Shown piece by piece: positions 1 through 64,000 of a stretch of DNA of 64,000 bases. The notes beneath the pieces are model-generated. The model was not told the DNA's origin and made no database searches. It saw only the letters and a list, made by a program, of their open reading frames with translations. This DNA is from Geobacter sp. DSM 9736 (GTDB lineage: Bacteria; Desulfobacterota; Desulfuromonadia; Geobacterales; Geobacteraceae), in the NCBI RefSeq assembly GCF_900187405.1, contig NZ_LT896716.1, positions 2,790,753 through 2,854,752 of the forward strand. Direction: 5' to 3'. Made by a program: the position numbers and the translations under genes. Each line of letters begins with the position of its first letter. The stretch's first letter is position 1.

Positions 1-1037
1 CTACACGGTTCGGAAACAGGAAACCCCCCGCGTCTGCCTACGCCGGCTACAACCCCGTCCTTGCCTGGCACGGCGGCATGGGTGGAATGGTTCCCGGGTT
101 CGTCGGCGGCCTTTTCTGGGATGGAAGGGCCACCGGATGGACACTGGGCGACCCCTTGGCGGAACAGGCGATGGGCCCATTCCTCAACCCCCTGGAAATG
201 AACAACCCGAACGAGCGTCTCGTATGCAATAAAGTTCAGGGATCTGAGTACGCAGGCCTCTTCATCGGAGTCTGGGGTAACGGTTCGCTCAACTGCGCCA
301 AAGACCCGAAAGGGGTATACAGGCGCATAGCGGAGTCGATTGCAGCTTACGAGAGGTCCACCGAGGTCAACCCCTTCAGCTCCAAGTTCGACCGGTTCTG
401 GGACGCTGCTAAATCGGTGCGCCCGCCTGTGACGATGATCAACATGATGAACAAAAACAGGTTCAGGAACCTTGGCCTGGACGACATGGAACTGATGGGG
501 CTTGCGGTATTCAACAGCAAAGGGAACTGCTCCAGGTGCCACCTGCTGCAACCGATGCATGGCAGCCCCTATCCACTTTTCACCGACTTCAGATACCACA
601 ACCTTGGAATCCCCAAGAACCCGCAGAACCCCTTCTACGACATGCCCAGGAAATGGAATCCCGACGGCGATGCGTGGGTGGATCCGGGTCTTGCGGGTTT
701 CCTCGCAAAAGTGCCCCAGTATGCGGACAAGGCGGAAGAAAGTCTCGGAAAGCATCGAACGCCATCACTCAGAAACGTGGACAAGCGGCCGGAGGAGGGT
801 TTTGTCAAAGCCTATGCACATAACGGATACTTCAAGAGCCTGATGCATATCATCCACTTCTACAACGTGCGTGACGTCGATCAGGACTGCAGCATCAGCA
901 CCAGCATGGGAATGCCCTGTGTCGATCCTCCCGAGGTGCCTCAGAACGTCAACACACAGGACCTCGGGAACCTGCAGCTGACCCAGCAGGAGGGAATGGC
1001 CCTGCTGCGCTTCCTGAAGACACTCTCCGACGAATGA
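1..1037 (+). CDS. Di-heme cytochrome c peroxidase family protein (5' truncated by window edge)
   Basis: The reading frame is open from base 3 and no start is visible, so the N-terminus and probably the first heme motif lie outside the window. The visible part carries one heme-binding CSRCH and the segments VPGFVGGLFWDGRATG and HRTPSLRNV that are typical of the bacterial cytochrome c peroxidase/MauG family. Members are periplasmic, reduce H2O2 with electrons from c-type cytochromes, or catalyse related oxidations. A hairpin terminator follows directly. Peroxidase versus MauG-like activity cannot be decided from this fragment. Confidence 0.85.
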   Translation, partial: TRFGNRKPPASAYAGYNPVLAWHGGMGGMVPGFVGGLFWDGRATGWTLGDPLAEQAMGPFLNPLEMNNPNERLVCNKVQGSEYAGLFIGVWGNGSLNCAKDPKGVYRRIAESIAAYERSTEVNPFSSKFDRFWDAAKSVRPPVTMINMMNKNRFRNLGLDDMELMGLAVFNSKGNCSRCHLLQPMHGSPYPLFTDFRYHNLGIPKNPQNPFYDMPRKWNPDGDAWVDPGLAGFLAKVPQYADKAEESLGKHRTPSLRNVDKRPEEGFVKAYAHNGYFKSLMHIIHFYNVRDVDQDCSISTSMGMPCVDPPEVPQNVNTQDLGNLQLTQQEGMALLRFLKTLSDE

Positions 1038-1044
1038 CAGTAAC

Positions 1045-1072
1045 AAAGGGGGCCCCTGCGGGTCCCCTTTTT
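1045..1072 (+). terminator. Rho-independent terminator after the peroxidase gene
   Basis: AAAGGGG and CCCCTTT arms, with inner GCC/GGT pairs around a short loop, followed by a T-run. It begins 7 bases after the peroxidase stop codon. Confidence 0.8.
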
Positions 1073-1229
1073 CACCTCTCCCCCGCGCTCAACTCGATCG
1101 TTCACCCCTTGCAAAACGAAGTTTTTACGGGAGAATTATAATTAACACAAAGCCCGTATCGCCGGTTTCCTGCCGTTGGCGGCAGTGTTCATTGATGCTA
1201 CGGCACCAACAACAGAGAGGAGGTATGTC

Positions 1230-1700
1230 ATGAAGAGGATTGCAATCGGAATAGCACTGAGCCTGGCTATGTCGGGAGCGGCGTTCGCGGCCGGGGAAGC
1301 GGCCAAGAACACCGGTTGCGGGTTCGGCACGTTGCTCTGGGAAAACAAGGCTGATAATTCGTCCCTGTTTCAGGCTTTCCAGGCGACAACCAACGGCAGC
1401 TCAGGCAGCCAGACCTTCGGCATTTCGTCGGGCACCCTCAACTGCGATCAACCGTCGAAGTTCGTCCGGAACGAGAAGCTGATGCACTTCGTCCAGGCGA
1501 ACATGGACAATCTTGCGAAGGATGTGGCGATGGGCAGAGGGGAGACGCTGGATGCCTTCGCTGAACTGCTTGGGGTCGCTCCCGGGGAAGCTGAGGCTTT
1601 CAAGGCGAAGCTCCAGTCAAATTTCGGGAAGGTTTTCACTTCCGAACAGGTGGTACTGGCAGATGTAATCGACAACGCCGTTACCATATCCCGTAACTGA
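1230..1700 (+). CDS. DUF3015 family exported protein
   Basis: A 156-residue protein with a clear Sec signal peptide (MKRIAIGIALSLAMSG, cut near AFA-AGE). The mature part has the GCGFGTLLW and SSGTLNC cysteine segments of DUF3015 proteins. It is therefore periplasmic or outer-membrane associated and of unknown function. I start it at 1230 because GAGAGGAGG sits 7 to 8 bases upstream and the signal peptide begins there; an upstream in-frame extension to 1176 has no such support. A TATAAT box at 1137-1142 may belong to its promoter, but no good -35 was seen. Confidence 0.8.
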   Translation: MKRIAIGIALSLAMSGAAFAAGEAAKNTGCGFGTLLWENKADNSSLFQAFQATTNGSSGSQTFGISSGTLNCDQPSKFVRNEKLMHFVQANMDNLAKDVAMGRGETLDAFAELLGVAPGEAEAFKAKLQSNFGKVFTSEQVVLADVIDNAVTISRN

Positions 1701-1780
1701 CGCGAACAGGGGCGGAAGGGGGCGCAGATTTTCCTTCCGCCTTTCCTTCCTTGCCGGCACCTCCCGTCACCAGAAAATCG

Positions 1781-3715
1781 ATGATGAAAGTATTTCGCCA
1801 TTCGAACAAGCTCCCCCTGGCATTCGGGACAATCCGCCTCCTATTCATCCTGCTGCTTACGGCAATGTTTCCCCAACCTGCCTGGCCGCAGCAGGACGCA
1901 CTCCTGGAACATCTCGAACAGAAGGCCGGGCAGCTCAAACTGCATGAGGAGAGGGAATGGACGGTGCTCCTGCATTACAGGAAGACCTGGTCAGGCGGCT
2001 ACGTCAGCAGGATAGACGACCCGAAATTCTTCCTTTCTCCCACAGGCAGAACCGATCCTGAGGCGGAACTGCGGAGGACGTTGAGAGCTTTCTTCACCCC
2101 AAGTCCCGAAGAGGGCATGCACGCGTCATGCAGATTCCCGGCACGCTTCGATTGGCTGATTGCCCGGCTCGGCATCGACACATCGCAGTTACCCCTGTTT
2201 TCCTGCTCGGAAAGGGACAAGATACTGTCCGACGTGGAGGGCAACTCCGCCGTGATGGTATTCCCGGTCGGCCACATCAACAGCCCCGCTTCGATGTTCG
2301 GCCACACGCTGCTGCGCTTTGATGGCGAAGGTAAAAGCAGCCTCGTCTCCTTCGCCGCCAACTACGCCGCCGCCACAACCGACACCAACGGTTTCATTTA
2401 CGCATACAGAGGGCTCTTCGGGAGATACAAGGGGTACTATTCGCTCCTTCCCTACTACCTCAAGGTCAAGGAATACAGCGACCTGGAACACCGGGATATG
2501 TGGGAATACCGTCTCAAACTCTCCCCTGAAGAGGTTCGGAAGATGCTCAATCACCTCTGGGAGCTGCAGAACATCCATTCCCCCTACTACTTCCTCGATG
2601 AAAACTGTTCTTTCAATCTCCTTTACCTCATCGAAGCGGCAAGGCCGGACCTGCACCTGACGGACCGGACAGGGATACTCGTCCTGCCGACCGATACGAT
2701 CCGCATTCTCCGCGAAAGCGGGTTGTTGGAAGAAGCACGCTACCGTCCTTCACAAGGGTCCAGGATCCGGCGTATGCTCTCCCTGCTCGGGCCGGAGAAA
2801 CAGCAGGCCGCATTCGATCTCTCCAGGCCGGGCCAGAGCATGGAAATCATCCATAATATGGATCTTCCTGATCGTGAGAGAATGGCTATTCTCGACCTGG
2901 CAGCGGAATATGTGCAGATGAAGTTTGCGCGGAAGGAACTGGAAAAGGAGGAGTACACGAAGCACTACCTGAAGCTTCTGGAGGAAAGGAGCAGCCTGGG
3001 GAAGCTACCCGAAGGGCTTTACAATGTGGAGGAGCCCTCCAGACCCGAAGAGGGGCACGAAACCTCAAGGCTGGCAGTCGGCGGGGGTGTGCGGAGGGGG
3101 AGGCCGTTCGGGGAGGTGGAAGTGCAGCCGGAGTTCCACGGGCTCCTCGATCCGGACCGGGGATATCTGAAAGGCGCACAGATCAAGTTTCTCGACACCG
3201 CCGTCAGGTACTATTTCTCCGACGAAAAGTTTGAGCTGAAGCGACTGCATATCCTCGACATCCTCAGCCTCTCCCCCCGGAACATTTTTTTTCGCCCCCT
3301 CTCCTGGAAGGTCAACACCGGACTGGATACCGAACCGCTCCGGGAAGGGAGGGACCGTCTCATATACCGGCTCAATACCGGCGGCGGCTATTCCTACTCG
3401 TCCCCCTGGAACGGGATCTGGTACGCGATGGCTGAAGTCGATGTGAATGCGGGTGAGGGCATTCGCGGAGGGATCACTGCCGGACCGGGTATCGGTATAG
3501 GGGGGCTGGAACAGCTGACGGAATGGTGGAAAGCGCATCTTTCCGCACGAGGTTTCATCTACAAGGTCGGGGATGACCGCTGGTCGCTGAAACTCTCCCT
3601 GGCCCAGAGCCTGAGCTTCGGCCGAAACGACAGCCTGAACATCCTGCTGGGACAGGAAATAGTCAACAACCACTCCATTTTCGAGGCGGGAATGCTATGG
3701 AACCACTACTTCTGA
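1781..3715 (+). CDS. DUF4105 (Lnb N-terminal periplasmic domain) protein
   Basis: About 644 residues with an N-terminal signal segment (RLLFILLLTAMFPQPAWPQ). Residues about 150-290 hold the conserved Cys/His core of DUF4105: FPVGHINSPASMFGHTLLRF, then YYFLDENCSFNLLYLI. Those histidine and cysteine positions are what the family keeps, and they suggest a papain-like hydrolase fold; no substrate is established. The C-terminal third looks like beta-strands and could be a membrane-associated barrel. Starts at 1781 or 1784 (ATG ATG) both fit; a TTG at 1751 is less likely. Function unknown. Confidence 0.75.
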   Translation: MMKVFRHSNKLPLAFGTIRLLFILLLTAMFPQPAWPQQDALLEHLEQKAGQLKLHEEREWTVLLHYRKTWSGGYVSRIDDPKFFLSPTGRTDPEAELRRTLRAFFTPSPEEGMHASCRFPARFDWLIARLGIDTSQLPLFSCSERDKILSDVEGNSAVMVFPVGHINSPASMFGHTLLRFDGEGKSSLVSFAANYAAATTDTNGFIYAYRGLFGRYKGYYSLLPYYLKVKEYSDLEHRDMWEYRLKLSPEEVRKMLNHLWELQNIHSPYYFLDENCSFNLLYLIEAARPDLHLTDRTGILVLPTDTIRILRESGLLEEARYRPSQGSRIRRMLSLLGPEKQQAAFDLSRPGQSMEIIHNMDLPDRERMAILDLAAEYVQMKFARKELEKEEYTKHYLKLLEERSSLGKLPEGLYNVEEPSRPEEGHETSRLAVGGGVRRGRPFGEVEVQPEFHGLLDPDRGYLKGAQIKFLDTAVRYYFSDEKFELKRLHILDILSLSPRNIFFRPLSWKVNTGLDTEPLREGRDRLIYRLNTGGGYSYSSPWNGIWYAMAEVDVNAGEGIRGGITAGPGIGIGGLEQLTEWWKAHLSARGFIYKVGDDRWSLKLSLAQSLSFGRNDSLNILLGQEIVNNHSIFEAGMLWNHYF

Positions 3716-3736
3716 TACCGTGCATGAAGCCCCTTC

Positions 3737-5593
3737 TCAGGAAGCATGCCGGTCCCCGAGCATTCTGTTGAGATTGAAGGCGGCGCTTATCAGGGCGAGG
3801 TGGGTAAAAGCCTGGGGGAAGTTTCCCAACGCCTCCCCCCGGTGCCCCGTTTCTTCGGCATAAAGCCCCAGGTGATTGGCATATCCCAACATCTGCTCGA
3901 ATATGAGCCGAGCCTTGTTTACCCACTGCGGGTTAGCCTGTCTCCCCCGAATCAGGGCCTCCACGAGCCAGAAGGTGCACATGTTGAAGGTCCCTTCCTC
4001 CCCCGTCAGGCCGTCGAACGACTTCTCCGGATCATACCGGTAAACCAGATTGTTGGCTAGAAGGCCTCCGTTGCGCGGGCTTTTCATGACAGCCTCGATG
4101 GTTCTGATCATCCGGGGGTCCGTGGGAGACATGAAAAAGACCAGCGGCATGATCAGGTTGGAGGAATCCAGGTGGTCGCTGCCATAGTACTGGACGAATG
4201 CCTGCCGCTCCTGATTCCACCCGCGGCTCATGATGTCTTCGTAGATACGGTCGCGTATTTCCAGCCATCTCCCGCGCTGGGGGGCGGGAAATGACCGCTT
4301 CTCCGCAAGACGCAACCCCCGGTCCAGCGCCACCCAGCACATGAGCTTGGAGTAGACGAAATGCTGCCTCCCGGAGCGAACCTCCCATAGCCCCTCGTCC
4401 TCCCGATGCCAGTTTTCGCACACCCAGTCCAGGAGGACCCTCAGATGTCCCCATAACTCGTAGGAGATCGGCGTCCCGTGCTTGTTGAAGATATAAACCG
4501 AATCCATCAGCTCGCCGTATATGTCCAGCTGTAGCTGCCGGTATGCGCCGTTTCCTACCCGTACCGGCCCAGCACCCCGGTACCCCTCCAGGTGATCTAG
4601 GGTAACTTCAGTAAGGTCGTGACGGCCGTCAATCCCGTAAACTATCTGGAGAGACCCGTCCGGCTCGATCTCGTGGCAGCGATGTTCGAGCCACTCCATG
4701 AACCTTTCCGCCTCTTCCGTCAGTCCGATTCGCATCAGTCCGTAAAAGGTGAAGGCTGCATCCCTGATCCATGTGTACCGGTAATCCCAGTTGCGAACGC
4801 CTCCGAGCATCTCAGGCAGCGAGCAGGTCGGGGCGGCGACTATGGCTCCGGTGGGCTCGAAGGTCAGAAGTTTCAGGGCAAGAGCGGAACGATGCACCAT
4901 GTGGCTCCACCGTCCGGAATAGGTGCATTTGGAGATCCATCGTAGCCAATAGTTAACCACCTCCGAAAGAATGGCGCCCGACTCCTCCTCCGACGGGAAA
5001 GCCCCCGCACCCGATCCCGGCTCGGTTTCCCCGAACAGGAAAGTGGCTGACTCCCCCTCCCTGATCGTGAAGTCGGCGGCAACCCCTGTCCCGAAAGCTG
5101 CAAGCGGAACGGCCGCGGCAAGTCCCATATGCGTACCGGGAGCACTGAACGACGCACCCCCGGGAGTGATGGTTACCTGATGCATGTCACGGGCGTAATT
5201 GAAGGCGGGAAGGCATTCCGCAAAGAGAGGAACTTCCCCCAGAACCCCCTGGACCCGCCTGACGAGCTTCCGGCCATACTTCCGGGCCCCGGGAGTCTGT
5301 GAGGGAAGCATGAAGTCGTATATTTCGGCGACACCGTCGGCAGAGAGGAAGCGTGTGATGAGGACGTTGGTCTCAGGCCAGTAGAGCTGCTTTTCGGTGA
5401 GGCACTCACAGGAAGGGTATATTCTGAACCGCCCACCCTTCCTGTCATCGAGAATGGCGCCGAAAACGCTCGGGGAATCGAAAAAGGGAAAGCAGAACCA
5501 GTCGATGGACCCGTTCTTACCCACCAGGGCGACCGTGTGCATGTCGCCGACTATGCCGTAATCTTCAATTGGAAGATATGCCATGGCCTCCAT
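3737..5593 (-). CDS. Glycoside hydrolase family 15 (glucoamylase/trehalase-like)
   Basis: A 618-residue protein with the N-terminal sandwich seen in bacterial GH15 proteins ([36 protein letters not shown]). A C-terminal alpha/alpha barrel contains [24 protein letters not shown] and [15 protein letters not shown]. The two Glu-rich motifs carry the general acid and base of the family. The likely reaction is hydrolysis of alpha-glucosides (trehalose or maltodextrin) to glucose. There is no signal peptide, so it is cytoplasmic. It overlaps the end of the upstream glucose dehydrogenase by 29 bases, indicating coupled expression. ATG codons at 5593 and 5584 are both possible starts. Confidence 0.88.
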
Positions 5594-6692
5594 CCTGTCC
5601 GGTCATTTTCGAGACTTCCACCACGAGCTTGACTGCCTCACCCGCCGCGAACAGCTGCGTAATTCTCTCGAACTTTTCCAACCCTTCTATCCGGTGGGTC
5701 AGGAGCCGGGAAAGCCAACCAGGCCACTGCAACTCGCACTGGGCCAGGTCCTTCACCCCGGCCTCGAAATCTCCCCTGCCCGCGTTCACCGTTCCCACGA
5801 CCACCTTGTTCCCCAGCACGATTCCACGATTGATCCTGTCCGCGGGAACAGTAACGGTTCGTCCTCCTGCGGTCAGACTTGCGAGAATCAGGACGCCGTT
5901 CTTGCCGAGGATGTTCATGGCCTCGAAAGCTACGGGAGAATATCCGGTCGCCTCGAAAATGATGTCGAACGGGCCATGCTCTCGCGAAGCCTCCTCCAGA
6001 GAAACATCTTCGGTGCTGAAATAGCGTCCGCCCAAGGCATGGATGAGGTCGGAGTTGTAGTAGGGGGGCCTTTGAAGGCCGAATGTGCAGACCTGCAGGC
6101 CACGGAGCCGGAGCGCCATGGTCGCCAGCAGCCCGATGGACCCGGCACCGAGGACGGCAGCTCTCGCGGGACGCCACACCCGCATCCGGCGCTGGATTTC
6201 GTACGCCTGCCCGACCCCTTTTTCAATCACGCCCGCCGGCTCAAGCAGCACCCCGACATGCTTCAGCCCGGAAGGCACCTTTACGAGGAACTCCGGGGCC
6301 TCGACGTAGTATTCCACCAGGTAACCATGGAGGAGGTTGATCCCGCGTTCCCGGTAGTCGTCGTCCGTCGTCATGTCGTACATGCCCAGTGCGTCGTAGA
6401 CCGATCCTCCCGGCCGCCGCACCGTTGCCACCACATAATCTCCCGGGGCAAACTCGTCGACATCGGATGCAACCGCCTCGACGACTCCCAGCGACTCATG
6501 CCCGAATATCAGGTAATCGTCACCGGGAGGAGGGTTCCCATAGAGAGCGGAAATGATCTCACGGTCGGTCCCGTCGAGGCCTACCTGGAGAACCTTCACC
6601 AGCACCTGCCGGTTCGAGGAGAGGGAGGGCCGTTCGACATCCCGCAGGTGAACGGAATTTTTCCTTCCGGGAAAAACGGCGACCGCTTTCAT
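5565..6692 (-). CDS. Glucose 1-dehydrogenase, zinc-dependent medium-chain type
   Basis: A 375-residue medium-chain dehydrogenase. The zinc site differs from common alcohol dehydrogenases: the usual first cysteine is replaced in GLDGTDRE, followed by FGHESLG. This matches the archaeal and haloarchaeal glucose dehydrogenase type. The nucleotide site is [14 protein letters not shown]. The expected reaction is NAD(P)-linked oxidation of glucose to gluconolactone, which fits the overlapping downstream GH15 gene that could release glucose. The start at 6692 is chosen because GGAGG lies 8 bases upstream. Other aldoses cannot be excluded. Confidence 0.82.
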
Positions 6693-6931
6693 ATTCTCGC
6701 CTCCGCATGTTACGCCAGCGGCCCGGTCTGTTGCGGCGTCACTGTCACCGCACTGCCGATGGTCCCGGTCCCGCTGACGGCAATGACTCGCCGCCATGCA
6801 ATCAACGGATGGTGCACATGGAAAAAAGTGTAGCAGAGGATCGGCTCAGGGAAAGAGAGCCCGTCGATCCTTGCGAGCGATTGTATTGATGAGAGATATG
6901 CAGTAAACTGAATATCGGGAAGGACAAAAAA

Positions 6932-7603
6932 ATGCGAGTACTAGTCGTTGAAGATGAAGAACGGATCCTGAACTTCCTCCGCAAAGGTTTGAAGGAGTAC
7001 GGGTACACCGTCGATACGGCGACGCTGGGGAATGAGGGGCTGCAGATGGCCCTCAACAAAGAGTACGACCTGATCATCCTCGACATCATGCTTCCTGGAA
7101 TGGATGGTTACAAGGTCATGGAACGCTTGCGTGACGCCAGAAACGACACCCCTGTTCTGTTCCTCACAGCACGGGATGCCGTCCAGGACCGTATAAAGGG
7201 GCTTGAGCTGGGGGCAGATGATTACGTCATCAAGCCGTTCGCTTTTTCCGAGCTGGTCACTCGAATGAGAACAATTCTCCGGCGCGGGCCCATCAAGAGT
7301 TCAGAAATAATCCGTGTAGGGGACCTGGAAATGGATGTCACGGCACACCGGGCCACCAGAGAAGGGAAGCGCCTCGATCTCACCCCCAAGGAATTTTCCC
7401 TCCTCTCCCTGCTCGCACGCCGGTCGGGAGAGGTGCTGACCCGCATGAGGATTGCCGAGCGGATTTGGGATGTGGACCTGGACAGCGATACCAACGTGGT
7501 CGATGTGCACATGAGGCGCCTGCGGTCGAAGGTCGATGATCCGTTCCCCAGAAAGCTGATCCATACGGTAAGAGGTGTCGGATACGTCCTGGAGGAGCGG
7601 TAA
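6932..7603 (+). CDS. OmpR-family response regulator (orphan)
   Basis: A 223-residue regulator. The N-terminal receiver has acidic residues EDEE, phospho-acceptor Asp in [13 protein letters not shown], Thr in FLTARD and Lys in VIKPF. The C-terminal winged helix is of the OmpR/PhoB type ([37 protein letters not shown]), closest in look to CusR/CopR-like regulators. No histidine kinase gene adjoins it, so its partner must be elsewhere. A GGGAAGGA ribosome site precedes the ATG. The 284 bases downstream hold nothing I recognise. Confidence 0.92.
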
Positions 7604-7887
7604 CTCCTGCAGAGATGTGACTTCTTCTTTTCTCCGATCATTACCGTATCGCAATGTTCCCGTAATGTTTCCGAGATGCCGGCTCACCTTTTTTGCGAAG
7701 TAACCCTGCCTTTTAACACCCACTGCCCCCTGAAGATGATCATGAACCCGTTGTATCTGCTCACGCTGCATCTCCGAAAGATGACGAGACGCGCCTCTTC
7801 GACTTTATTGCAGCCAATCACGCATTAAGAGCAGGTCTTGGCATTCTCCATGCTCCTGTAAGGGAAGGATCGAAAGGAGAAGATAGT

Positions 7888-8403
7888 ATGTTTGCCAAGG
7901 AATTCTCATCAGACCTGGCTTTCGAAGCAGACGGAACAATGCTCGTTCTGCTCAGCAGCAAAAACGAATGTGCCGGGTACTCTCTTACCCGCTGCAGCCG
8001 GCGCGGTGATCCGATGGAGCGTCTTGAAATAAAGGATTCTCCTCCTGAATTCGAGGAGTTCCATCCAGACTCCCTGACATGCGGCCATGGCCAGATCTAC
8101 CTGATAGACAGAGCGGGGATGAAGGCAGTAGTCACCGATGCGAAGGGTGGTTTCAAGGCAGGCTACTTCATCACCGCCGACAAAAAAGGAAGCAGTGAAA
8201 AATCTGCGGTAGAAAGTTTCCTCATCGACGACGATGGTAATATCTCGTTCAACCTCTCCTGCAATTCCGAGCCTGTGGTGATTTCCTTCAAAGAGGATGA
8301 ACCGAGCACCGTCACCTGCGTCACCCAGCGCCCCCGGGACGGCCTGACCCTGGGTCTCATCGCATTCGTCGGCTTCTTTGTCGGCTGCTACCTCGTCGCG
8401 TAG
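7888..8403 (+). CDS. Hypothetical protein with C-terminal membrane helix
   Basis: 171 residues and not recognised. The body has short beta-rich repeats (GHGQIYLIDRAG, DDDGNISFNLS) that resemble one or two blades of a propeller. The C-terminus is a single hydrophobic helix (LTLGLIAFVGFFVGCYLVA), consistent with a tail-anchored protein. Two pairs of cysteines occur in the body. It has a good ribosome site (GGAAGGATCGAAAGGAG) and converges on the OmcS locus, ending 57 bases from it. Confidence 0.6.
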   Translation: MFAKEFSSDLAFEADGTMLVLLSSKNECAGYSLTRCSRRGDPMERLEIKDSPPEFEEFHPDSLTCGHGQIYLIDRAGMKAVVTDAKGGFKAGYFITADKKGSSEKSAVESFLIDDDGNISFNLSCNSEPVVISFKEDEPSTVTCVTQRPRDGLTLGLIAFVGFFVGCYLVA

Positions 8404-8460
8404 GAGCAGAATGACTGCGGCTGAAATTTCTGCCTCGCTTTCACCTCCAGCACGCCCTTA

Positions 8461-9708
8461 TCAGTCCCTGGGATGGCACTTGTTGCAGAGGCTCCTCTGG
8501 AACGGGGCGAAGGCACCGGGACGCCTGTCATAGTAACCCGCCCTTGTCTCCAGGGTGGTCCGCCCCTGCGCAAACCGGGAAGACTCCGGATCGTCGGTAC
8601 CCGGGTACCTGCCGTTCGCGACGATGAAAGTCGCGCCAGTATTCCACCTCGTCATGCTGTCCCACCCCGAGGCGTGAGCCCGGTGACAGGTGAGGCACAT
8701 GACGTTAGCCGTCGTGCCGGGGTCGGGGCCGGAGGAGGCCGCCCCGGAAGCATGCGCAGCACCCTCCATAACGGCATGTTCATCCGTTACCATCTCATAG
8801 GGGACCAGTGACGAGTAGGAAGAACTCCACGATCCGCTAAGGTCCCCGGACGCGACGTACGAGTTGTAGTTGGCGGCTATGCGTCCCCCGAGTACGGCCT
8901 CCGCTCCCGCAGGATGGCCGAATCCTGCGCCTGAATGTACGGACGTGTGGCAATTGCGACACCACTCGGACATGCCTCGGCCGTAGGCGACCCTCGTGTC
9001 CCCCGCCGCCTCGCTTCGGTTGTACACCCGAGGTGCGATCGCAGCAGGAGCATCGGCAGTGAATGCAGGGATAGACGGATCGTTTTTAGGCCGGTACCCT
9101 GCGCCCCCCAGCATACGATACGAGCCCGACGGCTGCCGTACGGACGTGAAGCCCTCCACAGCCCGACTCGCACCGTGGGGATTGTGGCAACTTACGCAGG
9201 AGAGGGCATCGACGGGGAATATACCGCCCGGAGCATGGAGATGTGTCCTGTCGCCGACATAGCCGAAGTCCCGGGCGACGATATTATGGCCGTGGCGTTC
9301 TCCGGGGCTCGCCTCCTCGCCACCAGACGCTCCATTCTCCCTGTCGGTCCACCAGTAGCTCTTTTTCAGCCAGCCGAAATCTCCACCCGGCGTCAGCTGC
9401 CTGGGCGGAATTCCCGGCCCCATGACCGCGGGGGGTGTAGAGACATGGTACTGCTCACCCGGTCCCGCAGCCGGTCCCTCGTGGCACAGGAGGCATGTTG
9501 ATCCTGCATCGGAACCAATCAACATACTTCCCGTGGCAGCCTGGCCGGCACCGGTCTGCCTGCCGTGGCAACCATCGCAACTGCCCGTGCCCGTGTGAAA
9601 CAGAGCCGCGCCATGACCTGCGGAAACCATGGCCGTAACTATCAGAAAGACCACCGCCCCGGCTGTCCGCACCCCATTAGACACGTGTCCCTGCTCAATC
9701 CAACCCAT
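8461..9708 (-). CDS. OmcS-like hexaheme cytochrome c (third paralog)
   Basis: 415 residues from the ATG at 9708, which has GGGGGG upstream. There is a signal peptide (TAGAVVFLIVTAMVSAGHG) and six CXXCH motifs: CDGCH, CLLCH, CVSCH, CRNCH, CLTCH and CNKCH. The spacing and intervening text (TPGGDFGWLKKSY, HGHNIVARDFGY, YGRGMSEWC, LTCHRAHASGWDSMTRW, and CNKCHPRD at the end) match OmcS throughout, so it should adopt the filament-subunit fold. It is the last gene of the locus and has a 390-base leader of its own. Whether it polymerises cannot be told from sequence. Confidence 0.9.
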   Translation of the reverse strand: MGWIEQGHVSNGVRTAGAVVFLIVTAMVSAGHGAALFHTGTGSCDGCHGRQTGAGQAATGSMLIGSDAGSTCLLCHEGPAAGPGEQYHVSTPPAVMGPGIPPRQLTPGGDFGWLKKSYWWTDRENGASGGEEASPGERHGHNIVARDFGYVGDRTHLHAPGGIFPVDALSCVSCHNPHGASRAVEGFTSVRQPSGSYRMLGGAGYRPKNDPSIPAFTADAPAAIAPRVYNRSEAAGDTRVAYGRGMSEWCRNCHTSVHSGAGFGHPAGAEAVLGGRIAANYNSYVASGDLSGSWSSSYSSLVPYEMVTDEHAVMEGAAHASGAASSGPDPGTTANVMCLTCHRAHASGWDSMTRWNTGATFIVANGRYPGTDDPESSRFAQGRTTLETRAGYYDRRPGAFAPFQRSLCNKCHPRD

Positions 9709-9738
9709 AAGCACCCCCCGAGCGACAACAATCTTCAT

Positions 9739-9754
9739 AGCAAATGTGAAACCA
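9739..9754 (-). promoter_or_regulatory. Weak sigma-54 promoter candidate for the third hexaheme gene
   Basis: On the minus strand TGGTTTCACATTTGCT has GG and GC ten bases apart and a good -12 half (TTTGCT), but a poor -24 half. It lies 31 bases upstream of the start codon at 9708. Confidence 0.3.
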
Positions 9755-10097
9755 GCGCCAATGCGCGACAAGACCTTGATATTTTTAGGTTAGATCATTG
9801 GAAACAGCTGATCGCATGATCAACGGCTGCGCAGCACTGTAATAAAAATGAATCGCTACAGCTTCATGATCGGCACATGTTCATTACAATTGAATGACAT
9901 TTACAGCAGAAGACTCTAATCTTCAAGGGTTAAATGGGAGCGGCTTGTTTTACAGGTAGAATGACTTGCAGGGAGGAAAATGTTTATCGCCGGAAAAACA
10001 GGGGAGAGGATGCAAATATTATAGTGCACTTGTGGTGGCCGGGAGGACGGCACTTTACACTGCGAAGGCTTTCTGGTGGAGAGACGTAGCTGCCAGG
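9755..10097. other. Non-coding gap between monoheme gene and third hexaheme gene
   Basis: About 340 bases with lower GC than the flanking genes. Apart from the weak promoter candidate at its edge I see no gene, riboswitch or clear terminator. A short AAAGCC segment near 10067 resembles part of a GEMM aptamer, but the rest of that fold is missing. Confidence 0.5.
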
Positions 10098-10400
10098 TTA
10101 CCGGGAGCTGCGGGAATTCGAGCCCCCGATGGAATCGCATCCGGAGGAGCCGTTGATGTTTGCAGGCGCTTTGCGGGGGTAGCTGCCTGATTCTGTTTCA
10201 ACTGGTGCAAAGGTAGCCCTGGAGTGGCACCCGCCACAGTTGCCCGTGCCGTCGTCAGGCAGGAATGCTCCGCCGCTGCATATCCCGGCACCCAGGAAGG
10301 TGGCCATCACCAGGATGACCACCTTCCGCCGGTTTTTTGCCGCGCGTGCAGCTGCGTTGAGCCGATTGAAGTATGCGTCGTCTAGAAATTTCTCTTTCAT
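10098..10400 (-). CDS. Small membrane-anchored monoheme protein, possibly a truncated cytochrome
   Basis: 100 residues. A positively charged start (NAAARAAKNRRK) is followed by a hydrophobic helix (VVILVMATFLGAGICSG), then one heme motif (GTGNCGGCHS), then a Ser/Gly-rich tail with no further heme. The segment before the heme resembles the start of the neighbouring hexaheme protein (HTGTGSCDGCHG). It is either a genuine monoheme protein or what is left of another OmcS-like copy. It lies 43 bases after the upstream NHL gene, in the same direction. Confidence 0.6.
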   Translation of the reverse strand: MKEKFLDDAYFNRLNAAARAAKNRRKVVILVMATFLGAGICSGGAFLPDDGTGNCGGCHSRATFAPVETESGSYPRKAPANINGSSGCDSIGGSNSRSSR

Positions 10401-10443
10401 GATGTAACTGTGCCGTTCAACCGCCGTACCTGATGTCCGGCGG

Positions 10444-11340
10444 CTATCGTATCATCTTGAACATCTGGACACGGCTGTTGTCGCGGTCCGTCAGAAAGAA
10501 GTCCCCATTGTCGCCGATGCATGCCTGGGAAGGGTAGTGTACGAGGCCGGACTTCCTTCCCATGGCGAGCTGGCGCCCTTGGAAGGAACCATCCTGCCCG
10601 AGGATGATGATGGCGCTGCCATTCTGGTCGGTAACGTAGATACGCCCCTGGTTGTCGGTGGTGATCGCCGCAGCAAAATCGAGGTACTCCCTCAGGGATC
10701 CGCCGAGAGGCTTGAATTCCTTCGCCTCGCGTCCTGCGACATAAAGCACCGATTTGGTGCTGTCGAGCAGCAGGATGTTTCCTTTGGAATCAACGGCTAT
10801 ATCGGACAGAAAGCCGTAACCTCCAGGAAAAGGAATTTCCCCTGTCTTCTTCCCAGCCGGATCCAGGACGGTTACCCGCTCCTGGCGGACGTCCAGGATA
10901 TAGATCGCATCGTTTCCATCGATGGCGAAGCTCTTGGGAGCTGCGTTAGCCCCCGCATCGACATACCCTGCGAAAGCACCATCCGGGCTGATCCGTCCCA
11001 CCCGGCGCTGCTTTCCGTCCAGCACAAGTATCTCCCCCTTGCTGCTCAGGTGCACCCGTGTGGGATAGGGGAGTTGGGAAACCTTAAGCTCGGCTCCCGG
11101 CTTCAGGCTATCGTTCTGTACTGAATAGCGGACAAGTCGGCCATTGCCGGTGTCGGCTACTACGATCCCCCCTTTGGAGCAGGCGACCCCTTCAGGGAAC
11201 TTCAGGTAGCGCCCCTTGTCGTCGAGGAACTCGCTCGCCGCCGGCTTCAGCTTCAGATTCTCGGCCGCTTTTGCCGCAACGGGACAGGATACGGCGGCAA
11301 TTCCCGCTATAGCCAGGCAAAGGAGTTGTTTCCGTGTCAT
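10444..11340 (-). CDS. Exported NHL-repeat beta-propeller protein
   Basis: 298 residues from the ATG at 11340, preceded by AGAGGTG. There is a signal peptide (LLCLAIAGIAAVSCPVAAKA) and about six NHL-type blades, for example GIVVADTGNGRLVRY, NILLLDSTKSVLYV, RIYVTDQNGSAIIIL and DFFLTDRDNSRVQMF. Such propellers are protein-binding scaffolds in the periplasm or on the cell surface. Its start lies 4 bases from the stop of the 16-heme cytochrome gene, so the two are surely cotranscribed. NHL genes also neighbour omcS in G. sulfurreducens. Confidence 0.85.
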   Translation of the reverse strand: MTRKQLLCLAIAGIAAVSCPVAAKAAENLKLKPAASEFLDDKGRYLKFPEGVACSKGGIVVADTGNGRLVRYSVQNDSLKPGAELKVSQLPYPTRVHLSSKGEILVLDGKQRRVGRISPDGAFAGYVDAGANAAPKSFAIDGNDAIYILDVRQERVTVLDPAGKKTGEIPFPGGYGFLSDIAVDSKGNILLLDSTKSVLYVAGREAKEFKPLGGSLREYLDFAAAITTDNQGRIYVTDQNGSAIIILGQDGSFQGRQLAMGRKSGLVHYPSQACIGDNGDFFLTDRDNSRVQMFKMIR

Positions 11341-11344
11341 TTTG

Positions 11345-12628
11345 TCACCTCTTGAAGTTGTCATGGCATTGCGTGCAAAGTTCCGTCGTAGTCGGAGCGG
11401 TGAGCATCTTCTTGTATTCGGTGCCATGGGACTTGTGGCAGCTGAGGCAGCTCAGGGAAGTGCTCTTGTTCCTCGGGTCCTTGAACTTCTCGCCGATGGG
11501 GTGCGTCGAGTGCTTGCCCCAGTCGTGGCACGACGCGCTGCACATATCGAAGTCGGCAGGTTTCACCGTCAGGAAAACGTTATCGGACGCATGAGGATTG
11601 TGGCAGTCCGTGCACCTGCCGCCCGCTACCGGTTCATGCTTCGACATCAGTTTCCCCTGCCGCTTCATGGTGTCCTGGTGGCAGCTGCCGCAAAGGTTCT
11701 GCATGGAATCCTTGAGTATCCCCTTCTGCTTTCCGGCATGGGGGTTGTGACAGGAGAGGCACCCCTCCTTCCCGATCAGGGGCGCATGGACCCGGTTTTT
11801 ACCGAAGGTGACATTGACCATGTCGTTATGGCAGCCCCTGCACAGCTCGGACCCGCTCTTCTTGGTCTTCAGCGGGTTGGCGGAGGTCGCTTCCTCATGA
11901 CACTGGTTGCACATCTTGTTCGCAATCGGCTTGTGCACGTTGTTGTAGAGGATTCCCGGCATGTTGGAGCCGTGAGGGTCATGACAGCCGGTGCAGCGGG
12001 CCGAAGCTACGGGATAATTCATGTGCTTCTTCACGAAGAGGGGCTTGTCGGTCTTATGGCACCCGATACAGAGCCCGTTGATGTCGTTCTTGAGAAGATA
12101 CGGGAACTTTCCCGAAGCATGCGGATCATGACAGGTAAGACAGCTCTTCGCCACGGGGCTATGCTTGAACTTCATCTTTCCAGCCGCTTCCCCCATCTCC
12201 TTGTGGCAGGCGAAGCAGAGCTGATTCCCTGCGCCGAGAAGATTGAATTTATTGGCGGCTGCATGGGGGTCATGGCACTTCATGCACTCCCCATCCGCTA
12301 CCACCTTGTGGGTGCTGGCCGCCTTTGCAGGAATGACGGTGTCGTGGCAGGTAAGACATACCAGCTTCACATCTGCTGCGAGCATCTTGCCGTGATTGGA
12401 GGTGTGGGGGTTATGGCAGCCGTTGCACTCCCCGTTTTTAAGGGGTGTATGGACGAAAGGCCGGGCCATGGTGTCCTGGAACGTCGGGTGGCATCCGAGG
12501 CACAGCTTCCCCTTCGATCCGGGCTTCAGTTTGTACACAAGGTCGTTGTCCCTGGCGTGGACCGGCTGTACCAGGAACATCCCGGCTGCGGCCAATATTA
12601 ACATCACTGCTCTCTTACGTATCTTCAT
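11345..12628 (-). CDS. 16-heme c-type cytochrome (15 CXXCH plus one CX3CH)
   Basis: 427 residues with a signal peptide (VMLILAAAGMFLVQPVHA). I count 15 CXXCH motifs, mostly in the doubled-CXXCH pattern CxxCHNPH or CxxCHDPH, plus one atypical CSASCH near residue 360 that has three residues between the cysteines. The pattern predicts a long rod of stacked hemes working in the periplasm or across the outer membrane. It follows the 26-heme gene by 16 bases. The expanded CX3CH motif may still take heme, but that is not certain. Confidence 0.93.
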   Translation of the reverse strand: MKIRKRAVMLILAAAGMFLVQPVHARDNDLVYKLKPGSKGKLCLGCHPTFQDTMARPFVHTPLKNGECNGCHNPHTSNHGKMLAADVKLVCLTCHDTVIPAKAASTHKVVADGECMKCHDPHAAANKFNLLGAGNQLCFACHKEMGEAAGKMKFKHSPVAKSCLTCHDPHASGKFPYLLKNDINGLCIGCHKTDKPLFVKKHMNYPVASARCTGCHDPHGSNMPGILYNNVHKPIANKMCNQCHEEATSANPLKTKKSGSELCRGCHNDMVNVTFGKNRVHAPLIGKEGCLSCHNPHAGKQKGILKDSMQNLCGSCHQDTMKRQGKLMSKHEPVAGGRCTDCHNPHASDNVFLTVKPADFDMCSASCHDWGKHSTHPIGEKFKDPRNKSTSLSCLSCHKSHGTEYKKMLTAPTTTELCTQCHDNFKR

Positions 12629-12644
12629 GGTGATGGCTCCCTGT

Positions 12645-14609
12645 TTACTTTGCCACGATATGGCATTCATCACACGACCGTCCGGCGAACGGCGCATGCA
12701 CCTTGCTCTTGAAGAACTTCGGGTCGTTGGAGGCATGCGGGTCGTGGCAGTTCATACAGCGAAGCTCGGCCGGTGAGATGTCGAGATGTGCTTTGCCGAA
12801 AGAAGGTTTCCCGTAGTCGTGGCACTGCTCGCACAGCCCCGAAAGCGGCTGCGCCGCCAGAGAGGGCTCAGCCGAAAAATGGGGCTTGTGGCACGTCTGG
12901 CAATCCTGCTGTGCCGGTGAATGAGGCTTCTCCTTGGTAACCTTCTCGTTCACGTTCTTATGGCAGGTGAAGCAGAGGTCCGGACTCTGGGCAAAGAGCA
13001 GTTTGTTCAGCTTCGCCTTATGCGGGTTGTGGCACTTGGTGCATTCCCCGCCGGTGAAGGGCCCATGGCTGCTTTTTGCCTCCTTCATCCCTTTCTGTAC
13101 GTCGGTATGGCAGGTTGCACACAGGACATCCTGAGGCGATTCAAGCATCCCCTTGACGCTGCTCCCGTGGGAAGCGTGGCAGGTAAGGCAGTCCCCATCC
13201 ATAAAGGGCTTGTGGTTCGTCCCCGGCTTCTCTTCCTTCATGAGGTCTGCATGGCAGGGAGTGCACAGCTCGGGCACCTTCGCCTTGAGCAGTTTTCCCA
13301 TATCGGAGCCATGGGCCTTGTGGCATGAGGCACAGTCGGCGGTCATCACCGGCTGGTGCGTGTAGGTCTTCTTGAACTTGGTTTCCGCATCGGAGTGGCA
13401 ACTGTAGCATACGGTGTCCATGCGGTCCTTCAACATCCCGCTGAAGTTCGATCCGTGCGGATTGTGGCAGTTGCCGCATTGCCCGGAACCGAAGGGGAAA
13501 TGCACGTTCTTGCTCTTCTCACCCTCCTTCGTCTTCGCATGGCATGGGTAGCAGAGATCGGCGCCTTCCGCGACAAGGAGACGTTTAAAGGGAGCCGCAT
13601 GGGGTTTGTGGCAGGAAAGGCAGCCTTTACCGGTGGTGACAGCACCGTGTCCTGCGACCATCTTCCCCGACTTGTCCTGATGGCAGCTGAAACAGAGCTG
13701 GTTTCCTTCCTCCAGCTGCAGTTTCACATGCTCCGACGCATGAGGATTGTGGCAGGAGAGACATTCAGCCGCCTTGAACGGAGAATGCTCCACAGTGCCG
13801 TTCCCTTTCATGGTCTTGGCGTCATGGCAGTTGGCGCAGAGCTCCCCCCCCTTCTGCGTGACGCCGAAAGGCTTGGCATCGGTAGGAGCGTTGTGGCATC
13901 CATCGCACCCAGCAGTGGCAACAGGGTTGTGGACGCTCTGCTTCAGAAGCTTTCCCTGGACCGAGGAATGTGGATTGTGGCATCCGGTACAGCGCTGGCC
14001 TTCGACAGGGTAGTTCCCGTGGGCCTTTTTGAAGGAGGCTTTGGAGCTGTCGTGACAGCCCAGGCAAAGCGCGGGCTCGGCCTTCTTCAGGAGCCTTTTT
14101 TCATCGGAGCTGTGGGAAGCATGGCACGCTCCGCATCCCTCCTTCAGCAGGACCTGATGGACATTTTTCTTTTCGTAGTCCTCTTTCTTGTGGCACTGGT
14201 AACAGACTGCGCTCCCCTCTGCTTTCAGGAGGTGAGGGTATTGCGAGGCGTGCGAATTGTGGCAGGTGGAACATTTTCCGACCTTGAGGGGAGCATGCAC
14301 GTTTGCCTTGTTCAGGCCGATCTTCTCTTTGGCATGGCAGGTATAGCAGACCTGGTTCCCCTCCTTCTTGAGGAGAAGCTTGGCCACGATACCATGGCGC
14401 AGGTGGCACTCCTCGCATTTCTTCTCCTTCACGCTGGTATGGATGTACTTCATCGAGGAGTACTTGTCCGCAAACTTCGTATGACAGTCCATGCAGTCTT
14501 TGCGCGCGAATTTCTTCGCGGCATGGGCATCGGTTCCCGTCACAAAAAGAAGGCCGATCAGCACAGCCAGTGACCAGACACTCCTCTGCAGGTAGTTATG
14601 AATACGCAT
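12645..14609 (-). CDS. 26-heme c-type cytochrome
   Basis: 654 residues with a signal peptide (SLAVLIGLLFVTGTDAHA). I count 26 CXXCH motifs spread evenly from CMDCH near residue 40 to CDECH at the end, nearly all alternating between a plain CxxCH and CxxCH followed by NPH, KPH or ASH. This is the doubled-CXXCH architecture. A 26-heme protein of this kind is also encoded near omcS in G. sulfurreducens, from memory. AGGAGAG lies 6 bases before the ATG. The role is probably long-range electron transfer between periplasm and exterior; no partner can be proven from sequence. Confidence 0.95.
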   Translation of the reverse strand: MRIHNYLQRSVWSLAVLIGLLFVTGTDAHAAKKFARKDCMDCHTKFADKYSSMKYIHTSVKEKKCEECHLRHGIVAKLLLKKEGNQVCYTCHAKEKIGLNKANVHAPLKVGKCSTCHNSHASQYPHLLKAEGSAVCYQCHKKEDYEKKNVHQVLLKEGCGACHASHSSDEKRLLKKAEPALCLGCHDSSKASFKKAHGNYPVEGQRCTGCHNPHSSVQGKLLKQSVHNPVATAGCDGCHNAPTDAKPFGVTQKGGELCANCHDAKTMKGNGTVEHSPFKAAECLSCHNPHASEHVKLQLEEGNQLCFSCHQDKSGKMVAGHGAVTTGKGCLSCHKPHAAPFKRLLVAEGADLCYPCHAKTKEGEKSKNVHFPFGSGQCGNCHNPHGSNFSGMLKDRMDTVCYSCHSDAETKFKKTYTHQPVMTADCASCHKAHGSDMGKLLKAKVPELCTPCHADLMKEEKPGTNHKPFMDGDCLTCHASHGSSVKGMLESPQDVLCATCHTDVQKGMKEAKSSHGPFTGGECTKCHNPHKAKLNKLLFAQSPDLCFTCHKNVNEKVTKEKPHSPAQQDCQTCHKPHFSAEPSLAAQPLSGLCEQCHDYGKPSFGKAHLDISPAELRCMNCHDPHASNDPKFFKSKVHAPFAGRSCDECHIVAK

Positions 14610-14634
14610 GAATCTCTCCTAGCTGTTGAAGACT

Positions 14635-14659
14635 GAGGTTGTTCACTTTCAACAACCTC
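14635..14659 (-). other. Intercistronic hairpin between ppiC-like and 26-heme genes
   Basis: GAGGTTGTT and AACAACCTC form a perfect 9-bp stem with a 7-base loop. There is no T-run, so it is more likely an mRNA-stabilising or processing hairpin than a terminator. Confidence 0.5.
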
Positions 14660-14660
14660 C

Positions 14661-16373
14661 CTAGTTCTTGAGGTCGACGTAGATCTCGATGTCCGACGCT
14701 TCCCGCAGTTTCGCCGCCCACCCCTCGACGATCTTGTTCAATTTCTGGAAGTACAGCGTCTTCTTGATGTCTTCCTCCACGTCCTGCAGCGGCTGCTCCC
14801 TGGCCGGGACCATATCTAGAATATTCAGCACGTAATACTCGCGCTCTTCGTCGTAACGCCGGTATTCGCCCGCCTTGACACCCGTCAGCGCCTTCTGGAC
14901 CCCTTCAGGCAACTGTGTCTTGACGATGAGGCTTCCATCGAAGTTGAGCTTGGGTGCGGTCAGGAGACGGCCTTCGGCATTGGACTTGAACCATTTGAAG
15001 TCCATCCCTTTTCTCAGCTTCTCGACGGCCGCTTCGGCATCCTTGGCCGATGAAAAAACCATCGCGTCGATCTTGAACATCTCGGGATATGTGTACTCCG
15101 CCAGGTGCTCCTTGTAATAGGCCTGCACGTCGTCGGCATTCAACCTGACCTCCGGCCGGGCAACCTTCTCCACGAAGGCGCCGAAAAGAACGGAAGCCTC
15201 GAAGTCGGCCACCTTCTTCACAACATCCGGGCTCTTGTCCAGCCCCTGCTGGAGTGCCTCTTTCTCAAGGACCCTGTCGGAATAGATCTTCAGCAGCAGT
15301 TCCTGCTTCGCTTTGTTCACCTTCTTTTCAGTGACGGCGGATTCAACTCCGTGAAAGAACTTCTCCTGGATGGCAGCGGCTAGATCACTCACCGTCACTG
15401 CTTTCATCCCCTCTATCTCCGCTATGGTGCGGGTATCCTTCAGAAGCATCTCGAAGCCCGGCTCCTTCGCCTCGAAATCAAGACCGTCCAGAAGTTTCCT
15501 GTCCTCCTTGACGTGCTTTTTAATCAACTCCTCACGATAGGCTTTGAGGGACTTTAGCCGTGCTTCCGTGAGGACCTGGCTCCGTGCCTTCTCCTTCATC
15601 TGCGGGTCCTCTTTGGAACGGACATCGTCGATCTTGAAGATCAGGTAACCCGCCTCCAGTGGAATCACGGGGGTAACCTTACCCGACTTCATGCCGAGCA
15701 GCACCTTCAGGATGCCGGGGGAGAAGCTGGCGCGGGTGACGTACGTCGGGTCCTTGGTCCCCTCGGCATGCTTCCCGTTTACCGCCTTATCGTAAACGGC
15801 TCCGAAATCCTTGCCCGCCTTCAGCTCTTTCGCCGCTTTCTTCGCCTGGGCCTCATCCTTGAATACTAGCGACCTCAGCTTCCACTCTATGATGCTCGCC
15901 TTGTATTCCTTTTCAATTTCCGCTTCATCAGCCTTCACGTCCTTGACCCGCTCCGCCATCAGTTTTTCACGGATGGTCTTCCGGGTATTCTTATCAATAA
16001 GCTCCTGTATCTCCGGGAGCTGGTCCAGTCCCATGTTCCTGGCTTCCTGGATGATCACCCTGGAATTGATGAGCCGGTTGAGGACCTCGGAGAAATCCTG
16101 CTTCTTCATGGAGCTCCCTGCGCCCTTGGCCATTCCTTCGTGGAGCATCGAGAGAGACTCGTTCAGCTCTGCGCCGGTTATGACCTCGTCGTTGACTTTT
16201 GCAACGGCAGAGGCTGCAAACTCAGGCGCGAAGAGCATATCCGCTATATTACCCTTACCCGTCTCCGCGGCACTTCTTTCCCCCACCGGCGCTGTCTCGG
16301 CCGCAAAAGCCGTGACTCCCGACAGAATACCTACGCATACGACCACTTTTGCCAGCAATCCGTTACTTTTCAT
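14661..16373 (-). CDS. Periplasmic peptidyl-prolyl isomerase (PpiC/SurA-like)
   Basis: 570 residues with a signal peptide (LLAKVVVCVGILSGVTAFA). A SurA-like helical region (VINSRVIIQEARNMGLDQ-type) is followed by a parvulin domain around residues 180-270 (WKLRSLVFKDEAQAKKA, PVIPLEAGYLIFKIDDV), and a second degenerate parvulin-like region near residues 440-550 (EYRRYDEEREYYVLNILD). Its likely job is folding or escorting exported proteins of this locus. The start at 16373 overlaps the upstream lipoprotein gene by 11 bases. PPIase genes recur beside cytochrome filament genes. Confidence 0.88.
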   Translation of the reverse strand: MKSNGLLAKVVVCVGILSGVTAFAAETAPVGERSAAETGKGNIADMLFAPEFAASAVAKVNDEVITGAELNESLSMLHEGMAKGAGSSMKKQDFSEVLNRLINSRVIIQEARNMGLDQLPEIQELIDKNTRKTIREKLMAERVKDVKADEAEIEKEYKASIIEWKLRSLVFKDEAQAKKAAKELKAGKDFGAVYDKAVNGKHAEGTKDPTYVTRASFSPGILKVLLGMKSGKVTPVIPLEAGYLIFKIDDVRSKEDPQMKEKARSQVLTEARLKSLKAYREELIKKHVKEDRKLLDGLDFEAKEPGFEMLLKDTRTIAEIEGMKAVTVSDLAAAIQEKFFHGVESAVTEKKVNKAKQELLLKIYSDRVLEKEALQQGLDKSPDVVKKVADFEASVLFGAFVEKVARPEVRLNADDVQAYYKEHLAEYTYPEMFKIDAMVFSSAKDAEAAVEKLRKGMDFKWFKSNAEGRLLTAPKLNFDGSLIVKTQLPEGVQKALTGVKAGEYRRYDEEREYYVLNILDMVPAREQPLQDVEEDIKKTLYFQKLNKIVEGWAAKLREASDIEIYVDLKN

Positions 16374-17541
16374 GGTGCCCCGCTTTCTCGTTCGGGTTTT
16401 CGGATACTTTCGACCCGTCCCGTCTCCATTCACCTTTAAGCATGCCGTTCACGACGGCCTGCGTCATCTTCTCCGTCAGCGCTGCTGCTGTGTAAGTCCT
16501 GCCCCAGTCATAGAAGAAAACACCGTCGTCCCCTGCGTTATAGCTCTTGGAAGCCCATACGATCTTCTTCCCCGCCCCGTCAAAAAGCTGGACGGAAAAA
16601 TCGACCTTCGGCTTACCCACGCCGCCGATGTAATCCTGATACTCGAATACTTTTCCGGTCAGGATGAGGTCCGCCTTCATGTCGAGGGCGATCAGGTCAA
16701 CCTGGGGGAGCGCGACTCCCTCTTCCATGATGATCCTCATCCTGAGCATCTTGTTCCTGACGATCCCCGGCTCCACTACCCGGAAAGCCCCGGTGTCCAC
16801 AAGCTGTTTCACGAAATGGAGGACCTGTATCTCTCCGGCATTCTTCCGCATACTCTGGTTGACGAAGGGAAGAACCACTATGACCGGCTTTTGATTCCCG
16901 GATTCATCTATGGCATTGAAAGCTACTTTCGGCAGGAATCGCCCGGATACCCCCGGTTGCTCCTTCTTTGCCGCCAGCCCCCCCGCCATCGATTGCACCA
17001 GCGCAGTCAGCGCTTTATCTCTGAGTTTTGCGGGTTCGATTATGTACCCGAGATTGAGAATGCCCGGCTCCTCGTCACCTGTCATCGGAACGCTTTTCAT
17101 CCAGAGGATCTCGTTGCTTTCCCCGGTAGCCACGAGCCGCGACAGCAGGCCGATCTTGGGAGGAACATCCTCGGTGTACAGCTCCAGCGACGTCACAAGG
17201 ACTGCATCGACCCCCAACTGCTCCTTCAAAGCCCGCGACATCTCTTCGTCGATCCCGCCCGTATAGCGCACCCGCTGCGAGGCGAGGAATTTCAAAAAAG
17301 AATCTTCGTTGCAGAGCGTAATGCCGCTTCGCGACATCTTGTCGAGCAATTCGCTCCGGATCTGCGGCAGCGGTACGGCAGTGCCGCTGAGGTTTTCCAC
17401 GGGAAGAACCGCGACCCGCAGTGTCCCCGGAAATTCAGAAGAGCTTCCCCTCGCTCCTGCACATCCGGAAACCAGACAGATGACCGATAAAAGCAGGGTG
17501 AGGCTGAATGCCCTATTCGAAAAGTTTAGTGATAATCTCAT
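16363..17541 (-). CDS. Lipoprotein with two CsgG/TolB-N-like domains
   Basis: 392 residues with lipobox VSGC after a hydrophobic signal. Two similar halves can be seen: residues about 40-190 (RVAVLPVENLSG ... VDAVLVTSLELY) and about 220-380 (IVVLPFVNQSM ... DLILTGKVFEY ... KKIVWASKSY). The pattern of a strand VLPF-N, a later (D)AVLVTG strand and a -VW- strand is that of CsgG, FlgO and TolB N-terminal domains. Members sit in the outer membrane and some form secretion pores. It overlaps both neighbours, so it is translationally coupled. The family call is by pattern only. Confidence 0.65.
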   Translation of the reverse strand: MRLSLNFSNRAFSLTLLLSVICLVSGCAGARGSSSEFPGTLRVAVLPVENLSGTAVPLPQIRSELLDKMSRSGITLCNEDSFLKFLASQRVRYTGGIDEEMSRALKEQLGVDAVLVTSLELYTEDVPPKIGLLSRLVATGESNEILWMKSVPMTGDEEPGILNLGYIIEPAKLRDKALTALVQSMAGGLAAKKEQPGVSGRFLPKVAFNAIDESGNQKPVIVVLPFVNQSMRKNAGEIQVLHFVKQLVDTGAFRVVEPGIVRNKMLRMRIIMEEGVALPQVDLIALDMKADLILTGKVFEYQDYIGGVGKPKVDFSVQLFDGAGKKIVWASKSYNAGDDGVFFYDWGRTYTAAALTEKMTQAVVNGMLKGEWRRDGSKVSENPNEKAGHHEK

Positions 17542-18115
17542 TGAGACACTTCTCGGTCAGGTCGTTCAGTGGCCGCCCCCCCCCGCCCAGAAGGCGGTCG
17601 CTGAAACCTATTCCTCCCTTGGTGCACGATGCCGTCCAGACTACCCTCCCTGTCTGTGCTTCGATCATCTGCATGCTGACCGAAATCACGTCGGACGATG
17701 CGGTCCCCGACCGCACCTCGCCATATTCGCGTATTACCCCCGTTATCACCGCATCGACCTTGGTCATCTTCGCAAACTTGACGACTTCTTCCGGCGTGGG
17801 CGTGGCCGCGTAGGCAATGCTGGAGGCTGTGATGCCCCGCGCCACTTCGCCTTGCGGCACGACATAGAGCGCACCCGTTCCGAGAAGAAGCGTGGTGAAA
17901 ACATCACGAACTCTCTCGTTGGCAAGCTGGTCCTTGGAAAGGTTCACAAAAGGCATCACCGCAACGGTCTGCACCGAACCGAAATCCATGTTGGGGTCAC
18001 GGTACGTATCGGGCGATGCGGCACATCCCGCCGTGACGGCCAGAACGAGGATTAGTCCTCCCCTCCTCAGTGCCGCACCCGCTGATCGTGCGAATCGTCT
18101 TCCTGCTTCGAACAT
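17513..18115 (-). CDS. GNA1162/CsgG-like outer-membrane lipoprotein
   Basis: 200 residues with lipobox VTAGC. The mature part shows VAVMPFVNLSKDQLANERVRD, VDAVITGVIREYG and TGRVVWTASCTKGG, the strand pattern of GNA1162 and CsgG-type lipoproteins. It is the third copy of this fold in the locus, counting the two halves of the following gene. Its stop lies 29 bases inside the next gene. An outer-membrane ring or pore component is possible but unproven. Confidence 0.7.
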   Translation of the reverse strand: MFEAGRRFARSAGAALRRGGLILVLAVTAGCAASPDTYRDPNMDFGSVQTVAVMPFVNLSKDQLANERVRDVFTTLLLGTGALYVVPQGEVARGITASSIAYAATPTPEEVVKFAKMTKVDAVITGVIREYGEVRSGTASSDVISVSMQMIEAQTGRVVWTASCTKGGIGFSDRLLGGGGRPLNDLTEKCLNEIITKLFE

Positions 18116-18198
18116 CGGTTCCTCTCGTTTCTAATGAGTGTGTTGCATATGATACCGCACTTTCAATGAAACGGTAGTGCGCCCCATCACAATGTGGG

Positions 18199-20448
18199 TC
18201 AGAAAGTGAATCGCGCAGCCGCATTAAGGCTGTACGAGTCGATCTGCTGCGTCGTGGAGCTGCTCCTCGTAATCAGGTACGACAGGTCGAAATAGGAGCT
18301 GCTGCGGAAATACCACCGGAGGCTGTTCACCAGCGACCGCGTTTCCTGCGAGCCTTGCGAAGCGGCACTCTCGTTGTACGAAATGTTGTACAGAAGGTTC
18401 CCTTCGCGAAATGGCGCCCATGATCCCCCCAGTGTCCTTATCAGCTGTGTCTTCTTGTCGGTTTCCGTGGTCACGGCGAGCGACCCGAAGAGATAGGCGC
18501 TCCTGAAGGGGGTCAGGGTGAAGGATATTTCGTTGTCCTGCTTGTAGGAAGTCGTATCGGGGAGGCCTCCTCCTGCCGACCACTCCTTCTTCCCGGAAAC
18601 GCTGAGGTTGATGTTCGCCTTCGGATGCGGAACAAGATTCGCGCCTGCGATGAAAATGGCATTGTCCGATCTCCTGTCGATGGCTGAGATCCCCCGGCTC
18701 ACCCCACCGTTGAGAAAGACATTTATCCCCCGGTATAGCTCCGCCGTGTTGTTGAGAAACAGCGAATAACTGCTGGTGGTCGCCCCCTCCGAGTCTTCGT
18801 TTCGACCGCTGAACAGGAGAGAACTCGTAAGTGCCGGGACGGGTACGGCCGTCAGCGAGGCGCTGTATACCCAAGCCGACCGTACTGCGGACGGGTCGAA
18901 AGAGTCTTCCCGGGTGATCCGCCCGCTCGTCGAATAGATACTGCTGAACTGGTGAGTGAGCGATAGTGAGTTCGTCACGAAGTATCTCTGGGAAGAGCCG
19001 GTATCGGCATTGAAATGATCCAGTGTGAAGTTCAGATCGTAGAAAACCGAAGGCTTGTCGAAGATCCTCACCCTGCTGTTCATCTCGTAGTGCCCGGAAA
19101 TGCTGCTGTTCTCTCTCGCAGACGCGGGAGCAAAAGCCTGCAGCCGAACTACGTTGGCGGCAGCCACGCCGGGGCTGCCGGCAAGAGGCTCCGGAAGCGA
19201 TACCGGGGTAGTCACTATCTTCAGGAAAAGCCTGCCGCTCCCAGGGGTCGTTATGGTGGGAAACCTGAACTCGAATCCCCTCGTACCGTCACCGAAATCC
19301 TTGTTGAAAACTCCGGGAACCACCCGCTCGAAGGTCCAGTCGATCCCGTTTTCGCTGGTGTACAGGCTCCAGGTGAAGCCGGCGGGGATGTTCTGCCCCG
19401 AGATATCCTGGTCCACCAGCAACCTGATGACGTTAACCGAAGATCGCGGAGGAAGCTCGATGCCGAAGTTGCGGGTTCTCGTGTCGGGTAGCCCCGCCAC
19501 GTTGAAGAAGGCGATAGGGGTGTTGGCGCTCCCTGAGACGAGGGGATCGAAGAGATCGAGGGCACCCGAGTTTAAGGGATCTACGGACGATACGACACTC
19601 GTATCGATTATCTTGAAATATCCATGCACCGGGACCACGGGAATCATTACCTGGGCAAGGTCGGCGGCGTGAATGCGGGTCGACTGTGATGAAATGTTGT
19701 AGGTGGAGTATAGTGAGACCCTGCTTCTCCAGAACGTGTCGTTGTAAGCGATCCGTGCGTTCTGGTTCAGCGAGGTGATCTCCTGATCCCGCAGCTTGTC
19801 CTGCAGGTTGCTGAAAAGCACCTGGTAGGTGAGGTCCAGGTTCTTCAACAGGCTGTATCGGGCCGTAACGGTGACGGAATCGTTGGCCGAGTTCTGGAAC
19901 GATCTGTCGGCATCATAGAGGTCGATATGTGTGTAGAAGGTGTCGATGGCCGGAAGGCCCTGCGGCCTGAAACCGAGCTGCGCATTGTAGGTGTCGTTGA
20001 TGGAGGTGAAGGATGGAGCCCCTGCCGTCCTCGTTATTTCCTGCCTCCTGGAATACCCCGTCCCCGCCGAGACAATCCCGTTGTTGAAACGAAGGTTGGC
20101 GAAGGGAGAAAGCCTGGTCTGCCTGCTCGCGAGGGAGTTGGAAAGGCTGCCTGTCTCCATCTCGAAGTCGCTCCTGTTAAGCTCGATGTTTCCTCCGGCG
20201 GAAAAGGTGAGGTGGGGATAGAGCGTGCGGTCCAGCGAAAGGTTGTACCGCTGCATGAGCGCCGTTCCTGCCGTCTTCCCCGAAGTCCCCGCCGCATCCT
20301 CGGTTTTCGATTCTGACTGGGAGAAGCTGTACTCCATGAAGCCGGAAATCCCGTCCGCCTGCACGAGCCGCGGCAGCGACAGACACATGAGCTGAAGCAG
20401 GATTCCCCGGATCAGGTGCAAAAGCTTTTTTTTCGCAGCCATACCCAT
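18199..20448 (-). CDS. Outer-membrane beta-barrel protein of the OmcS locus
   Basis: 749 residues with a signal peptide (LLQLMCLSLPRLVQA). The protein is dominated by alternating short amphipathic strands (NLTYQVLFSN-like, RYFVTNSLSLTHQF, EISFTLTPFRSAYLFGSLAV) and ends in AAARFTF, the C-terminal aromatic signature recognised by the BAM complex. Residues about 250-400 form an insert with WSLYTSENGIDWTFERV that looks like a discoidin-type beta-sandwich, presumably extracellular. It is probably a barrel of more than 20 strands. It begins 7 bases after the propeller lipoprotein gene. It could serve as porin sheath or as export channel. Confidence 0.82.
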   Translation of the reverse strand: MGMAAKKKLLHLIRGILLQLMCLSLPRLVQADGISGFMEYSFSQSESKTEDAAGTSGKTAGTALMQRYNLSLDRTLYPHLTFSAGGNIELNRSDFEMETGSLSNSLASRQTRLSPFANLRFNNGIVSAGTGYSRRQEITRTAGAPSFTSINDTYNAQLGFRPQGLPAIDTFYTHIDLYDADRSFQNSANDSVTVTARYSLLKNLDLTYQVLFSNLQDKLRDQEITSLNQNARIAYNDTFWRSRVSLYSTYNISSQSTRIHAADLAQVMIPVVPVHGYFKIIDTSVVSSVDPLNSGALDLFDPLVSGSANTPIAFFNVAGLPDTRTRNFGIELPPRSSVNVIRLLVDQDISGQNIPAGFTWSLYTSENGIDWTFERVVPGVFNKDFGDGTRGFEFRFPTITTPGSGRLFLKIVTTPVSLPEPLAGSPGVAAANVVRLQAFAPASARENSSISGHYEMNSRVRIFDKPSVFYDLNFTLDHFNADTGSSQRYFVTNSLSLTHQFSSIYSTSGRITREDSFDPSAVRSAWVYSASLTAVPVPALTSSLLFSGRNEDSEGATTSSYSLFLNNTAELYRGINVFLNGGVSRGISAIDRRSDNAIFIAGANLVPHPKANINLSVSGKKEWSAGGGLPDTTSYKQDNEISFTLTPFRSAYLFGSLAVTTETDKKTQLIRTLGGSWAPFREGNLLYNISYNESAASQGSQETRSLVNSLRWYFRSSSYFDLSYLITRSSSTTQQIDSYSLNAAARFTF

Positions 20449-20454
20449 CCCGCC

Positions 20455-21906
20455 CTACTTCTCTCCGAAGAGAGCCGCCAAATACGGCTCCTCTCCCACG
20501 TCTATCTGCCCTACCACTTTCTTGCTCACCAGGTTCACCAACTGCACCGTCGCCGAGCCAAGGCGCACCCCGACCAGGTTGTTTTCGTCACCATCGATGG
20601 TGAGATATGAAATACCCTCCTCGGCCGGAATTGAATCCACAGGTATGTAGGAATAGGAATCGAAGATCTCCGTCTTCCCGCCGATCCGGTAACCAGCGTA
20701 GATAAAATCGGTGGAAGGATTGATCTTCAGTGCGGCAATACCCATCCCTGCATAAACCCTTTTCTCTGCGGAAAAGGAGGCCGGGTTGATCACAAGGAGG
20801 TAGGGAGACATGCTGTGGCTGACCACCAGCCTGTCCCCTTTCCGGTTGAACTGTCCCCGCATCGGTCCCGACTCGGTGGGGATGGTCGCGGAAACCAACC
20901 TGGTCGCCACGTCGATCACGGAAATGCTGTTGGAGAGAGTGTTGAAGACGTAGATCTTGCGCCCTTCTCTGTCCATCACGAGCGTAGAGGGACGGTTTCC
21001 GACATTGACCCTGGCAGCTTCGGTTTGAGAGAGGGGATCGAGAAAGCTGACGGTATTGGAACCTGAATTGACAGTAATCAGAATACGGCCGTCGGAGGCC
21101 AGGGCGATTTCGCGGGGAGCGTCACCGGGGTGCAGGCGGATCCTGGAAATGACCTCGTTTGTGTTAGTATCGATAACCTCTACGGCATCGTCACCGGAAA
21201 CGGCCACATATGCCTTTCGCTGAAGCTGGTCTATGGCGATTCCAGCGGGAGCCCTCCCCGTCCCGATAACACGGGCGACCCTGGCAGCACGTTTGTCGAA
21301 CACCGTGACGGTGTCGGACCCTTCGTTGGACACGTAGCCTGTAACGGAGGGGAGCGGATTTTCAGGAATGGAGAGACTGAAAACCGGATCGAATCCTATC
21401 CCCCCTTTCAGCGATTCCCGCCCCTTCAAGACTGCGGATACGACCGTCGCTTCCCGCTTTTCGACCTGAAAGGCAAGCTCCTTCCTTGCCGGTTTTTCGG
21501 GGAGAAGAAGTGCCGCGTCCCCATCCTCGTTGTGCAGATGTGCCTTGGCGATCTTGAAAATAAAGCCGGAATATTCCCCCGCCGGGAGTTCACCCACTGC
21601 AAGCAGGCGCTGCCTCCGTACCGCACCCCCCTGAAGCTCCGACATCCTCAGGGCTAGCGGCACCTCCACCCCGTCGGCCTTCACTGCGGAAATCCCGGCG
21701 AGGGAGAAAGTTATCCGGTCGGCATCCTGTGGAAGCGGCTCCATGTACAGGTAGAGCGCACCGCTCTGCGGGTCGGAAAATGGTTTCCTGATCGTCCCGG
21801 TACTTCCGGCACATCCGGCGACCATGATGACGGCTATCCCTGCTGCCAGCATCCTGACCACTCCCGCCATTCCGGGCATACGTTTTTCAGCTGATGTCTT
21901 AGTCAT
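20455..21906 (-). CDS. YVTN-type beta-propeller lipoprotein
   Basis: 483 residues with lipobox VAGC after a hydrophobic stretch. The first ~150 residues form a DUF4382-like beta domain. Residues about 180-480 form a seven-bladed propeller of YVTN repeats (VTGYVSNEGSDTVTVFD, KAYVAVSGDDAVEVIDTNT, KIYVFNTLSNSISVIDVAT). The ATG at 21906 overlaps the stop of the preceding cytochrome as ATGA, which decides the start. It is anchored at the outer membrane, probably to bind partner proteins. Confidence 0.82.
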   Translation of the reverse strand: MTKTSAEKRMPGMAGVVRMLAAGIAVIMVAGCAGSTGTIRKPFSDPQSGALYLYMEPLPQDADRITFSLAGISAVKADGVEVPLALRMSELQGGAVRRQRLLAVGELPAGEYSGFIFKIAKAHLHNEDGDAALLLPEKPARKELAFQVEKREATVVSAVLKGRESLKGGIGFDPVFSLSIPENPLPSVTGYVSNEGSDTVTVFDKRAARVARVIGTGRAPAGIAIDQLQRKAYVAVSGDDAVEVIDTNTNEVISRIRLHPGDAPREIALASDGRILITVNSGSNTVSFLDPLSQTEAARVNVGNRPSTLVMDREGRKIYVFNTLSNSISVIDVATRLVSATIPTESGPMRGQFNRKGDRLVVSHSMSPYLLVINPASFSAEKRVYAGMGIAALKINPSTDFIYAGYRIGGKTEIFDSYSYIPVDSIPAEEGISYLTIDGDENNLVGVRLGSATVQLVNLVSKKVVGQIDVGEEPYLAALFGEK

Positions 21907-23261
21907 TGCGGCACCGTCGAATGGCATTTCTCACACAGCCCGGGCTGCATGGGGGAGAATCTGGTAACGGGTGTATTGTAATTTGCGGCGGCAGCTTCAA
22001 GTTCCGTTCTCCCCTGCCCGTATGGCTGGAACGGCTCCCCCGCCTGTGAATACTTACCGTCGTACACGATGTAGCTGCTCCTGGTGTTCCACCTGGTCGC
22101 GCCACCCCACCCCGACGCATGGGCGCGGTGGCAGGTGAGACACATTACCTGCGGAGTTCCGTTGCCGGTATTCGGCCCGGCGGTGGGCGTACCGGTCACA
22201 GCCTGCTTCAGGGCAGAGTAATTTGCACTTCCGATCTCGAAGGGAACAAGGGAAGAGTAGGAAGAGCCCTCGATGCCGGTCAGATCCCCCTGCTTCACAT
22301 ACTGATTGTAGTAGGAGACTATCTGCGAACCGAGAATACCTGAACCGCTTCCGGATGGATGCCGCAGACCGGCGGCACTGCCGTTATGAATGTTCGGATG
22401 GCAGTTCCTGCACCACTCGGACATTCCGGCCCCGTAGGCCACCCGGGTAATGCCTGTCTCTTCGGAACGATTGTAGTTGGTCGGTGCTACGGCAGCCGGT
22501 GGGTTACTCGTGAAGGCAAATCCGGCGGTGACGGGTTTAGGGTGATAGCCGGCACCCCCCAGCAGCCGGTAGACACCAACCGAAGCTGCAGAGTCAGGGT
22601 TGGGACTGCTTTCATAGGAGCCTGAGCTTTTGATCGGTTTACCGGTCCTGGAAATGGACCCGTCGGAGTCTCTGCGGTATATGCCGTGTGGATCGTGACA
22701 GCTGATGCAGGAAAGATTTGCCGCGGGATAGCTCCCGCCTGGAGCCGTGGTCTTTGTGCTGTCGGCGAAGTAGCCGTAGTCGCCGGCTACGATATTGTGG
22801 CCGTGGCTGTCGCCGTTGCTGGAACCGAGCGGGGCTCCGAAGGAAGGAATCCAGGTGTAGGTTTTTTTCAGCCACCCGAAATCGCCGCCGGGGGTGAACT
22901 GCTGCGGGGGAACACCGGCCGGCATATCTGTGGGCGCAGTGCTTATTTGGTGCGGGGTTGTGCCGGCGGCAAATGAGCGTTGATGGCAGTTGAGGCAGAC
23001 TGAGCTGGAGTCGCTCCCCTTGAGCAGGTATTGCCCCGACTGAAACTGCGGCAACGTGCTTACGACTGGCATTCCTTCGGAGGAATTATGTATGGTGTGG
23101 CACCCCTCGCATTCGCCGGCGCCACCGTCGTGAAAGGCGCTTGCCTTCTCCATGGCCAGCACGGAGGCAAAGGCAGACAAAGCTATGATGAACACAGATG
23201 ATGCTTTCAAAAGCGGTCCCTTTGGCGTCCAGCACACGGACACCTCAACCTCCTCGGACAT
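21903..23261 (-). CDS. OmcT/OmcS-like hexaheme cytochrome c (second paralog)
   Basis: Six heme motifs (CEGCH, CLNCH, CISCH, CRNCH, CLTCH, CEKCH) sit in the same order and spacing as OmcS, with the shared blocks TPGGDFGWLKKTYTW, HGHNIVAGDYGYFADS, YGAGMSEWCRNCHPN and LTCHRAHASGWGG. The signal peptide is KASSVFIIALSAFASVLA. The start is uncertain: ATG at 23261 is preceded by GGAG, while a TTG at 23210 would align best with the omcS start. The gene follows omcS after a strong palindrome and lacks a riboswitch of its own. The position equals that of omcT beside omcS in G. sulfurreducens, but orthology is not proven. Confidence 0.9.
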   Translation of the reverse strand: MSEEVEVSVCWTPKGPLLKASSVFIIALSAFASVLAMEKASAFHDGGAGECEGCHTIHNSSEGMPVVSTLPQFQSGQYLLKGSDSSSVCLNCHQRSFAAGTTPHQISTAPTDMPAGVPPQQFTPGGDFGWLKKTYTWIPSFGAPLGSSNGDSHGHNIVAGDYGYFADSTKTTAPGGSYPAANLSCISCHDPHGIYRRDSDGSISRTGKPIKSSGSYESSPNPDSAASVGVYRLLGGAGYHPKPVTAGFAFTSNPPAAVAPTNYNRSEETGITRVAYGAGMSEWCRNCHPNIHNGSAAGLRHPSGSGSGILGSQIVSYYNQYVKQGDLTGIEGSSYSSLVPFEIGSANYSALKQAVTGTPTAGPNTGNGTPQVMCLTCHRAHASGWGGATRWNTRSSYIVYDGKYSQAGEPFQPYGQGRTELEAAAANYNTPVTRFSPMQPGLCEKCHSTVPQ

Positions 23262-23359
23262 CACATTACATTTCCACTCCGTTATTCATCTCATATTTGC
23301 TGCCGAATAGCTGTGCCTCCGGTCACAACTGGCGGCTGGATTTGGTCGGAAAAGAAGAT

Positions 23360-23385
23360 CCGGGGCCGGCTTAAGCCGGCCCCGG
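23360..23385 (-). terminator. Perfect 26-bp palindrome downstream of omcS (attenuating terminator)
   Basis: A perfect palindrome able to form an 11-bp GC-rich stem with a TTAA loop. On the minus strand it is followed by a broken pyrimidine tract (ATCTTCTTTTCC). It starts 23 bases after the omcS stop, so it should reduce read-through into the second hexaheme gene and protect the omcS 3' end. Confidence 0.75.
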
Positions 23386-23407
23386 AGATGGCATTGCACT
23401 TCAGCAA

Positions 23408-24724
23408 TTAGTCTTTAGCATGGCACTTGTTGCATAGCGCTCTCTGGTAGGGAGCGAACTTGTCTGCCGTACGGTCGTACAGTGCTGCGGACTGCTCAGC
23501 AGGAGTACGGCCAAGGGCGGACTTGTCATTCGGATCGCTGGAGAAAATCGGGTTTCCGCTCGCATCGGCAACGGTGAAGTATTCGCCATTCTCGAGTGCG
23601 CCGAACCTGGTCATGCTGTCGAAGCCGGAAGCATGGGCGCGATGGCAGGAGAGGCAGTTGACGTTGGCGGTTGCTTCAGGACCATTGAGGTATGCGTCGG
23701 TGTTGCTGGCGTGCGCCTTGAGGGTAGCGTAGTCGGCAGTCCCCTCCTCGAACGGAACAAGCGAGCTGAAGGACTTGGTGTTGTCGGTGTTGGTCAGGTC
23801 GCCGGACTTGACATACTTGTTGTAGTTACCAGCAATTGTGGCACCGAGCTTGGCGCCGTTACCGGCAGGGTGGGAAAGCGAGCCCATGCCGCTGGTGAAG
23901 GAAGAACGGATGATGCCGGTGTGGCAGTTGGCGCACCACTCGGACATACCCTGGCCGTAGGCTACACGGACCTGCTTGGCAGCTTCGGACTGGTTGTAGG
24001 TGCTCGGTGCGACAGCCGCGGGAACCGTGTTGGCGAAGCCGAAGGAACCCTGGAGCGACTTCGGCTGGTAGCCTTCGCCGCCGAGGATGCGGAACACGCC
24101 TACAGCACCTTTACCTGCGACCGGATCCTTGCTGTTGTGGTAAGAACCGCTGTTGAAGATCGGAAGACCGGTCTGGGTGATGGCGCCGGTCGCATCACGA
24201 CGGTAGGTTCCGTGCGGATCGTGGCAGCTGGAGCAGGCGAGGTTGGCGGCAGGGTACTCACCACCAGGTGCCTTGGTCAGTTTGCTGTCGGCGCTGTAGC
24301 CGTAATCTGCAGCAACTATGTTGTGGCCTTTGCGCTCGCCGAGGCTGGTACCGGGCTCACCCCTCATGACCCAGTTGTAGGTCTTCTTGAGCCAGCCGAA
24401 GTCGCCGCCCGGAGTCCTCTGGAGCGGGGCGGTGCCTGTGGGCATGTCGGCCGGAGCGGTCGAGATGTGGTAGCTGCTGGGGCCGGTGTCGCCTGCATGC
24501 TGGTGACAGTTGAGACATGCGGAGCTCTGGTCGGAACCCTTCAGCAGGTAGGGTCCGGTCTGGAACTGCGAGAAGGAGGTAGTGACCTGCTTCCCTTCGA
24601 GAGAGTTATGCATCGTGTGACAGCCTTCGCACTCGGCGACGCCGCCGGCGTGGAATGCCATTGCAGGGGTACTGAGCAGCAATGCGGTGGCAGCTGCAGC
24701 GAGTGATACGTTAAGAGCTTTCAT
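23408..24724 (-). CDS. omcS: OmcS, hexaheme cytochrome nanowire subunit
   Basis: 438 residues, with signal peptide LAAAATALLLSTPAMA and mature start FHAGGVAECEGCHTMHNS. Six CXXCH (CEGCH, CLNCH, CSSCH, CANCH, CLSCH, CNKCH) ending CNKCHAKD. The blocks QHAGDTGPSSYHISTA, APLQRTPGGDFGWLKKTY, ERKGHNIVAADYGY and YGQGMSEWCANCHT match G. sulfurreducens OmcS as I remember it, so orthology is nearly certain. OmcS polymerises outside the cell into filaments with a continuous heme chain and supports reduction of Fe(III) oxides. The ATG at 24724 has GGAGG upstream, and that site lies in the riboswitch expression platform. Confidence 0.96.
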   Translation of the reverse strand: MKALNVSLAAAATALLLSTPAMAFHAGGVAECEGCHTMHNSLEGKQVTTSFSQFQTGPYLLKGSDQSSACLNCHQHAGDTGPSSYHISTAPADMPTGTAPLQRTPGGDFGWLKKTYNWVMRGEPGTSLGERKGHNIVAADYGYSADSKLTKAPGGEYPAANLACSSCHDPHGTYRRDATGAITQTGLPIFNSGSYHNSKDPVAGKGAVGVFRILGGEGYQPKSLQGSFGFANTVPAAVAPSTYNQSEAAKQVRVAYGQGMSEWCANCHTGIIRSSFTSGMGSLSHPAGNGAKLGATIAGNYNKYVKSGDLTNTDNTKSFSSLVPFEEGTADYATLKAHASNTDAYLNGPEATANVNCLSCHRAHASGFDSMTRFGALENGEYFTVADASGNPIFSSDPNDKSALGRTPAEQSAALYDRTADKFAPYQRALCNKCHAKD

Positions 24725-24732
24725 TCGGGTAA

Positions 24733-24839
24733 ATCCTCCCAGATTTTCTTTCTCCGGCAGCCCAGCCATCCTGTTCTTCGGAAACGCAGGATCTGTGGCT
24801 TTGTGTCCCCGCCTTACAGCGGGTTTACGTTCGGAGGAT
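24733..24839 (-). promoter_or_regulatory. GEMM-I riboswitch controlling omcS, with Shine-Dalgarno sequestration
   Basis: Read on the minus strand, the aptamer has GUAAACC, a hairpin with CCGC/GCGG, the conserved GGGACACAAAGCC, a second stem CAGAUCCUG...CAGGAU and GGCUGGGCUGCC (tetraloop receptor side). This is the order of GEMM-I aptamers. P1 can form between CUCCG (24836-24832) and CGGAG (24756-24752). The 5' strand AUCCUCC (24839-24833) is also exactly complementary to GGAGGAU (24739-24733), which contains the omcS ribosome site. Ligand-stabilised P1 would therefore free the site: a translational ON switch. Geobacter GEMM-Ib switches near exoelectrogenesis genes are known to sense 3',3'-cGAMP; the ligand here is inferred. 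Confidence 0.88.
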
Positions 24840-24931
24840 GGTGTGTGATAGCTTCTGTTCAATACAATAACGGTGCTGCCTCTGGTCCTTCCTTTTCCGC
24901 TCGTCCACCTCCTTTTCCTCCCTGTACTTGT

Positions 24932-25870
24932 TCAGCCATTGCTGATTTGAAAAACACTGACCCCCCTGTTGCGGATCTGGCTCACGTACACCTTGTTAGT
25001 TGTGTCTACTGCTATTTCGCTGGGGCCAATCAGGTTCCCCGGCTTGAACCCCCGGAACCCGAATTCTTTCAGAAGCTTGAAGTCCTTGTCGAAAACCATC
25101 ACCAGGCAGCGCAGGGTATCGGTAACAAGCAGATTGCCCTCCTTGTCCGCTGCGACACCGGTTACGACCCCGAATTTGCCGGGACCGCTGCCGCGCTTGC
25201 CGAAGGAGCTGATCTGGCCATCCTTCGCCATGCGGTAAACTTTTGCCATCGTAGGCATGGTGAAATAGAAGTTCCCCTGCCGGTCGAGAGTTATGCTGCC
25301 GATGCCCGAATCGAGACGCTCCTGCTCCAGGAGTCCGATCTTGGTCGCAAGATCGATGGTATCCAGATAATTCCCATATTGATCCACCATCACGAATCGC
25401 ATCGAATTCAGGCTTGCCAGGTAGAGAGTGCCGTCGACAAGGAAAATACGATCCGGTAGAAACTGGGCCAGCTCCTCCGGCAGATTTTTCAACTCCACCG
25501 GCGAAATCGGCTCAGCCCTGAAGTTGCAGCGGACAACCTGCGCCTTCCTCTCCTTCAGGGTAAGAAGAAAAAGATCTCCGCCCGGATCGATCGCTACGTC
25601 ATACACGACTCCCATGGTGGGGTCATAATCGACCCGGAAAATCTCCATGCCACTGCTGTTGAAAATAGCTACCGACTCACCTGAGAGGGCGTAAATTTCG
25701 TTCTTTGTGTCGTCCAGCTTGATCTTTGCCGATGAATAGGGCTTCGAACCTGTGAAATCCGAGAGATTGTAGAGGTAGGAAGCCTTCAGCTCCCCTGCCC
25801 TCGATGGGTCAGCCAGGATCATCAGAAGCAAGGCTGCAATCATCATATGTCGTACGGTCTTCACCTTCAT
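24932..25870 (-). CDS. Exported NHL-repeat beta-propeller protein, first gene of the OmcS locus
   Basis: 312 residues with a signal peptide (MMIAALLLMILADPSRA). Blades include SAKIKLDDTKNEIYALSGES, GSITLDRQGNFYFTMP, GVAADKEGNLLVTDTL and SEIAVDTTNKVYVSQI. A six-bladed NHL propeller exported to the periplasm or surface. Genes of this type flank omcS in G. sulfurreducens. It lies about 60 bases downstream of a sigma-54 promoter candidate and 207 bases upstream of omcS. Its role is likely protein-protein scaffolding; no enzyme motif was seen. Confidence 0.85.
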   Translation of the reverse strand: MKVKTVRHMMIAALLLMILADPSRAGELKASYLYNLSDFTGSKPYSSAKIKLDDTKNEIYALSGESVAIFNSSGMEIFRVDYDPTMGVVYDVAIDPGGDLFLLTLKERKAQVVRCNFRAEPISPVELKNLPEELAQFLPDRIFLVDGTLYLASLNSMRFVMVDQYGNYLDTIDLATKIGLLEQERLDSGIGSITLDRQGNFYFTMPTMAKVYRMAKDGQISSFGKRGSGPGKFGVVTGVAADKEGNLLVTDTLRCLVMVFDKDFKLLKEFGFRGFKPGNLIGPSEIAVDTTNKVYVSQIRNRGVSVFQISNG

Positions 25871-25943
25871 AACCTGCGCTCTGTCTTAATAAGAGTAATT
25901 TGCCCGTCCGTTATTATTACCGCCGCTATTTGACTCTCTATTG

Positions 25944-25959
25944 AGCATAACCAGTGCCA
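25944..25959 (-). promoter_or_regulatory. Sigma-54 (-24/-12) promoter candidate of the OmcS locus
   Basis: Minus-strand TGGCACTGGTTATGCT has the invariant GG and GC ten bases apart and matches TGGCAC at -24 fully, with a near match at -12. Transcription would start near 25934, giving a leader of about 60 bases before the ATG at 25870. A palindromic GTAACATGTTGTTA near 25990 could bind an activator. The rest of the 383-base divergent spacer up to 26253 holds nothing else I can name. Confidence 0.65.
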
Positions 25960-26253
25960 TGCCAGAAACTTTTTTGTTACCCGGTTGTAACATGTTGTTA
26001 TTGCAAGCCTTGCATATTTCTTGAAAACCGCAGGTACTTCCCTCCCAACGCAAATTAGCGGCACATGCCGATGAATACCCACATTTACACTTTCGCTCCG
26101 GTTACAGCAGCATTACGATTTCGTCATCTTAAAAACTGCGGTCAGAGCGGCAGGAGTTTGGTGCCGGTCGCCTCGGCAAGCAAGCGCCAAGAGAGGTTCC
26201 GTATGTGATATAGTTGTAGCGGAAGGAGATAACTGCGGTGCGAGGAGGAAGGT

Positions 26254-26763
26254 ATGATCAATGGCACAAAACTGGCGGCTCTCCTGCTAACAGCGACACT
26301 CGCCTCACCGGCCTGGGGTGATTTCGATGCTGGCCTGAAAGCGTACAAGGCGGGGAATTACAAAAAGGCGCTAAAGGAGTTCAAGGCGGATGGAAAAGGG
26401 GCTGCATCTTTCAATGTGGGGATAATGTACCTGAAGGGACAGGGGGTAAGCCGGGACGGCAACGAGGCTGCGAAATGGATGAAGAAAGGAGCTGAGCAGG
26501 GGGATATGAATGCCCAGTTTTCGCTGGGAGCCATGTACGACAAAGGGGAATTCCTGCCCAAGGATCTATCGGAGGCCGCTAAATGGTACCGGAAAGCGGC
26601 AGAACAGGGCCACGTTCAGGCTCAGTACAACCTCGGACTCATGTATACGAATGGCGAGGGGGTGGAGAAGAGCCAGGACGAAGCGGTGAACTGGCTGCGT
26701 AAGGCCGCCGGGAAAGGACACCCAAATGCGAAAAAGCTCCTGAAGGTGATGGGGCGGGAATAA
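26254..26763 (+). CDS. Exported Sel1-repeat (TPR-like) protein
   Basis: 169 residues with a signal peptide (AALLLTATLASPAWG), then a short TPR-like lead (AGLKAYKAGNYKKALKEF) and three Sel1 repeats (GIMYLKGQGVSRDGNEAAKW, GAMYDKGEFLPKDLSEAAKW, GLMYTNGEGVEKSQDEAVNW). Sel1 proteins are periplasmic or envelope adaptors. GAGGAAGG precedes the ATG. It is divergent from the OmcS locus. No specific partner can be inferred. Confidence 0.88.
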   Translation: MINGTKLAALLLTATLASPAWGDFDAGLKAYKAGNYKKALKEFKADGKGAASFNVGIMYLKGQGVSRDGNEAAKWMKKGAEQGDMNAQFSLGAMYDKGEFLPKDLSEAAKWYRKAAEQGHVQAQYNLGLMYTNGEGVEKSQDEAVNWLRKAAGKGHPNAKKLLKVMGRE

Positions 26764-26809
26764 GTCCGTTCATCGCAACCCCTCCAGGGGTTCTTCCCCT
26801 GCACAGAAA

Positions 26810-26840
26810 AAAGGCCCCGCAGTCGCGAGGCCTTTGCCGG
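26810..26840. terminator. Bidirectional terminator between Sel1 gene and small minus-strand gene
   Basis: AAAGGCC and GGCCTTT arms with an inner CGC/GCG pair. On the minus strand a run of six T follows, and on the plus strand the T-run is short, so it mainly serves the minus-strand gene ending at 26865. Confidence 0.8.
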
Positions 26841-26864
26841 TCGTCGCTCTACCGAATGGCAGAA

Positions 26865-27068
26865 TCAGGTCGGAAAACATAGCTCCCCCGCATCGTCACA
26901 TCGGCTTGGAGAGGCCATAGCGCTCAGTTCATGCTGCATCTGGGCCACCAGAGCAAGGGCGGCAAGGATAAGCCCTTCCGTGGTTGCCTGCCGGCATTCC
27001 ACAAGCGCAAGCTGTAAGGCTTCGACGGCATTTTCCGTCAGGTCGTGCAGCTTGGGTGCTTTCTGCAT
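26865..27068 (-). CDS. Small hypothetical helical protein
   Basis: 67 residues, not recognised: MQKAPKLHDLTENAVEALQL, then a helical ECRQATTEGLILAALALVA and a C-terminal pair of cysteines. The excellent ribosome site GAGGAGG 7 bases before the ATG and the terminator just downstream argue that it is real. There is no signal peptide. Function unknown. Confidence 0.65.
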   Translation of the reverse strand: MQKAPKLHDLTENAVEALQLALVECRQATTEGLILAALALVAQMQHELSAMASPSRCDDAGELCFPT

Positions 27069-27161
27069 ATTGTATCCTCCTCGTTCGGATTAGTAAGTTA
27101 TGGAGATGTTGGATCTACTGCTAGTGCGGATTCGGCCAAACATCATTCAGCAAAAACAAAA

Positions 27162-27183
27162 GGCCCCGGGGCAGCCCGGAGCC
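27162..27183 (-). terminator. Terminator of the minus-strand cold-shock gene
   Basis: GGCTCCGGG and CCCCGGGGCC arms on the minus strand followed by TTTTGTTTTT, 26 bases after the stop of the cold-shock gene. Confidence 0.8.
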
Positions 27184-27208
27184 TGCAATGTGTATGACCA
27201 GCTGCCGG

Positions 27209-27409
27209 TTAAAGCTTGGAGACGCTCGTTGCCTGCAACCCTTTAGGCCCCCGGGTTATCTCGAAGCTGACCCGCTCGCCTTCCGCAAGGGTCTTGAATC
27301 CCTGACCGTTTATCGCTGAGAAGTGCACGAAGACGTCTTCTCCCGATTCCTGCTCCAGAAATCCGAACCCCTTGGTGTCGTTGAACCATTTTACCGTACC
27401 AGTAATCAT
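27209..27409 (-). CDS. Cold-shock domain protein (CspA family)
   Basis: 66 residues forming a single cold-shock domain with RNP1 (KGFGFLEQ) and RNP2 (DVFVHFSA). It binds single-stranded RNA and DNA and acts as an RNA chaperone. The ATG at 27409 is preceded by GAGGGAGAG. A second very similar copy sits at 31076 on the other strand. Geobacter CSD proteins are often growth-phase or stress regulated rather than strictly cold induced. Confidence 0.95.
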
Positions 27410-27660
27410 TGTAACTCTCCCTCAAGATCAGTTGATTTTGCCGGACCTGCCCGACAAGTAAAAAATTCTAACAGAGAAGGGAGACGAGTCAAGTGCAGTG
27501 GAAAATTTTGGAGCTTGCTCTTGGGTAAGAATTTCATATTCCATAGGAGCTGAGGAGAGTATGCTTTATGCCGACCCCGCTTCGAAGCGTTGACATGCCT
27601 ACTCCAGCCCATCTGGTATAATCGCTCTGATGAACGATCAATGCTGAAAAAGGAGGAGTG

Positions 27661-28128
27661 GTGAGGCTTCTCTATTTCACTCTTGCATTTGTCATGGCTG
27701 CAACAGGCGCTTTTGCCTCTAGCCCTGATAACATACTGGGAGTATGGCTCACCGCGGGAGGAGACTCCAAGGTGGAGTTGTTCCGTTGTGGAGACAATGA
27801 CAATATCTGCGGAAGGATCGTCTGGCTTAAGGAGCCCAGATACCGTGACAACAGGATAGGACCCATCGGGACCGTCAAGACGGACCGCAGGAATCCAGAG
27901 CAGGACTTACGGAACCGCTCTTTATTGGGGCTACAGGTGATGAACGGACTTGTCCAGACCGGGGAGAAACAGTGGGAACACGGATCCTGCTATGATCCGC
28001 ATAGCGGGAAAACATACAACTGCAAGATGAAGCTCACAGCCCCGGACATGCTGGAGTTGCGGGGGTATGTCGGCATTTCGCTATTCGGGCGCACCTTTCA
28101 GCTGACACGGTCGGGAAAAGATGGATGA
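27661..28128 (+). CDS. DUF2147 exported protein
   Basis: 155 residues with a signal peptide (LLYFTLAFVMAATGAFA). The mature part has the DUF2147 features: GVWLTAGGDSKVELFRC, CGRIVWLKEP, LLGLQVMNGL, WEHGSCYDPHSGKTYNCKM and ELRGYVGISLFGRTFQLTR. It folds as a small beta-barrel in the periplasm; function unsettled. Two GTG codons are in tandem; 27661 has the better distance to AGGAGG. Confidence 0.85.
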   Translation: MRLLYFTLAFVMAATGAFASSPDNILGVWLTAGGDSKVELFRCGDNDNICGRIVWLKEPRYRDNRIGPIGTVKTDRRNPEQDLRNRSLLGLQVMNGLVQTGEKQWEHGSCYDPHSGKTYNCKMKLTAPDMLELRGYVGISLFGRTFQLTRSGKDG

Positions 28129-28135
28129 CACTATG

Positions 28136-28732
28136 CTATGGCCGTGAGGTACTGGAGTCCATCTCTTTTATCACGCCATCGGTAACATCCTCGGAAACAA
28201 CCCCCGCCCCCGTATAAAGGATATCCTTTTCCGTTATGATGGCGGCATAGTCGTGAGCCTCGCCGTATGCGGCAGCGGCAGCTTTTATGTCCTTCAGGAA
28301 TGAGCGGACGGCTTCTTCCTGGAGAGGCTTCATCTCGTTGTCAGCCTTCTGCAACAGCTTGCGGTATTCCTCTACCTTTTTCTCGAACTCCTTTGCCTTC
28401 GCTACCCGTTCTTGCTGGGACATTGTCGACAGCTTCGCCTGTAAAGCCGCCTGTTGCTTCTCAAGCTGCTTCTGTTTGGATTCGAGCTGTGACTTGAGTT
28501 TGTCCGCCTTCCCTTTCACTCGTGTCTGGGCAGCCTTCCCCTGCTTTGACTCACGGCTGACCCGTGAAATATCCACGTATCCGATTCTTCCCCCAGGAGA
28601 GACAGATTCAGCAGGGACGGGGCTGGAAGCAGCCGACGGCGTTTCAATAGCGGGTTCGGTGGCAGCAACTGATGTTGGAAGTGTAAGGATCGCTGCGAGA
28701 ACACCCGCAATATATTTGGTGGAAATCTGCAT
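28136..28732 (-). CDS. Skp/OmpH-family periplasmic chaperone-like protein
   Basis: 198 residues with a signal peptide (YIAGVLAAILTLPTSVAA), a Pro/Ser-rich linker, then GRIGYVDISRVSRESKQGKA. A long coiled coil rich in Lys, Gln and Glu (residues about 70-150) is followed by DYAAIITEKDILYTG near the C-terminus. This is the OmpH/Skp layout, a trimeric clamp holding unfolded outer-membrane proteins. GGAGG lies 8 bases before the chosen ATG at 28732. It stands alone, not next to bamA or lpxD as the usual skp does, so it may be a second specialised copy. Confidence 0.82.
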   Translation of the reverse strand: MQISTKYIAGVLAAILTLPTSVAATEPAIETPSAASSPVPAESVSPGGRIGYVDISRVSRESKQGKAAQTRVKGKADKLKSQLESKQKQLEKQQAALQAKLSTMSQQERVAKAKEFEKKVEEYRKLLQKADNEMKPLQEEAVRSFLKDIKAAAAAYGEAHDYAAIITEKDILYTGAGVVSEDVTDGVIKEMDSSTSRP

Positions 28733-28991
28733 GTAACCTCCGAGATGGAATTGGCCTAGAAAACATCTGTCATGAGAATAGCGTGTCTTGATTACTCCAC
28801 AAGATGTGAGCGAAAAGCCTTGGCTGAGGCTGAAGTGTATTCGCATGTACAGATCGGAGTCAAGCACCAGAGTTCACTTTAAATATCGTTTGACAGCCAC
28901 CTCGGCCTGTGCTAAAAGATACAGGTCTTGCACCATGGGGGTATTTCCCTGTTGCCGCGTAACGACCGGCTTCGCGAGGCTTACCAACTTT

Positions 28992-29067
28992 TCCCCAGTA
29001 GCTCAGTCGGTAGAGCGGGTGGCTGTTAACCACCATGTCCGTGGTTCGAGTCCGCGCTGGGGAGCCA
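28992..29067 (+). tRNA. tRNA-Asn (GTT anticodon)
   Basis: A 76-base cloverleaf with acceptor TCCCCAG pairing CTGGGGA, D-arm GCTCAGTCGGTAGAGC, anticodon arm GGTGG-CTGTTAA-CCACC with GTT, T-arm GTGGTTCGAGTCCGC and encoded CCA. A terminator follows. Confidence 0.96.
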
Positions 29068-29077
29068 ACCAATTATA

Positions 29078-29105
29078 GGTCGCTAATTTTATTAGCGACC
29101 TTTTT
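29078..29105 (+). terminator. tRNA-Asn terminator
   Basis: GGTCGCTAAT and ATTAGCGACC arms around a TTT loop, followed by TTTTT. Confidence 0.9.
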
Positions 29106-29185
29106 CTTTTGTGACGGGTGACTCTGTTTTTTGTAGAGGGTGAGGTTGAGGAGACAGCAAACACTCTGTCTCCTCGTGATAAACT

Positions 29186-29302
29186 TTACTTACCCTTCGT
29201 GCCGGAATTACATCCACATCCACAAGATCCTTTTGCGTCCTTCTTTTCGGAAGGCTGTTCTGCCTTGACCGAGCCTTTGATTTCTTCGGCGACTTTTACC
29301 AT
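29186..29302 (-). CDS. Small cysteine-tailed protein downstream of arsR
   Basis: 38 residues: MVKVAEEIKGSVKAEQPSEK then a Lys/Asp-rich part and the C-terminal cluster GSCGCGCNSG. The near-ideal ribosome site AAGGAGGTGACACC precedes the ATG at 29302, and the gene lies 62 bases after the ArsR gene in the same direction. The CGCGC tail resembles the C-terminal cysteines of that ArsR and suggests metal or metalloid binding. No family recognised. Confidence 0.65.
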   Translation of the reverse strand: MVKVAEEIKGSVKAEQPSEKKDAKGSCGCGCNSGTKGK

Positions 29303-29364
29303 GGTGTCACCTCCTTTCCTTTTCAGAATATGCGCAGTAACTTAAATACTGGGCAAAAAATATA

Positions 29365-29688
29365 TTACCCTTTCGTCGAGCAGTCTCCGTGGCTTTTCAC
29401 GGCAGTCTGCCCGCCTGAACATCCACAGGTGCATATGCGATTCAGCCGCTTTCGGCACTCTTCCAAAGCCTCCTTGTTCAAGGAGTAATATATCCAGTAC
29501 CCTTGTCTCTCGTCCCTTACAAGATCCGCGGACTTTAGTACCCGAAGATGCTGCGATACCGCTGACTGGGTTATCCCCAGCTTCTCTGCAATTGCATTGA
29601 CACTCATCGCTTCTTTTTTCAAAAGTTCAATTATTTCGATACGTTTGTCAACAGCGAGTAGTTTGAAAAGTTCTGCTGAGTTCTTCAA
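29365..29688 (-). CDS. ArsR-family transcriptional regulator with Cys-rich C-terminus
   Basis: 107 residues. The winged helix has NAIAEKLGITQSAVSQHLRVL as recognition region, then GYWIYYSLN. The C-terminus holds CTCGCSGG and a later GDC, a likely sensor site for a thiophilic metal or metalloid. Unlike classical ArsR it has no ELCVCDL motif in the recognition helix. An inverted repeat upstream (29700-29723) fits an autoregulatory operator. It is divergent from a second ArsR gene. Confidence 0.88.
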   Translation of the reverse strand: MKNSAELFKLLAVDKRIEIIELLKKEAMSVNAIAEKLGITQSAVSQHLRVLKSADLVRDERQGYWIYYSLNKEALEECRKRLNRICTCGCSGGQTAVKSHGDCSTKG

Positions 29689-29699
29689 GGCGGTTCCTT

Positions 29700-29723
29700 A
29701 TAAGTAGTTGCTAAAATACTTAT
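29700..29723 (-). promoter_or_regulatory. Operator of the minus-strand ArsR gene
   Basis: ATAAGTA and TACTTAT, perfect 7-bp arms spaced by 10 bases, 12 bases upstream of the ATG at 29688. The layout is typical of ArsR/SmtB binding sites. Confidence 0.7.
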
Positions 29724-29806
29724 AGGTGCTTCTTGCTCCGCTGTCAACGAAATTTTTTAAAGCGACAGTTTTTTGTAAAAGTATTTGAACAATAGCAGGA
29801 GATGGT

Positions 29807-29822
29807 ATTCGAATATTCGAAT
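29807..29822 (+). promoter_or_regulatory. Operator of the plus-strand ArsR gene
   Basis: ATTCGAATATTCGAAT is a perfect 16-bp palindrome 20 bases upstream of the ATG at 29843, overlapping the probable -10 region. Its sequence differs from the other ArsR operator in the same spacer. Confidence 0.7.
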
Positions 29823-29842
29823 ATGAATCCGTGGGGGGAGCT

Positions 29843-30196
29843 ATGGATATCGAAACAGCGAATGAGTGGGCAAAGGCAATGAAGGCCCTTGCGCATCAGA
29901 CCCGTCTCCAGATCGTGGGCGAGCTGCTGAAGGAGACTAAATGTGTGACCGATATCCAAGATATTTTCCCGGCATCTCAGGCGAACATCTCCCAGCACTT
30001 GACTGTCCTTCGTAAAGCAAACCTGGTGGATTTTGTACAGGAAGGTTCACAGCGTTGCTACTACCTGTGCCGCCCGAGACTGGTGAAAGAAATCATTGCC
30101 CTGCTGGGCGAGAATGAGGCCGTGGCCAGGAAGAGTAAGAAGGATATTGATCGGGAGAAGCAGTCGACCGTGGTGTCCTGCTGCGTCGGAAAGTGA
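29843..30196 (+). CDS. ArsR-family transcriptional regulator
   Basis: 117 residues. The winged helix has MKALAHQTRLQIVGELLKE, CVTDIQDIFPASQANISQHL and a wing SQRCYYLCRPRLV. It ends in a Lys-rich tail with SCCVGK, a vicinal cysteine pair that may sense a metal. GGGGGA precedes the ATG at 29843. Its stop overlaps the start of the methyltransferase gene by one base, so it should control that gene. Proteins of this type pair with SAM-dependent methyltransferases in many anaerobes. Confidence 0.87.
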   Translation: MDIETANEWAKAMKALAHQTRLQIVGELLKETKCVTDIQDIFPASQANISQHLTVLRKANLVDFVQEGSQRCYYLCRPRLVKEIIALLGENEAVARKSKKDIDREKQSTVVSCCVGK

Positions 30197-30800
30197 TGAA
30201 ACGAAGTGCCAAAAGACAAAAGGAGGAATGGTTGAAAGTTCGTGATAGCGGCATGCCTGAAGAAGAAATGTGGCAAGATTTTTTCGAGCCGGAAAAGATG
30301 CTCAGGACGTTCGGTCTGGACAAAGGAGTGCAAGACATAGCGGAGTTCGGCTGCGGTTATGGGACCTTTACCCTGGCGGCAGCAAAGCTTGTGACGGGAG
30401 TCGTACACACCTTCGATATCGAACCTGAGATGGTTGATGCGGTAAATCAGAAATGTCGGGAATCTGGAGTTGAAAACATTCGCGCGATCATTCGCGATTT
30501 TGTTGCAGAGGGGACAGGACTCCCGTCCGATTCCATCGATGCGACGCTGCTTTTCAATATTCTGCATCATGAAGAGCCGGTAGCGTTGATGCAGGAATCG
30601 CTGCGCATTCTGAAGCCGGGAGGACGCCTGGCGGTCACTGGAACTATGACCCGGCGACGCCACGAGGCCCGGCCATGGACATCCGTCCTCGACCGGAACA
30701 GTGTATAACATGGGCGCAATCGGCAGGCTTTACGGGGCGGGGGCGCTTTGATCTGCCCCCCTATCACTACGGGCTCCTTTTCAGAAAGCCTTTTACCTGA
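30196..30800 (+). pseudogene. Class I SAM-dependent methyltransferase, frameshifted near the C-terminus
   Basis: The first ~150 residues give a good methyltransferase: AEFGCGYGTFTLAAAKL (SAM motif I), HTFDIEPEMVDA, and LKPGGRLAV. The frame then runs into MTRRRHEARP and stops at 30708. In another frame from about 30630 the natural ending continues, with HWNYDPATPRGPAMDIRPR, EQCITWAQSAGF and LPPYHYGLLFRKP, to a stop at 30800. One base appears lost after GTC in the GCGGTCACTGG stretch. This is either a recent mutation or an assembly error. Gene order ArsR-methyltransferase suggests metal(loid)-linked methylation. Confidence 0.8.
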
Positions 30801-31075
30801 GGGCCCGCTTTTAACTGTCCGTGAGACAGCGAGATTTGCAGTTCCAGCGTTACCAGAATAGGAGTGACAGGAATGAAGGTAGGAATAATAAGATGCCAGT
30901 TGACTGAAGATATGTGCCCCGGCACTACCGATTTCAATGCAGCCAAAGAAGGTTCCAGTAGATTTATTTAAAAAATTTTTTAAATACATTGACCGGGCCA
31001 CTATAACCCTGATAAGGTGGGCCAATGTCCGGTTGTTACCGGAAAAAAAACAGAAGAATCGGAAAAGGAAAGTAA

Positions 31076-31276
31076 ATGGTAAACGGAACAGTGAAGTGGT
31101 TTAATGACGCAAAAGGTTTTGGTTTTCTAGAGCAGGAGAATGGTGAAGATGTCTTCTGCCACTTCTCTGCCATCAGCGGCGACGGGTTCAAGTCACTGGC
31201 TGAAGGAGACAGCGTCAGATTCGAGGTAACCAAAGGGCCGAAAGGGCTTCAGGCAGCAAACGTAACGAGAATCTAA
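31076..31276 (+). CDS. Cold-shock domain protein (CspA family), second copy
   Basis: 66 residues with RNP1 KGFGFLEQ and RNP2 DVFCHFSA; about four fifths of residues match the copy at 27209. It binds single-stranded nucleic acid. The 275 bases before it are A/T-rich near the gene (a run of A and T around 30965-31000) and probably hold its promoter and a long 5' leader, as is usual for csp genes. A strong terminator follows. Confidence 0.95.
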
Positions 31277-31307
31277 CAGAGTACGAAAAACACAAGGTAT
31301 AGAAACT

Positions 31308-31341
31308 GAAAGCCTCGGAGGAATCCGCGGCTTTCTTTTTT
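31308..31341 (+). terminator. Terminator of the second cold-shock gene
   Basis: GAAAGCC-CGGA and TCCG-GGCTTTC arms with a GGAA loop, followed by TTTTTT. Confidence 0.88.
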
Positions 31342-31413
31342 GAAAAAGGAATATGGGTTAAGGTTATCAATTTTTATTCAATGCCGCGAAGTATAACCTC
31401 CTCCTTCTTAACC

Positions 31414-31631
31414 TCAACCTCCTTCACTAACAACTTCTAGTAATATTCCTCTGGTGGGGTTTCTGCCGACGTCCCCCACCTTCCACCGCAGGTACATCTC
31501 TTCGACCTTGTCCCGAGCCCACGGGTACGCCGCACAAATTTCAGGCTGGAGGAGATGTCGGGATCATGGGTAAAGCAGTCATGCATGGTCCCTGATGCTC
31601 CTTTTCCACCGCACCACCGCTCATCGGACAT
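31414..31631 (-). pseudogene. Remnant of a VF530/DUF2132-type gene
   Basis: In the otherwise empty 31342-31731 region the minus strand reads MHDCFTHDPDISSSLKFVRR in one frame and then WARDKVEEMYLRW in the next. Together they reproduce the conserved end of VF530 (DUF2132) proteins: CF-NPSI-SSLKFLRKTPWAREKVE. A C missing from a CCCC run explains the shift. The usual N-terminal helix of the family is not found, so the copy is both truncated and frameshifted. The match is from memory of the family. Confidence 0.5.
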
Positions 31632-31731
31632 CTTCAGTACTTTTGTGACCTGCCTCGGATTCGTGCTATATTGAACCGCCCGGTAATGGGCAGCCTTCCG
31701 GGAAGCATCCAACAAGGTGAGGAGAAAAGGT

Positions 31732-32034
31732 ATGGGGAACCGACTGTACGTCAGCAATATCCAATTCAATGCATCGGAAGAAGGTATCAGAGCGCTCTTC
31801 TCGGAAATCGGTGCAGTAGAATCATTGAATCTGGTAAAGGATTCGCGCACGGGGAAGCCGAAAGGTTTCGCATTTGTCGTAATGGCTTCCGAAGGAGAGG
31901 CTGAAAAGGCGATAGAAGCGCTGAACGGAACCCTGTTTCTCGGCAGGCCCTTGAGCGTGAGCGTGGCCAATACGCAGCAACCCAGAGAGAGGCGCGACCT
32001 AGAGCCTGATGGAAACAAAAAGCGGAATAAATAA
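31732..32034 (+). CDS. RRM-type RNA-binding protein
   Basis: 100 residues: one RNA recognition motif with RNP2 RLYVSNIQF and RNP1 KGFAFVVMA, then a short basic tail ending NKKRNK. Bacterial single-RRM proteins like this bind RNA and are often cold or stress linked. The ATG at 31732 with GTGAGGAG upstream is preferred to the GTG at 31717. It lies 20 bases before the GTPase gene. Confidence 0.92.
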   Translation: MGNRLYVSNIQFNASEEGIRALFSEIGAVESLNLVKDSRTGKPKGFAFVVMASEGEAEKAIEALNGTLFLGRPLSVSVANTQQPRERRDLEPDGNKKRNK

Positions 32035-32054
32035 ATCCCAGGGAAGACATAAAC

Positions 32055-32948
32055 ATGACGATAGAATGGTACCCCGGGCACATGGGGAAAGCCAAACAAC
32101 AGATTTCCGAACTCATCCGGGATGTTAACGTGGTTATCGAAGTACTCGACGCCCGACTCCCCTCCTCCAGCTCAAACAGGCTCCTGCAGGAACTGCGCAG
32201 GAGCAAGCCGTGCATCAAGGTTCTGAATAAGAGCGATCTCGCCGACCCCTCCGTGACCAAAGCATGGGTGCGAACCCTGGAGAAGCAAAGCGGCGTCCGC
32301 GCACTCCCACTGTCGGCAAAACATTATCGCGAAACGAGCCAGATAACCAAACTCTGCAAGCTCCTCGCTCCCAACCGCGGGAAGCCGGGCAACTCGTTAC
32401 GTATCATGGTGGTCGGAATTCCCAATGTGGGCAAATCAACGCTCATCAACACTCTTGCAGGAAAATCCATGGCGAAGGTCGGAGACAGGCCTGCCATCAC
32501 CACCTGTCCGCAGCGGATCGATCTGGGAAACAATATCATCCTTTCAGACACGCCGGGGCTGCTCTGGCCCGACATGAAGGACCAGACTGCCGCATACCGC
32601 CTGGCCAGCAGCGGGGCCATCGGAGAAGGTGCCTTCGACTACACCGATGTCGGTCTCTTCGCCGCACTGTTCATGATGCAGCGCTATCGGGAACTCCTTA
32701 TGACACGGTACCGCTTTACGGAGGTGCCCGACAACCCCACAGGCCTTCTGGAGCACATCGGCCGCCGCCTCGGTTGCCTCGTCTCCGGCGGGCAGGTGGA
32801 TCTTAACCGTGCAGCCGAAGCTTTTCTCCGCGAACTGCGGGCGGGGAAAATAGGCAGGATCAGCTTTGAAGAACCCACAGAATTTCCCGATGCGGCAGAT
32901 ACCATTGCATCCCCATCCTCTGCGCTCACTTCAACGAACCCACAATGA
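32055..32948 (+). CDS. rbgA: Ribosome biogenesis GTPase YlqF/RbgA
   Basis: 297 residues with a circularly permuted GTPase order: G4 (LNKSDLAD) comes first, then G1 (GIPNVGKST), then G3 (DTPGLLWP). It begins with the family signature WYPGHMGKAK. RbgA-type proteins act late in assembly of the large ribosomal subunit. Its stop overlaps the next gene as ATGA, so the two are translated together. Confidence 0.94.
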   Translation: MTIEWYPGHMGKAKQQISELIRDVNVVIEVLDARLPSSSSNRLLQELRRSKPCIKVLNKSDLADPSVTKAWVRTLEKQSGVRALPLSAKHYRETSQITKLCKLLAPNRGKPGNSLRIMVVGIPNVGKSTLINTLAGKSMAKVGDRPAITTCPQRIDLGNNIILSDTPGLLWPDMKDQTAAYRLASSGAIGEGAFDYTDVGLFAALFMMQRYRELLMTRYRFTEVPDNPTGLLEHIGRRLGCLVSGGQVDLNRAAEAFLRELRAGKIGRISFEEPTEFPDAADTIASPSSALTSTNPQ

Positions 32949-33622
32949 TTGCCTGGAAGCTTCTCGACAGTGCCAGGATCCCCGGTGGCAACACCGACCT
33001 GCATTTCTATAAACGGGGCGGAGAATACTCCATCCGGATTAACGGCAACGAACTCATGAACAGTCGCGCCCATGCCTCGGAAGATGCCCTCGCAAAGTAT
33101 GCCTGTGCCCGAACCGGCAACCGCCTCTCCCGTCGGATTCTTATTGGCGGCTTGGGGATGGGATTTACCACCGCGGCGGCGTTGCAGCAATTGGATGGGG
33201 AAAGCAGAGTCGTAGTGGCCGAACTCGTGCCGTCGGTCGTAGAGTGGAACCGGAGGTTCCTCGGGGAACTGAATGGTCATCCCCTTGAAGACTCCCGCGT
33301 AACTGTAGTTGTGACGGACGTTGCCAATATTATGCGGCAAGAACAGCAGGCGTTCGATGCCGTCCTGCTTGACGTGGACAACGGCCCGGAGGGCATGACA
33401 TCCAAAGGGAACAACTGGCTCTACTCGGAGGCGGGAATCAAGGCTGCCTTCGCAGCGCTTCACCCCGGAGGGGTTTTGGCGGTATGGTCCGCAGGGGCAG
33501 ACCCGGCATTTGTTAGGCGATTGGGAGGAGCAGGGTTTGCAGTGGAGGAAGTACAAGTCCGGGCACGCGGCCCGGCAGGTGGGGGCCGGCACACGATCTG
33601 GCTCGCCAGGCGACCAAGATGA
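32945..33622 (+). CDS. Spermidine synthase-like SAM-binding protein
   Basis: 225 residues with a nucleotide-binding core ILIGGLGMGFTTAAAL, an acidic VVVAELVPSVVEW, VVVTDVA and AVLLDVDNGPEG. The order is that of the spermidine synthase/SpeE-like superfamily. The catalytic Asp pair of true aminopropyltransferases is not clearly placed, so polyamine synthesis is doubtful and a methyltransferase is equally possible. Coupled to rbgA by ATGA. Confidence 0.8.
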   Translation: MIAWKLLDSARIPGGNTDLHFYKRGGEYSIRINGNELMNSRAHASEDALAKYACARTGNRLSRRILIGGLGMGFTTAAALQQLDGESRVVVAELVPSVVEWNRRFLGELNGHPLEDSRVTVVVTDVANIMRQEQQAFDAVLLDVDNGPEGMTSKGNNWLYSEAGIKAAFAALHPGGVLAVWSAGADPAFVRRLGGAGFAVEEVQVRARGPAGGGRHTIWLARRPR

Positions 33623-33724
33623 GCTAGAAGCAACACAGGATAATCAGTATCATCTCCTCCTACCGCTCACCCCGGCACAATTGAGGTTTGAATCAGACGA
33701 CACGCTGAAAAATGTCTAAAGATC

Positions 33725-33741
33725 GTCCGCGCTGGGAGCCA
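33725..33741 (+). repeat. Degenerate 3' end of a tRNA-Asn gene
   Basis: GTCCGCGCTGGGAGCCA repeats bases 29050-29067 of tRNA-Asn with one G missing, and no tRNA body precedes it. Like the real gene it is followed by a hairpin terminator. It may be a duplication scar or an old attachment-site half. Confidence 0.5.
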
Positions 33742-33750
33742 TAATATCAG

Positions 33751-33783
33751 GGCACTTGCAAACTTCTTGCGAGTGCCTTTTTT
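33751..33783 (+). terminator. Terminator behind the tRNA fragment
   Basis: GGCACTTGCAA and TTGCGAGTGCC arms with a 5-base loop, followed by seven T. Confidence 0.85.
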
Positions 33784-33878
33784 GTGGCTAGCACTGGATC
33801 CAAAGATTAGCCGGGACAACATTCATAAAAAAACATCATAATGTGCTGCTATCAGGCACGGGCATTTGTTTAAAATGC

Positions 33879-33919
33879 TTGACAGAGCGGTTTGGAGAAG
33901 ATAGTTTAATATCAAACAA
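33879..33919 (+). promoter_or_regulatory. Promoter and operator of the MarR gene
   Basis: TTGACA at 33879-33884, 17 bases, then TAGTTT at 33902-33907. The -10 is overlapped by TAGTTTAATATCAAACAA (33902-33919), a near-palindrome of the MarR-operator kind. The same motif recurs upstream of the YceI gene. Confidence 0.7.
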
Positions 33920-33945
33920 TATGATGTTGAACCAAGGGCCTGGAA

Positions 33946-34401
33946 ATGAAACCTAAAACCAACGAAAAAACAGCCAGGGCTTTAAGCACCTATACGAAGC
34001 TCATGCGCGCTGCTGAAAGCGTAACGGCCGGGGTTACCCGCAATCTTGCAGCCAGTGGACTGACCATAAGCCAGTTTGGGGTGCTTGAGGCCCTCCTCCA
34101 CAAGGGGCCACTGTTTCAACGAGACCTTGCGAAAAAGATACTCAAAAGTACAGGCAACATCACCATGGTCATAGACAACCTTGAGAAGAATGGGCTGGTT
34201 CGGCGGGAACGTTCGGAAGAAGACCGGAGGTACTTTGCCATACACCTGACGGACCAGGGAAGGGAATTGGTGTCACAGGTTTTTCCGGATGTAGCACGAT
34301 CAATCGTGGAAGACATGTCCTTCCTCCTCGATTCTGAGCAGGAAGAACTTGGTCGTCTGTGCCGGATACTTGGCCTGAAAGAAAGGAGACCGAAAGCTTA
34401 G
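33946..34401 (+). CDS. MarR-family transcriptional regulator
   Basis: 151 residues. The winged helix has ASGLTISQFGVLEALLHKGP, RDLAKKILKSTGNITMVIDNLEKNGLV and the wing RRERSEEDRRYFAIHLTDQG. The MarR dimer usually releases DNA on binding small aromatic or oxidised ligands. The motif over its own promoter and before the next gene indicates autorepression and control of the YceI protein. The ATG has GGAAATGA just upstream, a weak ribosome site. Confidence 0.93.
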   Translation: MKPKTNEKTARALSTYTKLMRAAESVTAGVTRNLAASGLTISQFGVLEALLHKGPLFQRDLAKKILKSTGNITMVIDNLEKNGLVRRERSEEDRRYFAIHLTDQGRELVSQVFPDVARSIVEDMSFLLDSEQEELGRLCRILGLKERRPKA

Positions 34402-34419
34402 TAAAAAAATTTCGAACAA

Positions 34420-34437
34420 TAGCTTAATGTCAAACTA
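34420..34437 (+). promoter_or_regulatory. Second MarR-type operator upstream of the YceI gene
   Basis: TAGCTTAATGTCAAACTA matches the motif over the marR promoter at 15 of 18 positions, and both are followed by TTGAACCAAG. Confidence 0.65.
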
Positions 34438-34469
34438 CTTGAACCAAGCAACCAAAAGGAGAATGAAAA

Positions 34470-35060
34470 ATGAAAACGATAGCAACTGCCGCAGCGCTAC
34501 TTGCCCTCACTATTCCGGGGCTGGCTTCCGCCAGTTTGTGGAACATCGACCCTGACCACTCGAATATAGGCTTCCAGGTCAAGCATATGATGGTGGCGAA
34601 TGTTCGAGGTACTTTTGAGAAACCGGCAGGGACGCTGGAACTGAACGATAAGGACATTACCAAGTCAAAGGTACAGGTCACCATACCCACCGCCTCGATT
34701 AATACCAACGTGGCAAAGCGTGATGAACACCTCCGGAGCGCTGACTTCTTCGACGTGGAGAAGTACCCGACAATGACCTTCGTTTCTACAAAGGTGGCCA
34801 AGGCCGGGAATGACAAACTCAAGGTCACCGGCCTTCTGACGTTGCACGGCATCACGAAGGAGGTTGTGCTTCTCGTTGAAGGACCAACGAAAGAGAGCAG
34901 GGACCCGTGGGGGAACATCCGCCGTGGAGCAACAGCTACGACCAAGATCAACCGGAAAGATTTCGGGCTGGTATGGAATGCCGCACTTGAGACTGGCGGA
35001 GTTGCCGTAGGGGAAGAAGTGACCATCACGCTGGACATCTCACTCATAAGGAAAGTGTAA
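34470..35060 (+). CDS. YceI-family periplasmic lipid-binding protein
   Basis: 196 residues with a signal peptide (TIATAAALLALTIPGLASA), then WNIDPDHSNIGFQVKHMMVA, GTFEKPAGTLELNDKDITKS, SADFFDVEKYPTMTFVSTKV and a C-terminal beta strand. This is the complete YceI lipocalin-like barrel, which binds isoprenoid lipids such as ubiquinone precursors or octaprenyl chains in the periplasm. It follows marR by 68 bases and shares its operator motif. A GC-rich hairpin follows at 35078. Confidence 0.94.
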   Translation: MKTIATAAALLALTIPGLASASLWNIDPDHSNIGFQVKHMMVANVRGTFEKPAGTLELNDKDITKSKVQVTIPTASINTNVAKRDEHLRSADFFDVEKYPTMTFVSTKVAKAGNDKLKVTGLLTLHGITKEVVLLVEGPTKESRDPWGNIRRGATATTKINRKDFGLVWNAALETGGVAVGEEVTITLDISLIRKV

Positions 35061-35077
35061 CTGTATTATAGCCAAGG

Positions 35078-35108
35078 GCGGTGGAGAGGTGCACTTCTCC
35101 ACCGCTTT
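35078..35108 (+). terminator. Terminator-like hairpin after the YceI gene
   Basis: GCGGTGGAGA and TCTCCACCGC arms; only a short T-run follows. The rest of 35061-35285 shows no gene. Confidence 0.6.
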
Positions 35109-35285
35109 CAACTAGTGGGTCAGGTATCAAACGGAAGGACAGGTTGCCGAAAAGGGGATGGAGCGACGGAGACCGGTATTGGTGTTACAGCGAGAGAGAA
35201 AGCCGGGTAGACTTTCTATTTGGGGTGGTGTGTCAGCATCAGCAACTGGCTCCAAAATGGCACCTAATAGGCTGAACCCGGGGGA

Positions 35286-35876
35286 ATGATGTGCAAAATA
35301 GATCAACTAGAGGCAGCTCTGACGCAACGAGAAGTACGGATTGCAGCACCGATGGGCCGCGCACATGCAGCGGTTGCCCTGATGGTGACCGAAGGCGCCG
35401 ACGGCGACTTGAACGTTCTGCTTATAGAGCGCGCCACTAACGAGGATGATTTCTGGTCCGGTCAAATTGGATTGCCGGGAGGGAGAATGGAAACAAGCGA
35501 CAATAATTCCAAGCATACCGCTGAGCGGGAAGTCAGAGAGGAACTGGGGGTAGATCTTTCCTGCGCACGTCATCTTGGGCGTCTCAGCGACCTTGTTCCG
35601 GACGGCCTGAACATAATCATTTCCCCTTTCGTTTATGCAGTACCGGAGGATATGAACATGGCGCCGGACAGGGAAGAAGTGGCAGATATCTTATGGTTTC
35701 CGCTGGAGGAGCTAAAAAACCCGAGGCGCTGTTCAAACGTAATGTTCCATTCACACGGGAGGGTGAAAAAGTTCCCCTCCTTACTGATAAAGGATGAGAA
35801 AGAGCGTCACTTGTGGGGGATCACCTACCGGCTGCTGCGCAATCTGAACAAGATCATTCCAAAAGTCCTAATGTAA
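35286..35876 (+). CDS. Nudix hydrolase, CoA pyrophosphatase (NudL/YeaB-like)
   Basis: 196 residues with VLLIERATNEDDFWSGQIGLPGG, then the Nudix box end REVREELGV. The SGQIGLPGG block is the signature of the CoA pyrophosphatase branch, which cleaves coenzyme A to phosphopantetheine and ADP. The first Glu position of the box is shifted by extra residues, as is usual in this branch. Metal-dependent and cytoplasmic. It converges on the small gene ending at 35868, overlapping it by 9 bases. Confidence 0.88.
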   Translation: MMCKIDQLEAALTQREVRIAAPMGRAHAAVALMVTEGADGDLNVLLIERATNEDDFWSGQIGLPGGRMETSDNNSKHTAEREVREELGVDLSCARHLGRLSDLVPDGLNIIISPFVYAVPEDMNMAPDREEVADILWFPLEELKNPRRCSNVMFHSHGRVKKFPSLLIKDEKERHLWGITYRLLRNLNKIIPKVLM

Positions 35877-36131
35877 CTCCTCGAACCCTAACAGCTTCTC
35901 CAGTGTCTTTTGCAAGACGACATTATTAACCCCCATTCCAAGGTAGCCCGTTTGGCCGTAGGTATCATACATAATGACCTTTTCGACCAGCTCATTCAGT
36001 TCATTTTCCCGCCCCTCAAATTCTTTCTGCCGTAGCAAAATAGCTGAAATATCCCGCGCCAGGCAGTCCGGCAAATCCTGTTCGGCCTGTGCTGTTTCCA
36101 TTGCTTCCCGCAGACGATCGAAAACTGTCAT
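35868..36131 (-). CDS. Small protein, tandem paralog B beside cysteine desulfurase
   Basis: 87 residues and not a family I know. It shares a pattern with the gene just upstream: DLPxxLA, then a Glu-rich helix, then L-E-V-YD-Y-G and finally TL--L. GGAGGAATA precedes the ATG at 36131, which overlaps the stop of the upstream gene as TAATG. Predicted all-helical and cytoplasmic. Confidence 0.7.
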   Translation of the reverse strand: MTVFDRLREAMETAQAEQDLPDCLARDISAILLRQKEFEGRENELNELVEKVIMYDTYGQTGYLGMGVNNVVLQKTLEKLLGFEELH

Positions 36132-36379
36132 TATTCCTCCAGCCACCGTAATGTTCTGGCGATGTCCTCGTGGTCATATGCCCATTTGCAGCACCCGGCC
36201 TCGGCATACACATCATATTCCCTGACCTGCGCCAGAAGGATTTCAACCAGATACTCCTTTTCCTGAAACAGCTCCGGAGACCGGGCAACGGAGAGAACCG
36301 GGTCCGCAAGCCATTTCGGCAGATCGCCATGAAAGTACTGCAGCGTGGTAGCCTCTTCGAGTTCCTTGAACAGATCCAT
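36131..36379 (-). CDS. Small protein, tandem paralog A beside cysteine desulfurase
   Basis: 82 residues, helical: FKELEEATTLQYFHGDLPKW then EKEYLVEILLAQVREYDVYA and a C-terminal TLRWLEE. It is similar in layout to the following gene. AGGGAG precedes the ATG at 36379; the upstream TTG at 36385 is less likely. It starts 16 bases after the cysteine desulfurase stop. It has a Cys-Cys pair (AGCCKW) lacking in paralog B. Confidence 0.7.
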   Translation of the reverse strand: MDLFKELEEATTLQYFHGDLPKWLADPVLSVARSPELFQEKEYLVEILLAQVREYDVYAEAGCCKWAYDHEDIARTLRWLEE

Positions 36380-36395
36380 GATCAACTCCCTTTAG

Positions 36396-37526
36396 TCAGC
36401 GCAGTTTCTGTAACACCTCAACAACCGACTCCCAGTCGACATCGGGCGTCATATGGCACCAGGAAAGCCGCAGGGAACTCTCGACCTGTGAGGAAGATAG
36501 TCCCATAGCGTTCAGGACATGGCTCGGAGTACGGGTATGGGAGGTGCAGGCAGATGTGCTCGATACGGCAATCACGTTTTTCAGCGCACGTATCGCCTGA
36601 TCTGAAGAAATACCTGGAATGGAAACGTTGATGCAATGCGGCAGGGTCCAGGTTTCGTCACCGTTCTGCTCAGCACCAAGTGTGGCGAGCGCTTCACGTA
36701 CGTCATGCCGAAAGGCCTGGCACTTCGCTTGGCGCTCCCTGTTGTCCCGCAATGCCAATTTTGCCGCCTCTCCAAATCCCGCTATTAAAGGCACCGGTAG
36801 AGTCCCCGGTCTTAGCCCCTGCTCCTGCCCGCCCCCGAAGATAAGCGGCTGCAATGGGGGGAACCGGCCATCACGCTTCCTGACGATGAGCGCCCCAATT
36901 CCTTTGGGTCCATATATCTTGTGCCCGCTGACGGATATCATGTCGATGCGTCGGCTGGAGAGTCGATCAAGATCCTTTCCATACCCCTGTGCAGCATCGA
37001 CATGCCACAGCGCGTCATGCTCTTTGAGGAGGTCCGCGACTTCAACCAGCGGTTGCAGGACTCCGGTTTCGTTGTTGACATGCATGGTCGAAACAAGCAG
37101 CGTATCGGGCCGGAGAGCTTCGGCCAGCCGTTCCAGGCTGAAGCGTCCGTCGGGTAGGGCAGGCAGAAGCTCCACCTCGAATCCCTTGCGTGAAAGTTCC
37201 TCGAAAGGTTCAAGAACCGCCTTATGTTCGATGGCAGTCGTGATCACATGTCGCCGACCGCTGTTAAGTCCTGCGTCAATCAAACCAAGAATCGCCATAT
37301 TGTTGCTTTCAGTGGCGCCGCTGGAAAAGATGACTTCATCCGGCCGTGCCCCGACGACCTTTCCCACCAACATCCGCGCATGCTCCACGGCAGCACGGGC
37401 GAACAAGCCATAGTCGTGTATAGGGCTGGCGGCGTTACCGAAGTCCTTCTCAAGAAATCTCAGCACCAGAGAAGCCACGGATGGCTCGGCAGGCGTGGTC
37501 GCATTGCAATCCAGATAAACTGCCAT
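36396..37526 (-). CDS. Cysteine desulfurase, NifS/DndA-like
   Basis: 376 residues, PLP-dependent fold: VYLDCNATTPAEPSVASLVL, SSGATESNNMAILGL, the PLP lysine in SVSGHKIYGPKG and the active-site cysteine in STSACTSHTRTPSHVLNAMG. It removes sulfur from cysteine as a persulfide. The SACTSH loop and first residues look closer to DndA-type than to IscS, but no dndBCDE genes follow. Instead two small unknown proteins are cotranscribed and may be acceptors. GGAGGAGAGG lies just before the ATG at 37526. Confidence 0.9.
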   Translation of the reverse strand: MAVYLDCNATTPAEPSVASLVLRFLEKDFGNAASPIHDYGLFARAAVEHARMLVGKVVGARPDEVIFSSGATESNNMAILGLIDAGLNSGRRHVITTAIEHKAVLEPFEELSRKGFEVELLPALPDGRFSLERLAEALRPDTLLVSTMHVNNETGVLQPLVEVADLLKEHDALWHVDAAQGYGKDLDRLSSRRIDMISVSGHKIYGPKGIGALIVRKRDGRFPPLQPLIFGGGQEQGLRPGTLPVPLIAGFGEAAKLALRDNRERQAKCQAFRHDVREALATLGAEQNGDETWTLPHCINVSIPGISSDQAIRALKNVIAVSSTSACTSHTRTPSHVLNAMGLSSSQVESSLRLSWCHMTPDVDWESVVEVLQKLR

Positions 37527-37633
37527 CACCTCTCCTCCATAGTTTCGAGGCAACTATACCAGAGCAGCTTCAATATATAAAATATATTGTTTTTATTGCC
37601 TCTATCACTATTATAGATGGATAGGGGGTCGGA

Positions 37634-38548
37634 ATGGATCTGAAGCAATTGAACTTTTTCCTTGAAGTGGCAGATTCCGGAGGTTTCACCAAGGCGGCGG
37701 AAAAGCTTAACATAGCCCAATCCGCGCTCAGCATCGCCATCAAGAAGCTTGAGGAGGAACTGGAGGTTAAGCTCTTCGTCCGACGAGACCGAAAGGTCAC
37801 CCTCACCGCCGAAGGAGAATCTCTGGCGCTGAACGCAAAGGACATTTTCAAGGTAGTTGCCAGAGCACGGCAGGAAGTCGCAGACCTGAGGGGCCTTGTA
37901 AGGGGCGAGGTACGAGTCGGACTGACGCCAATGCTGAGCAGTTTCTTCTTTCCAAAGATTCTCTCGGCGTTCAAGCGGCGGTATCCGGCGCTACAGATAT
38001 CCATCTACGGTGACAGCGCATGGAACATTCAGCGGAAGATTGAATCCGGCGACATCGACATGGGCATCATCACCGGCAGGGTCCCGGACGGGCTCGATTC
38101 GCATCACATGCTTCGGGAAGAGGTGGTAGCGTGCGTGCATCGTTTTCATCCATTTGCCGTGAAGAAGAAGTGCAAGATTAGCGATTTGCTGGCCGAACCA
38201 CTGGTGCAGTTCAAAAAGGGTTATTATCTTCGGGAATTAATAGACGAAATCGCTGCCAGGGAAGGAATCCTCCCTGTAGTAATGGCGGAATCCAACCTTT
38301 TCTCTCTCGTCAGAAGCCTCGTGAAGGAGGAACTAGGGGTGGCATTCCTGCTGAAGATGGCCGTTGACAAAGATCCGGGCGTAGCGACTATTTCGTGCGA
38401 TCCGCCGCTCTTCCTGGACCTTGCAATAGCCTGGAAAAAAGATGTTCCCCTGTCACCGGCAAACAGGGCATTCGTAAATTTCCTGATCCAGGAAGTTGAT
38501 GACTATTACATGCTGACGCAGGCGGCAACAACGTTCCCACTGCCATGA
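37634..38548 (+). CDS. LysR-family transcriptional regulator
   Basis: 304 residues. The N-terminal helix-turn-helix (LKQLNFFLEVADSGGFTKAA, LNIAQSALSIAIKKLE) precedes a ligand-binding domain (GEVRVGLTPMLSSFFFPKIL). It is divergent from the cysteine desulfurase and convergent with the YahK-like dehydrogenase, so its target could be the desulfurase operon. The 107-base divergent spacer contains the A/T-rich ATATATAAAATATATT near 37573. Confidence 0.93.
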   Translation: MDLKQLNFFLEVADSGGFTKAAEKLNIAQSALSIAIKKLEEELEVKLFVRRDRKVTLTAEGESLALNAKDIFKVVARARQEVADLRGLVRGEVRVGLTPMLSSFFFPKILSAFKRRYPALQISIYGDSAWNIQRKIESGDIDMGIITGRVPDGLDSHHMLREEVVACVHRFHPFAVKKKCKISDLLAEPLVQFKKGYYLRELIDEIAAREGILPVVMAESNLFSLVRSLVKEELGVAFLLKMAVDKDPGVATISCDPPLFLDLAIAWKKDVPLSPANRAFVNFLIQEVDDYYMLTQAATTFPLP

Positions 38549-38590
38549 ACAGATAGCGGCTGAAGAGCTGTCTCTTAGACCCCTGTCCGG

Positions 38591-39655
38591 TTACTCGGCT
38601 TTGAGTGACGCCATATCGATGGAGAACCTGTACTTGACGTCCGATTTCGCCAGCCGCTCGTAGGCCTCATTCACCTTCTGGATCGGGATGACTTCTACGT
38701 CAGCGGTAATGTTGTGCTGACTGCAGAAATCCAGCATCTCCTGAGTCTCGGCAATGCCGCCGATGAGAGAGCCGGAAAGGCTGCGGCGCCCGAATATCAG
38801 TGCGAAGGCAGATACCGCCAGCGGTTTCTCCGGTGCGCCGACCAGCGTAATAGTACCGTCCCGGCCGAGCATTTTGATGTAGGCGTCGATGTCATGATCG
38901 GCGGCGATGGTGTCGAGGATGAAGTCGAAGCTCCAGGCATGCTTTTTCATATCTTCAGCGTTGGTCGAGATGATGACTTCATCGGCACCCAACCGAAGTG
39001 CGTCCTCCCTTTTCGCCGGCGAGGTGGTGAAGACGGCCACGTGGGCACCGAAGGCGCGGGCAAATTTCACCCCCATGTGACCCAGACCACCGAGACCGAC
39101 AATGCCTATTTTCTTACCCTCGATGTCCCCCCAGCGGCGGATGGGAGAGTAGGTAGTGATCCCGGCGCAGAGCAGAGGTGCGACACCGGCAGGATCAAGA
39201 TTGGCGGGAACACGCAATACGAAGTGTTCATCCACTACGATGCTCTCGGAGTACCCGCCATAGGTAACGCCACCGAGGTCTTTGTCCGGCCCACCGTAGG
39301 TTAGAACCTGCTTCGGACATAATTGTTCAAGGCCTTCCCGGCAATTCGGGCAGGTCCGGTCCGAATCGACGAGGCAGCCGACGCCTGCCAGGTCGCCGGG
39401 CTTGAACTTCGTGACTGCGGAACCGACCTTTGTGACCCGTCCTACGATCTCGTGTCCCGGCACGCAGGGGTAGACGGTGGGCATGACGCTGTGCCATTCG
39501 TCGCGGGCATAGTGGAGATCGGAGTGGCAGATGCCGCAGAAGAGAATTTCGATCTGGACGTCCCTCTCCTTCGTATCCCTGCGGGGGATGGTGAGAGGGG
39601 CAAGCCCCGATGTGGCACCGGCAGCGGCGTAAGCTTTGATGTTGTACATACGCAT
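38591..39655 (-). CDS. Zinc-dependent alcohol dehydrogenase, YahK/CAD type
   Basis: 354 residues. The catalytic zinc site is CGICHSDLHYARDEW with PGHEIVG. The structural zinc lies in DSDRTCPNCREGLEQLC. The NADP site is GIVGLGGLGHMGVKFARAFG. This is the broad-specificity aldehyde reductase branch (YahK, cinnamyl alcohol dehydrogenase-like), normally NADPH dependent. AAAGGAG lies 4 bases before the ATG at 39655. Confidence 0.92.
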   Translation of the reverse strand: MRMYNIKAYAAAGATSGLAPLTIPRRDTKERDVQIEILFCGICHSDLHYARDEWHSVMPTVYPCVPGHEIVGRVTKVGSAVTKFKPGDLAGVGCLVDSDRTCPNCREGLEQLCPKQVLTYGGPDKDLGGVTYGGYSESIVVDEHFVLRVPANLDPAGVAPLLCAGITTYSPIRRWGDIEGKKIGIVGLGGLGHMGVKFARAFGAHVAVFTTSPAKREDALRLGADEVIISTNAEDMKKHAWSFDFILDTIAADHDIDAYIKMLGRDGTITLVGAPEKPLAVSAFALIFGRRSLSGSLIGGIAETQEMLDFCSQHNITADVEVIPIQKVNEAYERLAKSDVKYRFSIDMASLKAE

Positions 39656-39893
39656 GCTCTCCTTTTCCTGTTCTGAAATAAGGCCCTTCGTTTGTCAGTT
39701 TTCTCCGTGTGACGATATCCACTACAGCGGGCTGTGCGACGGCGTCGTGCCAGAGCTATCTGAGCCGGAGTGGCATCTTTTGCGCTGCCATTTACCGAGC
39801 ATGTTCCTAAAGTATATCGTATCGATGAAGTGCAAGTGGTGCAGGATCACCAGAAGTAGGGATTCATTTGTGAATTAAGACGTTTCAAAATCA
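39656..39893. other. Spacer upstream of the YahK-like gene
   Basis: About 240 bases with no convincing gene. A short open frame reading EHVPKVYRIDEVQVVQDHQK near 39790-39860 is too short and has no ribosome site, so it is not called. Confidence 0.4.
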
Positions 39894-39928
39894 AAAGGCA
39901 CCTACAAGATTCTTGCAGATGCCTTTTT
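39894..39928. terminator. Bidirectional terminator downstream of the sensor kinase
   Basis: AAAGGCA-CT-CAAG and CTTG-AG-TGCCTTT arms, with TTTTT on the plus side and TTTTGATTTT on the minus side. It ends the hybrid kinase gene on the minus strand. The hairpin resembles the one behind the tRNA fragment at 33751. Confidence 0.75.
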
Positions 39929-39970
39929 CGGTTGTGCAACCTCCTGATGACGGCAAATCTGGCGCCGCCA

Positions 39971-42502
39971 TCACCCTCCACAGAACCGGATAATAACCTC
40001 CTGCAACTGCGAAAATTTGAGCGGCTTCGACAGATAGCCATCCATCCCCGCCTCAAGAAACCGCTCCTCATCTCCTGCCATGGCATAAGCTGTCAGAGCG
40101 ACCATCGGAACCTTAACTTCCGGATTGCGTTCACGGAACATTCTTGCCGCGGTTAATCCATCCATTTCCGGCATCTGGATGTCCATAAGCACTAGATCGA
40201 ACCTTTCTGCGGCAAGTGCCGCCAAAGCCTCGCGACCATTTTGCACAACACGAGCGGTGTGGCCAAGCCGTTTCAGCATCTCCAGTACAAGCTTCTGGTT
40301 GATCAGGTTGTCCTCGGCTACCAGAATGTGACACGGAACGCATGCGACAGATTCCGCTTGTCCGGCATCCACCCGACCTGCACGGGAAGCTGTAGGAATT
40401 CTGCACGTAACCGTACAGATAAAGGAGCTTCCTTCTCCCAGTGTGCTGGTGACGGAAATGGTTCCTCCCATCATCTCCGCAAGGCTGCGTGAGACGGCGA
40501 GTCCGAGACCGGTCCCCCCGAACCTGCGGGTCGTGGAAAAATCCTCCTGCATGAAAGGCTCGAATATCCTGTCCAGATTTTCACGAGCTATGCCGACTCC
40601 CGTGTCTGTCACCTGCAGCGACAGGAGAATAGTTTCCTCGCCAAGCGGCACAGCGTCCATTTTGACAGTGACAGATCCCTCGGCAGTGAACTTCAATGCG
40701 TTGCCGATGAGGTTCACGGCGATCTGCCTGATCCGGGTAACATCCCCGAGCAGCCAGTCAGGCACCGACGGTGAACGTTCGATCGTGACATTGGTGGTCG
40801 AAGGTTGCGAGACGGAAAACATCTTGCCGAGCTGGATGAGCAGATCCGCCGTCGAAAACGGGGCTTCTTCCAGTTCCACTTTACCGGCGTCGATCTTCGA
40901 CAGGTCTAGAATGTCGTTGATGATGGCAAGAAGAGATGAGCCTGACGAAGAAATCATTTCAGCATATTCCAGCTGCTTCTCGTTCAATCCCGATTCCGCG
41001 AGCAGCTCCGCAAACCCTATAATGCCGTTCATCGGAGTGCGGATCTCATGGCTCATGTTGGCGAGAAACGCGGCCTTTGCCTTGTTGGCAGATTCCGCGG
41101 CTGTCTTTGCTAGGCTCAGCTCCTCGATCATCTGAAATCTGTCTGTAACGTCACGAAGAAGTTCGAGGCACCCGGCAATATTGCCCGCTGCATCACGCAC
41201 CGGCGATACCGTCCCCTCAATCTGAACTGTTCTGCCGTCAATATTCCAGGTCCTGTGCGTGTGGTGGATACGGCCGTCATTAAAGGTTTCGTCCAACGTA
41301 CAGTCTACACACCTGGAAGTGCGGTGCTCATAAAGTTCGTAGCAGTGGCGCCCTGCAGCATCACCGAAAATCTCCTGCAGCGGCCTGTTCTGAAAGACGA
41401 TGCGGTAATCGGCATCTATTATCCTGAGACCGTCTTCTATGGCGGAAATTATCGCCCCGTTCTTCGCCCGTTCCGCTTCCACCCCTTCCAGGGCCTCCTG
41501 AAGTGCTGCCGCGGTTTTCTTGTGACTCGCCGCCTCCAGCTTCAGGGACTCATTGAGTGACTGAAGTTCATTTGTTCGCTGTGTGACCCGGCTCTCCAGC
41601 TCATTCCAGCTTCTGCATAGGCTGGCAGACATGGCGTTAAAGGCCAGGGCCGTTTCCCGAAGCTCCCTTCCCGAAGGGACCGGGATCTCCTCCCCCAGGT
41701 GCCTCTCGTCGCCGGACACGAGAACCGCCTGCGTCCGCAGCCGTTCAAGGGGGCGCAGAACCAGTCGGCGGACGAGCAGGTAGTTGATGCCGAATAGCGT
41801 GAAGAGGATGCTGAGAATGATAAGGGAGAGCTGAAGAGCGAACCGGTCGGCATGCCGCAGGGGGGAAGCCAGAGGGACCCGTATCGATATAGCGGAGACC
41901 ACCTGCCCCTCATGCCTGCCGAAACTCCGGGTGCCGCCGTACCGGCTGACGAGACCCGACGGCGCCTGCTCGGGCCTGTTGTGGCATACCAGGCAGTTCC
42001 TCTCCATCGTCTCGCCGCGATGCATGATGGTGAAGTAGGGCTTTCCGTCGAAGACACGGATCCCCCTCGTCATCATCAGGCTGCCGTCCCGGTTCAGGCT
42101 CTCGATGAAGGCACGTTCCTCCGCGTCCGCCTCATTGGAGGGGCTCCGCGCGTTGATGGCGCATTCCTTGTAATAGTAGCCGCTCTTGCTGATCTTTTGA
42201 TAGAGGCTGTCGATGGAGCGGACCGCAAATGTGGAGGACATCCATGTCGGGTCAAAAAAGTCTTCGTTGGGGTTCTGCTTGAGAAGGTGCATGACCTGCG
42301 GCTTGAGATGATCCGCGAAGTACCGGTGAATGGCAAGGTTTCTCTCCAGGAGAAGCCGGCCTTGTTGTAGCGCCTCGTCCAGGGCCTGTCTGCGCTCTAC
42401 CTGCTGGACGGTGAGAAAAACTGCGGCTGCCGCAATCACGAAGAGGATTGCATTAGCATAGAGCAGGGTGCGTGCAATCGGTTGCTTTTCCAACAGACGC
42501 AT
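39971..42502 (-). CDS. Hybrid sensor histidine kinase with periplasmic c-heme Tll0287/DUF3365 domain
   Basis: 843 residues. A transmembrane helix (TLLYANAILFVIAAAAVFLTV) leads to a periplasmic DUF3365-like sensor about 45-250 with one heme motif (CLVCHNRP). A second helix and HAMP (LVRRLVLRPLERLRT) follow, then a PAS domain about 390-500, HisKA (ANMSHEIRTPMNGIIGFAEL), an ATPase domain (DTGVGIARENLDRIFEPF, FGGTGLGLAV) and a C-terminal receiver with Asp in LVLMDIQMPEMDG. The heme implies redox or gas sensing. GGAGG precedes the ATG at 42502. It is divergent from a free-standing protein with the same sensor fold. Confidence 0.93.
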   Translation of the reverse strand: MRLLEKQPIARTLLYANAILFVIAAAAVFLTVQQVERRQALDEALQQGRLLLERNLAIHRYFADHLKPQVMHLLKQNPNEDFFDPTWMSSTFAVRSIDSLYQKISKSGYYYKECAINARSPSNEADAEERAFIESLNRDGSLMMTRGIRVFDGKPYFTIMHRGETMERNCLVCHNRPEQAPSGLVSRYGGTRSFGRHEGQVVSAISIRVPLASPLRHADRFALQLSLIILSILFTLFGINYLLVRRLVLRPLERLRTQAVLVSGDERHLGEEIPVPSGRELRETALAFNAMSASLCRSWNELESRVTQRTNELQSLNESLKLEAASHKKTAAALQEALEGVEAERAKNGAIISAIEDGLRIIDADYRIVFQNRPLQEIFGDAAGRHCYELYEHRTSRCVDCTLDETFNDGRIHHTHRTWNIDGRTVQIEGTVSPVRDAAGNIAGCLELLRDVTDRFQMIEELSLAKTAAESANKAKAAFLANMSHEIRTPMNGIIGFAELLAESGLNEKQLEYAEMISSSGSSLLAIINDILDLSKIDAGKVELEEAPFSTADLLIQLGKMFSVSQPSTTNVTIERSPSVPDWLLGDVTRIRQIAVNLIGNALKFTAEGSVTVKMDAVPLGEETILLSLQVTDTGVGIARENLDRIFEPFMQEDFSTTRRFGGTGLGLAVSRSLAEMMGGTISVTSTLGEGSSFICTVTCRIPTASRAGRVDAGQAESVACVPCHILVAEDNLINQKLVLEMLKRLGHTARVVQNGREALAALAAERFDLVLMDIQMPEMDGLTAARMFRERNPEVKVPMVALTAYAMAGDEERFLEAGMDGYLSKPLKFSQLQEVIIRFCGG

Positions 42503-42698
42503 GAAATCCTCCAAGCTGGACCTGAGCAAGCTCTTTCTTCTATCGGCACGATCCGGTAGAAGTTCTGAATTTTCAGCGGCAGCCGTACCCTGGCTGTACG
42601 CGGGCACTAATAAAAGGGGGGGCACAGTTGCCCGGTAGGGAACTAAAGAATTGCCACTACACCTCCGAAAAGAAGTCAAAAATCATGAGGAGGTTGAC

Positions 42699-43433
42699 AT
42701 GGTAAGGAAATTTTTGTGGTCGGTCGGCGTCATCGCAATCGGTGCCGGGCTTTTCTTCACAACGACCGGCGTTCTCAGGGCAGGAGAGCGTGAAGAGTCT
42801 ATCTCTACAGCTGTAGTGGAGTACCTGATAGCCGGCAGGGGAGTGATTGCCCGAAACCAGCCTCTTATAAATGACGCCTCCAAGGGCAACAAAGGGTTCA
42901 CTGCGGAAGTCTACGAAAACCAACTCAAGGCCGACTTCTTCAAGCGGACGGGAATTGACATTACCGCACTGACGGCAAGCGATCCTTTCAACAAGGCACT
43001 GCTGGACGTCCATAACTCGGCAAAAGAGGTAGTGACTGCCGCTCAGTCACAGATCAATGAACCCAACAAAGGGTTCAAGGGGTTCAACCCTGCAGTTTTC
43101 GGTGCCCGTGTAGGTGCAAATCTCTCAAATCGTTCAGGCATACAGTTGAAGCAGACAAGCATTAAATTCAGGGGTGACTACAACAGGCCGGATGAATTCG
43201 AAACAGCAGTTCTAAAAGGCTTCGAAGGAAAAAAGGATCCTTCCCATTATGAGGAAGTCACTGTTGCAGGAAGGAAATTCGCCCGCTATATGGTGCCGGT
43301 CTACATCGAGAAGTCATGCCTGACATGCCACGGCGATCCCGCAGGAAGCCTCGACATCTCCGGAAGAGTGAAAGAGGGTTACAGGGAAGGTGACCTCCGC
43401 GGAGCCATAAGCGTTATGATTCCTTTCGATTAA
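42699..43433 (+). CDS. Exported monoheme DUF3365 (Tll0287-like) protein
   Basis: 244 residues with a signal peptide or anchor (FLWSVGVIAIGAGLFFTTTG). The mature part has the Tll0287-like domain with tandem similar blocks (NQPLINDASKGNKGFTAEVY and EPNKGFKGFNPAVFGARVG), then one heme motif (SCLTCHGDP) and LRGAISVMIPF. It is a periplasmic heme protein. The same domain is the sensor of the divergent histidine kinase, so the two may compete for a ligand or interact. GAGGAGG lies 6 bases upstream of the ATG. Confidence 0.88.
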   Translation: MVRKFLWSVGVIAIGAGLFFTTTGVLRAGEREESISTAVVEYLIAGRGVIARNQPLINDASKGNKGFTAEVYENQLKADFFKRTGIDITALTASDPFNKALLDVHNSAKEVVTAAQSQINEPNKGFKGFNPAVFGARVGANLSNRSGIQLKQTSIKFRGDYNRPDEFETAVLKGFEGKKDPSHYEEVTVAGRKFARYMVPVYIEKSCLTCHGDPAGSLDISGRVKEGYREGDLRGAISVMIPFD

Positions 43434-43470
43434 TTTCTGTTCGGATTTACCCGCAAGCCGTTTTCTGTCG

Positions 43471-43500
43471 AGGCCGTTTCCGCAAGGGGCGGCCTTTATT
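43471..43500 (+). terminator. Terminator after the DUF3365 gene
   Basis: AGGCCG-CC and GG-CGGCCT arms followed by TTATTATAT, 38 bases after the stop. Confidence 0.6.
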
Positions 43501-43671
43501 ATATCAGCCCCACCGACACTCACTCGCCATACCATCATTAACCAAATGTTTTAAACTAGTTAGTCTTGCATCCTCGAAACCGACCTTTAGACTTTACGTA
43601 AAGCCAACGGGAAACTTGATGGCAAAAGAGCGGTCCTCTATTCAACCAGCTCATCCAAAGGAGCGCAGGCA

Positions 43672-44076
43672 ATGGAAAAGGGAAAGTCGACAAAAAGGTC
43701 CCTCGAAGAAAGAGTAGTACTTCCGGTGATAGAGGAGGAGCTGCGGGTTGAAAAGCGGCCAGTCGAAACCGGCATCACCCGGATCAGTAAAAAAGTGCGG
43801 CACTTTGAGCAGGAAATAGAAGAACCGCTCGTAAAAGAACAGGTGGATGTTGAACGTGTCGCCATCAACCGGTTCATCGACCAACCCGTAGGAGTGCGGA
43901 CAGAAGGGGAGGTGACGATAATACCGGTGCTGGAAGAGGTTCTTGTAATTGAGAAGAAGCTGCGCTTGAAGGAGGAATTGCATATCAGGCGTCGCAAAGA
44001 GACGATTACTCACAGACAGAAAGAGGTTGTTCGCAAAGAGGAGGCGGTCGTGGAACATACGGACCGGCATCACTGA
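43672..44076 (+). CDS. DUF2382-type stress protein
   Basis: 134 residues, highly charged and almost without hydrophobic core. It has the DUF2382/YsnF pattern of short E-V-V-R-E segments (VVLPVIEEELRVEKRPVETG, VVRKEEAVVEHT). Such proteins accompany general stress regulons in many bacteria. The next gene has the same domain fused to a YflT domain. The ATG follows AAAGGAGCGCAGGCA. Confidence 0.75.
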   Translation: MEKGKSTKRSLEERVVLPVIEEELRVEKRPVETGITRISKKVRHFEQEIEEPLVKEQVDVERVAINRFIDQPVGVRTEGEVTIIPVLEEVLVIEKKLRLKEELHIRRRKETITHRQKEVVRKEEAVVEHTDRHH

Positions 44077-44145
44077 CTCCGGATACACATGGCCGCCCCG
44101 ACTGCCGGCATAAGCCGATAGTGAATAGCCTGGAAAGGGGACTTT

Positions 44146-45225
44146 ATGGCAAAAACAGTCGTCGGTTTGATGGACACTTCGCAGGACGCACAAAAAGTTC
44201 TTCAGGAACTTGTGAGCAGTGGTTTCGAGCGTGAAAAAATCAGCATTATGGCTGAGGAGGGCCCCCGGCAGGGGCTCAAAGGGGCAGAGAAACTCCGGAG
44301 GGTAGAGGGAGCCGATGCCGGTGTCGGAGCTGTCCCCGGGGGGGCCATCGGTGCTCTGACAAGACTGGGAATGCCGGAGCAGGATGCTCATAAGTATGCG
44401 GAAGGGGTACGGCGTGGCGGCCTGTTGATCACCGTCACCACCGATAACGACAGTGCCGACAACGCGGCTTCCATAATGCGCAGAAACGGAGCCATCGACA
44501 TCGACAGGCGAGCCGAAACGTGGCGCAAAGAAGGATGGATCAGATTCGATGAGAAAGCGGCACCGCAGGCGGCCGCCGCCCCACGGGAGCGTGAAGGCGT
44601 TATCCCGGTTACAGAGGAACAGCTCCAGGTCGGGAAACGGCAAGTGGAGACAGGGGAAGTTCGCGTTTACAGCCATGTCACAGAAACACCAGTGGAAGAA
44701 CAGGTGCGCCTTAGAGAGGAACGGGCGAAAGTAGAGCGGCGGCCTGTTGACCGCCCTGCAACGGAGGCGGAGCAAGCCGCATTCAGGGAACAATCATTCG
44801 AGGTCACGGAAACGACCGAAGAGCCGGTTGTCTCGAAGCAGGCTCGTGTCAAAGAAGAAGTAGTCGTAGGCAAGGAAGCTACCGAGCGCGTAGAGCAGGT
44901 TCGGGATACGGTGCGGCGTACAGAGGTGGAGGTGGAGAAGACGGGACAACCCCGTTATGGCCAACAGCCGCAGACTTCCAGGGAGGATTCGGATTTCATC
45001 ACCCACTTCAGCTCCAACTATGCAACAAGAGGGGAACGTTTCGAGACATATAGATCCGCCTACCACTATGCCGAAAGCAGATCCAGTGATCCCAAACTCC
45101 AAGGAAAGGAGTGGCTGCAGGTGGAAGAAGATATCCATCAGGATTGGGAAAGGTCGCACCCGGGGACATGGGCACGGTTCAAGGAAGCCATTCATTATGG
45201 CTGGGACAAGACACGCCGGCACTGA
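44146..45225 (+). CDS. YflT-like plus DUF2382 fusion stress protein
   Basis: 359 residues. Residues 1-125 are a heat-induced stress protein (YflT/GsiB 17M-like) domain: KTVVGLMDTSQDAQKVLQEL and GLLITVTTDNDSADNAASIM. Residues about 140-270 are DUF2382 (VIPVTEEQLQVGKRQVETGE, VVVGKEATERVEQVRDTVRR). The last ~90 residues (DFITHFSSNYATRGERFETY, WARFKEAIHYGWDKTRRH) are found at the end of similar stress proteins. No signal peptide. Confidence 0.8.
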   Translation: MAKTVVGLMDTSQDAQKVLQELVSSGFEREKISIMAEEGPRQGLKGAEKLRRVEGADAGVGAVPGGAIGALTRLGMPEQDAHKYAEGVRRGGLLITVTTDNDSADNAASIMRRNGAIDIDRRAETWRKEGWIRFDEKAAPQAAAAPREREGVIPVTEEQLQVGKRQVETGEVRVYSHVTETPVEEQVRLREERAKVERRPVDRPATEAEQAAFREQSFEVTETTEEPVVSKQARVKEEVVVGKEATERVEQVRDTVRRTEVEVEKTGQPRYGQQPQTSREDSDFITHFSSNYATRGERFETYRSAYHYAESRSSDPKLQGKEWLQVEEDIHQDWERSHPGTWARFKEAIHYGWDKTRRH

Positions 45226-45259
45226 TCTCTGCGACTCCCTGATCACGTCAGGAGGCATC

Positions 45260-45466
45260 ATGCCAAAAATTTATCAAAAGCCAGAGTCCAAGCATGAGCA
45301 AGGCAGAGACCCCCAAGGGCGAAGAACCACGGGCGAATATGACAGACCGGTACGAACGGGCCTTTCACGCGAAGTAATCATAGCAATTGCGGTTATCGTG
45401 GCATTACTCGTCATATTCTTGGTCTATCGTCTCGCACAGGGTGCAATCCTTCCGGTAATACTCTGA
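45260..45466 (+). CDS. Small single-helix membrane protein of the stress cassette
   Basis: 68 residues: a hydrophilic Arg/Lys/Gln-rich half, then one membrane helix (VIIAIAVIVALLVIFLVYRL). CAGGAGG lies 6 bases before the ATG at 45260. It is 34 bases after the YflT/DUF2382 gene in the same direction. No family recognised. A weak hairpin (45491-45519, GAAGCCGG/CCGGCTTC) follows. Confidence 0.65.
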   Translation: MPKIYQKPESKHEQGRDPQGRRTTGEYDRPVRTGLSREVIIAIAVIVALLVIFLVYRLAQGAILPVIL

Positions 45467-45690
45467 CCTGAAGACAGATCTTTCGACAGTGAAGCCGGGG
45501 CGCCAGTCGTTCCGGCTTCTCTTGTACCCGGAATCGAAACAATCAGGAGACGACAACGACTGGAGAGATGGTATTCTATAGGAGAACCTCCAGTCTATGT
45601 CTCAGGGTTGAGAGGGAGAGCAGGAATCACCAATTTCTCCTTGTGACGCACCGGGGGAACCGGAACTGGAATAACTGAAAGGAGGCTCGA

Positions 45691-46104
45691 ATGGATCTCA
45701 CAACGATCACCCAGGGCGATGCACCAATTTCAGGCGGCAGCACGACAGCAATGGATGACCGTCCGCTCAACTACTACCCCGACCAGGCGGTGGACATCGA
45801 TCAGGAGCTTCGACAGGTAAACAGGGAATCCGTTTTGGAGCGTGCTCTGGAGATGATAACCGCGCCCTCCTCAGTGCTGCTGCTGAGTGCAGGAATAGGT
45901 CTAGTACTGAGACGCAGGATCGGACTCGGCTCAGTCCTGCTCGCCGGATTCCTGCTCCGGAACGCTCTCGTGACGAAAAACCCCCCGAGGTCACTGTTGC
46001 GACGGCTCGGGATGCGGGAGAAGGACGAACTTGACGTGGAGCGCTACGCACTGAAGGCCCAGCGGGGGGACTACGGTAAACTGGAAGTTATACCTTTCAG
46101 GTAG
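45691..46104 (+). CDS. Small membrane protein of the stress cassette
   Basis: 137 residues: an acidic N-terminal 65 residues, one or two hydrophobic helices (SSVLLLSAGIGLVL, LGSVLLAGFLLRNAL), then a basic tail ending GKLEVIPFR. GAAAGGAGG precedes the ATG. The arrangement resembles small membrane proteins found with DUF2382 or CsbD-type stress genes. Function unknown. Confidence 0.65.
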   Translation: MDLTTITQGDAPISGGSTTAMDDRPLNYYPDQAVDIDQELRQVNRESVLERALEMITAPSSVLLLSAGIGLVLRRRIGLGSVLLAGFLLRNALVTKNPPRSLLRRLGMREKDELDVERYALKAQRGDYGKLEVIPFR

Positions 46105-46115
46105 CAGACCCACGA

Positions 46116-46506
46116 ATGAAGAAGCCGGAACAGACACCCGCCCCGCTGATTCCGGAGCATGCGACCCTTGAACATCTGAAGTCTGCCGCTGCCGGGTGTC
46201 GTGCATGTGCACTATGGGAGCGGAACGCAAACGGTCTTCGGGGAAGGCTCGCACGTTTCACGGCTGATACTGGTGGGCGAACGTGGTGGAGACGCCGAAG
46301 ACCGTCAGGGATTCCCATTTGTAGGGCCTGCAGGGCGCATTCTGGACGAAGGGGCTGGCCCGTGTGCAGGCACCGAACGACCGGATGCTTATGTCACTAA
46401 TGTAGTGAAGCGCACGTGCCCCCACGACTCGCCACGATACATCCCTCTGCAATTCTGCGGGCACAAACGGAACAGGATCGCCGTAGAGCAATGGGGGGCT
46501 TCGTGA
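46116..46506 (+). pseudogene. Broken uracil-DNA glycosylase (family 4/5 or UdgX-like)
   Basis: Frame one reads LKSAAAGCRACALWERNA, the Fe-S start of a family 4-type glycosylase. From about 46215 another frame continues with TQTVFGEGSHVSRLILVGER, EDRQGFPFVGPAGRILDE and DAYVTNVVKR, then loses similarity before the catalytic end. So one frameshift and a 3' deletion have broken the gene. Intact relatives remove uracil from DNA. Confidence 0.75.
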
Positions 46507-46569
46507 GCGACCTTGCAGCGGCAGCGCTTTAGAGCAAGGATTCGGAAAGCCATTGTTTTAGAGGACTAA

Positions 46570-47343
46570 ATGACAAAAAGTATGACTGGCAAGGTTGCCA
46601 TCGTCACCGGCGGCGCGCAAGGCATCGGGAAAGGTATCGTGAAGCGGCTCCTTCAGGAAGGTATGTCTGCGCTCATCGCCGATATGGACGGGGAAGCCGC
46701 CGAAGAAGCAGCCGCTGAATATGTACGCCTCGGAGAGGTCGCCGGCGCACAGGCCGACGTGGGAAATGAAGCAGATGTGGAGCGTATGGTGCGTGAAGCT
46801 GTCTCGCGTTTCGGGCGGCTCGACCTGCTCGTTAACAACGCCGGCATCGCCAGCCATGACTGGGGGCCTGTGGAAAGACTCGATCTTGTTACCTGGAACC
46901 GCGTCATAACAGTTAACCTGACGGGTGTTTTCCTGTGCAGCAAGTATTCGATTCCGCATCTGAGGAAGACAAAGGGTTCCATCGTCAACATCGCATCCAC
47001 GCGCGCATTACAGTCGGAACCGGATACTGAACCCTATTCGGCCAGCAAGGGTGGCGTAGTCGCACTGACACATGCTCTTGCGATGAGCCTCGGACCTGAA
47101 ATCCGGGTCAACTGCATCAGTCCCGGCTGGATCGACGTCGGCGATTGGAAGAAGGGTGGCCGACGGGATACCGCTATGCTCCGCCCCGAGGACCACGCCC
47201 AGCACCCGGCAGGGCGAGCGGGAAGTCCCGAAGACGTCGCTGAAATGGTACTGTACCTGGCATCGCCGGGAGCCGCCTTCGTCACCGGGCAAAACCTCAT
47301 AATCGACGGCGGGATGACGCGCAGAATGATCTACATCGAGTAA
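46570..47343 (+). CDS. Short-chain dehydrogenase/reductase
   Basis: 257 residues, classical SDR: cofactor site TGGAQGIGKGIVKR, NNAG (LLVNNAGIAS), Ser (VNIASTRALQS), and catalytic YSASKGG. The acidic DMDG after the second strand indicates NAD rather than NADP preference. It is alone in its unit and the substrate is unknown. Confidence 0.92.
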   Translation: MTKSMTGKVAIVTGGAQGIGKGIVKRLLQEGMSALIADMDGEAAEEAAAEYVRLGEVAGAQADVGNEADVERMVREAVSRFGRLDLLVNNAGIASHDWGPVERLDLVTWNRVITVNLTGVFLCSKYSIPHLRKTKGSIVNIASTRALQSEPDTEPYSASKGGVVALTHALAMSLGPEIRVNCISPGWIDVGDWKKGGRRDTAMLRPEDHAQHPAGRAGSPEDVAEMVLYLASPGAAFVTGQNLIIDGGMTRRMIYIE

Positions 47344-47722
47344 ACTTAAACAAGCTGGACCTCCCACCCTCATAGGTCTGGTACGCCGCATCCTCCGCCT
47401 GTCCCACTTGTCGGCACACCCACTTTTCATCCCACTCCCTTTCCAATTACTACAGTATTCCCCCTGCCCGACCACGTCACGTCCCCTCTCCATAAACACT
47501 ACTAACAGTTTTCCGGTATTCTTTCGCACTGTTTCGGCACCGGCTCTTTGCGCCTTGGCGTCATTATTAATGAGCAGTGCTTGCATTCTGTCAAAGGCTG
47601 GTAAAATGGAAGGTGAATTAATAATTCCCGTCCCCGCTGGTAGGAAAAGGGGTTGACTCTACGAAAGGAGGATGCGCCACCTGCAATGCTGCTATTCAAT
47701 GCATAAAGAAAAGGAGAAGACC
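47344..47722. other. Spacer between SDR and multicopper oxidase genes
   Basis: 379 bases, lower in GC, without a gene or terminator I trust. TTGCAT (47580s) and TAAAAT 15 bases later might be a weak promoter of the oxidase. Confidence 0.4.
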
Positions 47723-50002
47723 ATGATACGATCAGCTAAGGGGCTGAAGAAGGCTCTGTCCCTCGGGACGGCCATTTCTGTTTTATCCTTCACAGCGGTG
47801 GGCATCGATGCTGCGCCACTTCCGGGGGGAACCCTCGATCCCCTGAGCATCACCAAGTATGTCACCCCACTCGTTATACCGCCAGTCATGCCAAATGATG
47901 GAACGGGACCCAACAACTACGACATAGCAATCCGCCAATTCACCCAGCAGATTCTTCCGACGGGACTCCCCCCGACTACCGTCTGGAGTTACGGGTCGGC
48001 ACTCGATCCGGCTACGTTCAATTACCCGGCGTTCACCATTGAGACAACTGCGAATAATCCGGTCAATGTACGGTGGATAAACGACCTCAAGGACCCGGTG
48101 ACAGGCAACTTCCTGCCCCACCTCCTGCCGATAGATCAGACACTGCACTGGGCGAATCCCCCCGCCACGGGGTGCATTCACGGCCCGGTCAACTCCACGG
48201 ACTGCACTACAGCGAACCCGGGGCCGTACACCGGACCTGTGCCTCTCATTACGCACGTTCACGGGGCGCACGTGGACCCGCACAGCGACGGCTATCCTGA
48301 GGCGTGGTACCTGCCGGCCGCGACGAACATCCCGGCTGGATATGCGATGAAGGGGAAGCTCTTTGACGACGCAACGGGATCGAACTTGGGGGACACCGGC
48401 TACGCCGATTTCCTTTACCGCAACGACCAGCCTGCCGCGACCCTCTGGTACCATGACCACACTCTCGGCATGACACGAAGCAATGTCTACGCAGGACCGG
48501 CAGGTTTCTGGCTCATCCGCGGCGGCGCGTTCGACGGAGCAACCAACAGCGCGACAGGACTTCCGGCGGTCCTTCCGGGGCCCGCTCCCGTCGCCGGGAA
48601 TACGGTGGCAGCACTCAACACTCCGGGCGATCCGGTTCGAAACGCCGTGCGGGAGATCCCGCTCGCCATTCAGGACCGATCCTTCAACCTGAACGGCTCG
48701 CTCTTCTATCCCGCTTCCCGCGCCTTCTTCGACGGCTACCTCGGCCCCTACGCTCCCGCCTCCGACATTTCCCCCACGTGGAACCCGGAAGCCTTTTTCA
48801 ACACAATGGTCCTCAACGGCAAGACATGGCCTGTTCTCGAAGTCGCCCCGGCCAGGTACCGGCTGCGCCTGCTCAACGGCTGCAACTCCCGTTTCCTCAA
48901 CCTGGCCCTGTTCGAAGTGCTGAAGGACCCCGGCAACGGAAAGAAACAGAAGAACAACGCCAAACTCGGCAGGGAGTTCCCCTTTTTCCAGATCGGTGCG
49001 GAACAGGGATTCCTTCCCAAGGTGGTAATGGTGCAGACAGGATTCGCCACCGAGCTGCCCGGCAATGGGACTATCCCCGCGCTCACCCCCGCGGCTAACC
49101 CGCAGCAGGCGCTCCTCATGGGACTTGCCGAGCGGGCCGACGTCATCGTCGACTTCACCGGCCTTCCTGCCGGCACCCGGATACGCATGATCAACACCGC
49201 ACCGGACGCTCCCTTCGGCGGGTTCCCCGCTCCACCCGCCGATCCATCAACAACTGGGCAGGTGATGGAATTCGTGGTCAATGCGGCTCTTCTAGGCGCC
49301 CCCGGGTCCACCGACCTTACCGCCACAGCTCCCCAGAACCTTGTCCTCAACGCAGAGCCTGTCCTCGGCGCTCCGGAAGCCGTGCGTCAGGTCTCGCTGA
49401 ACGAGGAGATGTCGGGGCAGGTCTGCGTTACTGCTACACCCGCCGGGCGGATCAAGGTAATCGCAGTATCCCCGGCACCGATGAACGACGTGCAGATCGC
49501 AACGTTCTGCGCTGCGACGAACCCACCTTCGGTACCGATGGCTCCCAAGGCGGCAAAACTCGGCACCGTCGACCTTACGAACCCCGTCCTTCCCGTCGGG
49601 ACTCCCCTCGCATGGGACGACATGACGGGAGCCAGCACGCCGAAGATGGTAACCCTGCAGAATGGCGTGCAGGTTATGGTAAACGTTACAGAGAACCCGG
49701 AACTGGGCTCGGTGGAAGAGTGGGAAATCTACAACTTCACGGTCGACGCTCACCCGATCCATCTCCACCTGGTCCGTTTCGAGGTGACGGGGCGGACTCC
49801 TATTCCCGGCGTTGTACCGGCACCAGTTCCAGTAGGCGTCCTGCCTTGGGAAAAGGGCTTCAAGGACACGGTCATCGCCTATCCCGGGGAAATCACCAAA
49901 GTTAAGGCACAGTTCGACATTCCAGGCCTCTATGTCTGGCACTGTCACATTGTCGAACATGAAGACAACGAGATGATGCGTCCGTACATTGTAGGGATGT
50001 AA
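47723..50002 (+). CDS. Exported multicopper oxidase, OmpB-like
   Basis: 759 residues with a signal peptide (ALSLGTAISVLSFTAVGIDA). All four copper-binding motifs are present: THVHGAHVDPHSDG, TLWYHDHTLGM, HPIHLHLVRF and WHCHIVEHEDNEMM, the last with the type 1 Cys and axial Met. In G. sulfurreducens the multicopper oxidases OmpB and OmpC are needed for Fe(III) oxide reduction; the likely role here is extracellular metal oxidation or binding. GGAG precedes the ATG at 47723. Exact orthology unproven. Confidence 0.88.
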   Translation: MIRSAKGLKKALSLGTAISVLSFTAVGIDAAPLPGGTLDPLSITKYVTPLVIPPVMPNDGTGPNNYDIAIRQFTQQILPTGLPPTTVWSYGSALDPATFNYPAFTIETTANNPVNVRWINDLKDPVTGNFLPHLLPIDQTLHWANPPATGCIHGPVNSTDCTTANPGPYTGPVPLITHVHGAHVDPHSDGYPEAWYLPAATNIPAGYAMKGKLFDDATGSNLGDTGYADFLYRNDQPAATLWYHDHTLGMTRSNVYAGPAGFWLIRGGAFDGATNSATGLPAVLPGPAPVAGNTVAALNTPGDPVRNAVREIPLAIQDRSFNLNGSLFYPASRAFFDGYLGPYAPASDISPTWNPEAFFNTMVLNGKTWPVLEVAPARYRLRLLNGCNSRFLNLALFEVLKDPGNGKKQKNNAKLGREFPFFQIGAEQGFLPKVVMVQTGFATELPGNGTIPALTPAANPQQALLMGLAERADVIVDFTGLPAGTRIRMINTAPDAPFGGFPAPPADPSTTGQVMEFVVNAALLGAPGSTDLTATAPQNLVLNAEPVLGAPEAVRQVSLNEEMSGQVCVTATPAGRIKVIAVSPAPMNDVQIATFCAATNPPSVPMAPKAAKLGTVDLTNPVLPVGTPLAWDDMTGASTPKMVTLQNGVQVMVNVTENPELGSVEEWEIYNFTVDAHPIHLHLVRFEVTGRTPIPGVVPAPVPVGVLPWEKGFKDTVIAYPGEITKVKAQFDIPGLYVWHCHIVEHEDNEMMRPYIVGM

Positions 50003-50012
50003 TGTAATGGCA

Positions 50013-50046
50013 GAAAGGGCCGCTCCGGGAGCGGCCCTTTCTTTTT
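50013..50046 (+). terminator. Terminator of the multicopper oxidase gene
   Basis: GAAAGGGCCGCTCC and GGAGCGGCCCTTTC arms, followed by TTTTT. Confidence 0.92.
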
Positions 50047-50181
50047 CTGCTTTCCGAAGAGATGATCTGTATGGAAACGCGGGTTTGATGAGAAGCTGGC
50101 AAGGAAAAGGTGAGGGCAAATTACATTGTCAGGTTATAGAAGATTGAACGTATCGCCGTGAATGCGACTCCCAAAAACGAA

Positions 50182-51051
50182 CTACTCCTGTATTGAGCCG
50201 CTTGACCCCTGCGATATGAACCTGTCTATTATCGTAAAGGTCTCCACCGGCTTTTCCTCCTGCGGGTTGTGCCCGCATTCCTCGATCACCTCCAGCTTCG
50301 CTCCCGGAATAGCATCCTGTAGTCTCTCCCCCTGGGATAGAGGGACGATCCGGTCGTGCCGCCCCCAAAGGAGGAGAACGGGAAGCCGGAGGCTTGCATA
50401 GAGGGGGATGATATCATCGGCATCCGGCGGAATGAGTCTGCGGCACGTCTGAACCAGCGCTCTCTTTGCATCCCGGTCACGGTAGCAGGGGGCATACCGC
50501 GATACGTGCTCACGATCCACGAGCCGCTCATCGTAATAAGCGGCCCGAAGGCCGATCCTTACCCAGGCATCGGGAGCGTAGAGCAGAACGAAAAGGGTCG
50601 CGGCCAGTCGTGACCTGAACACTTCCGCCATGAGGGGCAGACGCTGGATGAAGCCCGGTCCGGCTATGATTATGATGGACCGGAGCAGGTGCTCTTTCAC
50701 CATCCGCCGAGCCTCGATGGCCGCCATGAGAACGACGGCTCCCCCCAGCGAATGCCCGGCCACCGTAGCCGCAGAAGGAAGCTCCCGCTCGATGAATTCG
50801 AGAAGTCTGACGGCGTGCGCCCGGATGGAATAATCGGCCCCTTTGGGCTTCGACGATTCGCCGGAACCGAGAAGATCCACTAGATAAACCGTGTACCTGT
50901 CGGGAGGAAGGAGAGGGACGAGGTCGGTCCATGATTCTGCCCGCGCTGCCAGCCCGTGGACAAGCACAAGCCTGATAGGGCCGCTCCCGCAGGTGCGGTA
51001 GCGGATTATTTCGGTGTCCGACAATTGGAATTCCCGGAGAGGGTAGTTCAT
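50182..51051 (-). CDS. Alpha/beta hydrolase
   Basis: 289 residues: LVLVHGLAARAESW oxyanion region, nucleophile elbow VAGHSLGGAVVLMA, acid in LLWGRHDRIV and His in ECGHNPQEEKP. This is a complete catalytic triad of the esterase/lyase branch. No signal peptide. It lies 45 bases upstream of, and in the same direction as, the end of a PAP2 gene. Substrate unknown. Confidence 0.9.
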   Translation of the reverse strand: MNYPLREFQLSDTEIIRYRTCGSGPIRLVLVHGLAARAESWTDLVPLLPPDRYTVYLVDLLGSGESSKPKGADYSIRAHAVRLLEFIERELPSAATVAGHSLGGAVVLMAAIEARRMVKEHLLRSIIIIAGPGFIQRLPLMAEVFRSRLAATLFVLLYAPDAWVRIGLRAAYYDERLVDREHVSRYAPCYRDRDAKRALVQTCRRLIPPDADDIIPLYASLRLPVLLLWGRHDRIVPLSQGERLQDAIPGAKLEVIEECGHNPQEEKPVETFTIIDRFISQGSSGSIQE

Positions 51052-51096
51052 GCTGAGATTGTACCAGAAAGAAGGAATGCGGAGGAGCAGTACGGG

Positions 51097-51687
51097 TCAG
51101 CGCCCTCGCTTCCCTCTCCCACCGGAAACATTTTCATAAACCATCCAGCATGCGGAGGCAGCGAAAGCGCCTGTGAGCGTGCCTGCAACCACGTCGAGCG
51201 GGTAGTGGGCGCCGACATAGATCCTCGACCAGCAGACGAGGGAGACAAAGGACCATAGCGGAAGCTTCCACTTCCACCCCCGTCGCCACCCTACCGACGT
51301 AGCAAGCAGTGCCGCGAAGGTCGCGTGTCCCGATGGAAGAGCGTTCCTAAGCTTAACCTCTCCCAGGACCCTCACCTGATCTAGGCCGAGCGCAGCCGCG
51401 GGACGCGGCACATGGAAATAATCCTTCAGCCCCGCCTGCAGCAGCATCCCAACGGCAGTCGCAAAGGCGAACAGGAACACATGTGACAGCGGCATCATTT
51501 TCCTGTTCGATAATGCTGCAACGGCAAGTATTCCAAGGTAGAGGTACACCATCCTCGACGATCCCAGCGTGATCAGTGCCTGCATCACCGGGTCGAGGAG
51601 CGGATGGTGGGCATGGTTGATCGCAAGAAACAGCTTTGTGTTCAGTGAACCGGGACCGTAGAGCAGATTGTGAAGAGAGGGGGGCAT
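51097..51687 (-). CDS. PAP2-family membrane phosphatase
   Basis: 196 residues with about five membrane helices. The three PAP2 motifs are KDYFHVPRP, PSGHATF and SRIYVGAHYPLD. It is an integral membrane phosphatase acting on lipid phosphates or undecaprenyl diphosphate, with its active site in the periplasm. GAGGAG precedes the ATG at 51687. Confidence 0.9.
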   Translation of the reverse strand: MPPSLHNLLYGPGSLNTKLFLAINHAHHPLLDPVMQALITLGSSRMVYLYLGILAVAALSNRKMMPLSHVFLFAFATAVGMLLQAGLKDYFHVPRPAAALGLDQVRVLGEVKLRNALPSGHATFAALLATSVGWRRGWKWKLPLWSFVSLVCWSRIYVGAHYPLDVVAGTLTGAFAASACWMVYENVSGGRGKRGR

Positions 51688-51876
51688 TGACTCCTCGTAA
51701 AGTGTGTATTTTTTGGCGAGGTGCTTTCCGGTACCGGTTGACCGGCTCTTGATAAAAGGGGTACGCAGCGAGCGTCGGGAACAGCGGTTCAGCACAAGGG
51801 AGTGGCGGCGGCAATTGTAGAGGAGGGGCCGGCGTTTCGTCAACCGCGTCAGTTCTCTCCCCTCTCTGCCGGATGA

Positions 51877-52791
51877 TCAAATTGCACGCCCACTGCCTGC
51901 TGTAGGGGTTTCACCCTCCCCATCGATCCTTTGAACGGTTCCCCGCTCTCGCCGAGCCTGCCATGCGACCCCCTTCCCCGACTGCTTTTTGATTGTTCCG
52001 CGGATCGATTCGCCTGCGATCTTCCCGGTAAACGAGGCAGTAACCGGTTTTTTTCCGGCTGCATACTGAACATTGAACGAAAGCCTGTCCCCCGAGAGCC
52101 TGACATTTTTCATGGGAAAGCTGACCCCGTTACGGGTGACGGTCCCTTCTGCCTGCTGAAACTTCTGGCGCAGCTGCATCTCGAATTTTTCCTTCCCGTT
52201 CTTCCATTTCCAGCGACCGGAAGCATTGGCAGGCACAACCCAATAGTAGACGGACTGGCTCAGCGTGGAGGAGTCATCGGGCCGCCATTCCCCCATGTCG
52301 AAGGAATGGGAGACGATGCGGGTGCCGGGCCTGAGCTGGCTCAGAAGCAGTGGCCGCATCTTCAGGTTGACCGAATTCAGCAGATACATCGTCACCACCG
52401 TGGCTTCCCTTACATTCGCCTTGAACAGGTCCTGCTGAAGAAACCGCACCTTCTCCGTCACGCCGGCGGCACGGGCATTCTCCTTACTCTCCTTTATTCT
52501 TTCCGGATCGATGTCGATACCCACTCCTCGGGCACCATGCTTTTTTGCAGCGGTAATAACGATCCGGCCGTCACCGCATCCAAGATCGTACACAATATCC
52601 CTCCCCGTAACTTTTGCCATCGAAAGCATCCGTTCAACCACTTCGGTCGGTGTCGGTACGAAGGGAACATCTTTCTTCACCCCCGCTGAAGGAGCTGATG
52701 GAGAGAATATCGATTCTGCTGCCGCGTAACGTGCCGGTACCGAGGCAATGAGGAACGCCAACACATATCCGATATACCTTTTACTGATCAT
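51877..52791 (-). CDS. Exported class I SAM methyltransferase-like protein
   Basis: 304 residues. It has an N-terminal signal peptide (YIGYVLAFLIASVPARYAAA), yet a full Rossmann methyltransferase core: VYDLGCGDGRIVITAAKK, VGIDIDPERIKESKENA, VRFLQQDLF and GTRIVSHSFDMGEW. The C-terminal 110 residues are beta-rich and unassigned. SAM is not normally present in the periplasm, so either the protein is anchored with its domain inside, or it binds something else. Its start overlaps the permease stop as ATGA. Confidence 0.82.
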   Translation of the reverse strand: MISKRYIGYVLAFLIASVPARYAAAESIFSPSAPSAGVKKDVPFVPTPTEVVERMLSMAKVTGRDIVYDLGCGDGRIVITAAKKHGARGVGIDIDPERIKESKENARAAGVTEKVRFLQQDLFKANVREATVVTMYLLNSVNLKMRPLLLSQLRPGTRIVSHSFDMGEWRPDDSSTLSQSVYYWVVPANASGRWKWKNGKEKFEMQLRQKFQQAEGTVTRNGVSFPMKNVRLSGDRLSFNVQYAAGKKPVTASFTGKIAGESIRGTIKKQSGKGVAWQARRERGTVQRIDGEGETPTAGSGRAI

Positions 52792-54122
52792 TTAGCTTCC
52801 TCCCTCTCTGATTTTTTATTCCTGAGCAGGAGCAGCGGCACCCCCGCCAACAGGATTGCGATGCCGACAACCGCTCCCTTCCCAGTGTGAATCAAGCTCG
52901 ACCAGAGCATGTACAGACACACGAGGCAAAAGAGGATCGGGGTCGCTGGGTAGAAGGGCACAACGAAAGGACGCGGGACATGGGGATCCCGGCGCCGCAG
53001 AACGAAAAGCGAAATTCCCACAAGCAGGAGAAAGAGCCAGAATACCGGCGCCGTATATTCCACCATGGTTGCGAACCCGCTCCGGGACCTGGTACCCACG
53101 GCCACCAGAGCAAGGGAAATGGCTCCCTGAACCAGAAGTGCGTTAACCGGTGTCCCCCCTCCGGCGCTCCAGTTGCCGAGAAACCGGAACACGCGAAAGT
53201 CCCTGCCGAGAGCGTAGCTCGTTCGCGCACCGGTAATGATGGAGCCGTTGATGGTGCTGAGGGCGGCCAGAGAGACGAGGAGGGTAATGAAGTAGACACC
53301 CTCCACCCCCAGCACGCGGCGCATCACGTCTGCCGCAACGGCATCGGAGCCCGACATGCCGGTAAGGCCCAGGCTCTTCACGAATGCGATGTTCGCCATG
53401 ACGTAGACGAGGGTAATCATGGCTATGCTGTACAGAAGCGCCTTCACGATGTTGCGGCGCTCCCCCCTCACCTCCGCCGAGAGGTATGCCGCTTCGTTCC
53501 ACCCGCCGTAGGTAAGAAGGACGAATATCATCGCTTTGCCTATGGCACCATGGGTTTCATCCGCTCCTTGGTGGACGGAGGGAGTTGCAACACCGAAGGC
53601 AACAGAGAAAAGGACACCGAAACCGAGCGCTATGACGACGACAAACATCTTCTGGACCCAGCTCCCCATCCGGATGCCGAAGACATTGATAACAGTCAAC
53701 AGCACGATGACGGCAGCTGCGTACCATGAGGAGGAGTACTCCCCCAGCCTTACGACCTGGGAGACGTAATCACCTATGAGAAACGCGAGCATGGCAATGG
53801 AACCTGACTGGATAACAGTCATCCTGGCCCAGGCGAAGAGAAAGCCGGGGGCACGACCGAATGCCCGGACGAGGTAGTGGTAGTCCCCCCCGGCGTCGGG
53901 ATAGGCTGAACCTAGTTCGGCATAGCAGAGAGCACCGATGAACGAAATCACGCCCCCGGCCACCCAGAGCAGGAGAAGGACCTGCTCGCTGCCGGCATTA
54001 GCCGCCACCACCGATGGAGTCTTGAAGATACCGGCCCCGATAACGATGCCGATTATTATGGAGACTGCATCTCCGATCGATATAGTTTGCCCCGGCGCTG
54101 CAGGAGCCTGTTGTTGCTTCAT
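52788..54122 (-). CDS. APC-family amino acid permease
   Basis: 444 residues with about 12 membrane helices. The start ISIGDAVSIIIGIVIGAGIF carries the APC signature GxG(I/A)GIF in helix 1; GALCYAELGSAYPDAGGDY follows. A charged C-terminus (NKKSEREEAK). Likely proton-coupled uptake or exchange of an amino acid. GAGGGGGAATC precedes the ATG at 54122. Substrate unknown. Confidence 0.9.
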   Translation of the reverse strand: MKQQQAPAAPGQTISIGDAVSIIIGIVIGAGIFKTPSVVAANAGSEQVLLLLWVAGGVISFIGALCYAELGSAYPDAGGDYHYLVRAFGRAPGFLFAWARMTVIQSGSIAMLAFLIGDYVSQVVRLGEYSSSWYAAAVIVLLTVINVFGIRMGSWVQKMFVVVIALGFGVLFSVAFGVATPSVHQGADETHGAIGKAMIFVLLTYGGWNEAAYLSAEVRGERRNIVKALLYSIAMITLVYVMANIAFVKSLGLTGMSGSDAVAADVMRRVLGVEGVYFITLLVSLAALSTINGSIITGARTSYALGRDFRVFRFLGNWSAGGGTPVNALLVQGAISLALVAVGTRSRSGFATMVEYTAPVFWLFLLLVGISLFVLRRRDPHVPRPFVVPFYPATPILFCLVCLYMLWSSLIHTGKGAVVGIAILLAGVPLLLLRNKKSEREEAK

Positions 54123-54251
54123 GATTCCCCCTCGGCTGGGGATGGCATTAGGACAAGTGTAACTGCTTTTCCCGGGGTGTCCATGCAGTGTGGGGACTGG
54201 CGGGGCTGCCCCCATACGTTCTTCAAGCATTAGAATAGTTGCATAAATGGC

Positions 54252-54383
54252 TTGACTTGTCGTGGGAACAGGTGCTACACCGTAACAGCTGCGTAACACG
54301 AGCGGAGGAAGCGTGACGCATTCAGGAAGCATAGATGTTACCATGGCCGTCCTGTCAGCCTGAGCTGATGAGACGGCCTTTTT
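54252..54383 (+). promoter_or_regulatory. Possible leader with small peptide and terminator upstream of the FIST gene
   Basis: TTGACT at 54252 with a poor -10 near 54275 is followed by GGAGGAAGC and a 16-codon frame from GTG 54313 to TGA 54363, encoding MTHSGSIDVTMAVLSA. Its stop lies in the loop of an intrinsic terminator (GGCCGTC 54345-54351, GACGGCC 54372-54378, then TTTTT). This could be an attenuator or simply the end of a small RNA. The rest of 54123-54514 shows nothing else. Confidence 0.4.
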
Positions 54384-54514
54384 ATTTCCTGCAGATCTTG
54401 TGGCTAATGCCGAAGTGGGGGAAGTATGGGCATATCTGTCGGAACCGATGAGGCGGCCTGCAGCACTGAGATTGCAGCATCTTGATGTAAAAGACCTATC
54501 GCAGGGAGCACTCA

Positions 54515-55747
54515 ATGACCAGAATCGGAATCGGCTATGGAAATCAGGCGGACGGCTTTGCACTTGGGCAACAGGTTGTACGGGCGGCACTGGATTCCGG
54601 CGGAATCAGCACCCCCGACCTTCTTCTCGCCTTTTGCAGCGGCAATACCGATCTCCACCGCTTTTACGATGGGCTTCGAAGTCTGGTTGGAGATACGGTT
54701 CCCATTATCGGTGGTTCAAGCATCGGTGTTATCACCTGGGACGACCTCTCCTACCATGGCTGCCCAGCAGCCGCAGCTGCCATAGAATCCAGTTCCATTC
54801 GGTTCTCCATAGCATCGGCAGATGGTGTCGACATCGACGAAGCTTCTGCGGCCGCACGAATGGCGGATGGTCTCCAGTCCACAGATCTGGACAAGGCGCT
54901 CCTCCTTTTCTACGACTCGGTACGGGTGCCGGCAGGGCAATCCGGCCCCCCTGTTCTCAACTCTTCCGCGCCACTGCTGGAAGGAATCGTCAAGAAGCTC
55001 CCCTGCCACCTACCAATCATAGGCGCGGGCCTACTCGGGGACTACATGTTCCGGCACACCTGGCAGTATTGCGGAAACAAAGTCGGTACGCAGCAGGTAG
55101 TAGGCTGTATGGTTTCCGGCAATGTCTCGGCCTACCACGCGATCATGCACGGCTGCATCCCACTCGACGGGGTCTACCGCCGGATAACCCGGATTCAGGA
55201 TGACGTCATCTACGAACTGGACGGCAGGCCGGTAGTTCCACTTCTCGATGAGCTCTTCGGAAACAGGGAGTGGCAGAACGAAAGGCCGATCATCAGCAAC
55301 CTGACGATCGGCATAAACCACGGCGAGCGGTACGGCGCACCCATCGAGAGTAGTTACGTCAACCGACTCATAACGGGAGTGATCCCTGACGGGACCGGCA
55401 TCGGTATGTTCGAGACCGACCTGGAAGCGGGGCAGGAAATCCAGTTCATGGTTCGGGACAACCGCATGATGCTCAAATCGGTCGCCGACAATGCACCGGA
55501 TATTATCGAGAGGATCAGATCCGAAGGGAAAAAACCACTCTTCGCCCTTTACATAAGTTGTGGCGGGAGGACGGCGGAACAGTCTTTGACCGATGAGGAA
55601 GAAGCTGCCGAAATCCAACGGGTCATGAAGGATGCGAACGTCCCTCTTCTAGGATTTTATTCAGGGGTGGAAATCGCTCCAATGCTCGGGAGAAGCCGCG
55701 GGCTGGACTGGACAGGGGTGCTCCTGATCCTTGCGGAGGATCGCTAG
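54515..55747 (+). CDS. FIST domain sensor protein
   Basis: 410 residues: FIST-N about 10-200 (GDTVPIIGGSSIGVITWDDL, IIGAGLLGDYM) and FIST-C about 220-400 (EIQFMVRDNRMM, LFALYISCGGR, LGFYSGVEIAPM). FIST proteins are predicted to bind small ligands such as amino acids and feed kinases or cyclases. GGGAG precedes the ATG. Its stop is 2 bases before the hybrid kinase start, so both are coupled. Confidence 0.9.
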   Translation: MTRIGIGYGNQADGFALGQQVVRAALDSGGISTPDLLLAFCSGNTDLHRFYDGLRSLVGDTVPIIGGSSIGVITWDDLSYHGCPAAAAAIESSSIRFSIASADGVDIDEASAAARMADGLQSTDLDKALLLFYDSVRVPAGQSGPPVLNSSAPLLEGIVKKLPCHLPIIGAGLLGDYMFRHTWQYCGNKVGTQQVVGCMVSGNVSAYHAIMHGCIPLDGVYRRITRIQDDVIYELDGRPVVPLLDELFGNREWQNERPIISNLTIGINHGERYGAPIESSYVNRLITGVIPDGTGIGMFETDLEAGQEIQFMVRDNRMMLKSVADNAPDIIERIRSEGKKPLFALYISCGGRTAEQSLTDEEEAAEIQRVMKDANVPLLGFYSGVEIAPMLGRSRGLDWTGVLLILAEDR

Positions 55748-55749
55748 TT

Positions 55750-57900
55750 TTGCGGGAAGACTGTTCAGAAATAAATGCGTTAAGGAAAATGCTTCTTGAA
55801 GCCCACGCCGAACGCGATTACTACCGTCACGTTGCCGAGAGGCTCGGCCAGAAGTCGCTGAGCGATACTCAGGATTTCACCCGCCTCATCCACAATCTAC
55901 GGCAGACGGAAGAGAAGCTGCGCCTGATACAGGAGGAGCTCGAAAAGACGATAGCCGAGCGGACAGCCGAGCTGCTCAGAAGCAACGAGGACCTTCGGGA
56001 AAGCACCTCGCGTTACGACGAGCTGGTCCGCCGCATTCCCAATGGTGTTTACACACTGCGCTTCAGCCGTGACGGGTCAATGCAGTTCGACTACCTCAGC
56101 CCGCAGATCTGCGAAATTCTCGCTCTAGACTGCGAAGAACTTATGCGTGACGCCGGACTGGCCTTTGCCATCGCACATCCCGAAGATCGGGATAATCTCG
56201 AAAAGGCATCGCTTGAAGCCACCAGGACCCGGACGCCCTTCCGGTGGGAAGGGCGCTTCATCATCAGAAACGAGATCCGTTGGGTCCGCCTCGAAGCAGA
56301 TCCGACTACCAACCCGCAGGATGACGTGATCTGGAACGGAGTTCTCAGCGACGTCACCCACCGCAAGCTCACCGAAGAGAAGCTTAGGGAGAGCGAAGAG
56401 CTTTACCGACTCCTGACTGAAGTCGCACCGAATGCAATCACAGTCGCAGATCCGACCGGAGAAATTCTGATGGCTAATCGCAAAGCCCTGGAACTCTTCG
56501 GGCATGCCGATGAGTCGGAGGCGGTTGGAAAGCCGATTTTTCAGTGGATACCTGCACACAGTGTAGATACCGCCTGCGCCGCCCTCGACGAGTTGTTTAG
56601 AAAGGGCACCTTATCCGACCTGGAGCTTAAGTTCGTACGCAGGGACGGAACGGAATTCACGGGAGAAGCTAATGCTTCGCTGCTGCGCGACTCCCACGGA
56701 GAGCCGAAGCTGATCGTTATCGTAACCTCCGACACCACGCAGAAAAAGCAGGCGGAAGCCGAACGGCTCAAACTGCAGAAACTTGAGGCGATCGGCACTC
56801 TGGCTGGTGGTATCGCCCATGATTTCAACAACCTGTTGCAGGGGGTTTTCGGCTACATAACCATGGCAAGAATGGAAATCGACCATCGAGAGGGAGCGCT
56901 TGCATTGCTGGATCAGGCAGAGCAGGCGATGAGCCAGGCAGTGAATCTGACATCACAGCTATTAACCTTCGCAAAAGGAGGAACACCGGTGAAAAAGAAG
57001 GTATCGTTGCGGCAGGCAATCGAGAATGCGACACGGTTTGCCCTAAGCGGATCAAGCAGCACCTGCACGATAACCATCGCCGACGACCTCTGGGCCGCTG
57101 ATGCGGACGAAGGGCAGATCGGCCAGGTCATCCAGAACATCGTCCTCAATGCCAGCCAGGCAATGGGTCAGTCGGGGACAGTGGAAATTTCGGCCGACAA
57201 TGTCGATCTCAAAGCAGGAAGCAATCAGGCGCTGCCGGAAGGGGGAAGATTCATAAGAATACAGATCAGGGATACCGGCATCGGCATGCCCCCACACTAC
57301 CTTTCCAAGATCTTCGACCCCTATTTCACTACCAAGCAGAAGGGTAGCGGACTAGGCCTGGCGACCTCACACTCCATAGTGAAAAGGCATGGTGGAGCTA
57401 TTTCCGTTCTTTCGGAGCCGGATAAAGGAACCATCTTCTCCGTCCATCTCCCTGCCACAGCACTGGAATCATCGGATATTGAAGAAGCAGCGCCCGCTCC
57501 GCAAGCCATCTCGGCACGAAAGGGAAGAATTCTGGTCATGGATGACGAGGAGATGGTGCGGGATGTTTCCCGGGAAATGATCGAGATGTCCGGTTACGAG
57601 GTAGAATGCGCGGCGGAAGGAGAAGAGGCTATTGAAAAAATAGGACTTGCCTGTAGTTCCGGAACTCCGTTCGACGTCGTAATCCTCGATCTGACGGTTA
57701 AGGGGGGCATGGGGGGAGAGGAGGCTATCGGGCGGATCCGGGAAATTGCTCCCGGCATCAGAGCCATCGTTTCCAGCGGCTATGCTGACAACGCGATAGT
57801 GGCCGACTACCGTGGTTACGGTTTCGATGCGTATCTCAACAAACCGTACACCCTGTCCGCCCTGAGAGAGATGCTGTCAACGCTGCTCCCGTGTCAGTGA
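55750..57900 (+). CDS. PAS hybrid histidine kinase partner of FIST
   Basis: 716 residues, no membrane helix. A coiled coil (1-80) precedes two PAS domains (about 85-210 and 215-335), then HisKA (GGIAHDFNNLLQGVFGYI), an ATPase domain (DTGIGMPPHYLSKIFDPYF, GSGLGLATSH) and a C-terminal receiver with Asp in VVILDLTVKGGMGG and Lys in NKPYT. It starts with TTG at 55750 after GGAGGATCGCTAG. The FIST protein is its likely cytoplasmic sensor input. Its stop abuts the convergent ABC gene. Confidence 0.92.
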   Translation: MREDCSEINALRKMLLEAHAERDYYRHVAERLGQKSLSDTQDFTRLIHNLRQTEEKLRLIQEELEKTIAERTAELLRSNEDLRESTSRYDELVRRIPNGVYTLRFSRDGSMQFDYLSPQICEILALDCEELMRDAGLAFAIAHPEDRDNLEKASLEATRTRTPFRWEGRFIIRNEIRWVRLEADPTTNPQDDVIWNGVLSDVTHRKLTEEKLRESEELYRLLTEVAPNAITVADPTGEILMANRKALELFGHADESEAVGKPIFQWIPAHSVDTACAALDELFRKGTLSDLELKFVRRDGTEFTGEANASLLRDSHGEPKLIVIVTSDTTQKKQAEAERLKLQKLEAIGTLAGGIAHDFNNLLQGVFGYITMARMEIDHREGALALLDQAEQAMSQAVNLTSQLLTFAKGGTPVKKKVSLRQAIENATRFALSGSSSTCTITIADDLWAADADEGQIGQVIQNIVLNASQAMGQSGTVEISADNVDLKAGSNQALPEGGRFIRIQIRDTGIGMPPHYLSKIFDPYFTTKQKGSGLGLATSHSIVKRHGGAISVLSEPDKGTIFSVHLPATALESSDIEEAAPAPQAISARKGRILVMDDEEMVRDVSREMIEMSGYEVECAAEGEEAIEKIGLACSSGTPFDVVILDLTVKGGMGGEEAIGRIREIAPGIRAIVSSGYADNAIVADYRGYGFDAYLNKPYTLSALREMLSTLLPCQ

Positions 57901-59703
57901 TCATCCCCTGAACTGCAGTTCGTAAAGCCGGTAGTAGAGTCCGCGCTTCGCAAGAAGCTCCTGGTGTGTTCCCTCCTCCGCTTTTTCTCCACGATGCACA
58001 ACTACGATGCGGTCCGCGTCCTGGATGGTGGAAAGGCGGTGGGCGACAATAAGGGAAGTACGCCCGGCCATGAGCCCTTTCAGTCCCTCCTGAATCAGTT
58101 TTTCACTGGCTGAATCCACGCTTGCCGTTGCTTCATCGAGCACGAGTATTTCCGGATCATAGGCAACGGCCCGTGCGAACGAGATGAGCTGGCGTTCTCC
58201 GGCAGAAAAGTTCTTGCCCCGCTCCCGGACCTCTTCATCGAAGCCCTTTGGAAGATCTTTGATGAAGCGGTCGGCCCCGACGAGTGCCGCGGCTAACTCC
58301 ATCCTGGCGCGAGCCCGCTCATCTCCCAGCGTGATATTGTCCGCAACGGTGCCGGTAAAGAGGTATGGCTCCTGGAGCACGATTCCTATGCGGCGGCGTA
58401 GATCCGAAAGGGAGTATCCACGGATGTCGGTACCGTTTAGAGCTATTTTCCCCTCATGCACTTCGTAGAGCCGCGTGAGAAGACGCGTCACTGTTGTTTT
58501 GCCTCCGCCCGTTTCTCCGACTAGCGCTATGCGCTCACCTCTGCGCAACTTCAGGTTGAATCCCTTGAGTACGTACTCATTGCCACTGTAGGCAAACCAG
58601 ACATTGTCAAAGACCACGCTATCGAGAGGGTGCTGATCCCTATCCTCCGCGTATCCGCCTGGACTCTGCAGGCCGATACTCAGTGAGTTCCGTCCGGCGT
58701 CGACTTCTGTGTCTAGCAGGTGGAATATCCGTTCAAGTGCAGCCATTGCTCCTTGCATGACCGAATACTTGGCCGAGAGATCCCTGATCGGAGCAAAGAA
58801 CTTGTCGATGTAGTAAATGAAGGCCACCAGGGCACCGAAGCTGAGCGCCCCGCCGAGGATCTCGTTGCCGCCGTACCAGATTATGAGTCCGACGGCGACC
58901 GACGAGAGTGCCTCGACGAGGGCATAGAGAGAGGCATCCCAGGTGATGACCGGTAGATTTGAGTCGCGATACGCGGCGTTTAGGCGGCAGAATTCGTTAC
59001 GCTCGATTTCCTGCCGGTTGAAGAGCTGCACCGTGGCGATGCCGCCGATGCTTTCGGCAAGAAAGGAGTTCAGGTTGGCCAGCCGTGAGCGCACCTCGCG
59101 GAAGGCTTGCCGCATGAGCCGGCGAAAGGTAAAGGCAACCCAGAAAAGCAGGGGGAGGACCGAGAAGGTGACGAGGGAGAGCTTCAGGTTCATCCACACC
59201 ATGATGCCGATGATCCCCGCCAGAAGAACGACATCCCCGATTATAGTTATGATCCCGGCGGCGAACATCTCACCGAGTGCTTCTATGTCGCTTGTCAGCC
59301 TGGTTACCAGCCCCCCCGTGGGTGTACGGTCGAAAAATGAAGCGGGAAGGCGCTGAACATGGGAAAAAAGCTCCATGCGCAGGTCGCGCATCACACGCTG
59401 CCCTATCAGTTGCAGAAGATATACCTGCAGGTAAGTGAATAGTGATTCCACGAGAAGCAGGATAAAGAACCAGAGCGCCAGAACCGGCAACCCATCGAAC
59501 ACCCCGGTTACCAGGTGCCTGTCCACGGTGATCTTGAGCAGATAGGGCTGTGCAAGGCGGGCTGCAGCCAGCAGGGGTAGCAGGAGCAGAGCCAGCACGA
59601 CCATGCTGCGGTACGGACGAAGGTAACTGAGAAACCGCGCCACCAGCTTCCTGTCGTAAGCTTTTCCGACTATTTCCTCCTCATATAGCCCGCCAAAATG
59701 CAT
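57901..59703 (-). CDS. ABC exporter half, heterodimer partner B
   Basis: 600 residues: six-helix exporter domain, then NBD with Walker A (VGETGGGKTTV), a non-canonical signature (FSAGERQL), Walker B with catalytic Glu (ILVLDEATASVD) and switch His (VAHRLST). Walker B here is intact but the LSGGQ is degenerate, which complements the other half. It overlaps its partner as ATGA. Substrate unknown (drug, lipid or peptide). Confidence 0.92.
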   Translation of the reverse strand: MHFGGLYEEEIVGKAYDRKLVARFLSYLRPYRSMVVLALLLLPLLAAARLAQPYLLKITVDRHLVTGVFDGLPVLALWFFILLLVESLFTYLQVYLLQLIGQRVMRDLRMELFSHVQRLPASFFDRTPTGGLVTRLTSDIEALGEMFAAGIITIIGDVVLLAGIIGIMVWMNLKLSLVTFSVLPLLFWVAFTFRRLMRQAFREVRSRLANLNSFLAESIGGIATVQLFNRQEIERNEFCRLNAAYRDSNLPVITWDASLYALVEALSSVAVGLIIWYGGNEILGGALSFGALVAFIYYIDKFFAPIRDLSAKYSVMQGAMAALERIFHLLDTEVDAGRNSLSIGLQSPGGYAEDRDQHPLDSVVFDNVWFAYSGNEYVLKGFNLKLRRGERIALVGETGGGKTTVTRLLTRLYEVHEGKIALNGTDIRGYSLSDLRRRIGIVLQEPYLFTGTVADNITLGDERARARMELAAALVGADRFIKDLPKGFDEEVRERGKNFSAGERQLISFARAVAYDPEILVLDEATASVDSASEKLIQEGLKGLMAGRTSLIVAHRLSTIQDADRIVVVHRGEKAEEGTHQELLAKRGLYYRLYELQFRG

Positions 59704-61532
59704 CAGAGTTCCTCTATCTCCGCTCGCAGCTGCTGTTCCCGATGCATTGCCGCGTATTTCCCCCCCTGCTGAACAAGCTGGTCGTGAGTACCCTGCTCAA
59801 CGATCCTTCCCTCTTCGAGAACGACGATAAGGTCGCAGTCGCGCACCGCCGATAGTCGATGTGAAACGATGATTACGGTACGTCGGCCATAATATGAGGC
59901 TAGCCCCTGAAGAATGTTTTGCTCGGTGGCGGCATCCACTGCGGATAGGGGGTCGTCGAGTATGAGTATAGCCGGGTCCTTGAGCAGCGCCCGGGCAATT
60001 GCCGTCCGCTGCTTTTGTCCCCCGGACAGGGTAACGCCCCTTTCCCCCACCAACGTGTCATAGCCATTGGGAAAGCGTTCTATGTCACCATCGATGCAGG
60101 CAAGACGAGCAGCCTTTTCCACGGCAGAACGGTCAGCCCCTTCCCGCCCGTAGGCGATGTTGTCGGCGATGGTTCGCGAAAAGAGGAAACTTTCCTGAGG
60201 AATGAAACCGATGGCTTCGCGTAGCTGATGCAGGGGGATTCTGTTGATGTCCGTCCCGTCGATGAATATCTTCCCCTCCTCCACCGGGAAGAGGCGAGGG
60301 ATGAGCCTTACCAGGCTCGTCTTGCTGCTTCCGACAGGACCGACTATCCCTAACTTCATACCCTTCCGGATGTGGAGAGATATACCCCGGAGAAGCGGCT
60401 TCTCTTCATACCCGAAAAACAGGTTTCGCACCTCGATCGTCCCCTCTATCCGAGGGACCTCCGCCGATTCTCGGTCATCCTTCACGATGGGACTTGCGTC
60501 GAGAATATGGCTGAGGCGTGACAGGGAAGCGGCTCCCCGCTGCATCAGGTTCAAGATCCAACCCAGCACGAGCGTAGGCCAGATGAGCATCGAAAGATAT
60601 CCGTTGAACGCCACGAAATCACCAAGAGTCATGGCACCGGAGATAACCCGGCTTCCCCCGATGAAGAGGACAAGGAGGGTACCGATCCCGCCAGTTGCCG
60701 CCATCACCGGGATCATTACCCCCCTCAGTCTGGCCATGGCCATGTTGCTGGCAAAATACCTCTCACTCACTTCCTGAAAAGTTTGTACCTGGAAATTCTC
60801 CCGGCAGTATGCCCTGACCACCACTGCCGCGGAGGCATTTTCTTCGATATGGCTCGACATGCGAGCCAGATCCTCCTGGGCCTGCTTCGATCTCCTGAAC
60901 ATGGAAGCCGTGATTCGTTTCACGACGAAAATCATCAGGGGGAACGGGATCACGGCGAAAAATGTCAGCAGCGGGTTGATGCGGAGCATGAGGTACACCG
61001 CCGATAGATATACGACCACCGTGTTGATGATATTGAGGATGCCGAACCCCAAGAGCATCCTCACGTTTGTAAGATCATTCGCGAAGCGTGAAAGGATATC
61101 GCCGGTACGTTGCTGTGCGAAATAAGGAAGGTCGAGTGTTATGAGGCGCGCGTAAAGATCTTCGCGAATACGGTACTCTATTGTACGGCCGGCATGGAGA
61201 AGGGTGGTCCGTGAAAAGATTCGAATTACGCCCTGCGCGGCAGCCGCAGCGATAATTGCTGCCGCGTACCACGCGGGAGAGCACCCAGAAGCCACAGGTG
61301 CACGAAGGCTGTCGATGGCGAGCTTGAGAAGCCAGGGAATAAGGAGGGCGAACCCGTTCGTGCCGAGCAGGAGCAGCGCTCCCCGCATGTATGTGTAGCG
61401 GCAAGAATGAAGATACCGGTATAGTTTTTTCAGCTCGTGAATCCGAAAACTCCTTCCGGCAACCCGGTGCGAATGGTTTTCAATTTTGTAATGGAATTTC
61501 TCTTCTCTGTCAAACGCCTGAAGCAGCTCCAC
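59703..61532 (-). CDS. ABC exporter half, heterodimer partner A
   Basis: 609 residues: membrane domain then NBD with Walker A (VGPVGSSKTSL), canonical LSGGQKQR signature, but Walker B LILDDPLSAVD with Asp in place of the catalytic Glu. The degenerate ATP site formed by this Walker B and the partner's FSAGE is the asymmetric pattern of heterodimeric exporters. The Walker A is also unusual (SSKTS). Confidence 0.92.
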   Translation of the reverse strand: MELLQAFDREEKFHYKIENHSHRVAGRSFRIHELKKLYRYLHSCRYTYMRGALLLLGTNGFALLIPWLLKLAIDSLRAPVASGCSPAWYAAAIIAAAAAQGVIRIFSRTTLLHAGRTIEYRIREDLYARLITLDLPYFAQQRTGDILSRFANDLTNVRMLLGFGILNIINTVVVYLSAVYLMLRINPLLTFFAVIPFPLMIFVVKRITASMFRRSKQAQEDLARMSSHIEENASAAVVVRAYCRENFQVQTFQEVSERYFASNMAMARLRGVMIPVMAATGGIGTLLVLFIGGSRVISGAMTLGDFVAFNGYLSMLIWPTLVLGWILNLMQRGAASLSRLSHILDASPIVKDDRESAEVPRIEGTIEVRNLFFGYEEKPLLRGISLHIRKGMKLGIVGPVGSSKTSLVRLIPRLFPVEEGKIFIDGTDINRIPLHQLREAIGFIPQESFLFSRTIADNIAYGREGADRSAVEKAARLACIDGDIERFPNGYDTLVGERGVTLSGGQKQRTAIARALLKDPAILILDDPLSAVDAATEQNILQGLASYYGRRTVIIVSHRLSAVRDCDLIVVLEEGRIVEQGTHDQLVQQGGKYAAMHREQQLRAEIEEL

Positions 61533-61576
61533 CGTAACCTCCAGCTCTCCGAACTACCCGATTTTAATAAATATCC

Positions 61577-61606
61577 TTGACAACACAAGTGGCAGTGTGA
61601 TATTCA
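61577..61606 (+). promoter_or_regulatory. Sigma-70 promoter candidate for hdrCB
   Basis: TTGACA at 61577-61582 and TATTCA at 61601-61606, spacing 18, with TG before the -10 (extended). Confidence 0.5.
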
Positions 61607-61776
61607 CTTTTTTACTGTTGTTAAAAATATTCTTCTAACTACCCGGCACAATGAGTATGACCGGTTTCTAATTTTTTACTTTTACTAAAAACCCTGCTTG
61701 CTGCCCTTCCCTCCTCATTGATTCCCTCCACGAGAAGTGCCGCCCCTCCTCTGCCGTAGCAGGAAAGGATCAGACC

Positions 61777-62361
61777 GTGAAATATTCGAAAATGACGCTT
61801 TCGACCGAGACCATGAACCTCGGATTCGTACGGAAAGTGGAGTCGCTGTCAGGCTCCTCCGTCCGGCGTTGCTTTCAGTGCGGGAAATGCTCGGCCGGAT
61901 GCCCCATGCGCTCTTTCATGGAGCACCCGCCGAACCGGATCGTGCGCCTTCTTCAACTGGGGCAGTACGAGCGGGTGCTCGCCGGGCGAAGCATATGGTA
62001 CTGCGCCTCGTGCGAGACTTGTTCGACCAGGTGTCCCAATAAGGTGGATCTCGCTGCCATAATGGATGCGCTCAGGAAGCTGTCATGGGATGCCCAGGGG
62101 CCATCCAAGGAAAGCTACGTCCAGCTGGCGAATCGTCTATTCATCGAGAACATCCGCAGCTACGGGCGGCAGTACGAGATGAGGCTTGCGGCGGTATTCA
62201 ACATGAAGAGCGGCCAGTTTCTCAAAGACCTGATGCTTGGCCCGAAATTGATCACGAAGGGCAAACTGAAGATGTTCCACCAGAAGAACAGGAATCAGCG
62301 AGAGGTGGAAAAGATATTCAGCCGCATCGAGGAGATGCGGCGTAAAGGTGATGCACCGTGA
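61777..62361 (+). CDS. hdrC: HdrC-like iron-sulfur subunit
   Basis: 194 residues with two [4Fe-4S] motifs: CFQCGKCSAGCP and CASCETCSTRCP. It has the layout of heterodisulfide reductase subunit C, which relays electrons between HdrA and HdrB. GTG at 61777 follows AGGAAAGGA. Its stop overlaps the HdrB start as GTGA. In a non-methanogen it would serve an Hdr-type complex in electron bifurcation or carbon metabolism. Confidence 0.92.
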   Translation: MKYSKMTLSTETMNLGFVRKVESLSGSSVRRCFQCGKCSAGCPMRSFMEHPPNRIVRLLQLGQYERVLAGRSIWYCASCETCSTRCPNKVDLAAIMDALRKLSWDAQGPSKESYVQLANRLFIENIRSYGRQYEMRLAAVFNMKSGQFLKDLMLGPKLITKGKLKMFHQKNRNQREVEKIFSRIEEMRRKGDAP

Positions 62362-63251
62362 GTCCCAACCGAAAATACGACCTGACCTACTCCTACTACC
62401 CCGGGTGTTCGCTCCACGCCTCGGCCAAAGAATACGACGTCTCTACAAGGGGACTCTTCGCGGCATTGCGCATCGGGCTGAAGGAGGTTCCGGACTGGAT
62501 CTGCTGCGGTGCGACCCCCGCACATAATGTCGACGAGCTGCTGTCGCTGGCGCTCTGCGGCAAGAACCTTGCTCTTGCGGAAGAAGTGGATGGCGACCTC
62601 GCCGTTTCCTGCGCCGCATGCTTCTCGCGTCTCAAGACAACACAGCATCGCCTCAAGCAAAACGACATTAAGCGCAAGCAGGTGGAAACAGCCCTTGACG
62701 GCAATGTCCCTCTCGACAAGCCGGTCAAGCACCTGCTCGACATCCTGGCCCACGACCTGGGGCTCGACCGCCTGAAGCAGAACGTATCGAGACCTCTTGA
62801 AGGGCTCAAGGTTGCCTGCTACTACGGGTGCCTACTCACCCGGCCACCGGAAGTCCCCAACCTGGACGACTGCGAGTCGCCACGAATTATGGAAGACGTC
62901 ATCAGTGCGGCGGGCGCAGAGCCTGTTCTTTTCAGCCACCGGCTGGAATGCTGCGGCGCCAATTTCACGTTGTCGCGCCCCGGTGTCGTGCTCAAGCTGT
63001 CCAATGAGATACTGGCATCCGCCAAGGCAGCCGGTGCGGACTGCATCATGGTGGCTTGCCCCCTGTGCCACGGAAACCTGGACATTCGGCAACAGGAAAT
63101 AGAACAGGCGGCAGGAACGCGGTACGGCATGCCGGTATTCTACATGACGCAGCTTCTTGCGCTGGCTGTGGGCGTGTCTCCGGTGCGACTCGGCCTCGAC
63201 AACATGATCGTCGACCCGAAACCGTTGTTGAGGGAAAAGGGCCTGATCTAA
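62358..63251 (+). CDS. hdrB: HdrB-like subunit with CCG domains
   Basis: 297 residues with two CCG segments: CCGATPAHNVD ... SCAACFSR, and ECCGANFTLSRP ... ACPLCHGNLD. It also has SYYPGCSLHASAKEYDVS at the start. Two CCG domains bind the non-cubane clusters that reduce disulfides in HdrB. GTG start overlaps hdrC. Confidence 0.92.
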   Translation: MSPNRKYDLTYSYYPGCSLHASAKEYDVSTRGLFAALRIGLKEVPDWICCGATPAHNVDELLSLALCGKNLALAEEVDGDLAVSCAACFSRLKTTQHRLKQNDIKRKQVETALDGNVPLDKPVKHLLDILAHDLGLDRLKQNVSRPLEGLKVACYYGCLLTRPPEVPNLDDCESPRIMEDVISAAGAEPVLFSHRLECCGANFTLSRPGVVLKLSNEILASAKAAGADCIMVACPLCHGNLDIRQQEIEQAAGTRYGMPVFYMTQLLALAVGVSPVRLGLDNMIVDPKPLLREKGLI

Positions 63252-63312
63252 AACGCAGCAGCGCATGGTAATTCGAAGAACCATTAAGACACCAGAGCAT
63301 CAAGAAGGGCAG

Positions 63313-63351
63313 AAACCTCATGATTCGGCAGTAGCGAAAATGAGGTTTTTT
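63313..63351 (+). terminator. Hairpin between hdrB and hdrA
   Basis: AAACCTCAT and ATGAGGTTT arms with an 18-base loop, followed by T-run. It may attenuate hdrA relative to hdrCB. Confidence 0.6.
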
Positions 63352-63410
63352 CACCGACTTCTGCTTTAGCCTTGGTGCCTGTGGTGAAAAAGCATTTCAA
63401 GAGGATATGA

Positions 63411-64000
63411 ATGTCCCGAATTGGCGTATTCGTCTGTCATTGCGGCGAGAACATATCGAGAACGGTAGATGTGGAGAAGGTAGCCGAGGCTGCATCCATG
63501 ATCCCCGGAGTTGCGTTCGCCACCGATTACAAGTACATGTGCTCCGACCCCGGGCAAGGGCTTCTGAAAAAGGCCATTGCCGAACACAGGCTGGACGGTA
63601 TCGTGGTCGCAGCGTGTTCTCCCCGTATGCACGAGAAGACGTTCCGGAATGCAGTGAAGCAGGCAGGGTTGAATCCCTTCCTGTGCGAGATGGCGAACAT
63701 CCGCGAACACTGCTCCTGGGTTCACGAGAACAAGGAAGAGGCCACCGCCAAGGCGATCGACATCGTCTCCTTCATGACTGCACGGGTTAAACGTGCGAAA
63801 TCCCTCGCCCCGATTACCGTCCCTGTTACCAAGCGCGCACTTGTGATCGGCGGCGGAATCGCCGGCATACAGGCCGCCCTGGACATAGCAGACGCTGGGC
63901 AACAAGTCATCCTGGTCGAAAGGGAGCCATCCATCGGCGGGCACATGGCGCAGCTCTCCGAGACCTTTCCCACCCTCGACTGCTCGCAATGCATCATGAC
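63411..64000 (+). CDS. hdrA: HdrA-like flavin/iron-sulfur subunit (3' truncated by window edge)
   Basis: The open frame from ATG 63411 runs off the window. Visible: GVFVCHCGENISRTVDVEKV, YKYMCSDPGQGLLKKAI, VVAACSPRMHEKTFRNAV and the FAD site RALVIGGGIAGIQAALDIA. This is HdrA, the flavoprotein that can bifurcate electrons in Hdr complexes. AGAGGATATGA precedes the start. The remaining ferredoxin domains lie outside. Confidence 0.93.
   Translation, partial: MSRIGVFVCHCGENISRTVDVEKVAEAASMIPGVAFATDYKYMCSDPGQGLLKKAIAEHRLDGIVVAACSPRMHEKTFRNAVKQAGLNPFLCEMANIREHCSWVHENKEEATAKAIDIVSFMTARVKRAKSLAPITVPVTKRALVIGGGIAGIQAALDIADAGQQVILVEREPSIGGHMAQLSETFPTLDCSQCIM

Follow-up and report, generated by a model that had tools for sequence, protein, structure and literature searches.

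The osc operon of a Geobacter-family species and a possible PelC-like route for OmcS export

We identified a block of 12 genes and one 100-aa open reading frame, all on the minus strand (8461-25870), in the 64,000-nucleotide stretch of Geobacter sp. DSM 9736 that was analysed here (the window; NZ_LT896716.1, positions 2,790,753 to 2,854,752). Gene content and order mark this block as the osc (OmcS-companion) operon, here in a Geobacter-family species; it has already been described and is not new. The osc operon is known from Geobacter sulfurreducens (GSU2504-GSU2493; Shen et al. 2025, Cell Chem Biol), where two papers citing that study tie it to OmcS maturation and secretion (PMC12977616, PMC13194489). 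The explanation that we favour, and regard as moderately probable when taken as a whole, is that the operon exports OmcS through the OscE barrel and a periplasmic collar of the PelC-like lipoproteins OscF and OscG, wired by the cytochromes OscI and OscJ.

The first gene of the block encodes an NHL-type beta-propeller protein of 312 aa (24932..25870; Pfam NHL and Mala_s_1-like above cut-off), which was found in 31 of the 38 named loci with enough flank. It is followed by omcS (23408..24724), encoding a hexaheme nanowire subunit with six CXXCH motifs and 438 aa from a re-called ATG. OmcS residues 70-484 match residues 1-407 of the filament subunit 6ef8 (E 1.8e-188), and on this match the protein is OmcS, a filament-type subunit. 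Translation most likely begins at the ATG at 24724 and not at the TTG at 24862, because the interval 24753..24839 in the omcS leader is a c-di-GMP-I (GEMM-I) riboswitch (Rfam RF01051, 57.7 bits against a gathering threshold of 35). A riboswitch on the OmcST operon that is sensitive to cGAMP and c-di-GMP is already in print (PMC6456294).

The next gene, oscC (21903..23264), directly precedes oscD and encodes an OmcS-like hexaheme cytochrome (six CXXCH; 453 aa as listed, start uncertain) that is 54% identical to OmcS. It is followed by oscD for a YVTN-type beta-propeller lipoprotein (20455..21927; Pfam YNCE 1.1e-13, lipobox pattern), oscE for a predicted large beta-barrel of the outer membrane that holds an inserted domain (18199..20448; AlphaFold2 model, insertion at about 262-429), oscF for a single-domain GNA1162/PelC-like lipoprotein of 200 aa (17513..18115; Pfam GNA1162-like and LpoB above cut-off) and oscG for a two-domain PelC-like lipoprotein of 392 aa (16363..17541). 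The remaining genes are oscH, encoding a SurA-like periplasmic chaperone with PPIC-type isomerase domains (14661..16373; Pfam Rotamase_2 6.4e-26 over two stretches, with SurA_N_3, SurA_N_2 and Rotamase also above cut-off), oscI for a 26-heme cytochrome (12645..14609), oscJ for a 16-heme cytochrome (11345..12628), oscK for an NHL beta-propeller (10444..11340; Pfam NHL 1.4e-21), the 100-aa frame (10098-10400) and a further OmcS-like hexaheme cytochrome gene downstream of oscK (8461..9738; six CXXCH). Heme motifs over the block number 6, 6, 26, 15 CXXCH plus one CX3CH (making 16), 1 and 6. Locus L061, too, has hexaheme genes after oscK, two of them, and its hexaheme proteins match the 8461..9738 cytochrome by tblastn. 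The 100-aa frame was also considered as a broken hexaheme gene, and tblastn with three L061 cytochromes matched the 436-aa gene only.

From oscD to the 100-aa frame the gaps are -29 to +83 bases, and longer ones precede omcS (207 bases, re-called start), oscC (254 bases with a re-called start, 143 as listed) and the last cytochrome gene (359 bases, re-called start). The first-pass annotation had described a one-direction arrangement with overlaps and short gaps, which holds, a few gaps being longer. Its inventory was also borne out, with OmcS and two hexaheme relatives, cytochromes of 26 and 16 hemes, a PpiC isomerase, one large barrel, a YVTN propeller lipoprotein, two further lipoproteins and two NHL propellers.

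The comparison with G. sulfurreducens was made by the GSU numbers and names given in the two papers, with single-gene letters assigned partly by order (PMC13194489, PMC12977616). Genes and gene order are shared, with omcS first and then oscC, D, E, F, G, H, I, J and K. The block in the window differs in that oscD is preceded by two hexaheme genes and oscK followed by one, and that a third is missing where omcT would stand; it is thus another species' version. As cited in one of the two papers, Shen et al. (2025) proposed secretion for OscE, F and G, folding for OscH and a role in morphology for OscD (PMC13194489). These published proposals agree with the earlier suggestion that OmcS has folding and export machinery of its own, the isomerase serving as chaperone; the accompanying statement that the exit of OmcS from the cell is not known is partly out of date, since such a set has been published (PMC12977616, PMC13194489). 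A review states that OmcS export depends on pilA-N (PMC12307469), which points to further parts beyond the osc set. The conserved 26-heme, 16-heme, isomerase and propeller operon of ANME partner bacteria (mBio 2017, PMC5539420) has the same four core genes. Its occurrence in more than one clade, and in two copies in one genome, has already been recorded there, and the barrel, the lipoproteins and the OmcS link are not singled out in the accessible part of that paper.

We also found that the operon travels with omcS. Across 195 Desulfuromonadia genomes, 41 had both OscG and OmcS, one had OscG alone, two had OmcS alone and 151 had neither, where OmcS and OscI counts are lower bounds from the best few candidates scored per genome (up to 8, 6 and 3). 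Within the window's own family, 19 genomes had both, 15 had neither and one was discordant. The possibility that the lipoproteins occur as often without omcS was thereby checked, and the link held, with exceptions. Taking a best match of at least 40 bits as presence, OmcS-like genes were found in 43/44 named OscF loci with enough flank (L144 being counted via cut OmcS-like pieces only), and in testable loci OscD was found in 46/47, OscE in 54/54, OscG in 52/54, OscH in 50/53, OscI in 49/52 and OscK in 39/42; 37 of the 39 loci with both flanks long enough were complete. Some genomes contribute both to the 57 named loci and to the 60 unnamed stretches, and related genomes do not count as independent; the Fisher values are therefore only descriptive. 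The osc gene order was also found in records from Nitrospirota, Acidobacteriota and Myxococcota. Two drafts, G190 and G114, have OmcS-like genes and gave neither an OscG nor an OscE match. Of 41 OscG detected, 33 were aligned together with that of the window (A1), six long sequences and two near-duplicates being omitted; the OscE and OscF alignments took in 35/38 (A2) and 37/40 (A3).

The OscG model (pLDDT 84.8) shows one alpha/beta domain twice in tandem, and OscF is a third copy of the fold by profile comparison (E 6.8e-14), so that the three copies counted in the first-pass annotation stand, whereas its term CsgG-like does not, the closest solved proteins being PelC and GNA1162. The lipobox column holds Cys in 37/38 OscF and 26/34 OscG. 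Domain 2 of OscG aligned with PelC (5t11_E) at Z 16.3 and 2.6 A over 138 residues; over PelC entries the model scored Z 16.3 (5t11), 15.6 (5t0z) and 14.8 (9h80), and ranks 1-18 of its Foldseek search were all PelC or PelBC entries. PelC was also the best profile match for OscG (6.4e-6), and for OscF, whose fold is assigned by profile, GNA1162 came first (3.5e-6) and PelC second (3.4e-5). The putative PelC-like collar is read from these fold scores and profile ranks. OscF and OscG belong to the wide PelC/GNA1162/LpoB/TolB-N/CsgG superfamily, whose closest solved members are not CsgG.

Membership of that superfamily is also the basis for a curli-like route, in which OscF and OscG would be CsgG-type pores spanning the membrane themselves, a reading we consider very improbable. 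CsgG does align with OscG (at best Z 12.1, 4.5 A over 131 residues), the CsgG family PF03783 is matched at E up to 0.01 by 4/38 OscF and 3/34 OscG relatives, and a single csgG reaches 80% probability (E 1.3e-5) against the type-2 OscF profile of the divergent cassettes described below. Nevertheless, OscF of the window scores 14.3 bits against a PF03783 cut-off of 20.8, OscG has no CsgG match in Pfam, the family has no match at E 1e-3 in the genome itself, and a single E. coli CsgG gave 7% and 5% probability against the OscF and OscG profiles. With anchors set by eye, the strands on either side of hairpin 1 lie 44 residues apart in CsgG, against 30 in each of the 38 OscF, 23 and 28 in the window OscG and 29 in PelC, and the second spacer is 39 in CsgG, 26 in OscF and 25 and 24 in OscG; the matching turns in the OscG model are short. 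These spacers leave no room for the two membrane hairpins of a CsgG subunit. A separate barrel gene, present in all 54 testable named loci, also argues against lipoproteins that span the membrane themselves. On the Pfam scores, the lack of a family match in the genome, the profile probabilities and the spacers, the CsgG pore reading was rejected, and the curli-like route is not supported.

A further reading takes OscF and OscG as envelope factors of the LpoB/TolB kind, which would open the peptidoglycan for the machine or hold it, and would not form a ring. In keeping with this, 27/38 OscF relatives match LpoB at E up to 0.01, as does the window OscF above cut-off, and TolB chains reach Z of about 11 in the OscG fold comparison. 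It seems improbable to us, since PelC and GNA1162 outscore LpoB for OscF by profile, PelC does so for OscG by both profile and fold, and OscF-like genes adjoin the barrel gene in both cassette types.

PelB is built of helical repeats and a barrel. The OscE model (pLDDT 86.3, pTM 0.64) has 29 long strands by our count of DSSP elements outside 262-429, and consists of barrel strands and the inserted domain with no helical repeat region such as that of PelB. Among the 50 fold matches listed, no single relative stood out and the barrels were unlike one another (TM by query length 0.18-0.29). As separate observations, GNA1162 and not PelC heads the OscF profile search, and OscE has neither PelB-type repeats nor a clear barrel relative; both count against the favoured explanation.

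On a possible but unlikely reading, the block serves mainly to conduct electrons across the envelope: OscE would be an MtrB-like sleeve around part of OscI, OscI would plug into OmcS and the lipoproteins would only brace the sleeve. MtrB is rank 3 of the Foldseek search for OscE (4.1e-8) and aligns at Z 16.2 and 8.1 A over 433 residues (6r2q_B), but it does so among many other large barrels (OccK, AlgE, FimD, SprA). OscI and OscJ show the strongest conservation between the cassette types (E 3e-143 and 1.3e-85), and of the 61 OscI matches listed for the 195 genomes, 60 lie on the same contig as an OscG-type match; a 26-heme gene of L119 is missing from that list. On the other hand, of three genomes examined for an OscI-less locus, two had OscE and OscF, with OmcS alongside in one, and gave no match to OscI (E up to 1e-20), and the published proposal for OscE, F and G is secretion. 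L143, a metagenome-assembled genome titled as a chromosome with completeness not given, has the NHL gene, OmcS and OscD-E-F-G and no match to OscI (E up to 1e-20) or OscH (E up to 1e-3), which suggests that OscH and OscI may not always be needed.

Divergent, type-2 cassettes keep the barrel, the lipoproteins, the isomerase and both giant cytochromes, and add 12-heme cytochromes and a third PelC-like lipoprotein. The 26-heme gene was found in 18 of 19 stretches (the other, L116, being a 3.9-kb contig), and the type-2 genes around it were assigned from their position, their length and the number of hemes; for the propellers, the profile comparison covered the NHL gene after the 16-heme gene. The idea that this cassette has no OmcS-like protein was dropped, since its protein with five CXXCH and one oddly spaced site is OmcS-like by profile (1.3e-37; 6ef8 at 6e-19; alignment A4, 14/15 five- or seven-heme genes). 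A divergent cassette with its own OmcS-like cytochrome shows that the export machine is modular.

In the export explanation that we favour, OmcS would leave the cytoplasm by Sec and be loaded with heme in the periplasm, where OscH may keep it assembly-competent, with the cyclic-dinucleotide riboswitch presumably setting omcS expression. OmcS would then cross the outer membrane through a complex of OscE with OscF and OscG, which, from their fold, may form a PelC-like ring on the periplasmic side. The propellers OscD, OscK and the first NHL protein could help with docking or quality control at the membrane. OscI and OscJ most likely serve to bring electrons through the periplasm to the base of the filament as it grows, and would not be export parts.

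The export of cytochrome wires is under active study in extracellular respiration and bioelectronics. This locus and its connection with OmcS had been published before; what we add is a possible PelC-like collar under OscE as a target, instead of a curli-type pore. A literature search that did not cover Shen et al. (2025) brought up no evident paper on CsgG or PelC likeness of the OmcS operon. The divergent cassettes and L143, with seemingly just the NHL gene, OmcS and OscD-G, bear on which parts make up a minimal exporter.

The CsgG curli channel shares with the osc lipoproteins the superfamily fold, the lipoprotein nature and the position beside a fibre-subunit gene, and differs in that the osc proteins have no hairpin room, fall below the Pfam cut-off and come with a separate barrel protein. 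In the PelB-PelC exopolysaccharide exporter (9h80, 5t0z, 5t11), PelC-fold lipoproteins are likewise encoded beside a barrel protein, whereas in osc the cargo is a folded heme protein, OscG has two domains and OscE is a larger barrel free of helical repeats. We infer that osc would in kind resemble this barrel and lipoprotein ring and not the CsgG pore. A fuller reading, tentative and as a whole short of probable, is that OscE, F and G are a PelBC-like exporter re-used for folded heme proteins, in which a ring of mixed one- and two-domain PelC-like subunits would feed cytochrome subunits into a barrel with some 28-30 strands. On this reading the module would have served at least two dissimilar OmcS-type filaments, and the cytochromes with 26 and 16 hemes would connect the exporter electrically with the periplasm, so that the wire would be charged where it is built.

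We identified the block at 8461-25870 of the window (minus strand) as the OmcS-companion (osc) operon, a locus that the first-pass annotation had observed correctly and well but that was already published. All the members it claimed were found in place and on the minus strand: an NHL propeller, OmcS and a second hexaheme cytochrome, a lipoprotein with a YVTN propeller (OscD), a 749-residue barrel (OscE), lipoproteins of 200 (OscF) and 392 residues (OscG), a PpiC/SurA-like isomerase (OscH), 26-heme and 16-heme cytochromes (OscI and OscJ), a second NHL propeller (OscK), a 100-residue ORF bearing a single heme motif, and a third hexaheme cytochrome. Intergenic distances from oscD to the short ORF run from -29 to +83 bases, and OmcS matches the solved filament subunit 6ef8 over that subunit's full length (E 1.8e-188). 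A c-di-GMP-I (GEMM-I) riboswitch, with c-di-GMP or cGAMP as candidate ligand, lies in the omcS leader, downstream of the first NHL gene (24753-24839, minus, 57.7 bits); the most likely omcS start is therefore at 24724. A riboswitch of the OmcST operon responsive to cGAMP and c-di-GMP has already been published (accessible text of PMC6456294). The short ORF (10098-10400, minus) has a membrane-type N-terminus and one CXXCH, and by eye resembles the start of a hexaheme cytochrome; it is possibly a remnant of another hexaheme paralog, a reading that gained no support from tblastn. Upstream of the block is a tRNA gene (28992-29064, plus).

As far as the accessible parts of these reports go, the eight-gene block GSU2500-2493 was recently tied to OmcS maturation and secretion, with a GSU2501-type hexaheme cytochrome in 12/12 genomes having the block and omcS not in all (PMC12977616), and the osc names came with proposed roles in folding (OscH), secretion (OscE/F/G) and morphology (OscD) (PMC13194489), both reports drawing on Shen et al. 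(2025). The link between the lipoproteins and omcS held, with exceptions, across 195 Desulfuromonadia genomes. OscG (E <=1e-30) was found in 42 and OmcS (E <=1e-20) in at least 43, the best few OmcS candidates per genome being scored; on that basis both occurred in 41, OscG alone in 1, OmcS alone in 2 and neither in 151. The OscG-only genome (G039) has a contig that begins within oscD, and the OmcS-only genomes (G190 and G114) are drafts with OmcS-like genes and no OscG or OscE match. Within the window's own family both were present in 19 genomes and neither in 15, with 1 discordant, and thus gain and loss of the two are coupled there. At a looser E of 1e-3, 58/195 genomes had an OscG-type match, at least 56 of these together with a 26-heme OscI (E <=1e-70).

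An OscF profile scan of named genomes returned 57 loci, which record titles place in Geobacter and other Desulfobacterota, Nitrospirota (Nitrospira among them), Acidobacteriota, Schekmanbacteria and Anaeromyxobacter. Among those with enough flank, an OmcS-like gene was present in 43/44, OscD in 46/47, OscE in 54/54, OscG in 52/54, OscH in 50/53, OscI in 49/52, OscJ in 45/48, OscK in 39/42 and the first NHL in 31/38; where both flanks were long enough, 37 of 39 loci were complete from the OmcS-like gene through OscJ. The locus of L143, a MAG titled as a chromosome, consists only of NHL-OmcS-OscD-E-F-G, neither OscI nor OscH has a match anywhere in its genome, and this set is possibly a minimal exporter. 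At the L150 locus a short OscE and OscF are all that is present, with OmcS-like genes elsewhere and no OscI match in the genome; near the L152 locus H, I and J are missing, and that genome carries OscH and OscI on another contig; the L153 locus is cut off. In L139, L146 and L153 (records titled Acidobacteria or Vicinamibacterales), a frame of ~1000 residues without an osc match follows OscF. Nitrospira are nitrite oxidisers, and two records titled Nitrospira (L124, L133) each hold three OmcS-like genes in the osc operon.

Weak OscG matches led to a parallel cassette in 19 stretches (L102-L120). Its usual order is NHL, one or two 12-heme cytochromes (15/19 stretches), barrel, OscF-like lipoprotein, a ~500-residue protein whose first domain is OscG-like, a third, OscF-like lipoprotein, isomerase, 26-heme, 16-heme, NHL, a ~370-residue cytochrome (14/19; missing from L107 and L117, where the read covers genes past its place) and an OscD-like gene. 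Against the osc profiles its members score 4e-56 (barrel), 3.9e-35 (OscF), 1.2e-19 (OscG, one domain), 1.8e-24 (third lipoprotein, with OscF), 1.7e-36 (isomerase), 3e-143 (26-heme), 1.3e-85 (16-heme) and 3.1e-32 (NHL following the 16-heme gene). The small cytochrome is OmcS-like by profile (1.3e-37; 6ef8 at 6e-19) and carries five CXXCH plus one site with odd spacing. Among the stretches analysed, both cassettes occurred in six genomes (G023, G031, G037, G077, G085, G189). A phylum survey of 395 genomes found a 26-heme match (E <=1e-70) in at least 45, with a gap between strong (>680 bits) and weaker (~250-500 bits) groups. The four-gene core of 26-heme, 16-heme, isomerase and propeller was reported in 2017 from bacterial partners of methane-oxidising archaea, in more than one clade and with two copies in one genome (accessible text of PMC5539420). 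We do not claim the second cassette as new, since, going by the descriptions in the accessible text of PMC5539420 and PMC10553843, it probably overlaps the operons of those partners.

The OscE model is a large barrel (pLDDT 86.3, pTM 0.64) in which, leaving aside a domain inserted at ~262-429, we counted 29 long strands, and 28-30 strands is a fair guess from this prediction. Structure searches returned an assortment of dissimilar barrels: siderophore receptors, MtrB, ushers, OccK, AlgE and SprA. OscE could be either a route for the folded OmcS subunit or a sheath around a cytochrome. The abstract of Shen et al. (2025) reportedly speaks of a 'channel-like OscEFG' and of OscH as a prolyl-isomerase chaperone. 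Predicted folds, gene order and co-inheritance lead us to propose that OscH would hold OmcS in soluble form, OscF and OscG would build a lipoprotein collar in the periplasm, OscE would be the pore, presumably passing subunits outward, and the propellers would be docking parts. OscI and OscJ may deliver charge to the base of the wire. Between cassettes, no members are better conserved than these giant cytochromes; because one genome nevertheless seems to be without OscI, charging fits better than an export role.

The first-pass annotation was right that the two lipoproteins hold three copies of one fold, and had likened them to the curli export pore CsgG. In Pfam, OscF exceeds the thresholds of GNA1162-like and LpoB and stays below that of CsgG; OscG exceeds none. 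At E <=0.01, OscF relatives matched GNA1162-like in 38/38, LpoB in 27/38 and CsgG in 4/38, and OscG relatives matched LpoB in 4/34 and CsgG in 3/34. Against solved structures, the OscF profile found GNA1162 (3.5e-6) and PelC (3.4e-5), the OscG profile PelC (6.4e-6), and CsgG was absent from both lists at E up to 1. The predicted OscG model (pLDDT 84.8) has two tandem domains, and its Foldseek ranks 1-18 were all PelC or PelBC entries; it aligned with PelC at Z 16.3 (2.6 A, 138 residues) versus Z 12.1 (4.5 A, 131 residues) with CsgG. Long OscG frames of 760-1442 residues occur in L074 (10014-13421), L075 (6583-9990), L084, L090, L096 and L100; in the five inspected (all but L075), repeats that by eye look Ig-like separate the signal sequence from the two PelC-like domains. 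Both membrane-hairpin stretches of CsgG are 13-21 residues shorter in OscF and OscG, and the first of them is there about as long as in PelC. Given the profiles, the OscG fold match and these shorter stretches, OscF and OscG are unlikely to be self-made pores of the CsgG type; their closest family is PelC/GNA1162, as judged for OscF from sequence and for OscG with its model, and a PelC-like analogy should take the place of the curli one.
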